NCBI GenBank assembly: GCA_902779125.1
Contig: CACZAC010000021.1
Coordinates: forward strand, 1 to 64,000
Source: an uncultured Bacteroidales bacterium
Lineage (GTDB): Bacteria; Bacteroidota; Bacteroidia; Bacteroidales; Muribaculaceae
Reading direction: 5' to 3'
Length of the DNA: 64,000 bases
The translations under genes were made by a program, and so were the position numbers. Under the pieces are notes generated by a model. It worked only from the letters and a program-made list of their open reading frames with translations, did not search any database and was not told the origin of the DNA. The stretch's first letter is position 1, and each line of letters starts with the position of its first letter. This document shows positions 1-64,000 of this stretch, in pieces.

Positions 1-2288
1 GTCGTGTTAAACACCTGGAAGGCCATGGGAGCGCCCTGGTTCTCGTAGTTGACGGGGATGCGAGGCGTCACAAGCGTTGTGGCCTGGTCGCCGTCATACA
101 GGGTCCAGTCGCCCACGCCGTCGATGGCAAAGGGACGATAGGACTCGAAGTCATCGGTCACATAGGCCAACTCGCCCTGTGCCGGCTCTACCGACTGGCA
201 AGCCTCCCACATCAGGGTGATGTTATTGCCGCTGGTCGTGGCCGAGAGGTACTCGGGTGCTGGCAACTCATTGGGACGAACCGAGGTGGCTACCTCGGCA
301 CTCTTGTTGTTCTCGGGCATCATGTCGTCATTCCACTCTACCTCGACCTGCCAGTTGATAGACTCCGCGTCCGCATCGGCAACAGTGGCGGTATAGGTGG
401 CGGTGCCGCTCGTTGAGAAGCCGGCGGCAAGGGCCTGCTCGGTGACGCTCTGATAGAGTTCGCCGTCACGGTAAATGTTCACGGTGTAGTTCTGGGCCTC
501 CTGTGAACCGCGGTTCTGGATGTCATACTTCATCTCGAACTCCTCGCCCACGTTGACACGCTTCGGGTCGATGGTGAAGGCGGTAACTGCAAGGTCGTTC
601 TCGACGCTGGCTTCGCCGATGCGGATGTTGTCCACATACAAGTCACGGCGTGCTCCCATCTGGTCGCTCAGGGCTGAGGCCAGCAGACCGATGTTGGCAA
701 AGTTGGCATCAGCGTTCTTTGGCAGAATCACCTCGCACTCTACCCACTGGTCGGTCATCTCGTTGAGGAAGAACTGGGCATTCTCCACATCCTGCCACTC
801 GCCGCCGTCAAAGGAAACCTGCACCTGGATGTTGTCGTCAATCTCACCATCCCACTCGGGGTCATACCACGCGCTGCGGCCATAGTGGAACATGAACTTC
901 ATGGTGGGCACGTTCACGCTGTTCAGGTTGAGCATGGGCGAAACGAGGCGGCTGTGCGTGTCATAGTCGGCATACTGGCTCTCGGCAACGAGGAAACCGC
1001 CGTCATAGTCGGGCGCCTCAATCAGCGGCTCGCCAGTCCAGTCGTCATAGATGTCGCCCGTGGCATAGAAGTCAAAGTCGTGAACTTCGCCGTCCTGGGT
1101 CCAGTTCTCCTGCTCACCCCAGGCAAAAGAGGCCTTGTAGGGCAGGTCAAGGGGCTTGCCGGTAACCACGCTGTTGCTCTCGATAGCCTCTCCCTCATTG
1201 CCGTTATACAGCGGCGTGATGGTATAGTAGGCATTGACTTGGCCTTCGGTTACGGGAATGTTGTCGGTATAGGTGGTCTCGCTGGTGCCATCGGCAACCA
1301 CGCCGCTCGACTCGCTGTTGCGCTCCACGCGATAGGTAATCGCGCTGTAGTCAACATAGCCGCCGTTGACCGATTGTGTCGGCGCTTCCCAAGTCACGGT
1401 GATGCTCATGTCGTTATTCAGCTTGGCAACGGCATTCGAGGGTGCCACGGGCATATCCATGCCCACAAAAGCGGTCACCTCGACTGCACTGCCCTCGCCT
1501 TCACCATTGCGGGCAACGACACGGTAGGTGTTGAAGCCGTTCTCCACCTCGGTATCGGCATAGGTCAAAGCCTCACCGGGAGCAGGATTCTCAAAGGTCT
1601 TCTCCACCGCACCATTGACCAGCACATCGATAGCGGTGATTTCGCCCAAGGCTTCGCCAGCGGCAGTGACAGCGGGAGCGGTGAACGTCAGGGTGGCCTC
1701 ATTGGCACCGAGGTCAGCAGGTGTCAACACGACATCGGTCACCTCACCGGGAACGCCCTTCGACGATTTCTCGACAAGTTTCACGTTGTCAATCTCGACG
1801 CGGTGCTGCTCGGGCTCACTGTAGGCATAGAAGGCAAGGCGATAAGTGCCGCTAGTGGCAGCATACACCTTGACGGTCTTATCGCCCGAGTCGCTCTTCA
1901 CCACGCTGGGATAATCGGCGAGCACCTGAGTGAACGAGGCGGGATCGGTGCTGGTGCCAAGCAGGACTCGCAGGTTCTCGGTCTTGGACAGCACGCCCAT
2001 GTAGAACGTCAGTTCATAAACATTGTTGGCATCCAGCTCAAATTCCGGCGAAATGTAGTAATCATCGCCTGGAAGGCCGGTCTGATAGTCGAGCATGTAG
2101 GCGGCCATGCCATTGAGATACTCCCACGTGCGACCGCCGTTCTGGTCCACGATGGTCCAGGAGTCGAATGCTTCCTGCGTGTCGAAGGTCTCTTCGAGCA
2201 GGACATCACCAGGGTTTGCCCACACGGCTGTTGTGGCAAACGCCATAAGACCCACAAATAGGGCCCTTAAAGTAATTCCTTTTACCAT
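1..2288 (-). CDS. Secreted multidomain adhesin-like protein (choice-of-anchor J, FN3), 3' end outside window
   Basis: Reading down from an ATG at 2288 the frame stays open to the window edge (762 complete codons), so the C-terminus is missing. The first 25 residues are a signal peptide (MVKGITLRALFVGLMAFATT, then AVWA). Residues about 30-170 (LLEETFDTQEAFDSW... YYISPEFEL) and about 380-560 resemble choice-of-anchor J/cleaved-adhesin jelly-roll domains. Fibronectin-III-like stretches (ITVTWEAPTQSV, ITLMWEACQSVEP) lie between and after them, plus a CARDB-like segment (VNVGEEFEMKYDIQNRGS). These domains occur in surface and secreted proteins of Bacteroidetes, often with a C-terminal sorting domain, which would be outside the window. 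Exact function unknown. Several long shadow frames on the other strand were ignored because only this frame has a signal peptide and recognisable domains. Confidence 0.85.
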   Translation of the reverse strand, partial: MVKGITLRALFVGLMAFATTAVWANPGDVLLEETFDTQEAFDSWTIVDQNGGRTWEYLNGMAAYMLDYQTGLPGDDYYISPEFELDANNVYELTFYMGVLSKTENLRVLLGTSTDPASFTQVLADYPSVVKSDSGDKTVKVYAATSGTYRLAFYAYSEPEQHRVEIDNVKLVEKSSKGVPGEVTDVVLTPADLGANEATLTFTAPAVTAAGEALGEITAIDVLVNGAVEKTFENPAPGEALTYADTEVENGFNTYRVVARNGEGEGSAVEVTAFVGMDMPVAPSNAVAKLNNDMSITVTWEAPTQSVNGGYVDYSAITYRVERNSESSGVVADGTSETTYTDNIPVTEGQVNAYYTITPLYNGNEGEAIESNSVVTGKPLDLPYKASFAWGEQENWTQDGEVHDFDFYATGDIYDDWTGEPLIEAPDYDGGFLVAESQYADYDTHSRLVSPMLNLNSVNVPTMKFMFHYGRSAWYDPEWDGEIDDNIQVQVSFDGGEWQDVENAQFFLNEMTDQWVECEVILPKNADANFANIGLLASALSDQMGARRDLYVDNIRIGEASVENDLAVTAFTIDPKRVNVGEEFEMKYDIQNRGSQEAQNYTVNIYRDGELYQSVTEQALAAGFSTSGTATYTATVADADAESINWQVEVEWNDDMMPENNKSAEVATSVRPNELPAPEYLSATTSGNNITLMWEACQSVEPAQGELAYVTDDFESYRPFAIDGVGDWTLYDGDQATTLVTPRIPVNYENQGAPMAFQVFNT

Positions 2289-2465
2289 AAAAAGCGTAAT
2301 AATGTTGATTAAACGAAAAAAATTGTATAAACCACCGCAAATATACTGATACTTGCCAATTTACACCTCATAACCTTATATTAAAAAATGAAAAAAATGA
2401 TTTTTTTCTTCTTCACCGAGCAATCTGATATATTGGCTTCGCCGAGCTATAGGTCCATGAAATGA

Positions 2466-2498
2466 GCTGTTGGCCCCACCTCCTGTGGGGTCAACAGC
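2466..2498 (-). terminator. Strong hairpin downstream of the cupin gene
   Basis: Arms 2466-2479 and 2485-2498 pair over 14 positions with one G.T, around a 5-nt loop (CTCCT). It follows the stop codon of the minus-strand cupin gene at 2511. There is no clear T-run after it in that direction, so it may be a processing/stability hairpin rather than a classic terminator. Confidence 0.5.
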
Positions 2499-2510
2499 CA
2501 TATCTTTGCC

Positions 2511-2924
2511 TTATTTTTTTATCTCAAGAATCCCGTCCGCTTCATGCTCGACAAAAGGTCCCTCCTTGCATTCCAGCAGCACACATGGCTCCGAACACTC
2601 AAGGCTATGCCACACGTTCTTCGGGATGTCAACGCCGTATCGGCCCTCTTCATGACTCAGCACACAGGACTCCACGACCTCGCCATCGTCATTGTATATC
2701 AGCACCTTCACCCTGCCCTTCAATATCACAAAGGTCTCATCCTTGGTGGGATGATGATGGACAGGGACCTGGGTACCAGGCTCCAAGGCATTGAGAAAAC
2801 GATGGCATTTGTCTTCAAGGCTCTGATGGAAATTATAGTTCTTCCTCAGCCTGGGCGACTTTTTCGCCTCCTCAGCCAAATCATTCACCAATTGTTCGTC
2901 TATAACCTTAATAAACACCGACAT
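2511..2924 (-). CDS. WbuC-family cupin-fold metalloprotein
   Basis: The 137-residue product matches the WbuC cupin family in length and pattern. An N-terminal helical stretch with SPRLRKNYNFH precedes the cupin core, where metal-binding histidines sit in PGTQVPVHHHPTKDETFVILKGRVKV and a second cupin motif is GVDIPKNVWHSLEC. WbuC-type proteins are found beside polysaccharide biosynthesis genes in other bacteria, and their reaction is not settled. I start at the ATG at 2924; an in-frame TTG two codons upstream is less likely. There are no sugar-nucleotide genes next to it here, so the pathway link is not supported locally. Confidence 0.8.
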   Translation of the reverse strand: MSVFIKVIDEQLVNDLAEEAKKSPRLRKNYNFHQSLEDKCHRFLNALEPGTQVPVHHHPTKDETFVILKGRVKVLIYNDDGEVVESCVLSHEEGRYGVDIPKNVWHSLECSEPCVLLECKEGPFVEHEADGILEIKK

Positions 2925-2941
2925 AACCAATTCAAATAAAA

Positions 2942-3110
2942 CTTAGCCCCTTAGCATGGGCAAGAGAGTGCGGAGCCCCTCTAAACCCTAAACTCTAAAC
3001 CGCGAGCAACGCTCGCATCAAATATCTTAGCGCCTTAGCGTGGGGCAAAAGAGTGCGGAGCCCCTCTAAACCCTAAACTCTAAACTCTAAACTGCGAGCG
3101 CAGCGAGCAT
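2942..3110. repeat. Direct repeat of about 80 nt with CTCTAAACCCTAAA core
   Basis: Copies at 2942-3018 and 3026-3110 share CTTAGCsCCTTAGC, GAGTGCGGAGCCCCTCTAAA, then runs of CTAAACCCTAAACTCTAAAC and a GC hairpin-like tail (CGCGAGCAACGCTCGCAT and TGCGAGCGCAGCGAGCAT). The second copy has one extra CTCTAAA unit. The 29 nt at 3064-3092 recur exactly, in reverse complement, at 63284-63312. Confidence 0.85.
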
Positions 3111-3112
3111 AA

Positions 3113-3628
3113 CTACAGTTTGCCCACGAGTTCTTCTATCTTCTGCTTCGTGGCATCGGTCTTCTGCTCGTTGACCGTGGCGGTCACGATGCCGCTGTCC
3201 TCAACCTTCCAGTAGTTGCAGATGTCGCGATACTCAGCCTTGGCTCCGTCATACACGCCCGGAGAATAAGAGGACAAGAGCAGTGCCATCTTCTTCACCT
3301 TGGCGGGACTGTTCACGCAGTACATGCGCTGGATGGGCACCTGAATCTGTGCGTTCATCGTGAAGTAATAGATAGGGGCAGCCAGGACCAGCACCTCGGC
3401 TTCAGCCATCAGCGGATAGAGCTCCTGCATGTCGTCCTGCTGGATGCAGGCGCCGTTGCCCTTGCCGTGGCAATACTCACACGCCAGGCAGCCCGCAATC
3501 TTCTTCTTCGACACGTTCACCAGCGTCACTTCATGACCTGCTGCCTCGGCAGCCTTCTTATACTCTTCAGCCATCCAGGCTGTGTTGCCGTTTGCTCTAG
3601 GAGAGCTTTGTAAAATCAGGATGTTCAT
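3113..3628 (-). CDS. Flavodoxin-family / NADPH-dependent FMN reductase-like protein
   Basis: A 171-residue cytoplasmic protein with a flavodoxin-like fold. The N-terminal MNILILQSSPRANGNTAWMAE holds the strand and phosphate-binding loop (SSPRANGNT) that contacts FMN, and APIYYFTMNAQIQVPIQRM is the second flavin-contact loop of the NADPH-dependent FMN reductase/iron-sulfur flavoprotein group. Cys residues in GCLACEYCHGKGNGAC resemble the compact cysteine cluster of iron-sulfur flavoproteins, so bound [4Fe-4S] is possible. It probably reduces flavin, quinone or disulfide-type substrates with NAD(P)H. It appears to be a single-gene unit; the real electron acceptor cannot be told from sequence. 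Confidence 0.8.
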   Translation of the reverse strand: MNILILQSSPRANGNTAWMAEEYKKAAEAAGHEVTLVNVSKKKIAGCLACEYCHGKGNGACIQQDDMQELYPLMAEAEVLVLAAPIYYFTMNAQIQVPIQRMYCVNSPAKVKKMALLLSSYSPGVYDGAKAEYRDICNYWKVEDSGIVTATVNEQKTDATKQKIEELVGKL

Positions 3629-3767
3629 AATGGTAGTTTTTTAGTTATTAGTTAAACGTGAGTCCAATGAAAATTCTTCATTTCAGATGCAAAGATAGCA
3701 ATTATTCTTGACATTTATCACATTTATATATTTATAAACAACAATTTTTCAATTTCGCCCCCACATC

Positions 3768-3912
3768 ACCGCGACAGCGTCCCTCTATGCCGCGGCTCCC
3801 GCCGCGGCCACCCCGTCCAGTATGTGGCATTGTCAACCCCACCACCGGCACCACCGCCGGCGACCCACCGCGACAGCGTCCCTCTATGCCGCGGCTCCCG
3901 CCGCGGCCACCC
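3768..3912. repeat. Two copies of the GC palindrome plus a degenerate GTGGC palindrome
   Basis: Copies at 3787-3809 and 3886-3908 share the leader CGCGACAGCGTCCCTCT and two GCCGCGGC arms around TCCC. Between them lies a degenerate copy (near 3824-3842) of the GTGGC/GCCAC palindrome that is perfect at 21545-21563. Confidence 0.9.
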
Positions 3913-4316
3913 TCATTAAAATTTAAATCTTTACTTTAATTCCCATTACATTTCTTGCGATTTTCCAATACTTTGCGCAGTATTTACACTACCGCCTTGC
4001 CCATATCAACCTCAGCGGTATGTTTCCCGTTGACAAAATGGCACCGCAGGAATTTTCCCGAGAAAAATCACTTTTCACGATGCAGGTAACCGCAGTAGCA
4101 TCGACAAGCATCGGCACCTCTCTAAACTCTCAGGAAACCCATTGGCCTCATTTCCCTCCAGTAAAAAAGACCATATCAACCATCTTTAGCCACCTGCACT
4201 GCACACAATACCGCACTACTTAGTCCAATAGGAAGCGATAACGACTTGATAATACGCTCATTCACTCTAAACCTGAAAACACCTTGTAAAAAAAATATAA
4301 AAAAAATGCTTAAAAA

Positions 4317-4348
4317 TTTACTGATTTAAAATATTATTTATAACTTTG
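4317..4348 (+). promoter_or_regulatory. sigma-ABfr-type promoter of the 4469 gene
   Basis: TTTA at 4317-4320, 20 nt, TAACTTTG at 4341-4348. Transcription would start near 4355, leaving a 5' untranslated leader of about 115 nt. Confidence 0.6.
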
Positions 4349-4468
4349 CGACCATAAATAAAACCGAATTATTGTGTTCAAACTACCAACATAGCTTAAA
4401 CATAACTAGAATTTATACTACTGTTTTTAATTACTTTTTATTATTAACCACTTAATTTATTCAGTTTT

Positions 4469-6346
4469 ATGAAGAAATTATTAGTACTTTTGTTTACCGC
4501 AGCTGTTGCTCTCGGCGCTTCTGCAGGTGTGAACAACATGCGCATCAACACCAAGATGAGCAAGACTAACGTGAAGGAAATGAAGGCTCAGGTTATGGAC
4601 CGTCAGATCCTGAAGAAAGGTGCTGTTCAGGACTTGAACGTTTTGCAGCTCAACGCTTTTGACGCAACTGCTCGTCCCAAGACCAACCACGCTCTGAAGG
4701 AGGGTGACACCTATTTCTGGGATTTCGAAGATGAAGCTCAGGCTAGCGACTGGACTGTTCTCGACGAGGACGGCGACGGCTTCAACTGGGAACTCATCAC
4801 TGGTGACGGCCTCACCACCCACAGCGGTGCCTATGTAATGTCATCCGCTAGCTATGACAATCCCACCTACACCGTGCTCTATCCCAACAACTGGCTCGTA
4901 TCGCCCTGGCTGCCCCTCCACGGCTACCTCGCATTCTATGCTTGTGGTCAGGATCCCAGCTATGCAGCTGAGGTATTCGGTGTTTACATCTACACCGCTT
5001 CCGATCCCGAGTGGAAGCAGATTGGTGCTGACGTCACCGTTACCGGCAACATGAAGCTTTATGCTTATGACCTCAGCGAGTATGAGGGTACCGAAGGTAC
5101 TCTGGCTATCGTTCACCACAACGTATCCGACATGTTCCGTCTGAACGTGGACGACATCACCATCGGTGACTTTGAGTACGTGCCCGAGCCCGAGCCCGAG
5201 ACTCCCACCGTTATCGAGAACATCCCCGATGGTCTCAACGTGATGACCTTCAACCGCAACACTGGCTACATCGCTAGCTCAATCTTCGGCATCAGCGCTG
5301 GTCACACCGATGGCAAGCTCAACGTTGCTTTCGACGAGGAGAATGGTGAGGTTTACATCCAGAACCCCCTCTGGTGGACCGACAGCTACAACACTTGGGT
5401 AAAGGGTACCTATACCGTTAACGAGGATGGCACTTGCCTGCTCTCTATCCCCACCGGCCAGTACCTGTATTGGAGTGATTCTTATCAGTATGGTATCCAG
5501 CTCATGTGGGGTTACAGCTACACCTACATTGATGGTCAGGATCCCGACACCGGCGAAGACCTCTACTACCTGGGCACCGCAGTTGACGACCGCGCTGAGG
5601 AAATCGAATTCCTCCTCGACGGCAACAACCTCTACCTCCTCAACGGTGAGGGTGACATCGATGCCGAGTTCCCCGAGTGGGCTAACGCTACCGGTATGAT
5701 GGGTATCTACAGCGACGACCTCAGCTTCATCTCTATCGAGTTCGCTAACGCCGAGGCTCCCGTGGGCGAGGTATTCGAATATGTTGATGCTATTCCCGCT
5801 AATCCCACCGCTGACGAGTGGTATGACTGTGGTGACGAGAGTGGTTACAGCCGCTTCTACTTCACTCTGCCCACCACCGACGTTGATGGCAACAAGATCG
5901 CTCCCGAGTACCTGAGCTACAGCATCTACACCGACAACGACCAGATCTTCACCTTCGACTACGACACTTACTACTATGACTTTGAGAACTTCGGTATCTA
6001 CGAGGATCTCACCGTTATCCCCTACGAGATGTACGTAAGTGGCTATGACTTCCGTCCTGGCTATTGCTACTTCTATCGCACCAACGAGGGTGACAACCCC
6101 ATGTTCGAGAACCGCATTGGTATCCAGGTACACTATGGTAAGGATCGCGCTATCAACTCCAGCGACATCGTTTACCTCGAAGTGTTCCCCAGCTCAAGCG
6201 TGAACGAGCTCAACGCTGGCAAGACTGTTGCTAACGTTCGCTACTTCAACGTTGCTGGTCAGGAGATGGCTCAGCCCCAGGGCATGACCATCAAGGTTAC
6301 CACCTACACCGATGGTACCACCAGCGCTGCTAAGGTTGTGAAGTAA
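4469..6346 (+). CDS. Secreted choice-of-anchor J protein with C-terminal sorting-type domain
   Basis: A 625-residue exported protein of unknown activity. Signal peptide: MKKLLVLLFTAAVALGASAG. Residues about 82-235 (TYFWDFEDEAQASDWTVLDE... NNWLVSPWLPL) look like a choice-of-anchor J domain. The rest is acidic and rich in Tyr/Asp. The last 45 residues (NVRYFNVAGQEMAQPQGMTI followed by KVTTYTDGTTSAAKVVK) form a conserved tail like the C-terminal secretion/sorting domains of Bacteroidetes (type IX-like), shared with the proteins at 15968-16945 and 39275-40498. Residues about 450-625 are paralogous to the 39275-40498 protein (FYRTNEGDNPMFENRIGIQV versus FYRTNMGDNPMFDWRIGIQV). Codon choice is strongly biased (GCT, GGT, AAC), suggesting high expression. 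Confidence 0.8.
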   Translation: MKKLLVLLFTAAVALGASAGVNNMRINTKMSKTNVKEMKAQVMDRQILKKGAVQDLNVLQLNAFDATARPKTNHALKEGDTYFWDFEDEAQASDWTVLDEDGDGFNWELITGDGLTTHSGAYVMSSASYDNPTYTVLYPNNWLVSPWLPLHGYLAFYACGQDPSYAAEVFGVYIYTASDPEWKQIGADVTVTGNMKLYAYDLSEYEGTEGTLAIVHHNVSDMFRLNVDDITIGDFEYVPEPEPETPTVIENIPDGLNVMTFNRNTGYIASSIFGISAGHTDGKLNVAFDEENGEVYIQNPLWWTDSYNTWVKGTYTVNEDGTCLLSIPTGQYLYWSDSYQYGIQLMWGYSYTYIDGQDPDTGEDLYYLGTAVDDRAEEIEFLLDGNNLYLLNGEGDIDAEFPEWANATGMMGIYSDDLSFISIEFANAEAPVGEVFEYVDAIPANPTADEWYDCGDESGYSRFYFTLPTTDVDGNKIAPEYLSYSIYTDNDQIFTFDYDTYYYDFENFGIYEDLTVIPYEMYVSGYDFRPGYCYFYRTNEGDNPMFENRIGIQVHYGKDRAINSSDIVYLEVFPSSSVNELNAGKTVANVRYFNVAGQEMAQPQGMTIKVTTYTDGTTSAAKVVK

Positions 6347-6390
6347 TCCACTAACCTTTAAGGCTAAATGTCCCTAACGGGACAAAAACG

Positions 6391-6427
6391 GTAGAGACGC
6401 AAAAATTTGCGTCTCTACTTGTTTTTT
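6391..6427 (+). terminator. Rho-independent terminator after the 4469 gene
   Basis: Perfect 13-bp stem (6391-6403 with 6406-6418, GTAGAGACGCAAA arm) with a 2-nt loop, followed by TTGTTTTTT. A smaller hairpin TGTCCC/GGGACA lies just before it (6369-6384). Confidence 0.85.
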
Positions 6428-6454
6428 GTCGCAAAAAAGCATTATTTTTGTGCT

Positions 6455-6916
6455 ATGGATAAAAACAAGACTTACCAACTCCTAGCCAAGCAGGTCGAGA
6501 GCCTCATCGAGGGCGAGAACAACACCACAGGACAACTGGCCAACGCTGCCGCTATCATCCACGAGACAATGGGATGGTGGTGGACAGGCTTTTACCTCGT
6601 CATTGACGGGGAACTCCAGCTCGGACCCTTCCAGGGACCAGTCGCCTGTTACCGCATCAAGCCGGGACGCGGAGTGTGCGGAACAGCATGGCAGCAGAAC
6701 CGCACCATCGTCGTCCCCGACGTCGAGCAGTTCCAGGGACACATCGCCTGCAGCAGCCTATCACGCAGCGAAATCGTCGTCCCCCTGCATGACCCGCAGG
6801 GAAACGTCATCGGCGTGCTAGATATCGACAGCAAGGACGTCGCCACATTCGACGACGTGGATGCCCAGGGGCTAGAAGCCATCGCACGCATCATCACGCG
6901 ACACGCCTTCAAGTAA
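6455..6916 (+). CDS. Free methionine-(R)-sulfoxide reductase (GAF domain)
   Basis: A 153-residue single GAF-domain protein that reduces free methionine-R-sulfoxide, part of oxidative damage repair in the cytoplasm. The three family cysteines are present: Cys65 (VACYRIKPGRG), Cys75 (GVCGTAW) and Cys99 (HIACSSLSRSEIVVP), with the ending GVLDIDSKDVATFDDVD typical of the family. The ATG at 6455 was chosen over an in-frame upstream start at 6407 because the latter lies inside the preceding terminator. A TATTTTTG box at 6443-6450 lies directly before the start. rarA follows after 24 nt, and yraN after that, so the three may be co-transcribed. Confidence 0.88.
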   Translation: MDKNKTYQLLAKQVESLIEGENNTTGQLANAAAIIHETMGWWWTGFYLVIDGELQLGPFQGPVACYRIKPGRGVCGTAWQQNRTIVVPDVEQFQGHIACSSLSRSEIVVPLHDPQGNVIGVLDIDSKDVATFDDVDAQGLEAIARIITRHAFK

Positions 6917-6940
6917 TCAGTTAATCCCAACAATTCCACT

Positions 6941-8248
6941 ATGAGCTACGAACCTCTTGCTGAACGCCTTCGGCCCCGCTCTCTCGACGATTACATCGGC
7001 CAGCGGCACCTCGTCGGCGACGGCGCCGTACTGCGACGCATGATCGAGAGCGGCAACATCTCTTCTTTCATACTGTGGGGCCCTCCTGGCGTCGGCAAGA
7101 CAACCCTCGCACGCATCATCGCCGAGCAGACCAAGGTGCCCTTCTACACGCTCAGCGCCGTCACCTCGGGCGTGAAAGACGTTCGTGAAGTCCTCGACCG
7201 ATGCCAGGCCGACGCCCGCAGCGTCTTCTCCAAGGGACGCCCCATCCTCTTCATCGACGAGATTCACCGCTTCAACAAGTCACAGCAGGACTCTCTGCTC
7301 GGCGCCGTCGAGCGCGGCACAGTAACCCTCATCGGAGCCACTACCGAGAACCCCTCCTTCGAGGTCATCCGCCCGTTGCTCTCCAGAGCACAGGTCTACG
7401 TCCTCAACCCCCTCGACCGCGACGACCTCCTCCAGCTGCTCGACCACGCCATCAAGACCGACAAGATGTTCCAGGACCGCGAAATCCGCATCGAGCAGAC
7501 CGAAGCCCTGCTGCGCTTCTCGGCAGGAGATGCACGCAAGCTCCTCAACATCCTCGACCTCATCATGCAGTCCCTGCAGGACGGCGAGCCCTTCGTCATC
7601 AACGACGACATCGTCACCAGCCGACTGCAGCAGACCCCCCTCGCCTTCGACAAGGGAGGCGAAATGCACTACGACATCATCTCAGCCTTCATCAAGAGCA
7701 TTCGCGGCAGCGACCCCGACGCCGCCGTCTATTGGCTCGCACGGCTCATCGCGGGCGGCGAGGACCCCAAATTCATCGCACGCCGCCTTTGCATTCTCGC
7801 CGCCGAGGACATCGGTCTCGCCAACCCCAACGCCCTGCTCTTGGCAAACGCCACCTTCGACATCATCAACAAAATCGGATGGCCCGAAGGACGCATCCCC
7901 CTCAGCGAATGCGCCATCTACCTGGCTACCAGCGCCAAGAGCAACAGTGCCTACCTCGCCATCGACGACGCCTTGGCGCTCGTCAACAACACCGGCAACG
8001 CCCCAGTTCCACTCCACCTGCGCAACGCGCCCACGGGCCTGATGAAACAACTCGGCTACGGCAAGGACTACATGTACGCCCACGACTACCCCGGCCACTT
8101 TGTCCGCCAGCAGTACATGCCCGAGGAACTCCACCACCCCCAAATCTGGCACCCCCAAGACAACCCCGCCGAGAACCAGATGACCGCACGCCAGCAAGCA
8201 CGCTGGGGCACACGGCCAGACGACGGCAACGCTCCTAAAAAAGATTAA
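6941..8248 (+). CDS. rarA: Replication-associated recombination protein RarA (AAA+ ATPase)
   Basis: 435 residues, the usual length for RarA/MgsA. It acts at stalled replication forks and is related to clamp loaders. Walker A is GPPGVGKT (residues 47-54), Walker B is LFIDEIHRF (103-111), sensor 1 is GATTENPSFE (132-141) and the arginine-containing RPLLSRAQVY follows. The C-terminal tetramerisation region (HYDIISAFIKSIRGSDPDAA, then YWLARLIAGGEDP) is intact. It sits between the fRMsr gene (24 nt upstream) and yraN (33 nt downstream) on the same strand. Confidence 0.95.
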   Translation: MSYEPLAERLRPRSLDDYIGQRHLVGDGAVLRRMIESGNISSFILWGPPGVGKTTLARIIAEQTKVPFYTLSAVTSGVKDVREVLDRCQADARSVFSKGRPILFIDEIHRFNKSQQDSLLGAVERGTVTLIGATTENPSFEVIRPLLSRAQVYVLNPLDRDDLLQLLDHAIKTDKMFQDREIRIEQTEALLRFSAGDARKLLNILDLIMQSLQDGEPFVINDDIVTSRLQQTPLAFDKGGEMHYDIISAFIKSIRGSDPDAAVYWLARLIAGGEDPKFIARRLCILAAEDIGLANPNALLLANATFDIINKIGWPEGRIPLSECAIYLATSAKSNSAYLAIDDALALVNNTGNAPVPLHLRNAPTGLMKQLGYGKDYMYAHDYPGHFVRQQYMPEELHHPQIWHPQDNPAENQMTARQQARWGTRPDDGNAPKKD

Positions 8249-8281
8249 ACAATCACTTTAAAGAACAATATACAACACAAT

Positions 8282-8662
8282 ATGTCTCAGCGAGGTAAAC
8301 TAGGAAAAGAAGGCGAACAGGCAGCTTGCGATTTCCTCATCAGCAAGGGTTACACCGTGCGCGAGACCAACTGGCGAATGGGCCACCTCGAGATAGACAT
8401 CATCGCACAAGAACCCCAAGCCAACACCCTCCACATCGTCGAAGTCAAGACCCGAACCACCGACCTCCACTTCGATCCCATGCAAGCCATCACCAAGGCC
8501 AAAATCCGCAACCTCGTCAACGCCGCCAACAGTTACATCGCCTACTACAACCTCCCCATGGCCATCCAGTACGACGTCATGATCCTCATCGGCACCCCAC
8601 CCAACCTCCACATCCAATTCATCCCCAACGCCTTCCAGCCCCCACTCCGCACCCTCCGTTAA
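8282..8662 (+). CDS. YraN-family (UPF0102) nuclease-fold protein
   Basis: 126 residues with the UPF0102 pattern: GKLGKEGEQAACDFLISKGY, then NWRMGHLEIDIIAQE and LHIVEVKTRT. The E...EID...EVK arrangement resembles the restriction-endonuclease-like (PD-D/E-x-K) core, suggesting a Holliday-junction-resolvase-type fold. The true substrate of the family is poorly known. Its position behind rarA fits a role in DNA maintenance. Confidence 0.88.
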   Translation: MSQRGKLGKEGEQAACDFLISKGYTVRETNWRMGHLEIDIIAQEPQANTLHIVEVKTRTTDLHFDPMQAITKAKIRNLVNAANSYIAYYNLPMAIQYDVMILIGTPPNLHIQFIPNAFQPPLRTLR

Positions 8663-8996
8663 AAAAAAACCACCGCCATCCCCGCCATGCCACCCCCGCG
8701 ACAGCGCCATCCCCGCCCCCGCGACAGGGTCGACTATGCCGCGGCTCCCGCCGCGGCCACACAGCCCGGTCCCCCATGCCGCGGCTCCGCCGCGGCCACA
8801 AGCAGCCATGTCCCGTGGGCGGCGGCTTTGCCGCCGTCACCACCAGCCCGCGCCCTTGCAGCCCGGTCCCCCATGCCGCGGCTAAGCCGCGGCCCCATCA
8901 CCACCATGTCTCGCGAGCACGAGCACGCCCCCGCCGCAACCGCGACAGGGTCCACTATGCCGCGGCTCCCGCCGCGGCCCCAACAATTAACTAAGA
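8663..8996. repeat. GC palindrome array between convergent yraN and the sensor kinase
   Basis: Four palindrome copies at 8736-8758, 8776-8797, 8873-8893 and 8957-8979, with loops TCCC, TCC, TAA and TCCC. A second palindrome type, GGCGGC-TTT-GCCGCC, lies at 8821-8835 after CCCGTGG. Leaders of the form CGCGACAGGGTCGACT precede the first and (as TCCACT) last copies. No gene seen. Confidence 0.9.
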
Positions 8997-11861
8997 TTAC
9001 CCGCCCGCCCCGTTGCGCACCTGCGACGGCGTCATGTTATAGTGCTGGCGGAACACCCTCGAGAAATACGCCACATCCGTGAAGCCGCACTGCTCCGCAA
9101 CGGCACCAATCAGCGTGTCAGGCTGCTGTTCCAGCAGGCGTTTAGCCTTCTCCATGCGCAGGCTAATCACATAGGCGGCAACATTCTTCCCCGACACCTC
9201 CTGCACTTTGCGTTTCATCTGTCCCTCGCCCATCTTCAGCTCTCGCGCCACCTTGTCGAGGTCAACCCTCGCCACGCCGGGAGCAATCTGGGCCAGCACC
9301 AGTTCATCAAAGCGCTCGAGGAAATCCGCGTCGGCAACATCATCGCTCACAGCCGCCCGCTCATCGCGCAACTCACTTAAACGATTACTATAGACTTCAC
9401 GCAGCATCTCCCTGCTCCTTAACAACTTGACAACCCACGCCATCAACTCTTCCGAGACAAACGGCTTCACCATATACACATCAGCGCCTGCCTCGATGCC
9501 GCGAATGCGGTCCTGGCTGCTGTTGCGGGCGCTCAGCATGATGATTGGGATGTGGCACAGGTGACGCGAGGCGCGCACCCGGCGGCACAACTCACAACCG
9601 TCCATGACAGGCATCTTGACGTCGGTGACGATAAGGTCAGGCCTCAGCAGGTTGGCCTTCGACAGGCCCTGCTCGCCATCATCGGCATAGTGTATCTCAT
9701 AGCCCTCACCCAGCGACGACCCCACCAGGCGAGCCACATCACTGTGGTCCTCGATAATCAGCACCTTGGGCAGGCCACAGCGGCGGTCCACTTCTTTTTC
9801 CTCCTCGGGTTGGCGATTATGGCGTTGCATCAGCGAACGCACGGGCTCCACAGCGAGCTCGAGACGCTTTTTCACACCCGGCACATACCGACGCGGCAAC
9901 TTCACGGTAAACACCGAACCGTTGTCAACCTCGCTTTCCACCGTCACACTCCCGCCCAGCGCCATCGCCATGTCACGAGCCACCGTCAGACCGATGCCCA
10001 CGCCCTCAACCAATCGCTCGGCGGTTGCGCCACGGTAGAACGGGTCAAACACATGCGACAGGTCTGCTTTGCTGATGCCCATTCCGTCGTCGGCAACACG
10101 GATGACAAATTCATCCCCTTCAAACTGTGACGAAACGGTAATCTTGCCGAACTCTCGCCCATAACAGATGGCATTCTCCAGCAGGCTGCCCACGATGGTA
10201 TTGAAATACTTGGGCACAACGTCCATGACCACCTCTTTCTCACACGGGGCATAGCTCAGCTCGATGTGCCTTTCCACGCAGTTATCGCGGTAGCTCTCCA
10301 CCAGCATACGCAGCAGCGCCACGGCATCGCCGTTCTGCCAGTCGGGTCCCTTGATAGCGCTGCGCACGCCACCCACCTCGAGAATACGGTCCACCAGCAG
10401 CAACAGATGGTTGCCCTGACGCTCAATAATCTCCACGTTATCAAGCTTCTCTGCGGTTTGGCTGTCGCCGATGATGCCGTCGATAGCACTCATGATGGCT
10501 GTCAACGGTGTACGCAGCTGATGAACAACATTGGTGAAAAACAGCGAACGCGTCTCCTCAATCTGGCGCATCACACGCTGAGTCCGGGAACGGACACGCA
10601 TCGCATACACCAACAGACCGATGACGCCGCCAGCCATAATCAGCAGCAACGCAATCATCAGTGCCATCAGGTTCCTCATGTGCTTCAACCGGGTGTTGTC
10701 CTTACTCAGGCTATCCATCTCACCCATCACACGCGTGCGCTCATAGTCCACATTCTGAGCCCTCAGCTCATCGCTCTTCTTCGGGCCATAAACACTGTCC
10801 TGCAGCTCAACGGCGCGCACATAATGCCGCAACGCCGACTGAGCGTCACCCTCCACCAGCGCCAAGTCGTGGTGAATCATGTGGGCCATCGACCGGTGGG
10901 CCACGCTACCACATTTCTCAGCCACAGCATCAGCCTCCATCAGATACGCCTTGGCCTCTCCGCGCTCATCCAGCTTCACGTCCACACGGGCCAGCGCCAG
11001 ACACGCGTCCAGCCAGTGCCAACGGTCATCCACCTCTTTCAGGATGTCATAGGCCTGCTTGTATTCATCCTCGGCATGTGAGAATCGCCGTTCTAGCTCA
11101 TGCAGCTCACCATAATGCAGATGGCACAACCCGATACCCAACTGACTGTTAGACATCTTGTTATATTCCATCGACTTGCGATAGTAAATCCACGCCGAGT
11201 CAATTTCGCCCATGGCCTGCTTTATCACCCCCAGGTTGGCATAGTTGATGGCAATACCCACATGGCGGTTCAGTTTGAGCTCACCCGACAAAGCCTCGCG
11301 CAGCACACTGTCAGCAACAGGATAGTTACACAATTCCAGCTCGATGTTGCCAATGCCATTCAACGCACGCACACGACCCGAAATCGCCTCCTTGCTCTCA
11401 CGGTCGCTATACTGGTCACACAGTTTCAACGCTTTATAATGGATATCATTGGCGCGCGCCAGGTCCAGCAACCGCCTGTAGTCAGTGCCCATATCATTAA
11501 GCGCAGTCACCATCTCGAGGGTATCCTCGGCAGCAGTAGCCAGTTCCAGACTCTGATTATGGTACCTGATAGCCTCATCAAACAGCGAACGGTCTCTAAG
11601 CCGCTTGCCACAGTACTTGCACGCCAGCATCTCGCCCATCACGTCTCCCGACTCATGATAGCCGCTCACCATCCCACGCAGGCTGTCAACATCGCTGACA
11701 CCTCTCAGCAGGCTGTCCAGTTCCGCATACCGCGCATCATCCCCGTGCAGGACAGCATTATGCCTGTCACACGACACACACGACACCATCACCGCAGCCA
11801 CAGCCAGAGCCACCAGCCACAGCGTCCCACTCCAGTCACTATTTCCATCCAAGCACCTCAA
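8997..11861 (-). CDS. Hybrid sensor histidine kinase / response regulator / AraC-type regulator with TPR sensor
   Basis: A one-protein two-component system. After an N-terminal hydrophobic segment ending in a possible lipobox-like VSCVSC come TPR-like helical repeats (about residues 60-360), a transmembrane helix (about 398-420, MALMIALLLIMAGGVIGLLV), HisKA with the phospho-acceptor in FFTNVVHQLRTPLTAIMS, HATPase (RVADDGMGIS, EGVGIGLTVARD), a receiver domain (DLIVTDVKMPVMDG) and a C-terminal AraC HTH (KRLLEQQPDTLIGAVAEQCG...MTPSQVR). Start is uncertain: the frame is open to 11975, but the promoter -7 box at 11895-11902 lies inside that extension, so I chose a TTG at 11861 (TTG at 11852 is also possible). 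Unlike classic Bacteroides HTCS proteins it lacks the beta-propeller sensor. Target genes unknown. Confidence 0.85.
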   Translation of the reverse strand: MRCLDGNSDWSGTLWLVALAVAAVMVSCVSCDRHNAVLHGDDARYAELDSLLRGVSDVDSLRGMVSGYHESGDVMGEMLACKYCGKRLRDRSLFDEAIRYHNQSLELATAAEDTLEMVTALNDMGTDYRRLLDLARANDIHYKALKLCDQYSDRESKEAISGRVRALNGIGNIELELCNYPVADSVLREALSGELKLNRHVGIAINYANLGVIKQAMGEIDSAWIYYRKSMEYNKMSNSQLGIGLCHLHYGELHELERRFSHAEDEYKQAYDILKEVDDRWHWLDACLALARVDVKLDERGEAKAYLMEADAVAEKCGSVAHRSMAHMIHHDLALVEGDAQSALRHYVRAVELQDSVYGPKKSDELRAQNVDYERTRVMGEMDSLSKDNTRLKHMRNLMALMIALLLIMAGGVIGLLVYAMRVRSRTQRVMRQIEETRSLFFTNVVHQLRTPLTAIMSAIDGIIGDSQTAEKLDNVEIIERQGNHLLLLVDRILEVGGVRSAIKGPDWQNGDAVALLRMLVESYRDNCVERHIELSYAPCEKEVVMDVVPKYFNTIVGSLLENAICYGREFGKITVSSQFEGDEFVIRVADDGMGISKADLSHVFDPFYRGATAERLVEGVGIGLTVARDMAMALGGSVTVESEVDNGSVFTVKLPRRYVPGVKKRLELAVEPVRSLMQRHNRQPEEEKEVDRRCGLPKVLIIEDHSDVARLVGSSLGEGYEIHYADDGEQGLSKANLLRPDLIVTDVKMPVMDGCELCRRVRASRHLCHIPIIMLSARNSSQDRIRGIEAGADVYMVKPFVSEELMAWVVKLLRSREMLREVYSNRLSELRDERAAVSDDVADADFLERFDELVLAQIAPGVARVDLDKVARELKMGEGQMKRKVQEVSGKNVAAYVISLRMEKAKRLLEQQPDTLIGAVAEQCGFTDVAYFSRVFRQHYNMTPSQVRNGAGG

Positions 11862-11894
11862 AGAAACGCAAGCATTAAAAACCTTTCCAACTCG

Positions 11895-11926
11895 CAAAAA
11901 TACAAAATAAACCCCACCCCTCCAAG
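11895..11926 (-). promoter_or_regulatory. sigma-ABfr-type promoter of the hybrid kinase
   Basis: On the minus strand: CTTG (11926-11923), 20 nt, TATTTTTG (11902-11895). It decides against start codons upstream of about 11885. Confidence 0.6.
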
Positions 11927-11984
11927 CCCCACCCCCATTTTTCCCCAAAAAAAAGAAAAAAAACCAAAAAACCACCCCATCCCG

Positions 11985-12300
11985 TCGGCAGCAGCAAGGT
12001 ACCCCCCGCGTCAGGGTCGACTATGCCGCGGCTCCCGCCGCGGCCCCTCCAGCCGCTTCGCCCGTCAGCGCCACCCCCGTCCCGTCGGCGCCCGCTCCAC
12101 CCCCGTCATCCCAGCAGCCCCTCCCCGCAGCCCGGTCCACCATGCCGCGGCTCTGCCGCGGCCCCTCCAGCAGCTTCACCCCTCAGCCCCACCCCCATCC
12201 CGTCGGCGCCCGCTCCTCCCCCGTCACCCCAGCCGCCCGCCTCCCGCGGCAGGGTCCCGCGGCAGGGTCGACTATGCCGCGGCTCCCGCCGCGGCCCAAA
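11985..12300. repeat. GC palindrome array (three copies)
   Basis: Copies at 12023-12045 (loop TCCC), 12142-12163 (loop TCT) and 12274-12296 (loop TCCC), in a strongly C-rich plus strand. GGGTCGACT leaders precede the first and third. The whole stretch 11862-12367 has no convincing gene; long open frames through it only spell repeat-derived peptides. Confidence 0.9.
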
Positions 12301-12351
12301 GAAAAAAAGAAAAAATTTCCCTCCCAGCCCCTCAGTATCAATAATAATGAT

Positions 12352-12359
12352 TATCTTTG
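12352..12359 (+). promoter_or_regulatory. -7 box 8 nt before the DUF4199 start codon
   Basis: TATCTTTG ends at 12359 and the ATG is at 12368, so the transcript would have almost no leader. No good TTTG -33 element at the right distance. Confidence 0.5.
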
Positions 12360-12367
12360 CAGTTTGT

Positions 12368-12907
12368 ATGACAGAACACAAGAGAAGCATCTACCAGTGT
12401 GCCAGCCAATGGGGGCTCCCCTTTGGCCTGTACTTGTCGTGTACCGCAGTAGCATCGATTTTCGCCGACTACTTCCTGCCGCTCAACATCCTCTTCTTAC
12501 TGATGGCCCTCGCGCTCCCTCTCCCCACCTACTATTTCCAGCGACGCAAGTTCATCGAGGACGACGGGTTCACCGAGTATGCCGCACTCTGGATGATGGG
12601 AATCCTGCTGTACATCCTCGGCATGGTCATTGCCAGCTTCGTCGCCTACCTCATTCTCCACTTCTGCCGGCCCGACTTCCTCTACGTGCAGGCCCAAAGC
12701 GTCATCAAAGCCTACAGCCAGATGCCCGAGATGAAAGACAGCGAGATGCTCAGTATTCTTCAAAAGATGGTTGACGACAAGCTCATGCCATCCATCATCG
12801 ACATGGTCTTCAGCATGTTCTGGTTCGTCTCCTTCTCCGGTTCTCTAATCAGCGCCATGACGGCCCTCGTCGCCCAGCGCCCAATCAAGAAACATCTCAA
12901 ACATTAA
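12368..12907 (+). CDS. DUF4199-type membrane protein
   Basis: 179 residues with four predicted transmembrane segments (about 17-36, 38-56, 73-97 and 142-168). Length, topology and position directly before a family 2 glycosyltransferase match the DUF4199 family of Bacteroidetes inner-membrane proteins, whose function is unknown. The ATG at 12368 is supported by the TATCTTTG box just upstream; an in-frame extension to 12023 runs through GC repeats and was rejected. The glycosyltransferase starts 24 nt after the stop, so co-transcription is likely. Confidence 0.8.
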   Translation: MTEHKRSIYQCASQWGLPFGLYLSCTAVASIFADYFLPLNILFLLMALALPLPTYYFQRRKFIEDDGFTEYAALWMMGILLYILGMVIASFVAYLILHFCRPDFLYVQAQSVIKAYSQMPEMKDSEMLSILQKMVDDKLMPSIIDMVFSMFWFVSFSGSLISAMTALVAQRPIKKHLKH

Positions 12908-12931
12908 TACGATATACCTCTTTTTGACAAT

Positions 12932-13987
12932 ATGGACATTTCAGTAGTAGTACCTCTTTACAACGAAGCCGAATCTCTTCCCGAACTCGCCGAGTGGATC
13001 GAGCGTGTCATGGACGAGAACCACTTCTCCTACGAGGTCCTCTTCATCAACGACGGCAGCACCGACGACTCTTGGAACGTCATCAAGCAGCTCAACGCCA
13101 GGAACCCCAGGCTCAAAGGCGTCAGCTTCAGGCGCAACTACGGCAAGTCACCAGCGCTCAACACGGGATTTGAACGCGCACAGGGCGACGTCATCATCAC
13201 CATGGACGCCGACCTCCAGGACAGCCCCGACGAGATTCCCGAGCTCTACAAGATGATAACCCGGGACGGTTACGACCTGGTCAGCGGATGGAAGAAAAAA
13301 CGCTATGACCCCCTCAGCAAGACCATCCCCACCAAGCTCTTCAACGCAACAGCTAGGCGCGTCAGCGGCATCCACAACCTCCACGATTTCAACTGCGGAC
13401 TCAAGGCCTATCGCCGCGAGGTCGTCAAGCACATCGAGGTCTACGGCGACATGCACCGCTATGTGCCCTATCTGGCCAAGAACGCCGGCTTCAACCGCAT
13501 CGGCGAGAAGGAAGTCAAGCACCGCGCTCGCAAGTACGGCACCACCAAGTTCGGACTCGACCGCTTCGTCAACGGCTACCTCGACCTCCTCACCCTCTGG
13601 TTCCAGGCCAAGTTCGGCGTCAAGCCGATGCACTTCTTCGGACTCTTGGGCAGCCTCATGTTCTTCATCGGTTTCATCGCCGTCGTCATGGTAGGCGGAC
13701 TCAAGCTCTACAACATGTACCACGGCAACAACTACAGGCTCGTCACCGACTCGCCCTACTTCTACCTCGCGCTCACCTCGATGCTCCTGGGTACACAGTT
13801 GTTCCTTGCCGGCTTCCTTGGCGAACTCATCATCCGCCACAGCAACGACCGCAACCACTACGAAATCGGCGATGAGACACCTAACGTCAACCAGGAGGCG
13901 CTTCCCGCACGTCAGCGTGTCAACGAGTTGCCTTCCCAATCAAACGTCCCCATCGCTAAACAACCCCTCGGCGACAGCAACGAATGA
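12932..13987 (+). CDS. Family 2 glycosyltransferase, polyprenyl-phosphate sugar type
   Basis: 351 residues. A GT-A domain begins at once (MDISVVVPLYNEAESLPELA), with the nucleotide-binding DGSTDDSW (41-48) and the metal-binding DAD at 92-94 in MDADLQDSPDEIP. Two transmembrane helices at about 234-260 and 283-306 follow, the layout of ArnC/GtrB/dolichyl-phosphate-mannose-synthase-like enzymes that load a sugar onto a lipid carrier at the inner membrane. Sugar and acceptor are not visible. The stop overlaps the start of the next gene by 4 nt (13984-13987), so it is in an operon with the following lipoprotein. Confidence 0.88.
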   Translation: MDISVVVPLYNEAESLPELAEWIERVMDENHFSYEVLFINDGSTDDSWNVIKQLNARNPRLKGVSFRRNYGKSPALNTGFERAQGDVIITMDADLQDSPDEIPELYKMITRDGYDLVSGWKKKRYDPLSKTIPTKLFNATARRVSGIHNLHDFNCGLKAYRREVVKHIEVYGDMHRYVPYLAKNAGFNRIGEKEVKHRARKYGTTKFGLDRFVNGYLDLLTLWFQAKFGVKPMHFFGLLGSLMFFIGFIAVVMVGGLKLYNMYHGNNYRLVTDSPYFYLALTSMLLGTQLFLAGFLGELIIRHSNDRNHYEIGDETPNVNQEALPARQRVNELPSQSNVPIAKQPLGDSNE

Positions 13988-14475
13988 ACCGCCTGCTACG
14001 ACAATCTGCACTCCCCGTGATGCTCGCCGCCTGCCTTCTGCTGGCGGCGTGCAACGACGACAGTTGCTACGACAACGGCAGCAGCCTCCCCCTGGCATCA
14101 CTTTACATGGGAAAAACACAGCAGGTCATCCCGCAACTCACCGTCAAGGGCATCGGCGCACCGGGCGACAGCCTGCTTGCCGACGCAACCACCGTCAGCG
14201 AAATCTATCTGCCTCTCAGGGCAAGTGTCAATACGACCAGTTTCGCATTCTCACACCCACTGAACGACGAAATCGTCGTGAGCGACACGCTCACCATCGG
14301 CTACCAGCCCATCGCCTTCTTCCACTCCAAGGAATGCGGCGCGATGTACAACTTCAACATCGAGAGCATTGACTACACCCAACACGGCATCGACTCGGTA
14401 GTAGTCGTCACCCCCCTTGTCACCAATGCCCTCGTCCCTTCCTTGCGCATCTATTTCACCGACTTCAACCTATGA
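13984..14475 (+). CDS. DUF6452-type lipoprotein
   Basis: 163 residues with a lipoprotein signal peptide (MLAACLLLAACNDDSC, lipobox LLAAC). The mature part is beta-rich and ends LRIYFTDFNL. Length, lipobox and position directly before a DUF6048-type protein match the DUF6452 pair of Bacteroidales; assignment is from memory of that gene order. It overlaps the glycosyltransferase by 4 nt and the next gene by 4 nt (14472-14475), indicating translational coupling. Function unknown; probably an envelope protein. Confidence 0.7.
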   Translation: MNRLLRQSALPVMLAACLLLAACNDDSCYDNGSSLPLASLYMGKTQQVIPQLTVKGIGAPGDSLLADATTVSEIYLPLRASVNTTSFAFSHPLNDEIVVSDTLTIGYQPIAFFHSKECGAMYNFNIESIDYTQHGIDSVVVVTPLVTNALVPSLRIYFTDFNL

Positions 14476-15344
14476 CACGACACGATTCACATAGCAGCGC
14501 CAACGTCCTCCTGGCAAGGATGGGCTGGCTGTTGTCACTGGCACTGTTCGTCGTCATCAGCGCTGGAGCACAGGAACCGGACAAGCGGCACGTCACACCC
14601 GTCAAACCCGAGACCAACCGTGTCCAGCCGCCACCCAAAGGAACCGACGAGAAAATCATCCAGCAATACGTCAGCGGCGACAGCGCAGCCGCTATCGCCG
14701 AGGCTCGCAAAGACTCACTCCGACGTGTCTACAAGCGCTACCCGCTCATCACCGACATGTCCTTCGGCATCAACATCGTCGACCCAATCTTCATGGCGCT
14801 CGGCCAGACCTACGCCAGCACCGACGTCAGCGCGACACTCAATATGTGGAACCGCCTGCAGCCCACCGTCGAACTCGGAATCGGATGGGCTAAGTCATCC
14901 CCCGACGACATGAACTTCACCTATCGGGCCAAGCCTTCCCCCTACTTCAAGGTGGGCGTCAACTACAACCTCATGTTCAAGAACAGCCCTGATTACCAGG
15001 CTCTTATAGGACTAAGACTCGGCTACAGCACCTTCCGCTACGACATCAACGACATCCACTATGCCAACTCCTACTGGCAGGAAGGACTCTTCACCGACAT
15101 CAACGGCGAACGCTCCCATGCCCTTTGGGGCGAAGCCGGCGTCGGACTCAAGGTACGGCTCTGGAAAAGCCTGTCCATGGGATGGATGCTACGTTATCAC
15201 GGCATTTTCAACTACGGCAAGAACCAGCACTCAAGACCTTGGTTCATACCCGGTTACGGGCCACGCAAGAGTTCCCTGGGACTCTCCTTAGGCTTCTACT
15301 ACACCATTCCCTGGCACAGCAACAATACAGTCACCCCACAATAG
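14472..15344 (+). CDS. DUF6048-type outer-membrane beta-barrel protein
   Basis: 290 residues. The N-terminal hydrophobic stretch LLSLALFVVISAGAQ is a signal peptide following a short basic segment. The second half is beta-strand-rich with aromatic girdle residues (YFKVGVNYNLMFKNSPDYQA, LIGLRLGYSTFRYDI) and ends in alternating strands (SSLGLSLGFYYTIPW), consistent with an outer-membrane barrel. I link it to DUF6048 because of the adjacent DUF6452-like lipoprotein. The two overlap by 4 nt and may act together at the outer membrane. Confidence 0.68.
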   Translation: MTRHDSHSSANVLLARMGWLLSLALFVVISAGAQEPDKRHVTPVKPETNRVQPPPKGTDEKIIQQYVSGDSAAAIAEARKDSLRRVYKRYPLITDMSFGINIVDPIFMALGQTYASTDVSATLNMWNRLQPTVELGIGWAKSSPDDMNFTYRAKPSPYFKVGVNYNLMFKNSPDYQALIGLRLGYSTFRYDINDIHYANSYWQEGLFTDINGERSHALWGEAGVGLKVRLWKSLSMGWMLRYHGIFNYGKNQHSRPWFIPGYGPRKSSLGLSLGFYYTIPWHSNNTVTPQ

Positions 15345-15346
15345 TC

Positions 15347-15493
15347 ATGAATAAAAAGAGGACCCCATTCAGCATCAACCGTCCCACAGGACGCATTCCC
15401 AAGCTCACGCCCCCAGCCCAGCCAGGCTGGTACAAGCACTTCCGCCAGCTAGCATCCCTAGCCAACAAATCCCTCCACCTCAAGCACAAGTAA
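15347..15493 (+). CDS. Small basic hypothetical protein
   Basis: A possible 48-residue protein beginning MNKKRTPFSINRPTGRIPKL and ending KSLHLKHK, starting 2 nt after the stop of the previous gene. It is rich in Lys/Arg with no membrane segment or known motif. Its place at the end of a tightly packed operon favours a real gene, but its base composition is like the C-rich spacer after it. No function assigned. Confidence 0.35.
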   Translation: MNKKRTPFSINRPTGRIPKLTPPAQPGWYKHFRQLASLANKSLHLKHK

Positions 15494-15740
15494 CCCCTCC
15501 CCACTCCTCCCATCCGCCCGCCCCTCCCGCAACCCGCCCCCTTCCGCCGCTCTCCCCGCAGCCCGCCCCCCGCGACAGGGTCGACTATGCCGCGGCTCCC
15601 GCCGCGGCCCCTCCACCAGCCCGCTCCCGTGGCCAGCGACCACCGCAGCCCGGTCCACCAGGATCACTCCCGCAGCCCGCCCCGCGACAGGGTCGACCAT
15701 GCCGCGGCTCCCGCCGCGGCCTCAAGAAAAAAATCACCGA
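15494..15740. repeat. GC palindrome array (two copies)
   Basis: Copies at 15587-15609 and 15699-15721, each preceded by CGCGACAGGGTCGAC. The spacers are C-rich on the plus strand. No gene seen from 15494 to 15967; the remaining part is the promoter and leader of the next gene. Confidence 0.9.
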
Positions 15741-15754
15741 TTTTTCAAAAAAAT

Positions 15755-15785
15755 TTTGTCAGTTCAAAAAAAGTTAGTAATATTG
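15755..15785 (+). promoter_or_regulatory. Promoter of the 15968 gene with a long leader
   Basis: TTTG at 15755-15758, 19 nt, TAATATTG at 15778-15785 (one mismatch to TAnnTTTG). Transcription would start near 15792, giving a leader of about 175 nt. Confidence 0.5.
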
Positions 15786-15967
15786 TAGTCTGAAAAGCGG
15801 GTAGTATTACGCCACGAGCGCATACTGCACTCATTTTCAATTTACTACAAGCAAAGCTCCTGTCTTGTCGGGATTTACTATGGGCACTACTGGAGTCTAT
15901 TGTTTTTGAACAAAAAAACTAAAAAATATTAATTAACATTATTACTAACATTTTAACTCATTTAATT

Positions 15968-16945
15968 ATGAAGATTAAAAATTTACTTCTTTTTGCTGCA
16001 GCAGCATCGATCAGCGCATCTGCTTTTGCCGACGACCTCGCTACTGGCGAATTGGCATGGTTGGTAAACGGTGATCCTGCTACCGTAGGTCAGACCACCA
16101 ACGACCACATCTTTGCCCGTAACACCTACACCGATATGGGCGAGGCTAAGGAGTATGACAACACCCTTACCTTCAAGGGCGGTACTCCCCAACTCGTTTG
16201 GTTCTACCTCGATGACGACCAGATTTACAACACCGATTGGGTTCAGGCTCTTCCCAAGTCAGCTTACAACGCAGCTGGTGACCTCTACAACGAGATTACT
16301 TATTCTTCGTTCCAGTTCACTATCTACTGCCCCCAGTCCATCGCTCTCGTAAAGACCGAGAACGAGGATGGTGACGAGATCAGCTTCGAGGGTGGTCCCC
16401 GTCTCCCGCTCAGCAACATCGTGTTCAGCTGGGGTAAGCAGAGCTTTACCAAGGTTATCGACGGCGTTACCTACGACGTTTACACTGTAGTTCAATCCAA
16501 CACTGGTGAATATTGCACCCACTTCTCCTCCAAGAACGGTAACCTCTACAAGAAGAATGGTGCCCTCAAGAAGGACGACGGTGCCCTCGTTGGTCTCTAC
16601 TTCCAGAACAACAACCAGGATATCGCCGAGAGCCATCTCCCCGACATGATTCTGGCTAACCAGGAGTTCGGTGTAACCGAGTGCAACACCCTTGACGACG
16701 TTAACAAGCAGCGCTTCATCTATGGTGAAGGTGGTAACGGTGAAACCCAGCGTTTCCAGTACTACAACCGCATCTCCCTCTTCGGCAGCACCGATGTTGT
16801 CGAGAACCTGGGTGAGAAGACCATCAGCAGCGTTAAGTATTTCAATATCGCCGGTATGCAGAGCGATGCTCCCTTCGAGGGCATCAACATCAAGGTGACC
16901 ACCTACAACGATGGTACCACCACCACCTGCAAGGTGATGAAATAA
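15968..16945 (+). CDS. Secreted protein with conserved C-terminal sorting-type tail
   Basis: 325 residues of unknown function. Signal peptide: MKIKNLLLFAAAASISASAF, cleaved near ADD. The mature protein is acidic and aromatic-rich. Its end (SSVKYFNIAGMQSDAPFEG, then INIKVTTYNDGTTTTCKVMK) is the same tail type as in the 4469-6346 and 39275-40498 proteins, where it probably directs export or surface display. Its body is not similar to those two. Codon use resembles the 4469 gene (GCT, GGT, AAC), suggesting strong expression. It is a single-gene unit between its own promoter and terminator. Confidence 0.75.
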   Translation: MKIKNLLLFAAAASISASAFADDLATGELAWLVNGDPATVGQTTNDHIFARNTYTDMGEAKEYDNTLTFKGGTPQLVWFYLDDDQIYNTDWVQALPKSAYNAAGDLYNEITYSSFQFTIYCPQSIALVKTENEDGDEISFEGGPRLPLSNIVFSWGKQSFTKVIDGVTYDVYTVVQSNTGEYCTHFSSKNGNLYKKNGALKKDDGALVGLYFQNNNQDIAESHLPDMILANQEFGVTECNTLDDVNKQRFIYGEGGNGETQRFQYYNRISLFGSTDVVENLGEKTISSVKYFNIAGMQSDAPFEGINIKVTTYNDGTTTTCKVMK

Positions 16946-16974
16946 GTTACTGCTTTAAACTTATACATCAACAA

Positions 16975-17006
16975 AAAACCGCAAGCAATACTGCTTGCGG
17001 TTTTTT
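16975..17006 (+). terminator. Rho-independent terminator after the 15968 gene
   Basis: CCGCAAGCA (16979-16987), loop ATAC, TGCTTGCGG (16992-17000), then TTTTTT. The A-run before the stem makes it usable in both directions. Confidence 0.9.
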
Positions 17007-17029
17007 ATTTACCCCTATCAATCCCACCA

Positions 17030-17325
17030 TCCCTCCCCGTTTCCCCAGGAGCACTCCCGCCAGCCCACCACCGCGGCAGGGTCTATCTATGCCGCGGCTC
17101 CCGCCGCGGCCCCTCCACCTGCCCCGTCCCATGGCCGGCTCCCACCGCCACCCGGTCCACCAGGATCACTCCCGCCTGCCCTCCCCGCGACAGGGTCGAC
17201 TATGCCGCGGCTCCCGCCGCGGCCCCTCCAGCAGCCCGGTCCCGTGACCAGCTCCCACCGCCACCCGGTCCCCCCATGCCGCGGCGGAGCCGCGGCCCCA
17301 ACTATTAACTATTAACTAAAAAACA
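17030..17325. repeat. GC palindrome array (three copies) and AACTATT repeats
   Basis: Copies at 17089-17111, 17202-17224 and 17276-17296 (loop GGA in the last). It ends in AACTATTAACTATTAACT (17302-17319), which overlaps the last codons of the terminase gene on the other strand. Confidence 0.9.
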
Positions 17326-19309
17326 GCCTCCCCGGGTAATGTGCCACCCCACGATCCTCCGCCAGCCCCTTGTCCGGCGCCAGGGCGGTCCACAGCCTCT
17401 TGATAATATACAGCCCGATGGCACGCGTCATCAGGATATCATCATGTTTCCCGGCACGCGCCTTGTAGTGGCCATTATGGTCCTCATAGTCCCGCATCTC
17501 GTTCACGGCATCCATGTCGCGTTCGATATAGGTACCATCCCTCAGCGACGCAATCAATTCCGCAATTGCCATCCGCTTAGTCTTGGCATTGGTGTGGAAA
17601 CCCAATTGCCCGCCCTCGCGCTTATACATCGAGCCATAGGCCAGGTACAGCGACTTCAGGATATACTCACTCTCGCCCGCACGCGCCGCCTCATTGGTCA
17701 GCGTGTTGCTCTCAATGGCAAGCAGCGCATTGTTATAGAACTTCGCCAGCTGCATCGACTTCCATGCCAGACGGTCATGGTCGATGTGGCCACGCCACTG
17801 TGCCACAACGCGCGTTTTCTCGGGATGGCGACCCATCTTCAGCACCGCAATCACCGAGTAGTCGCTCATTTCCGACCTTCCCCCAACATCCACCACAACC
17901 AGATATTTCGCTTTAACTGGCGATTCCTTCATCGGCCTCTCCCACACCTTGAGCAGGCCATTGCTCTCCGACACAAGGCGCACGTTACTCTTGGCGGCTG
18001 CACCCTCTTGGCCATCGGCATGGATGTCACCTATCAACACCGGTTCAACGGTACAGCCCTCGGCCAAGCGGTCAAGATGTTCAGGAGCAAACGGATTGTA
18101 CCCCGACATGGTAAACGCCTCGCTGGCGTTGCTGGGATACTCTGCCATCATCAACTGCTGCACGCGGTACTCGCGGCGCTTATTGTGATACCAGTTAATC
18201 TGCTCTAGTGTGCACCCGTCATCCCACAGCGTCCGCTCATAGTCGTCCAACTGCTCCCACACCGCCGACGCATCGTCCACGGCAAGCGAATAGATACCGA
18301 TTTCATGCCACGGCACAAAAACAGGCTCCTTGTCACTCCGGCCTGACAGCGCACGCAACCACTCGTCATGAAAATAGTCCCCCACGCCGTTCGCCGTCGA
18401 TTCCAGCACAATTACGGTCTCGGGCTTCAGCACTATGCTCCCGCACACACTCCTCACCAGGTCGTCAGGGCTATGCATCACACTCGACTGCCAGAAAGCC
18501 ACCTCGCTCAAGTGGCTCAGAGCGATGTCATACCCCCTAACGGCATCCTCGCTCCGCGAACTGCCCGTAATCACCAGGCACTCCCTGCTCTCCAACTGCT
18601 GCACATGCGGCTGGCCTTCCAATTTGCTAAAACGCAACACTTTACCGTCTTTAGCAGCAAGCATCTCGCGGGGATAATGCCGCAGCATCAGATTATACAT
18701 CCGCTTGATGCTCTTACTCGTAGCATGCAGATGACCGCAAATCAGACTGTTCCACCCCTTATGACGCACCAGTTGCATCCATGCCAGATACATCTGCACC
18801 AACGTGGAACCGCCCCATTGACGGGCCTTGAGCAGAATCACCCTGACAGGCCGACCCGCCATGCGCTGGCCCTCCATCACGGCCAACAGGCGACGCTGCG
18901 GACGGTTCAGCACCAGGCGCACATTACGCCCGCTCAGTTTGTCCTTGATGGTCACGCAACGGGCGCACCAGAATTCAAAGTCCTCAACGATACGCAGGCG
19001 CTCCTGCGCCAAGCGCTTCAAGCCAGGATATTCCGGATGCTCATCCAGCAGGCAACGAGGCACAAGGCAGCCACCCGCTTCGACACGTTCCCCATAGCAC
19101 CCCACTCCAATCAGCGGGTCATATAAGGAATCATCAAGCAAAGCATTCCGGCGAGCATTCTCTTCCAGAATATCCTCAATACAATAATCCGGCACCACTT
19201 TATCAGGTATCCCTTTATTAGATACCCCTTTATTAGATACCCCTTTACTACATGGCACCTCTTTATTATATGGTATCCCTTTATTATTATATAATGTGTC
19301 TTCTTTCAT
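17312..19309 (-). CDS. Phage-type terminase large subunit (orphan TerL)
   Basis: 665 residues with every expected TerL motor and nuclease element. The ATPase has a Walker A variant KARQWGGST (161-169), Walker B ending SHLSEVAFW (265-273, catalytic Glu269) and coupling motif ESTANG (303-308). The RNase-H-like nuclease has DVGG (474-477) with Asp483, Glu533 in AIESNT, and DD at 623-624 (KHDDILMTRAIG). TerL normally cuts and pumps DNA into phage heads. No portal, capsid, protease, tail, lysis or integrase gene is near; the only neighbour on this strand is the 664-residue protein upstream. The first 40 residues are a low-complexity repeat (NKGIP, NKGVS, NKGVS, NKGIP) from 18-nt DNA repeats. It is intact, so either a domesticated module or a very reduced prophage remnant. 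Confidence 0.85.
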   Translation of the reverse strand: MKEDTLYNNKGIPYNKEVPCSKGVSNKGVSNKGIPDKVVPDYCIEDILEENARRNALLDDSLYDPLIGVGCYGERVEAGGCLVPRCLLDEHPEYPGLKRLAQERLRIVEDFEFWCARCVTIKDKLSGRNVRLVLNRPQRRLLAVMEGQRMAGRPVRVILLKARQWGGSTLVQMYLAWMQLVRHKGWNSLICGHLHATSKSIKRMYNLMLRHYPREMLAAKDGKVLRFSKLEGQPHVQQLESRECLVITGSSRSEDAVRGYDIALSHLSEVAFWQSSVMHSPDDLVRSVCGSIVLKPETVIVLESTANGVGDYFHDEWLRALSGRSDKEPVFVPWHEIGIYSLAVDDASAVWEQLDDYERTLWDDGCTLEQINWYHNKRREYRVQQLMMAEYPSNASEAFTMSGYNPFAPEHLDRLAEGCTVEPVLIGDIHADGQEGAAAKSNVRLVSESNGLLKVWERPMKESPVKAKYLVVVDVGGRSEMSDYSVIAVLKMGRHPEKTRVVAQWRGHIDHDRLAWKSMQLAKFYNNALLAIESNTLTNEAARAGESEYILKSLYLAYGSMYKREGGQLGFHTNAKTKRMAIAELIASLRDGTYIERDMDAVNEMRDYEDHNGHYKARAGKHDDILMTRAIGLYIIKRLWTALAPDKGLAEDRGVAHYPGRLFFS
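19205..19300. repeat. Short tandem repeats in the 5' end of the terminase gene
   Basis: Units of about 18 nt around CCCTTTATTAGATAC recur (TATCCCTTTATTAGATACCC, then CCCTTTATTAGATACCCC and degenerate copies), encoding the NKG(I/V) repeats. Copy number could vary between strains without breaking the frame. Confidence 0.7.
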
Positions 19310-19359
19310 GATATCAACAATTAAAAATCAATAAAAAATCCACCCCGTCCACCCCATCC

Positions 19360-19440
19360 AGCAAGCCCGCGGCAGGGTCGACTATGCCGCGGCTCCCGCC
19401 GCGGCCCCAACTATTAACTATCAACTATTAACTATTAACT
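19360..19440. repeat. Single GC palindrome and AACTATT repeats
   Basis: Palindrome at 19384-19406 with GGCAGGGTCGACT leader, followed by four AACTATT/AACTATC units (19408-19440). It lies between the terminase and partner genes. Confidence 0.9.
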
Positions 19441-21429
19441 AAAAATCCCCGTCGGCAGCACCAGGCTCCCGCTCCTCGCCACGCCATTCACCTCCAGCCG
19501 CAGCGTGCGGGCAGGCCACGACACGGCAGGCGTTGCCAGCGGCGCCTCCACCTCACCCGCTACCGTAATCACGCTCACCACCTCATCACGGCACATCACG
19601 CCCCGCTGCCCAGTCACCCGCAGCGTCAATTCCACCTGCCACGCCTTTATGTGCCACACCACCCGTCGCACCGCCTTCCCCATCAACACGTCTAGCGCCA
19701 CGGGGTGCGAGAGCCATCTCACGGGGCACACAGTATCCACCTCCTGTTCCAGGTCCAGCAATTGACCTGCAGCATCCACAGCGACGGCATGTTGCGAGTC
19801 GCAATACAGCTGCTTCGCGTCAACAGTGCGCTCACTCATGCCACCGCTCTTCATCATGACCACGGGATGGTCCTGTGACCGAAGCATCCACAGTTCCTGA
19901 TAGCCGTTGCACCATGCCAGGGCAGTATAATCGGCATCGCGATGGTACACCTCTACCCGAGCCCCGCTCAATCGGCACAGATGGTGATGACGTGACACAA
20001 ACCAGATGTCACCCCCACCCTCAACAGGTGCCACGCCTGCAGCAATAACGGTACGATCCACCAGCCGCGCCTCCCCCAGCGTCCCAGTGGCACTCTGCGC
20101 AACGGCAAAGATGCCGTCACTGGTAAAAAGATACACCGGGTAACGGCCGAAACCTCCCGAGTACAACGGCCGGGTCACAACAGCCATCGACAGCACCACG
20201 CAGCCCAGCACGCTGCGGCGGTGCACTTCGACAAGCGCATTGCCCGACGCGCTCACAACGATATCACCACCTGTCGTACAGCAATACAAACGCCCGCCGG
20301 CGGTAGCCGAGCACACCACACCATCCACCTCCATCGACTGGCCAATGGACGAGCACGCACCATTAGTCAACGTCACCTCCTCGACCGGTGGCAGGAAATC
20401 TGCGCCATTCACGTGGCTCCCAGCTTCGGCGCGGGCGACAAGGCGCCACGGTGAGGCATTCAGTTGAGTGGCAATTGCGACTGGGTCCCGACGCGCCAGT
20501 CCCATTTCCAACACATGCTCACGCGGTCCCGTCGTGCGCGTCAAGCAACGATACTCCAATCGGCGACCGGCACTCAACAACTCGGCCTCACTGGTAGCAA
20601 ACACATCGATGCTCGACACCAGCGGCAACCACGACGCCGAGATGTCTCGTGTCACCTCAATCTCCAGACCATAATGCACCATCCGCAGCTCAGTAGCCTG
20701 TGTACCAGTAAATTGCCCGTCACTCGTATTCACCACAGCAGTAATGCGGTCGGCATTGACTAGCGTCTCGTCCCCCACCCTCACCGGGTCACTCATCCAC
20801 AAGTAGTTACCGTCTTTCAGCCGCACAGCCCACCGCACCAACATCGGCGACGTGTGGCGTCCCAGGGCGGCAGCATCGGCATGGAGGGCATTCCATGCGC
20901 CACGCAACATCCCCCCAAGTGCGGCCATATCGGCATCCGCAAGCGGTGCCACCCACTGCCGATAAGGCTCCACAAACGTATAAGCAGCTATGTCTGCACC
21001 CATGCTCGCAGTACTTGCACCAAATGACAACTGCGGGACAGCATCGGCAGGATCCAGCACCACCCATCCGCCATCACGATGCGACAGATAGGCAAAGCCC
21101 TTATTGGTAACAACGACTATCAACGCTCCGACGGCATGGGCACCCACAACAGCACCGTCCACATTCAGGACAGTCTCTCCATCAATCATCACCGTGTTGT
21201 CACGGCACGTCACATAATGCCCATCGGCAATCAGCAACAGCCTGCTGCCCACAGCGATAGCGCCAACCGGCATCGGCTGGCCAGTCACTTGCAACGACGC
21301 CTCCTGCTCACGCACATTCAATGCTGCAGCAGCCTCGCCGCTACGTGCCGCCTCGCCATTGACGTGCGGCACCACACCACGGGGTTCAACCCGCATCATC
21401 TTCATCTCATTCTTCTTCATTTTTCTCAT
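19435..21429 (-). CDS. Unrecognised 664-residue partner of the orphan terminase
   Basis: No family recognised. The N-terminus is short and basic (MRKMKKNEMKMMR), with no signal peptide. Most of the chain is repeated beta-hairpin-like segments of about 40-60 residues (VGSRLLLIADGHYVTCRDNT, VVVTNKGFAYLSHRDGGWVV, GGRLYCCTTGGDIVVSASGN, YPVYLFTSDGIFAVAQS, GGGDIWFVSRHHHLCRLS, GYQELWMLRSQDHPVV), which suggests a beta-propeller or a phage stabilisation/tail-type fold. It lies 125 nt upstream of terL on the same strand. Start at the ATG at 21429; a TTG at 21453 is in frame. A link to virion parts is inference. Confidence 0.6.
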   Translation of the reverse strand: MRKMKKNEMKMMRVEPRGVVPHVNGEAARSGEAAAALNVREQEASLQVTGQPMPVGAIAVGSRLLLIADGHYVTCRDNTVMIDGETVLNVDGAVVGAHAVGALIVVVTNKGFAYLSHRDGGWVVLDPADAVPQLSFGASTASMGADIAAYTFVEPYRQWVAPLADADMAALGGMLRGAWNALHADAAALGRHTSPMLVRWAVRLKDGNYLWMSDPVRVGDETLVNADRITAVVNTSDGQFTGTQATELRMVHYGLEIEVTRDISASWLPLVSSIDVFATSEAELLSAGRRLEYRCLTRTTGPREHVLEMGLARRDPVAIATQLNASPWRLVARAEAGSHVNGADFLPPVEEVTLTNGACSSIGQSMEVDGVVCSATAGGRLYCCTTGGDIVVSASGNALVEVHRRSVLGCVVLSMAVVTRPLYSGGFGRYPVYLFTSDGIFAVAQSATGTLGEARLVDRTVIAAGVAPVEGGGDIWFVSRHHHLCRLSGARVEVYHRDADYTALAWCNGYQELWMLRSQDHPVVMMKSGGMSERTVDAKQLYCDSQHAVAVDAAGQLLDLEQEVDTVCPVRWLSHPVALDVLMGKAVRRVVWHIKAWQVELTLRVTGQRGVMCRDEVVSVITVAGEVEAPLATPAVSWPARTLRLEVNGVARSGSLVLPTGIFS

Positions 21430-21830
21430 GGTATTATTACTATTAAAAATCAATTAAAAAACCACCCCACCATCGCCCCCCTCATCAGCCCGGTCCCCCA
21501 TGCCGCAGCTCTGCCGCGGCCACCACACCACCCTCGTCCAGTATGTGGCGTTGTCAACGCCACCGTCAGCCCCCCGCGACAGGGTCGACTATGCCGCGGC
21601 TCCCGCCGCGGCCCCTCCACCAGCCTTTTCCCGTGGGCAGCAACTCCGCCGCCATCACCCCGCCAGCGAGCCCAGCAGCCCGGTCCACCATGCCGCGGCT
21701 CTGCCGCAGCCACCACACCACTCTCGTCCAGTATGTGGCGTTGTCAACGCCACCGTCAGCCCCCCGCGACAGGGTTAACTATGCCGCCCCCAACTATTAA
21801 CTATCAACTGCCTCGCCCCCTCGTTTTGCC
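21430..21830. repeat. GC palindrome array with two perfect GTGGCGTTG palindromes
   Basis: GCCGCGGC palindromes at 21500-21521 (GCCGCAGC arm), 21591-21613 and 21690-21711 (GCCGCAGC second arm). A duplicated module of about 48 nt at 21538-21585 and 21728-21775 contains GTGGCGTTG-T-CAACGCCAC (21545-21563 and 21735-21753). AACTATTAACTATCAACT ends the array (about 21791-21808). No gene seen between 21430 and 21967. Confidence 0.9.
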
Positions 21831-21900
21831 CCCTTCTGCTCCCTTGCGTCCGCAAAGTTACACCCGCGAGCCACCCTCGCGCAATACCAAAAAGCAAAAA

Positions 21901-21937
21901 AGTGATGAAAGATCACATCTTCCATCACTTTTTTTCT
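21901..21937 (-). terminator. Terminator of the 21968 gene
   Basis: AGTGATG-A-AAGA pairs with TCTT-C-CATCACT (21901-21930) with flanking A and T runs; on the minus strand the stem is followed by TTTTTT. Confidence 0.8.
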
Positions 21938-21967
21938 AGAAATCTCCTTATAGCTCCGTACCGTCGA

Positions 21968-23296
21968 TCATTCGGCTGCCACCAGAATGTCAATCAGTGC
22001 CGCTACATCAGCAATGCCCACGCTACCGTCCATCGTACAGTCGGCAGCAGCAGGATTGAAATCATCAGCCTCACCAATCTCACCGCTCAGCAGGTGGTCA
22101 ACCAATGACGTCACATCAGTAATGCTCACATTGCCATCACGGTTCACATCACCCAGTTTATACTGGCCAGGAATAACAAACGACTTGCCGTTGGTCCACC
22201 TCAGCGAGTTGTTGGACCAGCCTTGCCATGTGCTGTTATGGTCCCAAGGAGTCGTCGTGCCCCAGGTGATAGCTTGGCTAGTCACTTCACCCTCATTTCC
22301 TGCGGTCACCGAGCCCGAGCCGGCAGTAGCATTATACCACATGCCATCTCCACTGGGTGCAGTTGCATCTTCAATATCACGCAACGGCTGGCCAGGGTAA
22401 CTCATCGAGCCATCCTCACTCAGCACCATGTAGCACACAGGACCACCAAAACCATACAGATTCTGGACATAGACCGTATCATTGCTCTGATACATATAAA
22501 CCACATTGCTGCAAGCAACACCGTCCGACTGGCGGGTGTATTCATGCACGCCATTGGGCACCATCAGCCAAGTATCACGATACAGCGGAGTAATCGAGTG
22601 GGTCTCATCAGTGTACTGCGTGGGTTCACCGGTCTTCGGCGTGATAGTCGTCGTTACGACAGTCTCGACATAGATGGCAAAACCATCAGCAATGTGGATA
22701 GAACCATCCTCCAGAATTTCACCCGTCACATCAGCCAGTTCACCATAGTTCACCAGCCAGTCTTCATTGACGATATAATAATACAATGTGCTGTCGATGG
22801 TCGTCGTCATGCGGCCGCTAGTGATTGTCGTCGTGCTGCTTTTCGTGCCGAACGGCTCTTCGCTAGCCTCCAGGGTAACACTATTGGCATTATAATTCAC
22901 CTTCAGCGGCTGAGCCACATCAAGCAACAGCCCGTTTTGCAGCATCACATAACCCGACTGGTCACCGGCCACAACATCAGTCAGCCAACCACCCACATAG
23001 AACGGATCTGCAGCATTCACCTCAACCATGCCAGTGGACAACTCATTCCAGTCATACACATGAAGGAAACAAATGCGCTCCCCCAACATGGCACTGGAAC
23101 TGATGCCAAAGCTGGCGCTGCCACTCTTGGCGACAGGACGGACTGCCATACCGGCTGCCGATGACATGGCAGCTGAATTCTCATGATGTCCCATCACTCG
23201 AGTAGCCTTGACAACATCCGTTCGATTCATCTGAGGCGCGCCTGCCATAGCAGTCAAACATGCACTAACACATAACAGTGCTAAAATCTTCTTCAT
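21968..23296 (-). CDS. Secreted protein with C-terminal dockerin-type repeats
   Basis: 442 residues. Signal peptide: MKKILALLCVSACLTAMAGA. The body is a beta-rich extracellular region of unknown function, paralogous in layout to the 23577-24968 protein. The last about 60 residues hold two calcium-binding dockerin-type repeats (GDVNRDGNVSITDVTSLVDH and DCTMDGSVGIADVAALIDIL). In cellulosomes dockerins bind cohesins; in gut Bacteroidales such tails are common without cohesins and may serve anchoring or sorting. Promoter at 23428-23457, about 130 nt of leader. Confidence 0.82.
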   Translation of the reverse strand: MKKILALLCVSACLTAMAGAPQMNRTDVVKATRVMGHHENSAAMSSAAGMAVRPVAKSGSASFGISSSAMLGERICFLHVYDWNELSTGMVEVNAADPFYVGGWLTDVVAGDQSGYVMLQNGLLLDVAQPLKVNYNANSVTLEASEEPFGTKSSTTTITSGRMTTTIDSTLYYYIVNEDWLVNYGELADVTGEILEDGSIHIADGFAIYVETVVTTTITPKTGEPTQYTDETHSITPLYRDTWLMVPNGVHEYTRQSDGVACSNVVYMYQSNDTVYVQNLYGFGGPVCYMVLSEDGSMSYPGQPLRDIEDATAPSGDGMWYNATAGSGSVTAGNEGEVTSQAITWGTTTPWDHNSTWQGWSNNSLRWTNGKSFVIPGQYKLGDVNRDGNVSITDVTSLVDHLLSGEIGEADDFNPAAADCTMDGSVGIADVAALIDILVAAE

Positions 23297-23427
23297 ATAT
23301 TATACTTTTAGTTTGTTGATAAAAATTTCTGCGGCAAGACAGCAGGATAACCGACAATCTTCTGATTCAAAGTGCCACCACCAAACTCGGTGCCACTGAG
23401 CAGTATCCTCGCTGTTGTTACAACTTG

Positions 23428-23457
23428 CAAAGATATATAAAAACAACGCAACTCAAA
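23428..23457 (-). promoter_or_regulatory. Promoter of the 21968-23296 gene
   Basis: On the minus strand TTTG (23457-23454), 18 nt, TATCTTTG (23435-23428). Confidence 0.55.
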
Positions 23458-23495
23458 CGAATTATCATTCTAAAAATACTTAAACCACTAAAAAA

Positions 23496-23523
23496 GTGCA
23501 GGATCCCATCTGGAATCCTGCAC
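23496..23523 (-). terminator. Terminator of the 23577 gene
   Basis: GTGCAGGAT (23496-23504) pairs with ATCCTGCAC (23515-23523); on the minus strand it is followed by TTTTTT. Confidence 0.85.
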
Positions 23524-23576
23524 CTGTTTTTGCTAGATGCAGAATAAGAATTCTTACATCAACTCAATGCTCTGGA

Positions 23577-24968
23577 TTAGCCCAGCATCATATCGAGCAG
23601 AGCGGTGAGGTCATCGAGGTCAATCGAACCATCCTGATTTACATCAGCACCAGTTGAGCTGAATACGTCACTGTCATCAAAGTCGTCCTTCAGCATGTGG
23701 TCGATCAGAGTGGTCATGTCATCAATGTTGATGCTACCATCGTTGTTTACATCACCAGGCTCAGCATCGCCGCCACCGGGAATCTCGAACTTGCCACCAT
23801 TGATCCAGGTCAGAACGTTGTTGTTGTAACCATAGAACAAGTGATAACCGTTGGTGGGAGCAGCATAGTCCCAAGTGATCTTCTCGGGAGTAACATCACC
23901 CTCAAAGCCCCAGATGAACTCGTCAATGTAGCCATCCTCGGTTTCAGTATAGCCACCAATTGCATAGCACATGCCGAGACCGCCCTGGATCCAGCTGTCG
24001 TCAATGTCCCAAACGGGGTTCTCCAGATATACAGTGCCTTCCTCGCTAGTTTCGGCAACGCAGTTGTAGTGCATCTTGGCATCGCTGTCAATGGTCATAG
24101 CGACATTGGGCATACCATAGTTCCACATGTTACCAACATAGAGAGAGTCAGCGTTCTGATACATGAAGACGTATGACTCATCAGCAGCACCATTCTGCTC
24201 ACGGTTGTAGTTCAGGATACCATTAGCAGCGAGAATCTCAGTGCCAACGAATACGGTTGCATTGACAACAGTGTCGGTACCAGTCAGACGACCGTTCAGA
24301 TACTTCTTGATGATGTCCTCACGATAGTAAACATAGTTGTCATCAAAGATGATTGAGCCATCCTCATACAGGGTACCCATGCAATCATTCTGCTCATTGT
24401 TCATGAAGTAATCCTCAGAGAAGAGGGCGTGCCAACGGATGGTGTCATTACCGGTACGGCCACTGTGCTTTACAGTGTCGTCACGCAGCAGCAGACCCCA
24501 AGTCAGAGCAACTTCGCCAGTCTCGTAATCAATAGTGGTGGGCAGATAATAGGTGCTACCTTCTTCATCCCAATAGTAACCTGCGAAGTAAAGGGTTCCA
24601 TCCTCGTCAATCTCAGGATACCAATAAGCACCCGAACCAGCAAAGAACGGATCTTCCTCTACATAGTTACCGTCCTGATCATAGCCAGCAGCATACAAGA
24701 AGCAAACATAAGGCTTAGAAATAATGTCTTCACCAGTGATGCGGCGAGGAGCACGCTTGTTCACCAAGTTGGTGTTAGCCTTTACAACGGCTTTCTTTGC
24801 GCCTTCCATGAAGCTCTTGCTAACGCCAGCGGTCATGTGGTTGCTGAGCGTGTTAGCCTTCATTACCATCTGGCCCTTGTTCTGGCTCAGGTCAGTCTTG
24901 TTCACCTGGGGTGCAGCCATAGCAGTAAGACCTGCACACACAAACAAAAGTGCTAAAAATTTCTTCAT
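23577..24968 (-). CDS. Secreted protein with C-terminal dockerin-type repeats (paralogue)
   Basis: 463 residues. Signal peptide: MKKFLALLFVCAGLTAMAAP; the start is followed by VNKTDLSQNKGQMVMKA, similar to QMNRTDVVKATRV in the neighbour. The C-terminus carries a dockerin pair (PGDVNNDGSINIDDMTTLID and GADVNQDGSIDLDDLTALLD) with textbook Ca2+ loop residues. The middle is acidic and Tyr-rich and probably beta-structured (FYFNEGSTYYLPTTIDYETG-like stretches). Substrate or partner unknown. The two paralogues lie in tandem but have separate promoters and terminators. Confidence 0.82.
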   Translation of the reverse strand: MKKFLALLFVCAGLTAMAAPQVNKTDLSQNKGQMVMKANTLSNHMTAGVSKSFMEGAKKAVVKANTNLVNKRAPRRITGEDIISKPYVCFLYAAGYDQDGNYVEEDPFFAGSGAYWYPEIDEDGTLYFAGYYWDEEGSTYYLPTTIDYETGEVALTWGLLLRDDTVKHSGRTGNDTIRWHALFSEDYFMNNEQNDCMGTLYEDGSIIFDDNYVYYREDIIKKYLNGRLTGTDTVVNATVFVGTEILAANGILNYNREQNGAADESYVFMYQNADSLYVGNMWNYGMPNVAMTIDSDAKMHYNCVAETSEEGTVYLENPVWDIDDSWIQGGLGMCYAIGGYTETEDGYIDEFIWGFEGDVTPEKITWDYAAPTNGYHLFYGYNNNVLTWINGGKFEIPGGGDAEPGDVNNDGSINIDDMTTLIDHMLKDDFDDSDVFSSTGADVNQDGSIDLDDLTALLDMMLG

Positions 24969-25099
24969 AAATCTGTTAATTGAACTTTTTTAAAATTATT
25001 AATGATGTTAATAAAAAAATTGAGTGTCTATAAACATAGTTTTTCTTTCTAAAACCCGAACACTGAAAAATTCCAATATCGAGTTTTAAAAAGATGGCA

Positions 25100-25131
25100 C
25101 AAATTTATATCTAATAAATGAATAACGCAAC
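25100..25131 (-). promoter_or_regulatory. Promoter of the 23577-24968 gene
   Basis: On the minus strand GTTG (25131-25128), 20 nt, TAAATTTG (25107-25100). Leader about 125 nt. Confidence 0.5.
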
Positions 25132-25251
25132 TTTTTTTCATGATTTTTATGCTCACAATGTCTTTTTCATTAAAAAATGCTTTTACCACTGGCACAATGC
25201 AAATTATGCTTCGTGCCTTAATTTACTCGGCACAGACACGTCAATAGCATA

Positions 25252-25283
25252 GATGCTCCCTCCTATCTACAGGAGAGAGCATC
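25252..25283 (-). terminator. Hairpin downstream of the DJ-1/PfpI gene
   Basis: GATGCTCCCTCCT (25252-25264) pairs with AGGAGAGAGCATC (25271-25283) with one mismatch, loop ATCTAC. No clear T-run follows on the minus strand. Confidence 0.5.
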
Positions 25284-25304
25284 AGTAACAGTATTATCAA
25301 TAAT

Positions 25305-25859
25305 TTAAAAATCCTGCAACATGCCGGAAGCAACCTCAGCGGCCTTCTCACGCCCCAGGCTCTCGGCTACAATTGTCAAGGCAAACGGTGCAGCCGACGC
25401 GGGACCGTTTCCTGTCACCACATTACCATCGACGGCAACACGTGTATCTCCCCAGTTCACCTCTCCTTCAGGATTCTCCATGCCTGGATAGCACACGGCC
25501 TGACGATGGCTGAGGATTCCCAGCGGAGCCAACACTACTGATGGCGAAGCACAAATCGCTGCAACCTTGCCTCCTCGCTCGTTCTGTGCCAACAGAGCAT
25601 CACACAACGGCTCACAAGCGACCAGATTGGGGGCACCAGGCACTCCGCCGGGCAACACCAGCCACTCGGCATCACTGTAATCGTTGTCTTCAAACAGGCT
25701 GTCGGCAACTACCGTCACCCCATGAGCTCCAGTTACTTCCAAGACAGGATTAATCGACACCGTCACCACAGACATCCCTGCGCGACGCATAACATCTACA
25801 CATGTCAAAGCCTCGACTTCCTCAAAGCCATCGGCAAAAAATACATAACTTACCTTCAT
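25305..25859 (-). CDS. DJ-1/PfpI-family protein
   Basis: 184 residues, the normal length for the DJ-1 (YajL/ThiJ) branch. The flavodoxin-like fold starts at MKVSYVFFADGFEEVEALT, with the conserved acidic residue near Glu14/Glu16. The nucleophile elbow has Cys103 in KVAAICASPSVVL, and GGVPGAPNL forms the oxyanion loop. Members act in protection from reactive carbonyls or oxidative stress in the cytoplasm; the exact activity cannot be read. The ATG at 25859 was chosen over an in-frame ATG at 25991 because family homology begins there. Confidence 0.88.
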   Translation of the reverse strand: MKVSYVFFADGFEEVEALTCVDVMRRAGMSVVTVSINPVLEVTGAHGVTVVADSLFEDNDYSDAEWLVLPGGVPGAPNLVACEPLCDALLAQNERGGKVAAICASPSVVLAPLGILSHRQAVCYPGMENPEGEVNWGDTRVAVDGNVVTGNGPASAAPFALTIVAESLGREKAAEVASGMLQDF

Positions 25860-26107
25860 GATTACAAAGTCCTCACATTTATATTTAAAATAGATTAATT
25901 CTCTTAATATCATTCTCTCAGTTTTCGCTTGATAAAACTCAGTCCAGCCTGAATAACCGACCTGAACTGAAAAGTCCAGTTCCGAGAGCACATCCTAAGA
26001 AGCTGCCAGAACAGCCTACGAAGTTACCCTTTTTTCCTGAAAAAGCAGCTCAAAAATCGACTTTTTTGAAAAAAAACACCATTTTTTGAAAAAAAAGTCC
26101 GATTTTT

Positions 26108-26138
26108 TTTGGTGGTTTAAAAAAAAGCAGTACCTTTG
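26108..26138 (+). promoter_or_regulatory. Promoter of tRNA-Val
   Basis: TTTG (26108-26111), 19 nt, TACCTTTG (26131-26138), inside the string AAAAGCAGTACCTTTGC shared with the HAD gene and nearly with the SRP RNA gene. Confidence 0.8.
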
Positions 26139-26157
26139 CATCGCTTTTGACGGCAAC

Positions 26158-26232
26158 GGGCAGTTAGCGCAGTTGGTTCAGAGCATCTGCCTTACAAGCA
26201 GAGGGTCGGGGGTTCGAATCCCTCACTGCCCA
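26158..26232 (+). tRNA. tRNA-Val (anticodon UAC)
   Basis: A full cloverleaf can be drawn: acceptor GGGCAGT (26158-26164) with ACTGCCC (26225-26231); D arm GCGC/GAGC with one G.A mismatch; anticodon stem TCTGC/GCAGA with loop CTTACAA (anticodon TAC at 26193-26195); T arm GGGGG-TTCGAAT-CCCTC; discriminator A26232 followed by an encoded CCA (26233-26235). Reads valine GUA/GUG codons. Own promoter upstream and terminator downstream. Confidence 0.95.
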
Positions 26233-26243
26233 CCAACAAGGGT

Positions 26244-26273
26244 CCAGCATCTAGGTGCTGGGCTTATTTTTTT
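26244..26273 (+). terminator. Terminator after tRNA-Val
   Basis: CCAGCA (26244-26249) pairs with TGCTGG (26256-26261), followed by GCTTATTTTTTT. Confidence 0.85.
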
Positions 26274-26361
26274 GTCAAAAAACCAGAAAATCCCTTAAAC
26301 CTGCCCCACGATTGAAAAATAATGTGTAGTTTTGGGGTTTGAAATTATTAAAGACATAACA

Positions 26362-26949
26362 ATGAGCAAGAAAATCCTTATACTTTTCCTCTTGATCGCC
26401 ATGGCTCTGCCTGCTGCGGCTCAGTTCCACATGGGTGTGCGCGGTGGCATCACATTGAACAAGATGCGCTTCGACCGCGACATCATTAACAGTGATAATC
26501 GCATGGGCTACACCGCAGGACTCGTCTTCGACGTGGGCATCCCTGTCGTTGGCCTGGGCATTGAGGCAAGCCTCATGTACACACGACGCAACAATCGCCT
26601 CACCGACCACGAACACGTGTTCAAGCGCCACTATTTTGAGATACCCCTGTATGCCCGCTATCGCCTGGAACTGCCCTCCGTGAGCAGGGCTTTCGCGCCT
26701 TACATATTCACGGGACCCAGCTTTGCCATTTTGTTTGACAACAGTTCCAGCGACCTCTACTCCAACCGCAAGACCTACATCTCATGGGATGCGGGCCTCG
26801 GTATGGACTTATTCCAGCATGTGAGAATCTCGGCTTCCTACGGTCTGGGCATTACCAAGGCGTTGAAATATGTGAACAAGGAATATGAGGGCAGCACTGT
26901 CAACGGCAAGGATAAGTTCTGGACAGTGAGCGCCGCTTATCTGTTCTAA
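26362..26949 (+). CDS. Outer-membrane beta-barrel protein (PorT/OMP_b-brl type)
   Basis: 195 residues. Signal peptide MSKKILILFLLIAMALPAAA with cleavage before QFHMGVRGG. The mature chain has the pattern of the Bacteroidetes eight-strand barrel family: GVRGGITLNKM at the start, repeated amphipathic strands (GLGIEASLMYTRR, HYFEIPLYARYRLE) and a C-terminal strand ending in Phe (FWTVSAAYLF). Function unknown. Start at 26362 rather than 26332 because the signal peptide begins there. A related barrel gene follows 66 nt downstream, then apbE. Confidence 0.85.
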   Translation: MSKKILILFLLIAMALPAAAQFHMGVRGGITLNKMRFDRDIINSDNRMGYTAGLVFDVGIPVVGLGIEASLMYTRRNNRLTDHEHVFKRHYFEIPLYARYRLELPSVSRAFAPYIFTGPSFAILFDNSSSDLYSNRKTYISWDAGLGMDLFQHVRISASYGLGITKALKYVNKEYEGSTVNGKDKFWTVSAAYLF

Positions 26950-27015
26950 CACGGCAAGCCGACTCAAGACACAACAGTCATCTACCAAAGAAACAAAACA
27001 AACACAACGCATAAC

Positions 27016-27639
27016 ATGAAAAAAATTGCTTTAGTTTTAGCCGCAATCATCATCACATCGGCTGCCGCAATGGCACAGACCACTTCTCGATGGGGTATCA
27101 CTGCCGGTGTCAACATGAACAACATTCATTTCAAGCAACAGGACATCGTGCCCAGCAAAAAGGCCTGGGGACCTCAATTGGGTGTCACGGGTGAGATGAA
27201 CTTCAGCGGCATCGGTTTTGGCGTTGACGGAGGTCTGCTTTACACACTCAAACAGGGCAAGGTCAATTATGGCGACCGCACCATGTGGTCCTCAGTGGGA
27301 GCCGGTAACGAGACCGTATCGATGCACTTCCTCGACGTCCCTCTGCACCTCAAATTCAAATACAATCGCTTGAACGGCATAGAAACAAGCTTCATGCCCC
27401 TTGTTTACGTGGGGCCTCAGTTCTCCTTCCTCGTAGGAGGCAACCACAGGGAACTCAACACTTACCCCCCTGTCCACGTTTACCTGGACATGGGACTGGG
27501 TTTTGAGCTCAAAGAGCGCGTGCAGATCAAGGCTGGCTACAACTTCTCAATCGGTCAGTCATTCCACACCAAACTACTCGACGAGAACTTCGCCAAGAAC
27601 CGCACCTGGTACGCCAATGTAACCTGGTTCTTCAAGTAA
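27016..27639 (+). CDS. Outer-membrane beta-barrel protein (PorT/OMP_b-brl type)
   Basis: 207 residues with signal peptide MKKIALVLAAIIITSAAAMA. It matches the same barrel family as its upstream neighbour: WGITAGVNMNNIHF first strand, VSMHFLDVPLHLKFKYN mid-barrel motif and YANVTWFFK at the end. The two are probably an old tandem duplication that has diverged. It lies 57 nt before apbE on the same strand, so a shared transcript is possible. Specific role unknown. Confidence 0.85.
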   Translation: MKKIALVLAAIIITSAAAMAQTTSRWGITAGVNMNNIHFKQQDIVPSKKAWGPQLGVTGEMNFSGIGFGVDGGLLYTLKQGKVNYGDRTMWSSVGAGNETVSMHFLDVPLHLKFKYNRLNGIETSFMPLVYVGPQFSFLVGGNHRELNTYPPVHVYLDMGLGFELKERVQIKAGYNFSIGQSFHTKLLDENFAKNRTWYANVTWFFK

Positions 27640-27696
27640 ACTCCAAATCCCAAGGGGTCGTCTTTCCGTGGCACCCGGTCACGGCTCACTTTAAGT

Positions 27697-28707
27697 ATGA
27701 AAAGGAATCGCTATATCGCCATTTTACTCGCCCTCGTTATTGCCATCGTGATGATGTTTGTTTCTCGCGACCGCAAGCGTTTCTTCTCCCATGAGGGCGT
27801 GGTTTGGACAACGGACTACCACATCACCTACGAGGCATCCCGCGACCTGAACGACAGCATCCAACTCATACTAGGCAATCTGGACATGAGCGTTTCACCC
27901 TACAACAAAGCATCGCTCATCTCGGCTATCAACGAAAACAAAGCCACTCAGGCCGACGACTTCATCAAACGCCTTTTCAACGCCTCAGTTATCATCAATC
28001 ACGAGAGTGGCGGCGCCTTCGACCCCACCGTAATGCCACTGGTCAACGCTTGGGGCTTCGGCTACAAACATGGTGACCTGCCCACCAGAGCCCAAATTGA
28101 CAGCATCCTGCAATTCGTCGGGATGAACAAAATCGCCCTACATGGCGACTCTATCGTCAAACAAGACCTACGCGTCATGCTTGACTTCTCTTCCATTGCC
28201 AAGGGAATGGCTTGTGACGAAATCGGCCGCATGCTCGCCCGTAATGGTGCACGCAACTGGCTCGTCGAAATCGGTGGAGAAGTAATGGCAAGCGGTGTCA
28301 ACAAGCGCGGCACACCATGGGCGGTGTCTGTCGATATGCCCGACGACCAGCAACAGGGCGTCAGCCACCAGAGCGCTATGACACTCTCGCTCGACAGCGG
28401 CGCTGTAGCCACCAGCGGCAACTACCGCAAGTGGCGTGACGAGGGCAACAGAAGGCTATCACACATCATTGACCCACACACAGGCGACAGCCGAACCGGC
28501 ACACTTCTCAGCGTCACCGTCATCGCTCGCGACTGCATGACAGCCGATGCTTGGGCAACAGCCTGCATGGTCATGGGAGAAAATGAAGTGAAAAAAGCGA
28601 TGAAAGAGCGAAAAGACCTCGGCGTGATGACCATCAGCGCTGACACAGTCAGCGGCAGCCTTGTCGTCTGGAGCAATGCCCCATTTGCCGATAAAATCAA
28701 TCGATAA
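27697..28707 (+). CDS. apbE: FAD:protein FMN transferase (ApbE)
   Basis: 336 residues. ApbE links FMN from FAD to Ser/Thr of target proteins such as NqrB/NqrC and RnfD/RnfG subunits on the outer face of the membrane. An N-terminal anchor (YIAILLALVIAIVMMFV) points to export. Family motifs are present: GGAFDPTVMPLVNAWGFG, DFSSIAKGMACDEIGR, NWLVEIGGEVMASG (FAD-binding), ATSGNYRKW, HIIDPHTGD and the metal-site region CMTADAWATACMV. Targets are not in the window. Confidence 0.92.
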   Translation: MKRNRYIAILLALVIAIVMMFVSRDRKRFFSHEGVVWTTDYHITYEASRDLNDSIQLILGNLDMSVSPYNKASLISAINENKATQADDFIKRLFNASVIINHESGGAFDPTVMPLVNAWGFGYKHGDLPTRAQIDSILQFVGMNKIALHGDSIVKQDLRVMLDFSSIAKGMACDEIGRMLARNGARNWLVEIGGEVMASGVNKRGTPWAVSVDMPDDQQQGVSHQSAMTLSLDSGAVATSGNYRKWRDEGNRRLSHIIDPHTGDSRTGTLLSVTVIARDCMTADAWATACMVMGENEVKKAMKERKDLGVMTISADTVSGSLVVWSNAPFADKINR

Positions 28708-28736
28708 AAATCCAAACCCTAAAGAGGCCAGAACAT

Positions 28737-29513
28737 CTAGAGCGTCGCAGTTCCAGCGACAATTAGCTCTATGCCCAAATCCTCCAACTTCTTAACAACT
28801 TTGGGCGACACTCCTGCATCAGTAATGATTATATCCACAGCATCAATGTCGGCAATTTTGGCGAAGCCCCGTCTTCCAAACTTGCTGCTGTCAGCCAGGA
28901 CTATAGTCTTCTGGGCAGCAGCCATCATCTTTTGATTGAGCGTCGCTTCACGGATTTCGGTCGTGGTGATTCCGTAGTCCACATCAATGCCATCTACCCC
29001 CAGATACAATTTGCTGAAGGAGCACTGATCCAAGATGCGTGAAGCATACTCACCAACTACCGACAGACTACTATGGCGCAACATGCCACCCAACTGGTAA
29101 ATGTCGATGTTTTCGTGCTGCGACAAAATGTTGCTCACAGGCAGCGAAGCAGAAACAACCGTCAACTTATGGATTGGCACAATGTTGCGTGCCAACGCAT
29201 GAACCGTCGTCCCCGAGGCGATGCAGATACTATCATTGCGCGTAATCAATCGAGCAGCTTCACGACCGATGGCATGTTTCTCGTCGGTTGCCAGTTTCTC
29301 TTTCTCGTTCACCGAACGGTTGTTGATATAAGGATTGACCAAAACAGCCTTTCCATGGCTCCGGTACAACTTATCACTCTTTTCCAGTTCGGTGAGGTCC
29401 TTGCGAACTGTCACCGCGCTCACGTTGAGCATGGACACCAAATCTGATACCAGCACCGAACCGTGCTTAATCAGTTCCTCCATGATCATTTCGTGACGTT
29501 CTTCCTTTGTCAT
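28737..29513 (-). CDS. DeoR-family transcriptional repressor, probable glp regulator
   Basis: 258 residues, the usual length of DeoR/GlpR regulators. N-terminal winged HTH: MTKEERHEMIMEELIKHGSV, then VSDLVSMLNVSAVTVRKDLT. A C-terminal sugar-phosphate-isomerase-like domain follows (ICIASGTTVHALARNI, LYLGVDGIDVDYGITT, ADSSKFGRRGF). It is divergent from glpA across a 435-nt spacer with repeated AACGAAAT motifs, so it probably represses the glp operon and itself in response to glycerol-3-phosphate or a related phosphate (inference from E. coli GlpR). A promoter TTTG-N20-TACATTTG sits just upstream (29574-29543). Confidence 0.85.
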   Translation of the reverse strand: MTKEERHEMIMEELIKHGSVLVSDLVSMLNVSAVTVRKDLTELEKSDKLYRSHGKAVLVNPYINNRSVNEKEKLATDEKHAIGREAARLITRNDSICIASGTTVHALARNIVPIHKLTVVSASLPVSNILSQHENIDIYQLGGMLRHSSLSVVGEYASRILDQCSFSKLYLGVDGIDVDYGITTTEIREATLNQKMMAAAQKTIVLADSSKFGRRGFAKIADIDAVDIIITDAGVSPKVVKKLEDLGIELIVAGTATL

Positions 29514-29542
29514 AGCAATCAGATAATTTCATTTTGATGTGG

Positions 29543-29574
29543 CAAATGTAAGTAAAAGACAAATACGCACCAAA
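29543..29574 (-). promoter_or_regulatory. Promoter of the DeoR gene
   Basis: On the minus strand TTTG (29574-29571), 20 nt, TACATTTG (29550-29543), with a leader of only about 25 nt. Confidence 0.6.
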
Positions 29575-29589
29575 GAAATCAGCAAAAAA

Positions 29590-29794
29590 CTTTCGAAAAA
29601 TATCAAAACGAAATACAAAACATGAACAATAACGAAATAATCGGTTTTGATTTTATAGCAAAACGAAATATATTTAAAAAACAAACGAAACCAACGATTC
29701 CAGTAAAAATCAAAAGCCAAACATGAAGTATCTATTTGATTATTTGAATTTTAACTATCGTCCAAACAGAAAACAACAAAAATAAATACGAAAT
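29590..29794. promoter_or_regulatory. Cluster of AACGAAAT motifs, probable DeoR operators
   Basis: AACGAAAT at 29607-29614, 29631-29638 and 29662-29669, with AACGAAAC at 29684-29691 and TACGAAAT at 29787-29794; a reversed TTTCGAAA lies at 29591-29598. The last motif overlaps the upstream edge of the glpA promoter. DeoR/GlpR-type regulators often use TTTCGTT-like half-sites. Confidence 0.6.
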
Positions 29795-29797
29795 TAT

Positions 29798-29828
29798 TTT
29801 GTCAATCCAAAAAGCCTTTATAACTTTG
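29798..29828 (+). promoter_or_regulatory. Promoter of the glp operon
   Basis: TTTG (29798-29801), 19 nt, TAACTTTG (29821-29828): a near-ideal sigma-ABfr site. Start near 29835, leader about 114 nt before glpA. Confidence 0.75.
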
Positions 29829-29948
29829 CACCGAAACTAATTCAACGTCTTCACTTACAATGCCGCTCAGACGTGCTACCATTTTTGGCCGTCAGCGAAT
29901 TGATATGGAAATAATGATTAGTTTGGCTACCTTAAAAACTTCTGTTTC

Positions 29949-31592
29949 ATGGTAACAAGCGATATTTACAAGAAAGAATATGATGTGATCATCGTTGGAG
30001 GTGGCGCGACTGGCGCCGGCGCCGCAAGAGATTGCGCATTGCGCGGCCTGAGCGTCCTGCTCGTGGAGCGCAACGACTACAGCACAGGTGCCACGGGGCG
30101 CAACCACGGTCTCATGCACAGCGGTGCGCGCTATGCTGTGACCGACAGTGAAAGTGCCAGCGAATGCATCAGCGAGAACATGATTCTCAGGCGTATCGCG
30201 CGTCACTGCGTCGAGGAAACCGACGGCTTGTTCATCACCCTTCCCGAGGACGACCTGCAATACCAGCAGACCTTTGTGGAAGCGTGCAAACACGCTGGAA
30301 TCCGAGCTGACATTATCGACCCTCAGGAGGCGCACAGCATAGAGCCCGCCGTCAACCCTAAACTGATTGGCGCAGTACGTGTTCCCGATGCCTCTATCGA
30401 TCCCTTCCGTTTGACAGTCGCCAACCTGCTCGACGCACGTATGCATGGTGCTGAAACGCTCAACTACCACGAAGTGGAGGGCCTCATCATCAACCAGAAC
30501 CGTGTTGAGGGTGTGAAGTTGCTCAACAAGCGCAATGGCGAACACGTCGAAGTGCACAGTCGTGTGGTGGTCAACGCCGCCGGTATATGGGGACAACGCA
30601 TCGCACAACAGGCTGGAGTGAACATCTCGATGTTCCCCGCCCGTGGTGCATTGCTTATTTTTGGTCACCGCGTCAACAACATGGTCATTAACCGCTGCCG
30701 CAAGCCAGCCAATGCCGACATCCTGGTGCCCGACGACACAGTGTGCGTAATCGGTACAACCAGCGACCGAATCCCCATTGAAACGGTGGATGACATGCGC
30801 GTGACCCGAGAAGAAGTGGATATCCTCCTCAAGGAGGGCGTGAAAATCGCTCCATCGCTGGCCACCACTAGAATCATCCGCGCCTATGCGGGTGTACGCC
30901 CGCTCGTCGCAAGCGATGATGATCCCAGCGGACGCAGCATCAGTCGCGGCATCGTATGCCTGGATCACGCCAAGCGCGATGGACTCGAAGGACTGATCAC
31001 CATAACTGGCGGCAAAATGATGACCTACCGACTGATGGGAGAAATTGCCACCAATGCTGTATGCGCCAAGTTGGGCAACACCGCTCCGTGCGTTACTGCC
31101 AACCAGCCGCTACCCGGCTCTGAGCCAGACGCTCCCGACCAGAGAGACGCCACCAAGCGTTACAGTTTCGGTCAGCGCGCTGCCATCGGCCGTCACGGCT
31201 CGCTCGCTGCACGCATTGAGAAGGACAATGACATCGATAATGCCCTGGTTTGTGAATGTGAAGGCGTCACCGTGGGCGAAATCAAATATGCCGTACATCA
31301 GTTACACGTACACAACCTGGTGAATCTGCGCCGACGCACCCGCGTTGGCATGGGAACCTGCCAAGGCAAGCTGTGCTCCTGCCGCGCCGCATCACTGATG
31401 GGCGAGTTCAATGGCAACGTGAAGGCAGCCCAAGAAGACCTGGCAGCTTTCCTTGACGAACGCTGGAAGGGCATGAGACCCGTGGCATGGGGCGACACGC
31501 TGCGCGAGGCACAGTTGACCTCCATGATTTATGAGGGCCTATGCGGACTTGATATGGCAGTTAATATGGAAGGAAAGGAGGACGTGCAATGA
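29949..31592 (+). CDS. glpA: Anaerobic glycerol-3-phosphate dehydrogenase subunit A
   Basis: 547 residues, close to E. coli GlpA. It is the catalytic FAD subunit that oxidises sn-glycerol-3-phosphate to dihydroxyacetone phosphate. The dinucleotide fold begins YDVIIVGGGATGAGAARDCA (GGGATGAG 17-24), then ATGRNHGLMHSGARYAV binds substrate and flavin. The C-terminal BFD-like [2Fe-2S] domain has Cys pairs CECEG and GTCQGKLCSC (about residues 430-475). Start at 29949 fits the promoter leader. It overlaps glpB by 4 nt. Confidence 0.95.
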   Translation: MVTSDIYKKEYDVIIVGGGATGAGAARDCALRGLSVLLVERNDYSTGATGRNHGLMHSGARYAVTDSESASECISENMILRRIARHCVEETDGLFITLPEDDLQYQQTFVEACKHAGIRADIIDPQEAHSIEPAVNPKLIGAVRVPDASIDPFRLTVANLLDARMHGAETLNYHEVEGLIINQNRVEGVKLLNKRNGEHVEVHSRVVVNAAGIWGQRIAQQAGVNISMFPARGALLIFGHRVNNMVINRCRKPANADILVPDDTVCVIGTTSDRIPIETVDDMRVTREEVDILLKEGVKIAPSLATTRIIRAYAGVRPLVASDDDPSGRSISRGIVCLDHAKRDGLEGLITITGGKMMTYRLMGEIATNAVCAKLGNTAPCVTANQPLPGSEPDAPDQRDATKRYSFGQRAAIGRHGSLAARIEKDNDIDNALVCECEGVTVGEIKYAVHQLHVHNLVNLRRRTRVGMGTCQGKLCSCRAASLMGEFNGNVKAAQEDLAAFLDERWKGMRPVAWGDTLREAQLTSMIYEGLCGLDMAVNMEGKEDVQ

Positions 31593-32836
31593 GAATGGAC
31601 ACCGTCATCATGGGAGGCGGCCTAAGCGGCTTAGCCTGTGGCATCTCCCTCGCCAAGCGCGGCAAGCGCGTGACCATCGTAGCCAGTGGACAAAGTACCA
31701 TGTTTTTTAACGGTGGCTCAATGGAACTGCTGGGATGCGTCAATGGCAAGACCATCGAGAATCCCTTGGAGGCCATTGCTTCACTTCCCGAAAGCCATCC
31801 TTATCACAAAGTCGGCGTTGACCGCATCGCGTCAATAGCCGAACGCGTGAAGCTGCTGTTTAGCGATTCGGGCATCGACATGACCGGTTCGGCCAATGCC
31901 AATCACTGGCGCATCACTCCGATGGGCATTGCAAAGCCCGCATGGCTTACCCTGAACGACCACCTACGCATCGACGACCTCAATCAGTTGCCTGCCAAGC
32001 GGTTGGCGCTGATGTGCATCCGCGGATACTTCGACCAACCCAACTCTATGTTGGCACAGGGCCTGAGAAATCTGGGCTTTGAGGTGGACATGATTGAGTT
32101 CACCACCGACGATATTACCGCCCTGCGCCGCAGCCCCAGCGAAATGCGCGCCACTAGCCTCGCCAAGCATCTGGTAAGCAACAATGCACTACAACGCATA
32201 GCTGACCAATTCAACAACTTGGCCGGAAATGCTGATATGGTGCTGATGCCTAGCGTATTTGGCCAGAGTGACAGCAGTGACTTCCAGACGTTGCAGGCAA
32301 GAACAAATAAGCCACTTCGACTGGTTGCCACGTTGCCTCCTTCGGTGGCTGGCATGAGGATGATGAAGCAACTGCGCCACTACTTCAAGATGCTAGGCGG
32401 CACCTACCTGATGGGCGACACCGCCCTCAGCGGCACCTTTGATGGGGACCGCCTCACCAGTATCACCACTGCCAAACTTGCCGACATGCCCCTGAAGGCC
32501 GACAACTTTGTGCTCGCTACAGGCTCATTTATCAGTCGTGGACTGAAAGCCGACTTTGAGCGAGTGTACGAGCCTATTCTGGGCGTTGACGTGGATGCCG
32601 ATGCTGACCCAGAACAATGGACGCGTTTCGGCGTGTTACAGCCTCAGGCCTACTTCGGCTACGGCGTGGCCACCGACAACCAGTTGCGATGCCTCAAACA
32701 GGGAAAACCCATTCAAAACCTGCGCGCCATCGGCTCTGTCCTGAGCGGGCATGATGCAGTGAAGATGGGTGATGGTACAGGTGTGTCGCTGTTAACTGCC
32801 ATAGCTGCTGCCGACCAAATCAGGGAAAACAAATAA
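31589..32836 (+). CDS. glpB: Anaerobic glycerol-3-phosphate dehydrogenase subunit B
   Basis: 415 residues (E. coli GlpB 419). It is a flavoprotein partner of GlpA that relays electrons to GlpC. The N-terminal FAD-binding loop is MDTVIMGGGLSGLACGISLA, with GQSTMFFNGGSMELLG following; the end VGATDNQLRCL-like region and MGDGTGVSLLTAIAAADQI match the family. Its first 4 nt overlap glpA, so translation is coupled. Confidence 0.93.
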   Translation: MRMDTVIMGGGLSGLACGISLAKRGKRVTIVASGQSTMFFNGGSMELLGCVNGKTIENPLEAIASLPESHPYHKVGVDRIASIAERVKLLFSDSGIDMTGSANANHWRITPMGIAKPAWLTLNDHLRIDDLNQLPAKRLALMCIRGYFDQPNSMLAQGLRNLGFEVDMIEFTTDDITALRRSPSEMRATSLAKHLVSNNALQRIADQFNNLAGNADMVLMPSVFGQSDSSDFQTLQARTNKPLRLVATLPPSVAGMRMMKQLRHYFKMLGGTYLMGDTALSGTFDGDRLTSITTAKLADMPLKADNFVLATGSFISRGLKADFERVYEPILGVDVDADADPEQWTRFGVLQPQAYFGYGVATDNQLRCLKQGKPIQNLRAIGSVLSGHDAVKMGDGTGVSLLTAIAAADQIRENK

Positions 32837-32937
32837 CCGCATTCATAACCATGCGTTACCTCTAGTCGAAACATTTCGACAAAAGGTTTAAGAATAGATA
32901 GATAACGATTTGATTGATGATTTTTTAATTAGTTATT
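32837..32937. promoter_or_regulatory. Spacer glpB-glpC with a TTTCGAC dyad
   Basis: GTCGAAA-CA-TTTCGAC at 32865-32880 forms a short perfect dyad. It could be a weak hairpin that adjusts glpC expression or another binding site for the DeoR regulator, since the half-site TTTCG resembles that in the operon's upstream region. Confidence 0.35.
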
Positions 32938-34200
32938 ATGGCTGAACGAATGCAAACATGCAACCTCAGCGAAAACAACTTTGAGCAGTGCACTAAGTGC
33001 AGCATTTGCACTACTGTCTGCCCTGTCGCTGCCGTAACGACCGACTATCCCGGTCCCAAGCAGGCTGGTCCAGACGGTGAGCGTTATCGCTTGAAGGATC
33101 CAGCCTACTTTGACAAGGCGCTGAAACTCTGCCTCAACTGCAAACGCTGTGAGGTGGCATGTCCCAGTGGTGTTCACATTGCCGATATTATCCAACAGGC
33201 GCGCATGCGTGCCTCCGAGGGAAAGCGTGCCAGCCTGCGCGACACAATGCTCGCCAACACCGATCTGTTGGGCACCGTTGCCAACCTAGTAGCTCCCGTC
33301 GCCAACACGACGTTGGGACTCTCCCCTACTAAACTGGTGATGCACAGCGTAATGGCCATCGACAAGCACCGCACTTTCCCCGCCTACAGCCGTCAGAAAT
33401 TCACTACCTGGTTTAAGCGCCACGCCGCCAAGGAGCAGGACGCATACCGCCAGCATGTGAGCTATTTCCACGGTTGCTACGTCAACTACAATTTTCCCAA
33501 GTTGGGTCAAGACCTGGTGAAAATTCTGAATGCCATCGGTTACGGCGTTCACTTGCTCGACAAAGAGCAGTGCTGCGGTGTTGCTCTCATCGCTAACGGC
33601 CTTTACAAGCAAGCCAAGCGCCAGGCCCGCACTAACATCGACAACATACGCACATCAATGAACCGCGACCATCGCGTGGTTCTCACTACCAGCTCGAGCT
33701 GTACCTTTAACATGCGTGATGAATACCCCTCGATGCTTGGTATTGACAATGCCGATGTGCGCGACAATATTAACCTCGCAACACGATTCATCTATAACCT
33801 TGTTGATGAGGAGAAAATAAAACTAATCTTTAAGCAAAACTATAAGCGTAGATTAGCCTATCATACTGCCTGTCACATGCAGCGAATGGGCTGGCAGCTC
33901 TACAGCATCGAGCTGCTGCGCATGATTCCTGGTCTTGATCTGATAGAACTCGAACAGGAGTGTTGCGGCATCTCGGGTACCTACGGCTTCAAAAAAGAGA
34001 ATTACGAGCGCTCCCAGGCCATAGGTTCGATTTTATTCAAGAGCATCGAGGAAGCACAGGTTGAGGCCGTTACCACCGATTGCGAGACCTGCAAATGGCA
34101 GATTGAGATGTCCACCGGTCTACCCGTCGAAAATCCCATCAGCGTCCTAGCCGACGCCCTCGACGTAGAGGCCACCCGCCGTGCAAACGGGGTTTTCTAG
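32938..34200 (+). CDS. glpC: Anaerobic glycerol-3-phosphate dehydrogenase subunit C
   Basis: 420 residues. It is the iron-sulfur/heterodisulfide-reductase-like subunit that passes electrons from GlpAB to the quinone pool at the inner membrane. Two [4Fe-4S] motifs: Cys18, 21, 24, 28 (CTKCSICTTVCP) and Cys65, 68, 71, 75 (CLNCKRCEVACP). Two CCG domains follow, GCYVNYNFPKLGQDL...EQCCGVALI and CHMQRMGWQLYS...QECCGISGTYG. All ligands are present. Confidence 0.95.
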   Translation: MAERMQTCNLSENNFEQCTKCSICTTVCPVAAVTTDYPGPKQAGPDGERYRLKDPAYFDKALKLCLNCKRCEVACPSGVHIADIIQQARMRASEGKRASLRDTMLANTDLLGTVANLVAPVANTTLGLSPTKLVMHSVMAIDKHRTFPAYSRQKFTTWFKRHAAKEQDAYRQHVSYFHGCYVNYNFPKLGQDLVKILNAIGYGVHLLDKEQCCGVALIANGLYKQAKRQARTNIDNIRTSMNRDHRVVLTTSSSCTFNMRDEYPSMLGIDNADVRDNINLATRFIYNLVDEEKIKLIFKQNYKRRLAYHTACHMQRMGWQLYSIELLRMIPGLDLIELEQECCGISGTYGFKKENYERSQAIGSILFKSIEEAQVEAVTTDCETCKWQIEMSTGLPVENPISVLADALDVEATRRANGVF

Positions 34201-34308
34201 TCCCTAGTCCCTAGTTTCTAGATAGCTGTGCGATGACAACAGATTACATGATGAAAATTAATAACTTACTATAAACTAACAACTTACAACTAAAAACCAA
34301 AAGAAATT

Positions 34309-35739
34309 ATGGCAAGTTTTTTAGCCCCCCCGGCCTATAAGCCGGAACAGACCGGTCCCGAAGCCGATGCCAAATACAAGAGAATGCGTTGGCAAGTCTT
34401 TATCGGCATCTTCATCGGCTATGCCGGTTTCTATCTGGTGAGAAAGAACCTCTCAATGGCGGTTGCGCCACTGGGCAATCTCGGATTTAACGAAGCCGAA
34501 CTCGGTGGTGCCATGGCAATGAATGCCCTGGCCTACGGTATCTCCAAGTTTGTCATGGCCAGCGTGAGCGACCGCAGCAATGCGCGCCGCTTCTTGCCTT
34601 TGGGCTTGATTCTGTCGTCCATCGCCATGTTATTCATGATTGTGCCCGTTGTGGCTATCGGCCCCGAGAACAAGGGATTGGCCATCACCCTGATGGGTGT
34701 GTTCAACTTCCTCGTGGGTTGGTTCCAGGGTATGGGCTGGCCTCCGTGCGGTCGTGTGATGACCCGCTGGTTCTCCATCAAGGAGCGCGGCACATGGATG
34801 AGTGTGTGGAACTGTGCCCACAACGTGGGTGGTGCCCTCGTAGGCCCCATGGCCGGTTATGGTGCGCTGTGGTTCGGTCACTGGTTCTTCGGCAAGAACG
34901 AGAATCTCTACTTCCTGATCGGTACTTATGCCTTCCCCGCCGCTGTGGCTATCCTGATTGCCATCATCGCCTATGTGCTCATCCGTGACACCCCTCAGTC
35001 CTGCGGTCTTCCCTCGATTGAGAAGTGGAGCGGCAGTGCTTCCAAGAACTATGACGAGAAGAAGAGCGAGCAGTCGCTTAGCGTAAAGGAAATCTTCCGC
35101 ACCGTGCTGTCCAACAAGTTCTTGTGGTATATCGCCTTGGCCAACTCCTTTATCTACATGGTGCGCTACGGCTGTCTTGACTGGGCTCCCAAGATTCTCG
35201 ACACCCAGGGTGCCGACCTCAAGAGCGCCGGTTGGGCTTACTTCGCGTTTGAGTTCGCCGCCATTCCCGGCACTATCTTCTGCGGCTGGTTGAGCGACAA
35301 GGTCTTCAAGGGCCGTCGCGCAATGCCCACGATGCTGTTCATGGCCATCATCATCGCCGTGATTTTCGTCTACTGGCAGTTCATCAACAACTTCTGGGTT
35401 GTTGTCGGCTGTCTGATTGCCATCGGTTTCCTGATTTACGGTCCCGTCATGCTCATCGGTGTGCAGGCCCTCGACCTGGCCCCGAAGAATGCAGCAGGCA
35501 CCGCTGCCGGACTCACGGGCTTCATGGGCTATGTGCTCGGCACCAGTATTCTTGCCAACACCGTTCTGGGCTATGTGCTCAAGATGGCCAAGAGTGCCGC
35601 CGGCTATGACTTCACCAATTATTTCCTCTTGCTCATCGGAGCCTGTGTGCTTGCCATCTTCTTCATGGCGCTGACCTTCAAGGAAGAACAGTACCTCGTG
35701 GCCGACCGCAAGGGCGAACATGTTGAGGATAAGAAATAA
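34309..35739 (+). CDS. glpT: Glycerol-3-phosphate transporter (MFS)
   Basis: 476 residues with 12 transmembrane helices of the organophosphate:phosphate antiporter family. The start FIGIFIGYAGFYLVRKNLSM contains the conserved Arg of the substrate site, GMGWPPCGRVMTRWFSIKER is the signature loop between helices 4 and 5, and RDTPQSCGLPSIE is also typical of GlpT/UhpT. It exchanges external glycerol-3-phosphate for phosphate. It follows glpC by 108 nt and precedes glpQ by 42 nt. GlpT is favoured over UhpT because of the operon. Confidence 0.93.
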   Translation: MASFLAPPAYKPEQTGPEADAKYKRMRWQVFIGIFIGYAGFYLVRKNLSMAVAPLGNLGFNEAELGGAMAMNALAYGISKFVMASVSDRSNARRFLPLGLILSSIAMLFMIVPVVAIGPENKGLAITLMGVFNFLVGWFQGMGWPPCGRVMTRWFSIKERGTWMSVWNCAHNVGGALVGPMAGYGALWFGHWFFGKNENLYFLIGTYAFPAAVAILIAIIAYVLIRDTPQSCGLPSIEKWSGSASKNYDEKKSEQSLSVKEIFRTVLSNKFLWYIALANSFIYMVRYGCLDWAPKILDTQGADLKSAGWAYFAFEFAAIPGTIFCGWLSDKVFKGRRAMPTMLFMAIIIAVIFVYWQFINNFWVVVGCLIAIGFLIYGPVMLIGVQALDLAPKNAAGTAAGLTGFMGYVLGTSILANTVLGYVLKMAKSAAGYDFTNYFLLLIGACVLAIFFMALTFKEEQYLVADRKGEHVEDKK

Positions 35740-35781
35740 TCATTTAACACAATAATTTATTCATTTAAAACCAATTAACTT

Positions 35782-37404
35782 ATGTTTAAGAATCTCGTTA
35801 GAGTAGGTTTGCTGAGCGCCGTTGTGCTTGCAACCTTTACCTCATGTGAGGAAGAACAGCAGTTCACCAATGAGAAGCTTGACGCCAAGCGCGTGGAGGT
35901 TCAAGTGCTGAACTCAGAACTTGCCAAAGTTCGTGACTATGTGCCCCTGTATGCAGTTGTTGCACACCGTGGTTCCACCTTCTGGGCTCCCGAGGAGACC
36001 GAGGCATCGTGGCGTTGGGCCCGTGAGATGGGTGCCGACTATCTGGAGAGTGACGTACAGTGCACCAAGGACGGTATCGTGCTCGCCAACCACGATGAGA
36101 ACCTGAAGCGCACCACCAACATCGAGAACGTGTTCAGCGAGAATGTTCCCGCCAGCCGTGTTGAATTCTACATGAGCTTGGGCTTCTCACGTGCAGATGC
36201 TGAGGCACAGTACGGCCGTGACATGGCTGCTTTCCGTCCCTTCTACACGTTGTCCTATTATTATGCCGAGCTGCTCATGCTTGATGCCGGTAGCTGGTTC
36301 AACGAAAGTTCTCTGGAGCAGGCTCGTCCGACCTTCAAGGCTACCGAGAACGGCCGCTTCGAGAATGGCATGATTGTTTACAGCAATGGTCTGTACATCA
36401 GCGCCATCCAGGACCAGATTGCCTATGCACAGGGCAAGCGCCTGATTCGTGATGCTGAGGGCCGTCGCGTGCTCACCTACAAGATTAAGGACGAATACAA
36501 GGGCATGACGCTGGAGCAGATTTACAACAAAATCAAGGAAAAAGGCCAGTACAACCCCAAGTACATGGACTTCATCGAGTACGACTTCGCTAACGCCTAC
36601 GAAGCTGACCCTGAGGACACCGGCAACCGTCCCGGCATCTATGTCGAGTTCAAGGAGAGCTGGCTGAACCCTGGCAACATGGAGCAGCGTGTGTATGACG
36701 TGCTGGCCGAGCAGGGCTGGAACATCATCACCAAAGATCCCGGTGAACAGCCCTTCTATAAGAACGGTAAGGTGAACGTGGGTAACACCCGCGGTCGCGT
36801 CATCCTGCAGACCTTCTCGTTTGACGCATTGCGTCGTGCTAACGACGTCTTCAAGGGTCGCATTCCCATGTGCTATCTGCTGTGGATCAGCGAGCCCGCT
36901 TATGCTACCGATATCGCCTATGACACCCCCACTGGCTATGCAGCCTTCATCAAGTGGGCTCAGGACAATGGCGCCCACATCATCGGTCCCGCCATCAGTG
37001 GCGCTCCCAACAACTATCCCGAGATGAATGCACCCTGGCAGGCCTATATGATTCGCCGTGCCGGTATGATTAACCACCCCTACAGCTTCGACAGCTGGGC
37101 ACAGATGTGCAAGTACATGGGTTACTACAACTACGAGTGGGAGACCGAGTTTGACGACCTGCTCCGTCTGGAGATTCCCGCTACTCCCTACTGCACCGCC
37201 AGCTATCCCCACAGTGTGCCCGTTTACATGGACGGTTTCTTCACCAACCGCACCGAGATGTCGCTGCGCTACATGATTGAGAACGGTTTCCGCGGCAACG
37301 CCCAACTGCCCAACCCCTTCCACGCTGGGCAGAAGTATGACAACTCACAGGCCAACGTCATCGTTCCCGATGCAGTTGCTACCCTTGAGCGTCTGGGTTA
37401 CTAA
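35782..37404 (+). CDS. glpQ: Glycerophosphodiester phosphodiesterase lipoprotein (GlpQ-type)
   Basis: 540 residues with a lipoprotein signal (LSAVVLATFTSCEEEQQ), so it is likely anchored in the periplasm or outer membrane. The GDPD core is visible: YAVVAHRGSTFWAPEETEAS with the HR pair, ADYLESDVQCTKDGIVLANH and DENLKRTT, then later YVEFKESW as a metal/acid residue. It releases glycerol-3-phosphate from phospholipid head groups. It is markedly longer than E. coli GlpQ (358) because of inserted segments around residues 115-260 and a long end. Confidence 0.9.
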   Translation: MFKNLVRVGLLSAVVLATFTSCEEEQQFTNEKLDAKRVEVQVLNSELAKVRDYVPLYAVVAHRGSTFWAPEETEASWRWAREMGADYLESDVQCTKDGIVLANHDENLKRTTNIENVFSENVPASRVEFYMSLGFSRADAEAQYGRDMAAFRPFYTLSYYYAELLMLDAGSWFNESSLEQARPTFKATENGRFENGMIVYSNGLYISAIQDQIAYAQGKRLIRDAEGRRVLTYKIKDEYKGMTLEQIYNKIKEKGQYNPKYMDFIEYDFANAYEADPEDTGNRPGIYVEFKESWLNPGNMEQRVYDVLAEQGWNIITKDPGEQPFYKNGKVNVGNTRGRVILQTFSFDALRRANDVFKGRIPMCYLLWISEPAYATDIAYDTPTGYAAFIKWAQDNGAHIIGPAISGAPNNYPEMNAPWQAYMIRRAGMINHPYSFDSWAQMCKYMGYYNYEWETEFDDLLRLEIPATPYCTASYPHSVPVYMDGFFTNRTEMSLRYMIENGFRGNAQLPNPFHAGQKYDNSQANVIVPDAVATLERLGY

Positions 37405-37454
37405 TCCACAACCGCTGTAATAACATTAACAACATTAAATTGACACATTTAAAT

Positions 37455-38798
37455 ATGAAAAAATATATTTTAATGCCTCTTATGGCAGTCTTCGCTCTGA
37501 CAGCAGCAGCTCAGGATTTCGACACCGACCCCACTCTGGAGCTCGAGAACGCCGAGAAGCAAGTGAAGTTCACCGTTGGTGCCCGCATGATGGCCGACGC
37601 AGCATATTATCACAGCGATTTCACTCCCCTGCAGAGCGGCGCTTCGATTACTGACGCCCGTATCCGCACCTCGATGACCTATAAGGACTGGTATTTCTAT
37701 GCCGACTTCGGTTTTGGCGGTGGCAAGTTCGCCCAGAAGAACATCTTCTTGCAGTACAGCCACCTAGACAACAACGACAACACCCATGCCGTAAAGGTTG
37801 GTTACTACAATGACCCCGCTGGTTCGATGGCCCGCAACACCTCGCTGGGCAGCTACCACTTCATCAGCCGTCCCGGTTCGTCCTATGCACTGGGCGAAGG
37901 CCGTGAACTGGGTATCAGCTACAAGTACAACAGTGACCGTTTCATGGCCTATCAGGGTGTGTTCACCGAGAACCAGTATAACAAAATTGATGCTGGCTTC
38001 AATGGTATTACCGTTGCCGGTCGCTACTTGTTCCGTCCCATCAGTAATGATTACCAGACCCTTCACGTGGGTGTGAGCGCACGCTTTGCCCATCTGGGTG
38101 GTGGTGAGGTTTATAACAACGTGCTCAAGAAAAGCCTCCACTTGGGTCAGGCTCTTGAAACCCTCGTTGACGAGGACGAGCAGTTTATGAACGCAGACCT
38201 CGATTGGGCTAACAACGTGGTTAACGTGGGCGCTGAGGCCCTCTATCAGAACAACAAGTTCTTTGCCCGTGGTGAGTTCTTCTACAAGCATGTGACCAAG
38301 AAGCGTGACAGCTACTCGCTCTTTATCGATGCCCAGAACAACATCGACGGTTGGGGCGACATCGACTGGTGGGAGAATGCCAACAAACTGAAAAACAACA
38401 ATTTCTTTGGTGGATATGTTGAGGCTGGCATCCAGCTCCTGGGTAATGGCTTCAAGTATAACAAGCAGGAAGGTGTGCTCGGCGGCATGGACGGCAAGTC
38501 ACTCGAACTGGTGGCCCGTTACAACTATACCGGTTTGAATAACCTCACCAAAGGTGAGTATTACAATGCCGGTCGCGGCCACTACTATGCTAACGGTTAC
38601 ATGGAGGATTGGCCCGGCACTGGCGCTACCAGCGTTGGCGGTGGTGACATCCACAGCTTTACCCTTGGTCTGAACTACGCGTTCAACCGCTACGTGCTGT
38701 GCATGGTAGACTACACCTTCCACAAGCTGGACAAGCCCTTCTTGCCCAACGACAAGAACATCCACGTGGCTCAGGCCCGCGTTCAGTTCACGTTCTAA
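37455..38798 (+). CDS. Phosphate-selective-type outer-membrane porin
   Basis: 447 residues. Signal peptide MKKYILMPLMAVFALTAAAQ; the mature part is 16- to 18-strand-barrel-like with GARMMADAAYYHSDF... DARIRTSMTYKDWYFYADFGF, matching the OprO/OprP (phosphate-selective porin) family, and ends on a strand with final Phe (HVAQARVQFTF). In this operon it would admit glycerophosphodiesters or glycerol-3-phosphate. The ATG at 37455 is used; an upstream in-frame ATG at 37440 adds five residues before the signal peptide. Confidence 0.85.
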   Translation: MKKYILMPLMAVFALTAAAQDFDTDPTLELENAEKQVKFTVGARMMADAAYYHSDFTPLQSGASITDARIRTSMTYKDWYFYADFGFGGGKFAQKNIFLQYSHLDNNDNTHAVKVGYYNDPAGSMARNTSLGSYHFISRPGSSYALGEGRELGISYKYNSDRFMAYQGVFTENQYNKIDAGFNGITVAGRYLFRPISNDYQTLHVGVSARFAHLGGGEVYNNVLKKSLHLGQALETLVDEDEQFMNADLDWANNVVNVGAEALYQNNKFFARGEFFYKHVTKKRDSYSLFIDAQNNIDGWGDIDWWENANKLKNNNFFGGYVEAGIQLLGNGFKYNKQEGVLGGMDGKSLELVARYNYTGLNNLTKGEYYNAGRGHYYANGYMEDWPGTGATSVGGGDIHSFTLGLNYAFNRYVLCMVDYTFHKLDKPFLPNDKNIHVAQARVQFTF

Positions 38799-38856
38799 AA
38801 AGTAGTATTAACTACCATTCAGCATATACTATTTAATCATTTTTTCCTATCAATCA

Positions 38857-38898
38857 ATCCCGCCAAACCCGTGAAGGGCATGGCGGGATTTTTCTTTT
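38857..38898 (+). terminator. Terminator of the glp operon
   Basis: ATCCCGCCA (38857-38865) pairs with TGGCGGGAT (38881-38889), followed by TTTTCTTTT. Confidence 0.85.
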
Positions 38899-38904
38899 CA
38901 CGGA

Positions 38905-39220
38905 GCAGGCTTGTGGAATTACGGCGGCAAAGCCGCCGCCCACGGGACAAAGCTGCTTGGTGCCGCGGCGGGAGCCGCGGCATGGTCGACACTGACGCGG
39001 GAAACGGGCGAACGAGGGCGATCCTGGGGCCGCGGCAGGAGCCGCGGCATAGTCAACACTGACGCGGGAACAGGGCGAACAAGGGGCGATCTTGGGGCCG
39101 CGGCGGGAGCCGCGGCATAGGCGACACTGACGCGGGAAACGGGCGGACGGGAGGCACTCTTGGGGCCGCGGCGGGAGCCGCGGCACAGTCAACCCTGACG
39201 CGGGAACAGGGCGGACGGAA
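38905..39220. repeat. GC palindrome array (four copies, reversed orientation)
   Basis: Copies at 38962-38983, 39028-39050, 39096-39118 and 39164-39186, with loop GGGA or AGGA, about 67 nt apart, each followed by about 40 nt ending ACGCGGGAA. The GGCGGC-AAA-GCCGCC palindrome lies near 38923-38938. This is the reverse of the orientation used before 21.8 kb. Confidence 0.9.
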
Positions 39221-39255
39221 GAGGCGCGGCCGTGGAGCGGTCGCGCCTCTTTTTT
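39221..39255 (+). terminator. Terminator-like hairpin at the right end of the array
   Basis: GAGGCGCG (39221-39228) pairs with CGCGCCTC (39242-39249), then TTTTTT. It reads on the plus strand although the next gene is on the minus strand. Confidence 0.65.
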
Positions 39256-39274
39256 CATTGGGTGGTTGTGATGG

Positions 39275-40498
39275 TTACTTGATGACCTTAGTGGCGGAAG
39301 TGGTGCCGTCGCTGTAGGTTGTTACCTGGATGGTCATGCCGCTGGGCTGTGCCATCTGCTGGCCAGCCATGTTGTAATAGCGCACATCAGTTACCTGCTT
39401 GCCGGCATTGACCTCGTTGATTGCCGTGGTGTGGGGATAAACCTCGAGATAAACGATGTCGGACTTGTTGGTCTCACGACCTACGGTATAGTTCACCTGG
39501 ATACCGATGCGCCAATCAAACATCGGGTTGTCGCCCATGTTGGTGCGGTAGAAGTAAACGCGGCGCAGATAGAAGTCATAACCGCTGTAACCATAGGGAA
39601 TCTCGGTCATGTCAGTCTCGAATCCATTGTTCAAGCCGTAGGTGTCATAGTCGAAGGTGAACAGTTCGTCTTCGTCGGTGAAGATGCTGTAAGTCAGGCA
39701 GTCGGGGTCAAGCGGGTTGCCGTCAACGTCAAAGAGGTTGATGTTGAAGTCAAAGCGCGTGTAACCGTCCTCAGCAACGCCACAGTCAAAGAAGTCAAGA
39801 GCCTCAGGGTTGGCAGGTACTGCAGGTACTGCCTCGCCAAGCGGTGTCCAAACCGAATTCCACTCGATGGTGGCAACGCTGCCATCATCGCTCCAAATGC
39901 CAGCAAGGCCCGTTGCCACGCAGTTGTTGGGATAAGGATTATCCACGCTGCCCTCACTGCCGACCATGGTGATGGTACCGTTTTCAGGGTCGATGGCATA
40001 AATCACCTCCTCGGCACGGTCGTCGGCAATGTAATCGAGCCAGTAGAAGTCATCGCCCAAGTCGATGACTTCGGTCGAACCCCATGATAATATCACGCCA
40101 TAGCCAAACTCCTCGTTGAAGGCGACATACTGTCCCAGAGGTACCGAAATCATTGTTCCGTCCTCAATCAGCTCTCCAACTACCCAAACGCCAGTACCCT
40201 CGGCGTAGCAGAGGATGTCCTGAATGTAAACGGTTGTGCCGTCATCGGCATAAACGACCTTCACACGTCCAGTCTGATAGTCGGTGTCATAACCATAAAG
40301 ACTCGACAGCAGGTACTCGCCCCCGCGCAAGTAATTGACGACAGTGCCCTCGGGCTGCTCGGTGATGATGTCAACACGCGAGGTGTGATTCCTGGTAGGC
40401 TTGTCCATCGGGCGATAGGCGTTGCCGTGGGATTTCACACCAGCCGACGCACACATAGCGACAGCCATACAAATGATAAGTAATGTTAATTTCTTCAT
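39275..40498 (-). CDS. Secreted protein with C-terminal sorting-type tail (paralogue of 4469)
   Basis: 407 residues with signal peptide MKKLTLLIICMAVAMCASAG. Residues about 230-407 are paralogous to the end of the 4469-6346 protein: FDVDGNPLDPDCLTYSIFTD, FYRTNMGDNPMFDWRIGIQV, KSDIVYLEVYPHTTAINEVN and the tail VRYYNMAGQQMAQPSGMTIQ. It lacks the choice-of-anchor J region of that protein. The function of this shared domain is unknown. The tail is likely a secretion/surface sorting signal, conserved with 15968-16945 as well. Confidence 0.8.
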   Translation of the reverse strand: MKKLTLLIICMAVAMCASAGVKSHGNAYRPMDKPTRNHTSRVDIITEQPEGTVVNYLRGGEYLLSSLYGYDTDYQTGRVKVVYADDGTTVYIQDILCYAEGTGVWVVGELIEDGTMISVPLGQYVAFNEEFGYGVILSWGSTEVIDLGDDFYWLDYIADDRAEEVIYAIDPENGTITMVGSEGSVDNPYPNNCVATGLAGIWSDDGSVATIEWNSVWTPLGEAVPAVPANPEALDFFDCGVAEDGYTRFDFNINLFDVDGNPLDPDCLTYSIFTDEDELFTFDYDTYGLNNGFETDMTEIPYGYSGYDFYLRRVYFYRTNMGDNPMFDWRIGIQVNYTVGRETNKSDIVYLEVYPHTTAINEVNAGKQVTDVRYYNMAGQQMAQPSGMTIQVTTYSDGTTSATKVIK

Positions 40499-40593
40499 AC
40501 GCTTAATAGTTTATGTTTGAATAAAAGATTCTTCCAGAGTTGGGAACATTAATCGTTAATAGTGATGCAAATTTAGTGAATTATTTCAAAATA

Positions 40594-40625
40594 ATTGCTC
40601 AATTTGATAAAAAACATTAGTTTTG
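40594..40625 (+). promoter_or_regulatory. Promoter of the 40661 gene
   Basis: ATTG (40594-40597), 20 nt, TAGTTTTG (40618-40625). Confidence 0.45.
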
Positions 40626-40660
40626 TAGTCGCAATAATTACATTCTAACAAAATACTGAA

Positions 40661-41308
40661 ATGACAATGAAACATCTGATTAAGACATCCTTAATGCTGC
40701 TGGCATTTTGCTTACCCCTGAGCGCTATGGCCTATGACTTTGAAGTGGACGGTATCTACTACATTACAGATTTGTGGGGCGACTTTGCTATGGTCTGTGA
40801 CCAAGGCGAGGACGGAGATCATTACAGTGGCAATGTGACGATACCTGCTACTGTCACCATTAGCGATGGTACTACCTATCCCATTAACAGAATCAACGCC
40901 TATGCCTTCAGCAATTGCGCTGAACTCACCAGTGTAACCATCCCCGGCTCTGTCACTGAAATCGGTGACCATTCGTTTGAAAATTGCACATCTTTGTCGG
41001 CTGTGGAGCTTCCTGAAGCGCTCACTGAAATCGGCGCGGCTGCTTTTGAGGGTTGTACAGCTATTACCCGAATCGACATTCCCGCCGGTATCACCAAAAT
41101 AGGAATCTGGGGTTTCCAGAACTGTACCAACCTCACCGACGTGTATAGCCACATTGCTGACCCGTCGCAGGTGGATTTCGGTTTCAATACCTTTGCTCTT
41201 GAAAACGAGAATTACTCGTCGCGCACGCTGCATGTGCCCGCAGGCACCATCCCAGCCTATAAGGAGGCCGGATGGGACAGTTATTTCGGCAAGATTGTCG
41301 AGTTTTAA
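40661..41308 (+). CDS. Secreted leucine-rich-repeat protein (BspA/LRR_5 type)
   Basis: 215 residues. Signal peptide KTSLMLLAFCLPLSAMA. Residues about 65-180 hold four to five LRR_5 repeats of about 23 residues with the consensus AFxNCxxLTSVTIPxSVTEIG (RINAYAFSNCAELTSVTIPG, SFENCTSLSAVELPEALTEI, AFEGCTAITRIDIPAGITKI, FQNCTNLTDVYS). Such BspA-like repeats mediate binding to host or bacterial surfaces in many gut and oral bacteria. The end is TLHVPAGTIPAYKEAGWDSY. It is short for the family and lacks a sorting domain. Confidence 0.85.
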   Translation: MTMKHLIKTSLMLLAFCLPLSAMAYDFEVDGIYYITDLWGDFAMVCDQGEDGDHYSGNVTIPATVTISDGTTYPINRINAYAFSNCAELTSVTIPGSVTEIGDHSFENCTSLSAVELPEALTEIGAAAFEGCTAITRIDIPAGITKIGIWGFQNCTNLTDVYSHIADPSQVDFGFNTFALENENYSSRTLHVPAGTIPAYKEAGWDSYFGKIVEF

Positions 41309-41373
41309 GCACCATATTCACGCATAAAACCACCCTGTCAGATGCCAACGCATCGTGGGCAGCCATAACTTGG

Positions 41374-41409
41374 ATTTCTGGTGAAAAAATCAGTTTTTTC
41401 ACCAGAAAT
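41374..41409. promoter_or_regulatory. 16-bp perfect inverted repeat ahead of the symporter promoter
   Basis: ATTTCTGGTGAAAAAA (41374-41389) and TTTTTTCACCAGAAAT (41394-41409) around TCAG, ending 3 nt before the -7 box TATCTTTG (41413-41420). It takes the place of the -33 element, so it may be an operator or, alternatively, the terminator of the LRR gene. Confidence 0.6.
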
Positions 41410-41412
41410 TCT

Positions 41413-41420
41413 TATCTTTG
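41413..41420 (+). promoter_or_regulatory. -7 box of the symporter gene
   Basis: TATCTTTG, 27 nt before the start codon; no TTTG at the expected -33 distance. Confidence 0.5.
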
Positions 41421-41447
41421 CACATTCAACCTTAATAAAGACCATTC

Positions 41448-42830
41448 ATGATGGAAACCTTGAACAACTTTTTTGAAACTATGAGCGGCTACCTGTGGGG
41501 GTGGCCCATGATTATATTGCTGCTTGGAACACACATTTTCCTCACCATCAGGTTAGGATTTCCCCAACGCAAATTACTGACAGCCATCCGTTTGTCAATC
41601 AGCAAGGACAAGGATTCTACCGGTGACGTGTCGCAGTTTGGTGCGCTGGCTACTGCGCTTGCAGCGACCATTGGCACGGGTAACATCGTGGGTGTGGCTA
41701 CGGCTGTTGCCCTGGGAGGTCCCGGCGCCGTGCTGTGGTGCTGGCTGTCGGGCGTGTTCGGCATTGCCACCAAGTACAGCGAGGGCTTGCTCGCCATCAA
41801 ATACCGTGTCAAAGCCAAGGACGGCCGTATGTTGGGCGGTCCGATGTACGCCCTGGAGCGCGGTCTTGGTTGGAAATGGCTTGCCGTGCTGTTCGCCTTG
41901 TTCACCGCCCTGGCGTCATTCGGCATCGGCAACACCGTGCAGGCCAATGCCATCTCGACGATAGCTCAGGAATCCTACAACATCCCCACCTGGCTGTCGG
42001 GTAGCTTTGTGTGCCTGCTCACAGCACTCGTGCTGCTGGGAGGCATCAAGAGCATTGCCCGCGTGTGCGGCGCCCTGGTACCTTTCATGGCCTTCTTCTA
42101 TGTGCTTGGGTGCATCTATATCCTGTTTGCCAACGGTCAGTACGTGTGGCCCGCCATTAAGCTCATCTGCGAATCGGCATTCACTGCCAAAGCTGCTGGT
42201 GGCGGCTTTATCGGTACCACCGTCATCATCGCGGCACGCATGGGTATAGCGCGTGGCTTGTTCAGCAATGAATCGGGTCTAGGCTCCGCACCTATCGTCG
42301 CAGCAGCAGCTCAGACACGCAACCCGGTGCGCCAGGCGCTGGTATCCTCGACGGGCACATTCTGGGACACGGTGGTCATCTGTGCTTTCACCGGTCTGGT
42401 TATCGTGAGCTCTATCCTCGCCCACCCCGACATCAGTGCCAGCGACGGCGCCGCGTTGACCAAAGCAGCCTTCTCCAAGATACCATACATTGGTACACCG
42501 CTGCTGTCCTTCGGCCTGCTAACGTTTGCCTTCACCACGATTCTGGGCTGGTGCTACTATGGTGAGCGTGCCGTGGAATACCTCAAGGGCAAGCGTTGGA
42601 TGCTGGCTTACCGCATCCTGTTTGTCATCATGGTGTTTGTGGGCAGCATCATCAGCCTCGACATCGTGTGGAACGCCGCCGACTGCATGAACGCCCTCAT
42701 GGCAATCCCCAACCTCATTGCCCTGCTGTTGCTGAGCAACGTCATCGCCCGCGAGACTAAGCATTACCTGTACGAGAACCGTCTGGACCATCACGCGCCC
42801 AGCCAACCAGAGGATGACCGAGACCAATAA
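41448..42830 (+). CDS. Sodium:alanine/glycine symporter (AGCS family)
   Basis: 460 residues with about 10-11 membrane helices. AGCS signature: QFGALATALAATIGTGNIVG near the start, GGPGAVLWCWLSGVFGIATK, and later GIARGLFSNESGLGSAPIVA. The family imports alanine or glycine with Na+ (some accept D-amino acids or glutamine). Start could be either of two consecutive ATGs, 41448 or 41451. Substrate cannot be read from sequence. Regulation may act through the large inverted repeat over its promoter. Confidence 0.93.
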   Translation: MMETLNNFFETMSGYLWGWPMIILLLGTHIFLTIRLGFPQRKLLTAIRLSISKDKDSTGDVSQFGALATALAATIGTGNIVGVATAVALGGPGAVLWCWLSGVFGIATKYSEGLLAIKYRVKAKDGRMLGGPMYALERGLGWKWLAVLFALFTALASFGIGNTVQANAISTIAQESYNIPTWLSGSFVCLLTALVLLGGIKSIARVCGALVPFMAFFYVLGCIYILFANGQYVWPAIKLICESAFTAKAAGGGFIGTTVIIAARMGIARGLFSNESGLGSAPIVAAAAQTRNPVRQALVSSTGTFWDTVVICAFTGLVIVSSILAHPDISASDGAALTKAAFSKIPYIGTPLLSFGLLTFAFTTILGWCYYGERAVEYLKGKRWMLAYRILFVIMVFVGSIISLDIVWNAADCMNALMAIPNLIALLLLSNVIARETKHYLYENRLDHHAPSQPEDDRDQ

Positions 42831-42923
42831 GTCCAGGACATTTTAAGGATAGATTTTATTGAGATATAACCATCTCATTATTAGCCAATTATCGATAATG
42901 AAAAATATTTTTCCCGAAAAAGG

Positions 42924-42954
42924 CTTGCCAGTTCGGGAAAAAGCAGTACTTTTG
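42924..42954 (+). promoter_or_regulatory. Promoter of the SRP RNA gene
   Basis: CTTG (42924-42927), 19 nt, TACTTTTG (42947-42954), within AAAAGCAGTACTTTTGC. Confidence 0.75.
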
Positions 42955-42956
42955 CA

Positions 42957-43080
42957 GCCGGGTAAGTCCTACACGGCCAGCTCCCTCCCAATCCCCCAGG
43001 CCTTGACCGGAGCAAGGGTAACGAGGTTGTAGCGGAGCATCAGCAAACACCTCAAGGGCATCTATGGACATGTTGTCGGC
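42957..43080 (+). ncRNA. ffs: Signal recognition particle RNA (small bacterial 4.5S type)
   Basis: The core of SRP domain IV is present: CAGG (42998-43001), a 10-nt apical part, then AGCA (43012-43015) and AGGG, preceded by CCCC, the same order as CAGG-UCCGGAAGGA-AGCA in E. coli 4.5S RNA. The ends can pair (GCCG 42957-42960 with CGGC 43077-43080; GTCC 42967-42970 with GGAC 43066-43069), and CTACA/TGTAG adds an inner helix. It begins a few nt after a strong promoter. The apical loop CCUUGACCGG replaces the usual GGAA tetraloop. Ends are estimated to a few nt. Confidence 0.65.
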
Positions 43081-43092
43081 ATTCCGTCAAGG

Positions 43093-44181
43093 ATGGCCGA
43101 CTGGGTGCTGCTGAGAGGTTCGGACAAGGCCGCCACAGCATTCCTGAAGCGATTTCCCCAACCTGAATTATCGGCTGCTGACAAGCAAGCGATTGACGCA
43201 TACTGGCGTCAATATGGTGTTCAATTCAAGGATTACAGCTGGTTCCAGATGTACTATGGCGTGACGGGCAAACATGACCCGCGCTTCATACCCGACTCTA
43301 TCGCCCGCTTCGCTCTCTTCAAATACTACAACGACATCAGAGCAATACCAGGATGGGATGACAAGAACCTGTATGAGAGCTTTTTGCCCGACATCAAGTT
43401 TCCCAAGACATTTGCACACATCTATCATGATGAAATCTATGACGGAGAGTGGAAATACTATTCCCCTGAGAATCTGCCGCTGCTGAGCGAGAAAATCTTC
43501 AGCGAACTGGGTGATGATAAGGAATTTGTGTTAAAAGTCACTAAAGGCTCCTATGCCGGTCAGGGCGTGAGGTTAATCCATGCCGATTCCCCCGACGATG
43601 TCCTGACTGTACTCACCGAGAATGCCAAGGGCAATTTCATCGTTCAGGAGCGCCTTCACCAGAGTGACTTCATGAGCCAGTTCTGCAAATCGTCGGTCAA
43701 CATTTTCAGGGTCATCACATGGCGTCATCAGGGCGAAGTCAAGGTGCTGTCGACGAGCATCAGGTTTGGTCTTGAAGGATATTTCACCGATGTTTGCTAT
43801 ATCGATGGCGAAGAAATCGTGAATGTCGTGGGCGTTGAGAAAGACGGCACTGTGAAAGAGCAGTATGGCTCTTTTAGGGGTCTGACCGATATTACCATAG
43901 ATTTGCACGAACGTATATCCCCCAACTTTGACACCATCATCGCAATGGCCAAGAAAGGTCACGAGAGGCTTTTTCCATTTGGCCTTGTCGGTTGGGACAT
44001 TACTCTTGACCAGGACAACACACCCTACTGCATTGAGTTTAATGTAAACGCACCCGGAACCATCTTGTATCAATACGCCAACGGTCCCTTTGGTGGTGAT
44101 TACAACGAGGAACTCATGGCCTTCCTTCTTGACAAAGAAAACGTAAAAAAGTATATCCCCAAGAAATACCGCATCAAGTAG
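43093..44181 (+). CDS. Sugar-transfer-associated ATP-grasp protein
   Basis: 362 residues. The middle and C-terminal parts are an ATP-grasp fold: KEFVLKVTKGSYAGQGVRLI is the flexible nucleotide-binding loop, GNFIVQERLHQSD the hinge strand, and GWDITLDQDNTPYCIEFNVN APG carries metal-binding Asp/Glu/Asn. It resembles the ATPgrasp_ST group found with polysaccharide and teichoic acid-like sugar-transfer genes; the ligated substrates are unknown. The ATG at 43093 is the only in-frame ATG after the SRP RNA. Its transcript probably starts at the SRP promoter, only 13 nt upstream of the RNA's end. Confidence 0.8.
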   Translation: MADWVLLRGSDKAATAFLKRFPQPELSAADKQAIDAYWRQYGVQFKDYSWFQMYYGVTGKHDPRFIPDSIARFALFKYYNDIRAIPGWDDKNLYESFLPDIKFPKTFAHIYHDEIYDGEWKYYSPENLPLLSEKIFSELGDDKEFVLKVTKGSYAGQGVRLIHADSPDDVLTVLTENAKGNFIVQERLHQSDFMSQFCKSSVNIFRVITWRHQGEVKVLSTSIRFGLEGYFTDVCYIDGEEIVNVVGVEKDGTVKEQYGSFRGLTDITIDLHERISPNFDTIIAMAKKGHERLFPFGLVGWDITLDQDNTPYCIEFNVNAPGTILYQYANGPFGGDYNEELMAFLLDKENVKKYIPKKYRIK

Positions 44182-44226
44182 TATTCTAGGGGATATTCCC
44201 GTTTATCAGAATCACATTCTTGCCTG

Positions 44227-45426
44227 TCAACGCAACATGTCGGCAACCTCGTCGAGGGTGCCGTCGTTGGGTGACGGTGTTACGCCTAGCAGGTAGCATA
44301 GCAAGGGGTAGATGCACACATTGCGGAAACGGTCGGGCTTTTCATAGCCCACCTTGAAGTCGGGACCGATAGCGCGGAATCCGACCTGCATGTCGGCTGC
44401 CATGTGGTCGAAGCCGTGGCTACCACGCTGCTTTTTAGACGGCTTGTCGGCAAAAAGCCATCCCACGTCGGGCAATACCACCACGTCTCCCATGTTGGGA
44501 TGAGTGCCATAGTTCAAGTAGGCAGGCAGTTCCCCGCGTTTCCAAGCGCGGATGTGGTCAACGCCCTGCAACATGTTGTAGATGGAGTCAACATATTGTG
44601 GTGCGCTGGCATAAATGAGCGTGGGATAATCGTTGCAGAAGCGTTCGTACCAGTGCTCGGGCAGCACATCGTCGATGTCCACAAAGCGTTTGGGGTCCAC
44701 GCTGGTCATGCCATGGTCGCCCGTGACAATGAAGTTCACCTTGTCGGCAAAGGGCAGGAGCTGGATGCGTGCCCAAAGATTGCTCAACAGCAGGTCCATG
44801 TCCTCCATGGCACGGCGTGTCATGCGATTCATGGGGCCGTAGTTGTGACCCGAGCGGTCGGGCTCCTCAAAATAGGCCATCACCAGGTGGGGACGCTTGT
44901 CCTCGGGGAGTGACAGAAGCCTGATAATCTCGTTCACCCTGCCGGGGTAGTCAATCTGTTGGGTCTGATAATCAAGCCAATAGGTGGGATGCTCTCCCTG
45001 GATTGCCACATCGCTGCCCACCCAGAAGACCGTTGCCGTTTTCACGCCCTGGTGTTTGGCCGTGAGCCATACAGGGTCGCCACCGTAATAGTAGCCCTTG
45101 CTGCGTGTTTCCTTGTTGCCGAGCGAGAACTCGACGCCACGCTCGCGGTCCCAGAAGGTGTTGGTGATAATGCCGTGGTGGTCGGGGACGAGTCCTGTTG
45201 CCAGGGTATAATGGTTGGGGAAGGTCTTGCTGGGGAATGAGGGCTGCATGACCGCCTTGACGCCCTCACGCGCCAACTGCTGCATGAACGGCACGTCATA
45301 GGTGTCCAGATAGTCCCATCGCAAGCCGTCGAGGGAGATAATCACCGTGTAATTGTCGCGTCCGGCTGCCCATGCCTGCAAGGGCAGCATGGTCAGCAAA
45401 AGCATAAGATAAATAAGTCTTCTCAT
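44227..45426 (-). CDS. Ectonucleotide pyrophosphatase/phosphodiesterase (alkaline-phosphatase fold)
   Basis: 399 residues with signal peptide MRRLIYLMLLLTMLPLQAWA. It belongs to the type I phosphodiesterase/nucleotide pyrophosphatase family: metal-binding Asp33 in VIISLDGLRWDYLDTY, nucleophile Thr68 in PSFPSKTFPNHYTLATGL, DRSGHNYGP and TGDHGMTSV with further Asp/His ligands, and GSHGFDHMAADM near the end. It hydrolyses phosphodiester or pyrophosphate bonds in the periplasm. The start at 45426 fits the signal peptide; in-frame ATGs at 45483 lie upstream. Its promoter may be about 300 nt upstream (45726-45757). Confidence 0.88.
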   Translation of the reverse strand: MRRLIYLMLLLTMLPLQAWAAGRDNYTVIISLDGLRWDYLDTYDVPFMQQLAREGVKAVMQPSFPSKTFPNHYTLATGLVPDHHGIITNTFWDRERGVEFSLGNKETRSKGYYYGGDPVWLTAKHQGVKTATVFWVGSDVAIQGEHPTYWLDYQTQQIDYPGRVNEIIRLLSLPEDKRPHLVMAYFEEPDRSGHNYGPMNRMTRRAMEDMDLLLSNLWARIQLLPFADKVNFIVTGDHGMTSVDPKRFVDIDDVLPEHWYERFCNDYPTLIYASAPQYVDSIYNMLQGVDHIRAWKRGELPAYLNYGTHPNMGDVVVLPDVGWLFADKPSKKQRGSHGFDHMAADMQVGFRAIGPDFKVGYEKPDRFRNVCIYPLLCYLLGVTPSPNDGTLDEVADMLR

Positions 45427-45725
45427 TTTCGTGTATCTAGTTTTTACATTATTATCTAACTGTGAGGAAGTTCGCTCCATCATGTGAGCAAATGTTCAAT
45501 CCATTCTACTCCATTGAGCACTGCTATCCGTTGGTATTCCTCATCAAAGCACCATACTCCTTGCCCCAGCCCTCAAATTGGGGATAGAGGCCGCTTTTCT
45601 TTGCCCAGTCACTGCTCGAGAGCTTGATGTCACATACTAGATGAGATAAAGTGACGGTCGGCGCCAAGCAACTAGCATGCGGATATGGTTCTCGATGCCT
45701 CCAATACGGCACTATTATTTTTCCA

Positions 45726-45757
45726 CAAAGGTAATCATAAATAATGATACATACAAG
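45726..45757 (-). promoter_or_regulatory. Strong minus-strand promoter 300 nt before the phosphodiesterase
   Basis: On the minus strand CTTG (45757-45754), 20 nt, TACCTTTG (45733-45726). The first recognised gene start is at 45426. Confidence 0.6.
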
Positions 45758-45841
45758 CGCAGGGGAGACTACCGCACCTCGTAGAGAGCCTATAGTGAGG
45801 CACCCGCGTTGCGGGAGGCCTCACAATGGGATAACTATATC

Positions 45842-45929
45842 GCCACCGCGGAGCGGTGGCACGGGCGGACCTGGATGGCGGGGATGTCAAGGGCGATGAC
45901 AATAAGGGCCGTGGCGGGAGCCACGGCAT
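45842..45929. repeat. Two variant GC palindromes with compensatory changes
   Basis: GCCACCGC-GGA-GCGGTGGC at 45842-45860 and GCCGTGGC-GGGA-GCCACGGC within 45907-45929. Both arms differ from the GCCGCGGC consensus, but pairing is kept. Confidence 0.85.
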
Positions 45930-46061
45930 AGATAAACCCTGATGGCGGGGGTGCTGTGGAGAAAAAAAGAGGGGGCGGCTGTTGGAGCCGCTCCCCTTAA
46001 CAAATTCATGTGTTGAAATGTAATCGCTTAGTAACGGGACTCAGAAAAATGTTTCTTTCCG

Positions 46062-47567
46062 TTACTGGGCCTTCTCGTGCGAGAAGTAGATACCGTTTGC
46101 CAACTGAGCTGTGCCATTGTAGGTGCTCTTGACACCGATTACGCTCAACTGGTCACCCAACTCAATGCCCTTGGACTCAAGCAGGCCCTTGCGGTTGTCA
46201 CCAGTAGCACCCCAACCGGGATAGCAGCCATAAACGTACACTCTGTTGGTCTCATCCTCAAGATAGAGGTTACCGTAGTCAGCCCTTACGATTTCGGTAA
46301 TGGTACCGGAGATCATGTAATAGGTATCGGGATCATCCTCCTTGTCAAGGAACTCGTCGATGGAGAGGCGGGTCACGGGGATAACATTCTCGACAACGCC
46401 CTCGACCATTTGAGGAGTGCCCTTGTAGTCGCCGCGCTTGCCCACAACAGTGACTACGTCACCCTCCTTGATCTCAATGCCGGTGAAGCCAGCGGGACGG
46501 TAAACCAAGGTCTCGCCAGAGTAGTCACGGATGTAGAAGCCCTGGGTCTCGCGATAGATGCCAGTCACAACACCTGTCATACGATACTGGGTCTCACCAA
46601 TCTCGGCAGCGAGGAAATCGGCCACGGTGCATTCAACGATTGAACCAGCCTGATAGATAGTAGCCTCGGCAGTATATTCCTTACCGCTATCGTCGGTGGT
46701 CTTGAAGACTACAGTTGCGCTGCGGTCGCCACCGGTATTGGCATTGGCATGGAAGGTTACCACGGGCTCAGCACCACCGACTACGGAAACGATGCCCAGC
46801 CAGTCCTTTTCCTCTTCGGGAATCTCGACCGAAACGCCATTGTTGGTCTTGCAGCTCAGGGTAACGGCTACATTACCGCCCTCAACGGGGATGGTAGCAT
46901 CCAAGGGGTCATAACCCTCGACCTTGACGAGCGACTTCTGAATCTTGACAACGGTCACGTCGACGAGCTCGACAGTACCGTTATAGACGGTCTTGGGACC
47001 CTCAACGGTGACGATGTCACCCACCTCGAGACCGAGGCTAAGGAAGTTCTTGGTGTTGCCCTTGGCGTCCAGAGTACCATAGATGTAGATTTCGCCGGTC
47101 TCGTCACGCAGGTACCAGTTACCATAGGTTGTGTTGACGATTGAGGCAACAGTACCGGTCACGCGGTAGTTCTTGCTCTCGGGACCTTCAATGACCTCGG
47201 CACAAGTGGCATTCTTTACAACGGACAGACCTTGGATTACGTTGATATTCTGAGAGTTGATTCCACATGCGATGTGCAGCACGGTGTTGCGGCCGTCGGG
47301 GGCAGCAGGAGCAGTAAAGGTCACCGTGGTCTCACCAGCGCCACCTTTCATGGGGCTAACGGTGAGCCAAGCGGGAATCTCAGCTTCATCAAACGACCAA
47401 GCCTCCTTGGCATTGACGGTAATCGTGTTGGAGCCACCGTTGACATCGATGCTCACATAGGAGGATGAAACCTTAATTTCATCGAGCAGAGTTATTGCAT
47501 CGTCGTCGGAGCAGCTAGAGAGCAGAGCGACCAGTGCAAAAAACGAAAGAAAATATTTAAGTTTCAT
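46062..47567 (-). CDS. BACON/OB-fold surface lipoprotein
   Basis: 501 residues with lipoprotein signal MKLKYFLSFFALVALLSSCS. Residues about 30-115 are a BACON domain (SSSYVSIDVNGGSNTITVNA, then PAWLTVSPMKGGAGETTVTF), followed by an OB-fold-like domain (NYRVTGTVASIVNTTYGNWY LRDETGEIYIYG), a second BACON (residues 220-310) and two more OB-fold-like domains (YRMTGVVTGIYRETQGFYIR; YMISGTITEIVRADYGNLYL). Both types bind glycans or other ligands at the surface in Bacteroidetes. It follows the TonB-dependent receptor gene by 27 nt on the same strand, so it is probably that receptor's partner lipoprotein. Confidence 0.82.
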   Translation of the reverse strand: MKLKYFLSFFALVALLSSCSDDDAITLLDEIKVSSSYVSIDVNGGSNTITVNAKEAWSFDEAEIPAWLTVSPMKGGAGETTVTFTAPAAPDGRNTVLHIACGINSQNINVIQGLSVVKNATCAEVIEGPESKNYRVTGTVASIVNTTYGNWYLRDETGEIYIYGTLDAKGNTKNFLSLGLEVGDIVTVEGPKTVYNGTVELVDVTVVKIQKSLVKVEGYDPLDATIPVEGGNVAVTLSCKTNNGVSVEIPEEEKDWLGIVSVVGGAEPVVTFHANANTGGDRSATVVFKTTDDSGKEYTAEATIYQAGSIVECTVADFLAAEIGETQYRMTGVVTGIYRETQGFYIRDYSGETLVYRPAGFTGIEIKEGDVVTVVGKRGDYKGTPQMVEGVVENVIPVTRLSIDEFLDKEDDPDTYYMISGTITEIVRADYGNLYLEDETNRVYVYGCYPGWGATGDNRKGLLESKGIELGDQLSVIGVKSTYNGTAQLANGIYFSHEKAQ

Positions 47568-47594
47568 AATATATATATATTCTGTGACTTTGAA

Positions 47595-50500
47595 TTAGTT
47601 GAAGATGTACTTAATACCGATGGAGGCGTTCCAGCACTGACCGATGGACTTGTTGGGCACAAAGGTCTTGGTAAGGCTGTTGATAGCAGGATTGGTCGAG
47701 AAGGTAGCGTAACCCTCGGCATCAACGCCCTCATACTTGAGCAGGCGGGGATCGCTGCCAATCTCGGGATTGAGATACTTGCTCACACCCCAGCTGGAGT
47801 TGAAGAGGTTGAGGACGTTCTTGACGTCGAAGCTCAACTGCAGGGTGTGCTTAGCACCGCAGACGCGTACCGAGAAGTCATGCTTGTAGCTCAAGTCCAC
47901 GCGGTGAACCCAGGGGCTGTAGAGGCTGTAAGGCTCGGCATACTCACCCTGATGGTTCTTCAGGCTCTTGTTGTTGTGAACATAGTCCATGAAGCGGGTC
48001 TTGCTATCGTTGTTGACGAAACGGAACTGGCCGTTCTCAACCTCGGCATCGGTGGGGATGTACATAGCATCGTAGTTGTAACCGTCACCGTTCATATCAT
48101 TGTTCATCATGTAGGAATACTTGTAACCGCCGCGCCAGGTCTCATAGATCAGGCCATAGTGGTTACCGCTCTTGTCATGACCGGTTGCCGAGAAGACGAA
48201 ACGGTCGGGAGTCACATACTGTGAGTTGTGCAGCTTGATGTTGTTGGGACCCTCTACAGTGGGAACATAGGTGAAGGCGCTCTCGGCAGCCGAACCAGGC
48301 ATACCGGTAACCTCCTTGTTCACGGTGTGGGTGTAAGCAGCCATCAGGCTCAGCCAGTCGACGGGACGGGCATTGACGGTCACGTTGGCAATCCAACCAT
48401 AACCACGGCTGGTGTTCTCGAGGACGAAAGCCTTGGTACCACGACGGAAGTTGTCGGGGAAGATGGGACGGTTGTCAGCACCGTTGAAGCGGGCATAACC
48501 ACCCACGCTGGGCATGCTCCAGTCACTGATGCTGGCAGCATTGATGTTGCGGTTGAAGATACCCTCAACAGTCACGCTGAAGGGGAAGGAAACGGGGATG
48601 TTGTAGTCAATAGCCAACGAGGTCTTCCATACCATCGGCATCTTGAACTTGGGATCTACAGCCGAGATTGAGCTGGGAACGGTACCCATGTCGGAGGTCA
48701 CGTTCTCGGGATAGCCCATGCTGATGAGCTTGTCGCGCAGAGCTGCAACAGTAGCCTTGCCATTGGCGTCGGTCACCAGACCGCCGGCAAACTGGCTCAT
48801 GTCGGTATTCTTGCTGTTGAGCTGTGCCTGATACTGTACCAGACCACCGTTGGTGGGCATGTTGGTGAAGAATACGAGGGGCAGACGGCCCGAGAAGAGG
48901 CCAGAACCACCACGGAGCTTCAAGGTGTTGTTGCCAAATACGTCCCAGCTGAAACCAACACGGGGTTGCACGATGAGGTTGCTGTTGGGCCACTTGCCAG
49001 TGTCGATGTGGCGAACATTGCCCTTCTTGTCATAGTAGTCGAGTGCCAAGATGGCGTTGTTGGTGATCAGGTCACCGTTGTTGAAGAACAGACCGTCGAG
49101 ACGCAGACCGTAGGTCAGCTTGAAGTTGCGGGTCACGTTCCACTCGTCCTGCAGATACAGGCCGGCCTTGTTGAACTGCACACGAGCAGCAGGCTTGGTC
49201 TCACTGCCGTAACCGTAGGTCAAGCAAACGACCTCGGGGATACCGCCGTTGATAAAGTCGTCAACGCTGTTGTAGCGATAGTAACCGGTACCGTTGCGCA
49301 TGTACTGGTTGTCGGCCATCTGATGCTCAAAGGTGAGACCACCCATGAACTTGTGGTTACCATAGTACCAGGTGACATCGTCACGGATGTTCCAAATGGT
49401 GTTGTGAACGGCGTTGTTCCAAGTAAAGAGCTCATAACCCAGAGCCATGTAGTTGTCCTTGTTGCCGTACTCATCGGTCATCGTGATGTCGATGAAGGGG
49501 AACTCGCTGGAGTTGCTGGCGCGAACGTCATCGAGCTTGGAGAAGGTAGCCAGGAACTCGTTCGACAGGTTGTCGGCGAGACGGCTGTTCAAGTTAGCAG
49601 CAAACGAGTGTACCAGGTTGTCCATGCCATACATTGAGTTGGCGAAGGAGTAGGAGTACATGGACACGCGTGCGTTGGGCATACGGGTACCACCGTCCAT
49701 CGAAGTAGCATTGGGGTTGGACCAGTAGCGGTTCTTGGTGTAGTTGTAACGCAACGACAAGTGGTGGTCGTGGCTGATGTTCCAGTCCAGACGGGCCAGC
49801 AGCTTGTAGTTGTTCTCGTCGGCGGGGAAGTTGGTGTAAGAGCCAGTGTCATAACCATACTTGCCCATCACATGGTCACTGACGCGAGCCAGGTCGCGCA
49901 GGGTGGTGCGAGAGATGAAAGCATCAGCGTCACCGACGCCGTCCTCGGAAGCACGCCAGCGGTTAACGATGGTCGGCTGCTTGGTCATCTCACCGTTTAC
50001 AAAGAAGAAGAGCTTGTCTTTCCAGATGGGGCCACCAAGGGTGAAACCGTAGGTGGTCACCTGGTCCTTCTCACGCGACTGAGGAATCTGATAACGGTCT
50101 ACAGCATCACCGCGCATGTTCTCGTTGCGGTGGAAGATGTAGGCGCTGCCGCGGAAGGTGTTGGTACCGCTCTTGGTAACGGCGTTCACGCCACCACCGA
50201 TGAAGTTGGTCTGACGCACGTCATAGGGCGAAATCACAACCTGCATTTCCTCGATAGCCTCGATTGAAATGGGGTTGCCACCACCGGGCAGACCGTCGCT
50301 CAGACCGAAGTTGTTATTAAAGTTGGCACCGTCAACGGTGAAGTTGGCCAGACGGCCGTCGGTACCGGCAAAGCTCATGCCGTTACCACCGTAGGGCGAC
50401 AGACGAGTCACGTCGGTCAGGCTACGGGTCACCGTGGGCAGGCTGCTGATCTGGCTGCTGTTGATGTTGGTTGCAGCACCAGTTTTTTCAGCCCTGAACT

Positions 50501-50879
50501 TGGTGGCCTCGGAGGTGACAACCACCTCACCGATAGTATTGGCACCAAGAGTCATGTCAACATTGAGGTCATAGGTCTCGGCGAGCTGCAGGGTCACGTC
50601 CTCGATTTGACGAGTCTGGTAACCGATGTAGCTTACTGTAACCGTGTAGGGACCACCGGGTCGCATACCACGCATGGTATAGCGTCCGTCGATGTTGGTA
50701 ACGGCGTTGTACTTGGTGCCCGAAGGCGTGTGCAACGCGGTAACCGTGGCGCCAATCAACGCCTCCTGGTTTTCATCGGTCACGACACCGGACATTGCCG
50801 AGGTCGTCACCTGAGCACTTGCCGACAATGCCACGAAGAACATTGCCACCAAAGCCAAAAGCTTAACTGTTCTCAACAT
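47595..50879 (-). CDS. TonB-dependent receptor (Oar-like, carboxypeptidase-regulatory N-domain)
   Basis: 1094 residues. Signal peptide MLRTVKLLALVAMFFVALSA, then a carboxypeptidase-regulatory-like domain (residues about 28-110, SGVVTDENQEALIGATVTAL), a plug domain (about 120-230, DVTRLSPYGGNGMSFAGTDG RLANFTVDGA) and a 22-strand-type barrel to the end (WNASIGIKYIFN). It resembles Oar/TonB receptors for large ligands rather than SusC. Its TonB-dependent uptake substrate is unknown. The partner lipoprotein is 27 nt downstream. Its promoter (51129-51159) gives a leader of about 245 nt. Confidence 0.9.
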   Translation of the reverse strand: MLRTVKLLALVAMFFVALSASAQVTTSAMSGVVTDENQEALIGATVTALHTPSGTKYNAVTNIDGRYTMRGMRPGGPYTVTVSYIGYQTRQIEDVTLQLAETYDLNVDMTLGANTIGEVVVTSEATKFRAEKTGAATNINSSQISSLPTVTRSLTDVTRLSPYGGNGMSFAGTDGRLANFTVDGANFNNNFGLSDGLPGGGNPISIEAIEEMQVVISPYDVRQTNFIGGGVNAVTKSGTNTFRGSAYIFHRNENMRGDAVDRYQIPQSREKDQVTTYGFTLGGPIWKDKLFFFVNGEMTKQPTIVNRWRASEDGVGDADAFISRTTLRDLARVSDHVMGKYGYDTGSYTNFPADENNYKLLARLDWNISHDHHLSLRYNYTKNRYWSNPNATSMDGGTRMPNARVSMYSYSFANSMYGMDNLVHSFAANLNSRLADNLSNEFLATFSKLDDVRASNSSEFPFIDITMTDEYGNKDNYMALGYELFTWNNAVHNTIWNIRDDVTWYYGNHKFMGGLTFEHQMADNQYMRNGTGYYRYNSVDDFINGGIPEVVCLTYGYGSETKPAARVQFNKAGLYLQDEWNVTRNFKLTYGLRLDGLFFNNGDLITNNAILALDYYDKKGNVRHIDTGKWPNSNLIVQPRVGFSWDVFGNNTLKLRGGSGLFSGRLPLVFFTNMPTNGGLVQYQAQLNSKNTDMSQFAGGLVTDANGKATVAALRDKLISMGYPENVTSDMGTVPSSISAVDPKFKMPMVWKTSLAIDYNIPVSFPFSVTVEGIFNRNINAASISDWSMPSVGGYARFNGADNRPIFPDNFRRGTKAFVLENTSRGYGWIANVTVNARPVDWLSLMAAYTHTVNKEVTGMPGSAAESAFTYVPTVEGPNNIKLHNSQYVTPDRFVFSATGHDKSGNHYGLIYETWRGGYKYSYMMNNDMNGDGYNYDAMYIPTDAEVENGQFRFVNNDSKTRFMDYVHNNKSLKNHQGEYAEPYSLYSPWVHRVDLSYKHDFSVRVCGAKHTLQLSFDVKNVLNLFNSSWGVSKYLNPEIGSDPRLLKYEGVDAEGYATFSTNPAINSLTKTFVPNKSIGQCWNASIGIKYIFN

Positions 50880-51228
50880 ACAAATAATTAGTTTTTAAAT
50901 TTAAAAAAATAGTAATTATAAATAATTTGTTTTGTTTAATTGACATTTATAAAAGAATTTGCGCCATATTAGCGGTAGTTACCCCGTCTAATGTGGCGCG
51001 TTATTGCAGTCTTCCCTTGCTTGCAGTGGGTTGTAGAACGTGTTCACCGATCGACCACTACAAGTTATCCTAAAAGGTATTACAAAAGAATAAACTGACA
51101 TTTCTCTTAATAGCCCATAATTCGAGTGCAAAGGTAGACATTTTTCCTCAACTGGCAAGCATCTAGCAGCTAGATTTATTAACAAATCCTGCCTTTAACA
51201 CAATTAACTAAAAATAGTCAAAAAAAAT
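50880..51228. other. Long leader region of the TonB receptor gene
   Basis: About 350 nt before the GC array, holding the promoter (51129-51159) and a 5' leader of roughly 245 nt. No gene seen; possible regulatory RNA structure could not be settled by eye. Confidence 0.5.
51129..51159 (-). promoter_or_regulatory. Promoter of the TonB-dependent receptor operon
   Basis: On the minus strand CTTG (51159-51156), 19 nt, TACCTTTG (51136-51129). Confidence 0.65.
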
Positions 51229-51229
51229 G

Positions 51230-51780
51230 AGGCACAGGCGGGAGAGGAAGCCCTGACGCGAGGGGCCGCGACGGGAGGGATGCTTGAGGAATGACGGCGG
51301 CTTTGCCGCCGCCCACAGGACAAAGCGGGCGGGAACAGGGGCCGCGGCAGGAGCCGCGGCATAGCCGACCCTGACGCGGGGGTGGCGGCAATGACGCGGG
51401 AACTGCGGGAACAGGGGCCGCAGCGGAAGCCGCGGCATAGCCGACCCTGACGCGGGGGCGGGGGCGATGACGCGGGACAAAGCGGGCGAAGGGGCCGCGG
51501 CAGGAGCCGCGGCATGGGCGACCCTGACGCGGGGGCGGTGGCGCTGACGCGGGAAGAGGCGGGAACAGGGGCTGCGGCGGGAGCCGCGGCATGGTCGACC
51601 CTGACGCGGGGGCGGTGGCGCTGACGCGGGACAAAGCGGGCGCGAACAGGGGCCGCGGCATAGCCGACCCTGACGCGGGGGCGGGGGCGGTGGCGCTGAC
51701 GCGGGACAAAACGGGCGAAGGGGCCGCGGCGGGAGCCGCGGCATGGTCGACCCTGTCGCGGGGGGTGGCATTGAGGCGGG
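51230..51780. repeat. Largest GC palindrome array (six copies)
   Basis: Copies at 51340-51362, 51416-51438, 51493-51515, 51570-51592, a half copy at 51651-51661, and 51722-51744. Spacing is about 76-78 nt, with CCTGACGCGGGGGCG-type linkers. A GGCGGC-TTT-GCCGCC palindrome lies near 51296-51312. All are in the right-half orientation. The plus strand here is strongly G-rich. Confidence 0.9.
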
Positions 51781-51841
51781 GGTGGTGGGGATGGTGGGGT
51801 GATTTTTCTTTATTATTGGGGAGGGGTAATGAGAAAATGAT

Positions 51842-51849
51842 TACCTTTG
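51842..51849 (+). promoter_or_regulatory. -7 box upstream of the MBOAT gene
   Basis: TACCTTTG, leader about 80 nt; the -33 element is unclear (ATTG at 51815 is 4 nt too far). Confidence 0.5.
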
Positions 51850-51936
51850 CAACGCTATAACTCATCATTTCTATAACACGCCTGGTGCAGAGCCTCTGTG
51901 CGGACGTTTTATTGAAAATGAAGTAATAAAGGGGAT

Positions 51937-53382
51937 ATGCTTTTTAATTCTCTGGAGTTTTTCCTGTTCCTGCCGATAGTGTTTGTTCTCTATTGGTTTG
52001 TCTTTCGTGGTCGCCGTTGGCAAAATCTGCTGGTGGTGGCTGCGAGTTATGTCTTCTATGGCTGGTGGGACTGGAGATTCCTGATATTGATTGCCATCAC
52101 GTCGTGCTGCAGTTTTGCCAGTGGTTTGCTGCTGGAGCATTTTGAGGGGAAACGTCGTTTTCAGCAACTTGTAAGTGCCTGCAACATTGTGATTAACCTC
52201 ACTATCCTCTTCATTTTCAAATATTTTAACTTCTTCACCGAGAGTTTGAACATGCTGTTGGATTCGTTGTTGGGATACCACCTGGACAACGTGACCGTGA
52301 ACATTGTCCTGCCTGTGGGCATCAGTTTCTATACCTTCCAGGCCTTGAGTTACAGCATCGACGTCTATCAGAAGAAACTGCGCGCAACGCATGACGTGGT
52401 GGAATTCTTCGCCTACATCAGTTTCTTCCCGCAGCTGGTGGCTGGCCCTATCGAACGTGCCACGAACCTGCTGCCACAGTTCCAGAGGGAACGCCGCTTT
52501 GATTACGCCCAAGCAGTTGACGGCTTGAGACAGATGCTGTGGGGATTCCTTAAAAAGCTTGTCGTTGCTGACAACTGTGCCAAAATCGTGAATGACTACT
52601 GGGACCAATACCAGGACTTGCCCGCTGTGTCGCTGTTCCTGCTCGGTGTGCTATTTACGTTCCAAATATACTGCGATTTCTCGGGCTATTCAGATATTGC
52701 CATCGGATGTGCCCGGTTGTTCGGGTTTAACCTGATGCGGAATTTCAATTTCCCGTATTTCTCGCGCAGTATTCCTGAGTTTTGGCGCCGATGGCATATC
52801 TCGTTGACCACATGGTTCCGTGACTACATTTATTTTCCGCTGGGTGGCAGCCGTTGCGGCAAATGGAAAATCATCCGCAACGTCTTTATCGTGTGGGCCG
52901 TCAGCGGTCTGTGGCACGGAGCGAACTGGACATTCGTCTGCTGGGGCTTGTTCCACGCCACCCTGCTGGCCATCTATAACCTGTTCGGCATCAACACCAA
53001 GTACAAGCAAGTGGTAGCGCATGGTCGCTTTTTCCCCAACATCAAGGAAACGCTGCAGATGGGGTTGACGTTCTTCCTGGCCGTAATCGGCTGGATTATC
53101 TTCCGAGCCGAGACGATGACGCAGGCTTGGCAATTCCTCACGGCGATGGTAAGCAACAAGTTCTTTGATGCCTCGCTTGTCAAGGGTGGTACCTACCTGC
53201 TGCTCGGCATTGCGCTGCTGGCAGTGGAATGGCTGCAACGTGACAAACAGCACGCGTTGCAATTCGGCAGTCAACCTGCATTTAAGCACGCAGCGGTGCG
53301 GTGGGGCATCTATTACCTGATCATCCTTATCTGTTACCAGTTTGCCGGTTCATCCCAAACGTTTATCTACTTCCAATTCTGA
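51937..53382 (+). CDS. MBOAT-family O-acyltransferase (DltB/AlgI type)
   Basis: 481 residues with about 10 membrane helices. It begins MLFNSLEFFLFLPIVFVLYW, with FYGWWDWRFL in the early region and the catalytic His at residue 327 in GLWHGANWTFVCWG. MBOAT proteins of this group transfer acyl (often acetyl) groups to exported polysaccharides. It is followed 8 nt downstream by an SGNH-like gene, the usual pair in alginate/cell-wall O-acetylation systems. The acceptor glycan is not encoded nearby. Confidence 0.9.
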   Translation: MLFNSLEFFLFLPIVFVLYWFVFRGRRWQNLLVVAASYVFYGWWDWRFLILIAITSCCSFASGLLLEHFEGKRRFQQLVSACNIVINLTILFIFKYFNFFTESLNMLLDSLLGYHLDNVTVNIVLPVGISFYTFQALSYSIDVYQKKLRATHDVVEFFAYISFFPQLVAGPIERATNLLPQFQRERRFDYAQAVDGLRQMLWGFLKKLVVADNCAKIVNDYWDQYQDLPAVSLFLLGVLFTFQIYCDFSGYSDIAIGCARLFGFNLMRNFNFPYFSRSIPEFWRRWHISLTTWFRDYIYFPLGGSRCGKWKIIRNVFIVWAVSGLWHGANWTFVCWGLFHATLLAIYNLFGINTKYKQVVAHGRFFPNIKETLQMGLTFFLAVIGWIIFRAETMTQAWQFLTAMVSNKFFDASLVKGGTYLLLGIALLAVEWLQRDKQHALQFGSQPAFKHAAVRWGIYYLIILICYQFAGSSQTFIYFQF

Positions 53383-53390
53383 TAGCAGCA

Positions 53391-54314
53391 ATGAAAAAGT
53401 TCATATATAAGACAGTAGCGTTCGTTTTGCCGTTCTGGTTGTTGCTGACGGTGGTGGACTACCTGTTTTCTCAGGTTGCCAAGGAGACGAACGACTATGC
53501 CTTTGCTATCGAGTCATGGCATGACGTGATGAATGGGGATGTTGAAGCCGATGTTGTTGTCATGGGAAGTTCCCGAGCGTTGTACCATATGAATCCAGTG
53601 GTCATGGACAGCATCCTGGGCGAAAACACCTACAACCTGGGTGTTGACGGCAGGAACCTGAACACCCAGATCAACAAGTACTACATCTACCGCAAACGCA
53701 ACAAGAAACCAAGGCTCATCATCCAGAACATCGACGCCTTTGCACTAAAATATGAGGTAGGTTACAATAAATACCAGTTCTTCCCCTACTTCTGGGATGA
53801 GGACATGAGAAAAGCCTATTTCAACGAAGAGCCATTTACCGCTGGAGAAAAGTACTTGCCAATGTATCGATATATCCATCGCGGATTATGGGTTTTTCTC
53901 TCGAATAACGAGAAGCATCTAGTGAAGGGATTTAGAGGTCAAAACTCCTCGTGGAACGGAAGTGCATTTGAGCGTATTGACTCTATTCCTTTTGTTGTCA
54001 GTGACACGACCTCACGCAGATTTGACGAATATCTGTCCCAAGTCAAAGCAGACGGCATCAAAGTGGTGTTTGTGTACTCCCCTATCTACATCGGCGCCAC
54101 CCGCAAGATGACAGACCAGAAGCGGGTGTATGCCACCTATCAACATTATGCCGACAAATACGACATTCCCATCCTGGATTACACGAATATGTGGCTGTGC
54201 TACGATACCAGCTATTTCTACAACGCCATGCACCTGAACAAACAAGGTGCCGACATCTTCTCGGACTCGCTGGCCCATGACATCAAGAGACTTGGTATCC
54301 TGAATAAGCCATGA
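53391..54314 (+). CDS. SGNH-hydrolase-like partner of the MBOAT acyltransferase
   Basis: 307 residues with an N-terminal membrane anchor (FIYKTVAFVLPFWLLLTVVDYL). The extracytoplasmic domain has SGNH-type blocks: VVVMGSSRALYHMNP (Ser nucleophile), YNLGVDGRNLNTQ, and YNAMHLNKQGADIFS with a late Asp/His. DltD/AlgJ-like proteins complete acyl transfer with MBOAT partners in the periplasm. The start at 53391 fits the signal/anchor; an in-frame ATG at 53301 overlaps the previous gene. Confidence 0.83.
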   Translation: MKKFIYKTVAFVLPFWLLLTVVDYLFSQVAKETNDYAFAIESWHDVMNGDVEADVVVMGSSRALYHMNPVVMDSILGENTYNLGVDGRNLNTQINKYYIYRKRNKKPRLIIQNIDAFALKYEVGYNKYQFFPYFWDEDMRKAYFNEEPFTAGEKYLPMYRYIHRGLWVFLSNNEKHLVKGFRGQNSSWNGSAFERIDSIPFVVSDTTSRRFDEYLSQVKADGIKVVFVYSPIYIGATRKMTDQKRVYATYQHYADKYDIPILDYTNMWLCYDTSYFYNAMHLNKQGADIFSDSLAHDIKRLGILNKP

Positions 54315-54370
54315 AGTTTTCCCAAAATTGTGCTCGCCAAGCCGTTCATGCCCATAGACAATAGAGACGG

Positions 54371-54394
54371 CAGCATCTCTGTTACGAGATGCTG
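54371..54394. terminator. Hairpin between convergent genes
   Basis: CAGCATCTC (54371-54379) pairs with GAGATGCTG (54386-54394), loop TGTTAC. It lies between the SGNH-like gene and the minus-strand acyltransferase. Confidence 0.55.
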
Positions 54395-54437
54395 AAAATG
54401 GGATGAGCGTGTCGTCTAATCGATAATCGGGAGAGAA

Positions 54438-55427
54438 TTATTTCAGCCTCAGGACCTTACTTATATAGTCTGAAACCGGCATAAGCAGACATGCGACCAA
54501 ATAAGACGTGATGACCCAAACCAGCCAGATGAGTGGTGGCCACTTGAACATGAGATAAAAGTCGTTAAACAGTTTCCATGCCAGATAACCGTGAACAAAC
54601 CACATCATCATTGATTTGTTGCCAAGAGGCACAAAGACGTGCTGTATCAATTTTGTTGGCGAGAAATGGAGAAGAATCAAAACTACAATTGCGGCAAAAT
54701 AGGGAACAATCGGTATGGGCAATAACCATTTAACCACAAACACAATGACGAGCAAAGCCAATACCAACAGATTCTTACCTTTCAACTTGCTCCAAGTCAA
54801 GTCATGGCCTGCAAAAAACCACCTTGCCATCACAGCACCAAAGGTGAAGTTGGACAAGGTCTGAAGGACCAATACGGGATGATATGCCCAATAGTTATAG
54901 CGCAGGAAAGTCATATAGTAACGACTTATTAACCAGGTCATTAACAATGAAATAGCGCAAGTCACCAAGATGGATAATATATTGCCTAAACGGTCAACGC
55001 ACTTAAAAATGACCCTTGAACCCAGTGAGACAAATACGTATGGCAGCAAGAACCATGTGTACTGGTTATAATCCCAACGCCAGCCTAAAAAGTTTGTCAG
55101 CACAAGATAAGGAGACCTTGGAAACAATTCAGGTTTCAACCAAAACCCAAGAGCAACCGCGAAGAGCAGCACTACTAGCCAAAATGAGATAAACAGGCGC
55201 AAGTTGCGTTTTAGCAGATAACTATAAGTGAGACGATTATTCCTATAAGCGTAGTACAATCCATAACCACTGACAACCATAAAAAACGCAATCGGATGAC
55301 ACGTTTTTCCTATGAACATAGCCATTTCATTTGATAATCCGTTGGGGCCTAACACACGACCAAAATGGTATGCCAGCATCAGTAGAATTGCCAAGCCTTT
55401 TACTAGTGCAGATTGTTCTCGACTCAT
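54438..55427 (-). CDS. Acyltransferase-3 family membrane protein
   Basis: 329 residues with about ten transmembrane helices. The start SALVKGLAILLMLAYHFGRV holds the conserved His of the acyltransferase-3 (OafA/NodX-like) family, and RNLRLFISFWLVVLLFAVAL carries the Arg-rich cytoplasmic loop. It modifies exported glycans or lipids with acyl groups. Convergent with the MBOAT/SGNH pair, so the three may decorate the same polymer (inference). A TTG start at 55466 is less likely. The promoter is about 120 nt upstream. Confidence 0.85.
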   Translation of the reverse strand: MSREQSALVKGLAILLMLAYHFGRVLGPNGLSNEMAMFIGKTCHPIAFFMVVSGYGLYYAYRNNRLTYSYLLKRNLRLFISFWLVVLLFAVALGFWLKPELFPRSPYLVLTNFLGWRWDYNQYTWFLLPYVFVSLGSRVIFKCVDRLGNILSILVTCAISLLMTWLISRYYMTFLRYNYWAYHPVLVLQTLSNFTFGAVMARWFFAGHDLTWSKLKGKNLLVLALLVIVFVVKWLLPIPIVPYFAAIVVLILLHFSPTKLIQHVFVPLGNKSMMMWFVHGYLAWKLFNDFYLMFKWPPLIWLVWVITSYLVACLLMPVSDYISKVLRLK

Positions 55428-55541
55428 ATTATTATCCGTAATACTATTAAATGAAACCCCTTTCAAAAACCACAGGACCGAAGAATCTCATGGATTATAA
55501 GTTCCATTGGTAAAAATGAATTTGCGGAGGTTTAGCGGTTG

Positions 55542-55572
55542 CAAAGATAGTCATTTATTCAGAGATAACAAG
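55542..55572 (-). promoter_or_regulatory. Promoter of the acyltransferase-3 gene
   Basis: On the minus strand CTTG (55572-55569), 19 nt, TATCTTTG (55549-55542). Confidence 0.6.
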
Positions 55573-55690
55573 AATTATCTCATCATCCCACGTCGAAACC
55601 ATACCAGAACCGGTAGTGTTCCCGATGAGACACCACCGATTCCGGTAATCATTTCCTTTATTATTCACCCATTACGGGGATGGAGACTGT

Positions 55691-58117
55691 CTAGTCGTAT
55701 AAAGAGAGGATGGCATGCACGACTGCGTTTACATCGGCGATATTGAGCTCGCCGTCGTTGTTGACGTCCATTGTTATGTCTTGGGAATTCAACAGGATGG
55801 CTTTGACGATTGCATTGACATCGGCAATAGTGACCTCGCCGTCGTCGTTCAGGTCGCCAGTGAGCTGCACATGATTCTTGATTTCTGTCACATGAAGCAG
55901 AGGTCTGTCATTAAACACGTTGAAAATGAATCCCTTGACATCATATTGACTCCCTTTAACCATCGCGGACATGTCAATTCCATAATTGTTGTAAATCTCC
56001 AACTCATTGCCATACTTATCTCCCATTTTGTAAAGCATATTGTAACTTTGATTTACAAAGGTTAAATTATTCAACTGGACATAGTGATGCGTCATGTCGC
56101 GTGCCTGTGCCACATTAACCACATGAGGCTGTACCAGTGCTCCATGGTCGATGGGCGACCAATCTCCGACCGGGAAAATGAGAGGAATTCTGGCACTCTT
56201 AGTCCAGTGGCAGAGGACGTTGTCGATAAGGTCTCCGTTGCTGAAAGTGCCGTTGATGCTTCCAGATACCATTTCATCGACGCCATCGGCATCACGAACA
56301 TACATCAGCATGCCCCACTGGTAGATTGCCCTAAGCGGCTGTACAAATCTTGCCACGACATTGCCTGGCAACTCATACAGTTCGCTAATTGTCCTCACCT
56401 CAACCGTATCCTGTGGCAGAATAGGCAGCAGTCGATAGTGGACTTCGCCGGCATCATCAGTATAGCTGTGCACAATACCGGTTAACTCGTGGTAATGCCC
56501 CGAGGACAGGGGCTGGTCAAACAGGTTATATCCCTTGCAGGCATCGCCAGTGGCATCGGTCAAGACGAAGTTCCGATTGTTGATATCGCTTACCGTGACA
56601 TCATTCATCACTACATAGTGCGCCCAAAAATCATGGTTAACATCTTGAATGGTAATCAGTTCGGGCTCAATTTCCACATTTTGTATTGGTGACGATGTGA
56701 TTTTAGGGGCATCAAAACGCACCTCGCCATCGACAGTGGCTTTGGTGACACTGTAGGATGAGGTGTTCATGACGTCACCAGGGCACATGGGAGGTAATTC
56801 TCCATACAAGAGTCCATAGCCGGTAAAGTCCCTGGCAAATGTGTAAGAATCATGTTGGTAAAGGACGGTGGGTGTGAAATTGATAGTGAATTGTTTTCCG
56901 TCCGCCACTTGGCTATAGTCAGTCCCAAGCCCCTTGCGGTCAGGTTTATCGGTCAAGAACACGAAACCAGGGGCAACCACGATGGCATATTCGTCGGCTG
57001 GAACCGGAGGATCATCATCTATCACCATAGGGAAATAGAAATTCTGATAAATCGTACAGGTGTTGCCGTCCTGGTCAACAAGCGTTTTACCGCCTCTCCA
57101 AACCACCTGACGGAGGATGACAAAATGGCCTAAATGGCGTGTGTCGATTTGAGGAATCGAAATCTCCTCGGCCTCAAGCTCCTCATATCCGATAATGTTT
57201 CTATAGTTTGAAACATTTTCAAGCGCAGGCAAAGAATAATCTTGATGTTCAGCTACTGTGGCCGTCACATTGCCACCTGAGATGATATCTCCCTGATGCA
57301 GGCCAGACTCTGGCAAAAGAAATGCAGCATAACCCGTCTTGTCTTTCACAAAGACAAACTCTTGGTCAGTTGCCAGTACCGTCATGTCGTGATGCAGGGT
57401 AAGCGTTGTTCCAATGGGCGATATCGCGGCTTCGCCCAAGCCGCCTGTCCTGTCGATGAAGGTATAGGTGCGTGAAACCACATCGCTGACCTGACCGCCT
57501 CGCACAGTGATAGCCTTGACAGTAGTCGTTTTTCTCAGGATAAACGGTGAAGTATATTTTTTAGAATTTGGTGTGGGATTGGTGCCATCAAGTGTATAGC
57601 GAATCGAGGCGTTGTCTGTTGTGCACCACATGGACACTTCCAATTCGTCATAAATATCACCTTCGTCACTGGGGAGAATGTGCGGCGCACTGAGCGAGTC
57701 GCCATTTATAGTCACTGTTATTTGGGCAATCCTCACTTGTTTATTGGGCGCTGTGAAGACGATGCTCGCTTCGTTGCCCGTCCACAAGCCGTCGTTGTTG
57801 TTGGCGACATAATTGCCGACGTCAGCGGTCAGGTAAACGGGAGAATACTGCTGATCGGTCGATGAGACGGGACAGTCCATCTGCACCGAGGTAATCACGC
57901 TCTCTTGTGCAGTGATTGTACAGGTACTGCCTGGAAACATCACATAATAAGCGAATAATGACGCAGCACCAGACATAGTAAGTTTAACACCCTCTTTCTC
58001 AATGACATAGGGATTATCGACAGAGAGAACATCCACCCGAGGGTTAAACGTAACAGTCCTTGCGAGAACAGTTCCCGCAAACATACACAGAAACAAGGCA
58101 GACAACAAACGATTCAT
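55691..58117 (-). CDS. Large secreted protein with chitobiase-type and dockerin domains
   Basis: 808 residues. Signal peptide MNRLLSALFLCMFAGTVLA. Residues about 160-230 resemble the chitobiase/hexosaminidase C-terminal-type fold (ASIRYTLDGTNPTPNSKKYT SPFILRKTTTVKAITVRGG). The central part holds several beta-sandwich/OB-like segments (TVLATDQEFVFVKDKTGYAA). The end is a dockerin pair (GDLNDDGEVTIADVNAIVKA and MDVNNDGELNIADVNAVVHA). No catalytic domain recognised, so binding or structural role is possible. A second in-frame ATG at 58126 adds three residues. Confidence 0.78.
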   Translation of the reverse strand: MNRLLSALFLCMFAGTVLARTVTFNPRVDVLSVDNPYVIEKEGVKLTMSGAASLFAYYVMFPGSTCTITAQESVITSVQMDCPVSSTDQQYSPVYLTADVGNYVANNNDGLWTGNEASIVFTAPNKQVRIAQITVTINGDSLSAPHILPSDEGDIYDELEVSMWCTTDNASIRYTLDGTNPTPNSKKYTSPFILRKTTTVKAITVRGGQVSDVVSRTYTFIDRTGGLGEAAISPIGTTLTLHHDMTVLATDQEFVFVKDKTGYAAFLLPESGLHQGDIISGGNVTATVAEHQDYSLPALENVSNYRNIIGYEELEAEEISIPQIDTRHLGHFVILRQVVWRGGKTLVDQDGNTCTIYQNFYFPMVIDDDPPVPADEYAIVVAPGFVFLTDKPDRKGLGTDYSQVADGKQFTINFTPTVLYQHDSYTFARDFTGYGLLYGELPPMCPGDVMNTSSYSVTKATVDGEVRFDAPKITSSPIQNVEIEPELITIQDVNHDFWAHYVVMNDVTVSDINNRNFVLTDATGDACKGYNLFDQPLSSGHYHELTGIVHSYTDDAGEVHYRLLPILPQDTVEVRTISELYELPGNVVARFVQPLRAIYQWGMLMYVRDADGVDEMVSGSINGTFSNGDLIDNVLCHWTKSARIPLIFPVGDWSPIDHGALVQPHVVNVAQARDMTHHYVQLNNLTFVNQSYNMLYKMGDKYGNELEIYNNYGIDMSAMVKGSQYDVKGFIFNVFNDRPLLHVTEIKNHVQLTGDLNDDGEVTIADVNAIVKAILLNSQDITMDVNNDGELNIADVNAVVHAILSLYD

Positions 58118-58171
58118 AATAGTCATATTTTAAAATTATTACCTTTTTCCTCTAAAATGCCGCTCAAGAAT

Positions 58172-58738
58172 TTATTTCTTGACGCGGTCGGGGTGCTGTG
58201 CGATGAAGGATTTCCAGGATTTTGAGCCCTTGCCCTGGAAGGGCTTGTTGCGCTCGTAGAAGTGGCAAAGCGCTGCCGCGAGGGCATCGGTGGCGTCGAG
58301 CAGTGCTGGCATCTGAGCCTCGTCGATGCCCAGGGTGCGCTGGAGCATCATCGCCACCTGCTCCTTGCTGGCTGCACCGTTGCCAGTGATTGCCATCTTG
58401 ATTTTGCGGGGCTCATACTCGGCAATGGGTATCTCGCGGTTGAGAGCTGCGACCATCGCAACACCCTGCGCACGCCCCAACTTGAGCATCGACTGGACGT
58501 TCTTGCCGTAGAAAGGCGCCTCGATTGCCATCTCGTCGGGGAGGTACTCATCGATGACACCGCTCACGCGCTCGTAGATGTGCCTGAGGCGCATGTAGTG
58601 GTCCTCCATGCGGCTCAACTGCAAGACGCCCATGACGATGAGTTGCGGCTTCTTGCCATTGACACCCAGCAGCGCATAACCCATGACGTTGGTGCCCGGG
58701 TCGATGCCGATGATGATATTCTCAAACTCCCTCTCCAT
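58172..58738 (-). CDS. ruvC: Holliday junction resolvase RuvC
   Basis: 188 residues. The four catalytic acids match E. coli RuvC (D7, E66, D138, D141): Asp13 in [16 protein letters not shown], Glu73 in [11 protein letters not shown], Asp148 and Asp151 in [15 protein letters not shown]. It cleaves Holliday junctions in recombination and repair together with RuvAB, which are not in the window. A promoter (58753-58746) is only 8 nt from the start codon, giving an almost leaderless transcript. Confidence 0.96.
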
Positions 58739-58745
58739 CGTTGCG

Positions 58746-58777
58746 CAAAATTACAATTTTTCTGGTAAAAAAACAAC
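58746..58777 (-). promoter_or_regulatory. Promoter of ruvC with almost no leader
   Basis: On the minus strand GTTG (58777-58774), 20 nt, TAATTTTG (58753-58746), then ATG at 58738. Confidence 0.55.
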
Positions 58778-58825
58778 AATGGCCACGGATGAATCATCAG
58801 AAACCTGAAAGACCCACCCGTGGCC
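58768..58825 (-). terminator. Terminator of the amylase gene
   Basis: CCGTGGCC (58825-58818) and GGCCACGG (58788-58781) pair; on the minus strand it is followed by TTGTTGTTTTTTT. It overlaps the ruvC promoter region. Confidence 0.65.
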
Positions 58826-58840
58826 ACGGTTGCTTATCGA

Positions 58841-61800
58841 TTACCACTTATTGGAGAGGAGGTAATCAACGAGGGTTGTCACATCGCCGATGTCCAAGAG
58901 GTTATTCTGGTCACAATCGGCATTTGCCAGATTGATGGCCGTTGAATCACCATTCAACAGATAGTCGATGATTTCGGTTACATCGATGATGTCAATGTCA
59001 CCATCCTCGTTCACGTCACCCCTGACGACGGTGACCGGCTCGGTCCACTTCTCGACAACGAGAACGCGTCGTGACAGATAGAACGTGAGGTTGTACTTGC
59101 CAGTGCGAATCCTGAAGGAATTGGTGCCAGGCACCACGCTCAACTCGGTGCCCAGACGGGCATCGTTGATGAGGAAGTTGTTGCTGGTAGCGCCCATTCG
59201 GTCATTGGCAATCTCGTCCCAAGTGCTTCCCAGCGCGGTGGAGAAGCTGAAGTAGCTGTAGCCACCATAAGGATCGACAAAGTCGATGGTGGCGGTGTAC
59301 TTCTCACCATTGGTGGTGGTCATCTCATAGCCGTTGCTGGGAGACCATCCTGCAGAGTTGATGTTACCGAGGACATAAACCTTGTCATAGCTAGCTGCGC
59401 CGGCACCGGCATATTTCTCGGTCACGTCGAGATAGGTGTCGGTAGCGGGGTAGTTGTAGGTTGACAGGTCGCTGTTGGGATAGATGAAGAAGGCATCGCG
59501 CGTCACGGTGATGGTTGATGTCTGCTTCTCGAAGCCGCCAGTACCGGTGTTGAAGATGAGCGATACCTCGCTGGCATCGACATGGAGACGATTCCACTCG
59601 ATGTCGTTGACGGTCACCTTTTCAAGGCTGGAGATAGCCTTACCAGGCCAAGTGCTGCCCGTCACGCTGCCCTCGCTTGTCCAAGCCCAAATGTTGGCGC
59701 TGCTCGACGAAGACCTCACATAGATGTCGATGCCCGTCGTTGCAGCATCGGTGATGGTGTAGGTGTAGTTCTCGATATTCTCGACCTGGTTGCCGTTGAG
59801 GACACCCACCTTGAGGGTGGTGTTCTCGGTAAAGGTCATCGAGGTCGAGGAAGTAATCGTGGTGCTGGAAACCGTAGGCTCGCTGCCATCGGTGGTATAG
59901 ACGAGGGTCGTACCGCTCTTGCTGGGAGCGACGGTGAGCGTCACATTGCCCACATAGTTGCCAGCAGGCTTGTTGACCACGGGATAGCCCAGAATGCTGC
60001 CATCCTTGCCCACGTGCTGCCAGTCGATGCCGTTGCTGATGAACAGGTTGTATCCGTCACCGCCCTGGACCAAGGTATAGCCCGCCGGGGTGCCGTTGAA
60101 GACAGCACCGCCCACCTGCAGATAGAGGTTGCCGCGCGTGCCCTGGGTTTCCAGGATGTAACCGCCGCTGCTCTCCTGCTGCGTGAGGATGGCGCTCTGG
60201 TTGTGTACGCCAGCAGCGCGACGCGCCTTGATGCAGTTGTTGATTTCGTCGGTATAGACGAGGTAGTGCTTGTAGAAGATGCACGGGGTGCCCGGCATCG
60301 TCAGGATGAAGGCATTGGCCGGCATGATGTTGGTCTTGAGGCAGTCATAGTTGGAGCTTTGACCCGTGTCATGATTGTCGACGAAGGTCACCGAGTAGCG
60401 CTGGTAGTTGGGGTCAGCAGCCAAGCCCTTGTCATTCAAGGCGCTCCAGTTGCCAGCAGCAAAGGCGCTCTGCATCGGGTACTTCAGTGCGAAGTCGAAG
60501 ACGGCGGTCTGGATGCGTCCGTCCTGCTTGGTCTCGTTCAGCCACCAGCGGAGGGTCTCGGCGTTGCCGTCCCAGTACTCACCCACCGAGAACGTGGGCT
60601 GGCTTGCCTGGTTGTACAGACCGACGTAGTAGCCTGCATAGCCCTTGCACATATCGTAGCGGAAGCCGTCGTAGCCGAGTTCCTTCATCAGGTACTGCTG
60701 GTAGGTCTTGACGTTCTTCTGCACATTGGCGCTGGTGTGGTCCAGGTCACGGCTGCCGTCAAAGTCCTCGCCCTCGTCGGCAGCCCCCGTTGCTGCATAG
60801 CCAGAGCCGACGCACTCGTCGGTGCGGCAGATGTCGGCAAGTGACCAGGTCATGCTGTAGGTATCACACGTGACGGGACCGGTAACGGTCTCGTTGGCGA
60901 AGTCCACCCAACCGGTCTTGCCGCTCTTGTGGTTGATGACCATATCCATGAGGACACTGGTGTTGTGCTGGTGGAAGACATCAATCATCTCGCGCAACTG
61001 AGACTCGGTGCCGAAGCAGGAGTTGTGCTTGAGCCAGTAAACGGGCATGTAACCCATGCTCTGCCCTACTCCATTGGCATCGACGCTGCCCGAGTTGGGA
61101 ACCCACATCACATCGAAGTACTGACCCAGTTCCTGAGCCTCGTCGGTCAACGTGGACCAGCGCGTAGCCTTGTAGCTGTCCCAATAGAAGCCCTGAAGCA
61201 TGACACCGCCATACATCGCGGGCCATCCCTTGCCAGCCACGGGACCGCCACCTCCGTCACGCGTGATGACACAAGTGTGGTCGTTCACGTTCACCGTGAT
61301 GGTATAGGTGCCAGCGGGGATGCGGAATGCCACATCGATGTTCTCGCCGAACTGGTTCAAAGGAATGGTCTGTCCCAAGGTGGAAGAAGTTACCCAGTAG
61401 TTGCCCTCGCTCACGGGTGTGAGACGATAGGACTGGATAGAGGCCCAATCCTCGCTGCTGGCCGATAACTTGGTCGTGAAGGAGAAGTAGCTTACACTGG
61501 CATCCTCTTCGGACCACTCGCCGTTGAAAGTCACCTGAGAGGTGAAGATGTTGCCGTCGGTGGTGGTCATTTCCACACCATGTGACGGATCCCAGCTGTT
61601 GCCTTCGGCCTCGCCCAGAATGTAGAGGTGACCTGTCACGGGATTGACGGGGCCGCCACCGCTCTCATTGAAAATCCTGAAACGCTTGTTGATTGTGTCG
61701 AAGGTGAAGGTGTAGCTTGAACCGTTGCCCGTGAAGTAGTAAGCGCCGGCGCTACTCTTCTGGGTCGAAATCCAGGTGTCATTGGCCGAAACCGCCTGGT

Positions 61801-62071
61801 CGGTGCCATTGGGGCCATAACGATAGTTGTTGTTGAAGGTGTCCCAATCATCAGTTGATGAGGCCTGGTTGTCGGCAAAGACAAAATAGACCGTTCCGCT
61901 GATGGTTGTCGTCAGATTGTAGGTGCCGTCAGCCTTGGCATTCATGCGGACACCGCCGGCAGGGTTCCATCCGCCAAAGGGTCCATCGCCCACGATGAAC
62001 ATCTGGGCACTGGCTTGCAGCGTCAATAATGATACTGCAAGTGCTAGAAAAAATGTAAACGTTTTTTTCAT
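58841..62071 (-). CDS. Secreted alpha-amylase family (GH13) enzyme with starch-binding and dockerin domains
   Basis: 1076 residues with signal peptide MKKTFTFFLALAVSLLTLQA. Two N-terminal SusE/F-like beta modules (GGWNPAGGVRMNAKADG; NSWDPSHGVEMTTTDGN) precede the GH13 barrel: region I MDMVINHKSG (about 372), nucleophile Asp in GFRYDMCKGY (about 469), acid/base Glu in SVGEYWDG (about 494) and the Asp of VDNHDTG (about 564). Then come a chitobiase-type segment (LVYTTDGSEPTVSS), a CBM26-like module (IWAWTSEGSVTGSTW PG), a third N-domain-like copy (GWSPSNGYEMTTTNG) and a dockerin pair (GDVNEDGDIDIIDVTEIID). It cuts alpha-1,4-glucans outside the cell or at the surface. Confidence 0.9.
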   Translation of the reverse strand: MKKTFTFFLALAVSLLTLQASAQMFIVGDGPFGGWNPAGGVRMNAKADGTYNLTTTISGTVYFVFADNQASSTDDWDTFNNNYRYGPNGTDQAVSANDTWISTQKSSAGAYYFTGNGSSYTFTFDTINKRFRIFNESGGGPVNPVTGHLYILGEAEGNSWDPSHGVEMTTTDGNIFTSQVTFNGEWSEEDASVSYFSFTTKLSASSEDWASIQSYRLTPVSEGNYWVTSSTLGQTIPLNQFGENIDVAFRIPAGTYTITVNVNDHTCVITRDGGGGPVAGKGWPAMYGGVMLQGFYWDSYKATRWSTLTDEAQELGQYFDVMWVPNSGSVDANGVGQSMGYMPVYWLKHNSCFGTESQLREMIDVFHQHNTSVLMDMVINHKSGKTGWVDFANETVTGPVTCDTYSMTWSLADICRTDECVGSGYAATGAADEGEDFDGSRDLDHTSANVQKNVKTYQQYLMKELGYDGFRYDMCKGYAGYYVGLYNQASQPTFSVGEYWDGNAETLRWWLNETKQDGRIQTAVFDFALKYPMQSAFAAGNWSALNDKGLAADPNYQRYSVTFVDNHDTGQSSNYDCLKTNIMPANAFILTMPGTPCIFYKHYLVYTDEINNCIKARRAAGVHNQSAILTQQESSGGYILETQGTRGNLYLQVGGAVFNGTPAGYTLVQGGDGYNLFISNGIDWQHVGKDGSILGYPVVNKPAGNYVGNVTLTVAPSKSGTTLVYTTDGSEPTVSSTTITSSTSMTFTENTTLKVGVLNGNQVENIENYTYTITDAATTGIDIYVRSSSSSANIWAWTSEGSVTGSTWPGKAISSLEKVTVNDIEWNRLHVDASEVSLIFNTGTGGFEKQTSTITVTRDAFFIYPNSDLSTYNYPATDTYLDVTEKYAGAGAASYDKVYVLGNINSAGWSPSNGYEMTTTNGEKYTATIDFVDPYGGYSYFSFSTALGSTWDEIANDRMGATSNNFLINDARLGTELSVVPGTNSFRIRTGKYNLTFYLSRRVLVVEKWTEPVTVVRGDVNEDGDIDIIDVTEIIDYLLNGDSTAINLANADCDQNNLLDIGDVTTLVDYLLSNKW

Positions 62072-62161
62072 ATCCTGAAGTTTTTAAGTTATGGTTTGAA
62101 TTGCTTGGTTATTCAGATGGCGGTAGACCATAGCAGCGCATGATGGTCCCTTTGATGTGTC

Positions 62162-62169
62162 CAAAATTA
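62162..62169 (-). promoter_or_regulatory. Possible -7 box of the amylase gene
   Basis: TAATTTTG on the minus strand, leader about 85 nt; the -33 element is not convincing. Confidence 0.35.
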
Positions 62170-62244
62170 GTGATTCTTGCCCACATTATTATAAATACCA
62201 GTGGCAGCAGCTAGTAAAAATCAACGCAAACGATTGCACGTAAT

Positions 62245-62490
62245 GATGTAGTTAATAGTTAATAGTTAATAGTTGATAGTTGAGTTATGGCGGCAGAGCC
62301 GCTGCCCACGGGACATGCTGCTCTTGGGGCCGCGGCGGGAGCCGCGGCATAGGCGACCCTGACGCGCGGGGCAACCCTAATTGGGGCCGCGGCGGGAGTG
62401 GCGGCACAGGGGGACCCTGACGCGAGGGCAACCCTAATGGGGGCCGCGGCGGGAGCCGCGGCATAGGCGACCCTGACGCGGGGGCTGACG
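62245..62490. repeat. GC palindrome array (three copies) and AGTTAAT repeats
   Basis: AGTTAATAGTTAATAGTTAA plus AGTTGATAGTTGAG (62249-62283) leads into a GGCGGC-type palindrome (about 62289-62304) and GC palindromes at 62328-62350, 62385-62407 (imperfect arm GTGGCGGC) and 62442-62464. Right-half orientation. No gene between 62072 and 62578. Confidence 0.9.
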
Positions 62491-62527
62491 GCTGGCGGGG
62501 CTCTTATTGGGGGATTGTTGGGGATTT

Positions 62528-62559
62528 TTTGCATCTGTTGGAGAAAAGCAGTACCTTTG
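62528..62559 (+). promoter_or_regulatory. Promoter of the HAD gene
   Basis: TTTG (62528-62531), 20 nt, TACCTTTG (62552-62559), in the shared string AAAAGCAGTACCTTTGC; start codon 20 nt downstream. Confidence 0.75.
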
Positions 62560-62578
62560 CGGATATTTTGAGAGAGAA

Positions 62579-63247
62579 ATGAAGAAGCTGGTGATATTTG
62601 ACCTGGATGGGACGCTGCTCAACACGATAGAGGACTTGGGGCAGGCGGCGAACTATGCGCTGGAACGTAATGGCTATGCTACTCACAGCATGGCGAGTTA
62701 CCCGTATTTTGTGGGTAATGGCGTGCGAAGGCTGATGACGCGTGTGCTGCCTGAGGATGCCCGCGACGATGAGACGGTGGACAGGGTGCTGGGGGACTTC
62801 TTGGAGTACTATGATGAGCATTGCACTGACTACACGAAGCCTTATAATGGTATGCACGAGCTGCTTCAGGACCTGCGCGACCTGGGCGTGTCGATGGCTG
62901 TTGCGAGCAACAAGTATCAGAAGGCTGTGGATAAGATTATCCCGCACTTCTATCCTGACATTCCCTTTATTGCTGTCGAGGGCCACCGTGAGGGCGTTAA
63001 CGTGAAGCCTGACCCGAGTGTTGTGTTTGCCATCCTTGCTAAGGCTAGAGTCGCCAAGGCCGACACGCTGTACATCGGTGACAGCGGTGTGGATATGGAA
63101 ACTGCCCGTCGTGCGTGCATCGATTCGGTGGGCGTTACCTGGGGATTCCGCAGCAAGAAGGAACTGGTGGAATATTACGCCAATGTCATCGTCAACAATC
63201 CTGTTGATATCTTGGGTATCGTTGAGAACGGGATTGGAATAGCTTAA
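62579..63247 (+). CDS. HAD-family hydrolase, phosphoglycolate phosphatase-like
   Basis: 222 residues. HAD motif I is FDLDGTLLNTIED (nucleophile Asp8, Asp10), motif II MAVASNKYQKA, motif III Lys near VNVKPDPSV and motif IV IGDSGVDMETA. The cap is small and helical (C1 type). This is the phosphoglycolate phosphatase/pyrophosphatase PpaX-like subgroup; true substrate unknown. Start at 62579 because the promoter lies upstream; the in-frame extension to 62507 precedes the promoter. Confidence 0.88.
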   Translation: MKKLVIFDLDGTLLNTIEDLGQAANYALERNGYATHSMASYPYFVGNGVRRLMTRVLPEDARDDETVDRVLGDFLEYYDEHCTDYTKPYNGMHELLQDLRDLGVSMAVASNKYQKAVDKIIPHFYPDIPFIAVEGHREGVNVKPDPSVVFAILAKARVAKADTLYIGDSGVDMETARRACIDSVGVTWGFRSKKELVEYYANVIVNNPVDILGIVENGIGIA

Positions 63248-63312
63248 TTCCATTTAAACGTGGTAAGGCACGTTTAAATGGAAGTTTAGAGTTTAGAGTT
63301 TAGGGTTTAGAG
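63248..63312. terminator. Large hairpin followed by GTTTAGAG repeats
   Basis: A perfect 15-bp stem, 63248-63262 (TTCCATTTAAACGTG) with 63269-63283, loop GTAAGG. The following 29 nt (63284-63312) are an exact reverse complement of 3064-3092. There is no T-run, so termination is not certain. Confidence 0.5.
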
Positions 63313-63343
63313 ATAATTAGTGAATTGAAGCTTAAAAAAGGAT

Positions 63344-64000
63344 ATGGACTGGTTTACTGAATTATTTGTCGGGAACAGTGTGGCACACACTTTGATTATC
63401 TATGCCATCGTGATTGCTATCGGCGTGATGCTGGGCAAAGTGAAAATCTTTGGTATCTCGCTTGGAGCGACCTTTGTGCTGTTTTGCGGTATCTTAGTGG
63501 GTCATCTGGGCGTAGAGGTGGACCATGCGACGCTCAAGTTCATCCAGGAGTTCGGTCTGATACTGTTTATCTTCTCGATTGGTCTGCAGGTGGGTCCGAG
63601 CTTTTTCTCGTCGTTCAAGCACGAGGGCATCCAGCTGAACGGTATCGCCATGCTTATCGTGGGTCTGAACGTCGCTGTAGCGTTTGCCATCTATTTTATT
63701 GCCGGCAACATCAGCATTACCGACCTGGTGGGCGTGATGAGCGGTGCTGTTACCAATACTCCCGGTCTGGGTGCTGCCCAGCAGGCCCTTATAGAGACGG
63801 TGGGCGATGGTGCCACTGAACTCAACGAGTCGATGTCGCTGGGCTATGCCGCAGCCTATCCGCTGGGCGTTGTGGGCATCATCCTGTCGATGGTGCTGCT
63901 GAAAATCATCTTCAAGATTAATGTCGAAAAAGAAGTGGATGACATCGAGCGCGAGAAGGAGGACAGCCAGCTGAAGCCCCACGTCATCACCTATCGGGTG
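63344..64000 (+). CDS. AspT/YidE-type putative transporter, 3' end outside window
   Basis: The first 219 residues run to the window edge. They contain six hydrophobic helices (SVAHTLIIYAIVIAIGVMLG, ATFVLFCGILVGHLGVEV, LILFIFSIGLQVGPSFFSSF, LNGIAMLIVGLNVAVAFAIY) and the family motif GVMSGAVTNTPGLGAAQQAL, which marks the AspT/YidE duplication of aspartate:alanine-exchanger-like transporters. The cytoplasmic TrkA-C region expected next begins after KVNVEKEVDDIEREKED-type sequence. Substrate unknown. The ATG at 63344 has a purine-rich stretch (AAAAAAGGAT) just before it. Confidence 0.85.
   Translation, partial: MDWFTELFVGNSVAHTLIIYAIVIAIGVMLGKVKIFGISLGATFVLFCGILVGHLGVEVDHATLKFIQEFGLILFIFSIGLQVGPSFFSSFKHEGIQLNGIAMLIVGLNVAVAFAIYFIAGNISITDLVGVMSGAVTNTPGLGAAQQALIETVGDGATELNESMSLGYAAAYPLGVVGIILSMVLLKIIFKINVEKEVDDIEREKEDSQLKPHVITYRV

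What the first reader, a model, noticed from the sequence alone, without database searches (positions are those of the whole stretch)
3787..62464. Every palindrome left of 21.8 kb points one way and every one right of 38.9 kb points the other
Using the loop (TCCC-type versus GGGA-type) and the adjoining AT/CAT, all 18 left copies share one orientation and all 14 right copies the other, with no exceptions and no copies between. Orientation ignores the direction of the neighbouring genes. This is the pattern expected of replication-strand-polarised elements, like KOPS or Chi, with a strand switch between about 22 and 39 kb.
Basis: partly seen in the sequence, partly recalled or inferred. Interest (0 to 1): 0.78.

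Follow-up and report, generated by a model that had tools for sequence, protein, structure and literature searches.

The report
Strand-locked palindrome arrays, rumen bacterium
Short palindromic repeats that are probably copied by a single-strand DNA transposase point one way on one side of a chromosome spot and the other way on the other side, and nearby genes show a mirrored DNA letter bias there too, which hints that the repeats record which DNA strand is exposed when the region is copied.

Summary
A foot-plus-stem pattern finds 18 of 18 left copies on + and 12 of 12 right copies on -; a profile model gives 18 and 14. They form 7 left and 4 right arrays. They are not KOPS or Chi but REP elements: the same palindrome flanks, in inverted pairs, a HUH/Y1 transposase (RAYT) elsewhere in this genome and in two relatives. 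Of 62 genome hits, 35 are on this contig. The colinear relative G082 (RUG14590) has the same flip. Fourfold sites in genes, repeats excluded, go from strongly C-rich on + (left) to moderately G-rich (right). Over 76 partly overlapping REP loci in 8 genomes 55 agree with this rule (p=1e-4), but only 33 of 51 outside three clusters (p=0.049). Substitutions on the G000+G082 branch are mirrored: G>C left, C>G right; the right half rests mostly on genes of one strand. The switch is not at the origin marker; the terminus was not found. Best reading: REP arrays locked to local strand polarity, replication being the likely but unproven cause. A precedent exists in Pseudomonas fluorescens SBW25.

The parts
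3766..3911 (+). left array 1: two REP1 elements (stems 3789-3808, 3888-3907)
8716..8982 (+). left array 2: REP1 at 8738 and 8959; shorter-loop REP2 at 8778 and 8875
12003..12299 (+). left array 3: REP1 at 12025 and 12276, REP2 at 12144
15567..15724 (+). left array 4: REP1 at 15589 and 15701
17068..17300 (+). left array 5: REP1 at 17091 and 17204, REP2 at 17278 (GGA loop, foot still + oriented)
19364..19409 (+). left array 6: single REP1
21477..21791 (+). left array 7: REP2 at 21502 and 21692, REP1 at 21593, degenerate copy at 21761
38958..39206 (-). right array 1: four REP1
   Evidence: of 14 related loci printed, 1 has REPs at this site, and it is G082
45904..45950 (-). right array 2: single REP1 with compensated stem GCCGTGGC/GCCACGGC
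51337..51764 (-). right array 3: five REP1 plus a partial copy at 51648
62325..62484 (-). right array 4: REP1 at 62329 and 62443, degenerate copy at 62382
1..29500 (.). left domain: + strand strongly C-rich at fourfold sites (excess -0.39 to -0.49 per 10 kb)
   Evidence: rarA 6941-8248 has coding skew -0.70 against a mean of -0.235 in 27 relatives
22000..38900 (.). switch zone without REPs (tRNA-Val, OMPs, ApbE, FAD-dependent oxidoreductase and Fe-S genes, GDPD)
44000..64000 (.). right domain: + strand G-rich after gene-strand correction (excess +0.08 to +0.24 per 10 kb)

Best explanation
The palindromes are REP elements of a RAYT (TnpA_REP) family in an uncultured rumen bacterium of the Bacteroidales. 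Each unit is about CNGCG-CAGGGTCNNCTAT, then an 8-bp GC-rich hairpin with a TCCC loop, then CCC. The probable cognate single-strand transposase is encoded elsewhere in the genome, flanked by the same REPs. Shown: the unit and its covarying stem, the RAYT-REP linkage, the uniform orientation over long stretches, the flip, the same flip in G082, and the coincidence with a mirrored strand bias in genes. Inferred: RAYT captures or copies REPs only as single-stranded DNA, so a new REP takes the orientation set by which strand is exposed there; arrays then grow by local duplication, keeping orientation. The strand bias would come from the same asymmetry, most simply from forks that cross the left part one way and the right part the other way.
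For: RAYT: Y1_Tnp match at C2:95218-95466, DHLH and YKGG motifs (read by eye), REPs on both sides in inverted pairs. R1 hits over 50 bits occur at 3 of 20 RAYT loci, the gene itself and its two closest homologues (90 and 77% identity); the other 17 have none over 25 bits. Stem: 176 of 176 cells paired, 8 double changes at 2 of 8 pairs. Orientation against gene-only skew: 55 of 76 loci (p=1.2e-4), 31 of 45 contigs (p=0.016), sign-flip p=0.0016. Neighbouring loci within 60 kb outside the two homologous clusters: same orientation in 11 of 12 pairs (p=0.006). Older polarity: the rarA side has the same sign, weaker (-0.10 to -0.26 against -0.48), in 8 of 9 relatives examined; 8 of these 9 have no R1 hit in the stretches used, and the ninth, G050, has one at C30:234917, which in window orientation is +, as in the left domain.
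Against: Outside the three clusters agreement is only 33 of 51 (p=0.049); in G094 it is 12 of 22. Loci in a cluster share flanking windows, so the 76 are not independent. One pair of neighbours 57 kb apart on G000:C4 disagrees. RAYT-flanking REPs occur in both orientations. The G082 RAYT match has an in-frame stop, and G000 holds 7 RAYT-like matches, so the cognate enzyme is inferred from linkage. The flip is not at parS. The complete relative G004 shows no clear genome-wide skew in 20 sampled windows. In G050 the REP at C31:317 kb, 66 kb from parS, is - and one at 95 kb is +, which does not fit one orientation per replichore with an origin at parS. G>C transversions are not the usual replication-bias signature (recalled). 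No transposition was observed.
Confidence: 0.6

Rival explanations
1. Founder effect: one composite array landed left in + orientation and another right in - orientation, and each spread nearby by recombination or template switching, which keeps orientation. No link to replication is needed; the skew coincidence is accidental or follows from the arrays.
For: Left arrays share long flanks with each other, and REP1, REP2, REP3 and the heptamer tail flip together. Array contents differ between G000 and G082, so arrays turn over. Agreement with skew is weak outside clusters (33 of 51).
Against: Fourfold sites in genes flip too, polarised substitutions in genes are mirrored, relatives without REPs there already show the left polarity, and loci on other contigs and in other genomes lean the same way.
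Confidence: 0.25
2. KOPS-like or Chi-like functional polar motifs: short sequences selected for orientation toward dif or for recombination.
For: Orientation is uniform on each side and flips once in the window.
Against: 62 hits in 3.35 Mb with 35 on one contig; 46-nt unit with covarying stem; linked to a transposase; strong hits in 9 of 101 genus genomes.
Confidence: 0.04
3. The switch is the chromosome's replication terminus or main origin in this lineage, and the arrays mark the replichore boundary.
For: Skew goes from C-rich to G-rich along +, the usual sign at an origin.
Against: parS lies on C52 beside gidA in G000 and on C4 in G082, there more than 110 kb from the switch. No DnaA-box cluster. 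The skew is local. For a terminus the sign would be reversed, unless leading strands here are C-rich. dif was not found with E. coli or B. subtilis type patterns, which may simply not fit this group.
Confidence: 0.12
4. REPs act as RNA elements (terminators or 3' stabilisers) and orientation follows transcription.
For: The arrays lie between ORFs, and REPs are plausibly transcribed in other bacteria (abstract passage of PMC3733652).
Against: Orientation is opposite in the same gene setting (19386 against 45908), and left arrays lie between convergent, divergent and tandem ORFs alike.
Confidence: 0.03

Closest known systems
REP/BIME elements with RAYT (TnpA_REP) in enterobacteria and pseudomonads
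   Same: GC-rich hairpins with a conserved foot, between genes, in arrays; a Y1/HUH transposase gene flanked by inverted REPs
   Different: Foot is CTAT/CCAT, not GTAG or GGAG (those recalled); [quoted passage not shown] 35 of 62 hits on one contig
Tandem GI-GIII REP arrays of Pseudomonas fluorescens SBW25 (PMC3116915, section 12 read)
   Different: There at the scale of whole replichores; here the flip is within 17 kb, away from the origin marker, and goes with a local mirrored substitution bias in genes
IS608/IS200-IS605 insertion into the lagging-strand template (passages of PMC6006769)
   Same: Y1 HUH transposases acting on single strands, with excision and insertion tied to the lagging-strand template
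   Different: REPs are not complete insertion sequences; direct insertion of REPs was not shown; which strand is used here is unresolved
KOPS and Chi (recalled)
   Same: Orientation changes with strand
   Different: 8-bp genome-wide motifs with no transposase and no hairpin

Membership tests
REP-RAYT system | Y1/HUH transposase gene of the TnpA_REP type | tested here: met
   PF01797 E=2.2e-6, 28.2 bits against a cut-off of 23; DHLH, YKGG and YLDDNPR read by eye in the translation; no PDB sequence match
REP-RAYT system | transposase gene flanked by the REPs | tested here: met
   G000 C2, G082 C5 and G100 C96, the gene and its two closest homologues; the G082 match has one in-frame stop
REP-RAYT system | many intergenic imperfect palindromes with conserved 5' foot | tested here: met
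   62 hits at E<=1; foot C.AT and CAG.GT conserved in 22 aligned units; stem covaries
REP-RAYT system | GTAG or GGAG tetranucleotide (recalled for the GTAG class) | tested here: not met
   foot is CTAT/CCAT; this marks the GTAG class, not the whole kind, since the more distant RAYTs of this genus have other feet
REP-RAYT system | inverted REP pairs (REPIN/BIME) | tested here: inconclusive
   met at the RAYT loci; not met in the window arrays, which are head-to-tail
REP-RAYT system | RAYT acts on REP single strands | not testable with these tools
   needs biochemistry
KOPS | short motif, skewed along whole replichores toward dif | tested here: not met
   35 of 62 hits on one contig, 46-nt structured unit
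Chi | octamer at high density, largely inside genes, genome-wide (recalled) | tested here: not met
   between genes, low copy
oriC region | DnaA-box cluster and parS/gidA nearby | tested here: not met
terminus/dif region | dif site at the skew switch | tested here: inconclusive
   recalled E. coli-type pattern, up to 3 mismatches: 0 of 6 genomes; loose scan of fetched pieces gave only chance-like sites

The most novel reading that the evidence does not exclude
In the G000/G082 lineage a new local zone of divergent strand asymmetry, such as an ectopic replication start or a persistent single-strand-exposing structure near the glycerol-phosphate-like operon, has arisen inside a region that is colinear in the relative G050 without the flip. 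It drives strand-specific G-to-C mutagenesis over tens of kilobases and at the same time feeds single strands to a RAYT, whose REPs record the local fork direction like compass needles.
Probability: 0.2. Interest if true: 0.85.

Novelty: new variant of a known kind. Interest (0 to 1): 0.6.

Why it matters
How REPs move and what RAYTs do in the cell is, to my knowledge, still open. If REP orientation reads the exposed strand, REP maps become a test of single-strand, replication-coupled copying, and a marker of fork direction in genomes known only from metagenomes. The G>C (left) and C>G (right) substitutions in ordinary genes around the switch are a second oddity that no replication bias I can recall explains directly.

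Tried and rejected
KOPS/Chi, origin, terminus and RNA-element readings were tested as listed. A dif search with an E. coli-type pattern gave 0 of 6 genomes; a loose scan gave one B. subtilis-like core at G082:C3:137172, but it is a gene start with a 4-bp indel in G000, so I dropped it. The viral-contig scan for the core gave 0. A PDB sequence search with a 328-aa part of the RAYT gave nothing. The family-level search (397 sampled genomes) found REPs in 9 genomes, none of them complete, so a whole-chromosome orientation map was not possible. The second Y1_Tnp of the own-genome family search (C40) lies between copies of a different repeat.

Rows dropped before counts: leave out the RAYT loci of G000 C2 and G082 C5 (both orientations), hits under 34 bits, the G047 hit and two G100 hits seen only (C3:81453, C106), and the G050 copy at C30:234917 found later. 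G100:C96 is itself a RAYT locus and was kept as +, its weak - hit (26.3 bits) ignored. One search allowed ORFs over palindromes; removes them and splits loci by hand into 76. In one search I used 30 rarA loci of 93 matching genomes; G018 was not measured, and G082 was measured. In one search I printed 14 of 25 loci. In one search I used 9 relatives, picked mainly for contig length. One search counted three outgroup genomes twice (fetched by two routes); one search redoes it with each genome once, and its numbers are the ones given. Sites need at least 3 outgroups and 75% agreement. An earlier count of neighbours (11 of 11) overlooked a pair on G000:C4; the recount is 11 of 12.

Full report
What was checked. 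The window is bases 1-64000 of contig C21 (86,976 bp) in a 3.35-Mb, 97-contig genome. A script recovers 18 of 18 left copies on + and 12 of 12 right copies on -. Model R1, built from 22 elements, gives 18 + and 14 - in the window; one stem-only - hit at 17278 is outscored by the + reading of the same copy. The loop at 17278 is the one exception to the loop rule.

Chance. Copies in an array are partly duplicates of each other, so I count arrays: 7 left, 4 right. At most one switch among 11 random orientations has p=0.011. The same arrangement occurs in G082, colinear with C21: + from 53 to 111 kb, - from 128 to 186 kb, apart from two stem-only hits on the opposite strand of + copies. This is shared descent, not a second draw, though array contents differ.

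What the elements are. The 46-nt unit has an invariant CAG.GT and C.AT foot before an 8-bp stem in the 22 aligned copies. The stem keeps 176 of 176 cells paired with double changes at 2 of 8 pairs (perfect stems were required when the sequences were chosen, which favours this). Elsewhere in the genome the unit flanks a 371-codon ORF with a Y1_Tnp domain (E=2.2e-6) at C2:94.4-95.9 kb, in inverted pairs. Among 20 RAYT loci tested, R1 hits over 50 bits appear only at the gene itself and its two closest homologues, in G082 (90%, with one in-frame stop) and G100 (77%); many of the more distant ones have other palindromes of similar design. G000 holds 7 RAYT-like matches, so the cognate is inferred from linkage. 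R1 hits occur in 9 of 101 genus genomes at E<=1e-8, 40 of 101 at E<=0.001, and 9 of 397 sampled family genomes at E<=1e-8, in 1 of 30 genera (stricter filters, few candidates scored per genome). The arrays also contain a shorter-loop palindrome (REP2), a GGCGGC-TTTG-GCCGCC palindrome (REP3) and a heptamer tail, and these flip together (REP3 and tail by eye).

Strand composition. Raw GC skew is about -0.25 at 8-22 kb and slightly positive over much of the right part. To remove the repeats and the gene-strand effect I used fourfold sites of ORFs not overlapping palindromes and subtracted the coding-strand mean. The + strand excess on C21 per 10 kb is -0.39, -0.49, -0.39, -0.13, +0.16, +0.08, +0.24, +0.01, -0.16; G082:C3 has the same shape. 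In 37 windows of up to 20 kb from relatives, without R1 hits, the SD is 0.112 and the range -0.288 to +0.271: the left arm is outside this range, the right arm is not. rarA in G000 has a coding skew of -0.70 and in G082 -0.65, against a mean of -0.235 (SD 0.073) in 27 relatives, none with a strong palindrome in the 1.5 kb on either side.

Orientation against composition elsewhere. Over 76 loci in 8 genomes, 55 agree with the rule '+ REP where + is C-rich' (p=1.2e-4; loci in clusters share windows). Outside the clusters C21, G082:C3 and G050:C21 it is 33 of 51 (p=0.049); one vote per contig gives 31 of 45 (p=0.016) and 28 of 42 outside clusters (p=0.044); a sign-flip test over contigs gives p=0.0016. 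By genome: G000 13 of 18, G082 13 of 17, G050 8 of 8, G100 7 of 8, G094 12 of 22, the last no support. Neighbouring loci within 60 kb agree in orientation in 27 of 30 pairs, and in 11 of 12 outside the two homologous clusters; the exception is on G000:C4. The signal is real but modest outside clusters.

Substitutions. With ancestral states inferred from relatives, each counted once, changes shared by G000 and G082 at fourfold sites on the + strand are, left: G>C 28 of 95, C>G 1 of 241; right: C>G 21 of 140, G>C 2 of 238; middle: G>C 9 of 136, C>G 6 of 427. Part of this follows codon preference, since left genes are mostly + and right genes mostly -. The cleaner test uses left genes on -: shared plus single-lineage G>C 11 of 33 against C>G 1 of 36 (p=0.001), opposite to codon preference, though from only two genes. 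On the right the matching test is weak (3 of 51 against 6 of 403 in the middle, p=0.07).

Order of events. In 9 relatives with rarA the rarA side has a negative excess in 8 (-0.10 to -0.26) and +0.04 in G078, where the neighbourhood is rearranged. Eight of the 9 have no R1 hit in these stretches; G050 has one strong copy at C30:234917, which in window orientation is + and lies in the left-type domain. So the left polarity seems older than the arrays there, and G000/G082 exaggerate it. On the right, relatives are near zero or negative (G050 -0.10, G094 -0.08, G067 +0.02; G068 and G061 rest on 2 and 3 ORFs), while G000 and G082 are +0.16 and +0.15. G050 is colinear with G000 at the eight marker genes, so the flip is not an inversion relative to it.

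Replication. A parS pair lies beside gidA on C52 in G000 (gidA and uvrC named by eye from the translations) and on C4 in G082. The window has 3 DnaA boxes against 4.0 expected, none between 22 and 44 kb. So the switch is not an ordinary oriC. dif was not found. Around parS in G050 the excess is small (-0.07 to +0.12 per 10 kb). G004, a single-contig relative, has no REP hits and no clear genome-wide skew in 20 samples. The link to fork direction stays an inference.

Literature. PMC3116915 (section 12 and passages) reports SBW25 tandem REP arrays, five forward near 2 Mb and six reverse near 4 Mb: the closest precedent. PMC6006769 (passages) describes lagging-strand targeting by IS608-type transposases and says that TnpA_REP of E. 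coli needs single strands. The listings of searches for REP orientation against replication or skew, or for RAYTs in Bacteroidetes, showed no report of this pattern; subscription papers are mostly not held, and most listed papers were not opened.

Verdict. The system is a new variant of REP-RAYT. KOPS/Chi and an origin are not supported; a terminus is open.

Noticed in passing
51224-58138: About 6.9 kb with MBOAT and dockerin-type genes has no match in the colinear G082 contig (140931-141266); the extra DNA abuts the REP array at 51.3-51.8 kb.
   Followed up: partly
8997-11975, 17312-19309, 19435-21453: These ORFs lie in stretches 77-79% identical to G082 while several neighbouring stretches are 95-97%; the last two have no Pfam match.
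   Followed up: no
L018 (C40:36019-36375 and flanks): The second Y1_Tnp of the genome lies between copies of a different repeat, GGGACAAAGGGACGGTTCTTTTGTCCCA.
   Followed up: no
L010:9739-10218 (-): The RAYT has a C-terminal extension of about 159 residues after the Y1 match with no Pfam match.
   Followed up: no
8971-9000, 17289-17318, 19398-19427, 62250-62280: A heptamer repeat of the AACTATTAACTATTAACT kind ends many arrays and flips with them.
   Followed up: partly
L208-L224: Many distant RAYT homologues in the genus carry their own palindromes, often with 3-nt loops and GGTCC/GGACC-type flanks, suggesting RAYT-REP co-diversification.
   Followed up: partly
L199:1-10000 (G095:C11): A stretch without R1 hits has a fourfold-skew excess of +0.41: strong local strand asymmetry also exists without these REPs.
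   Followed up: no
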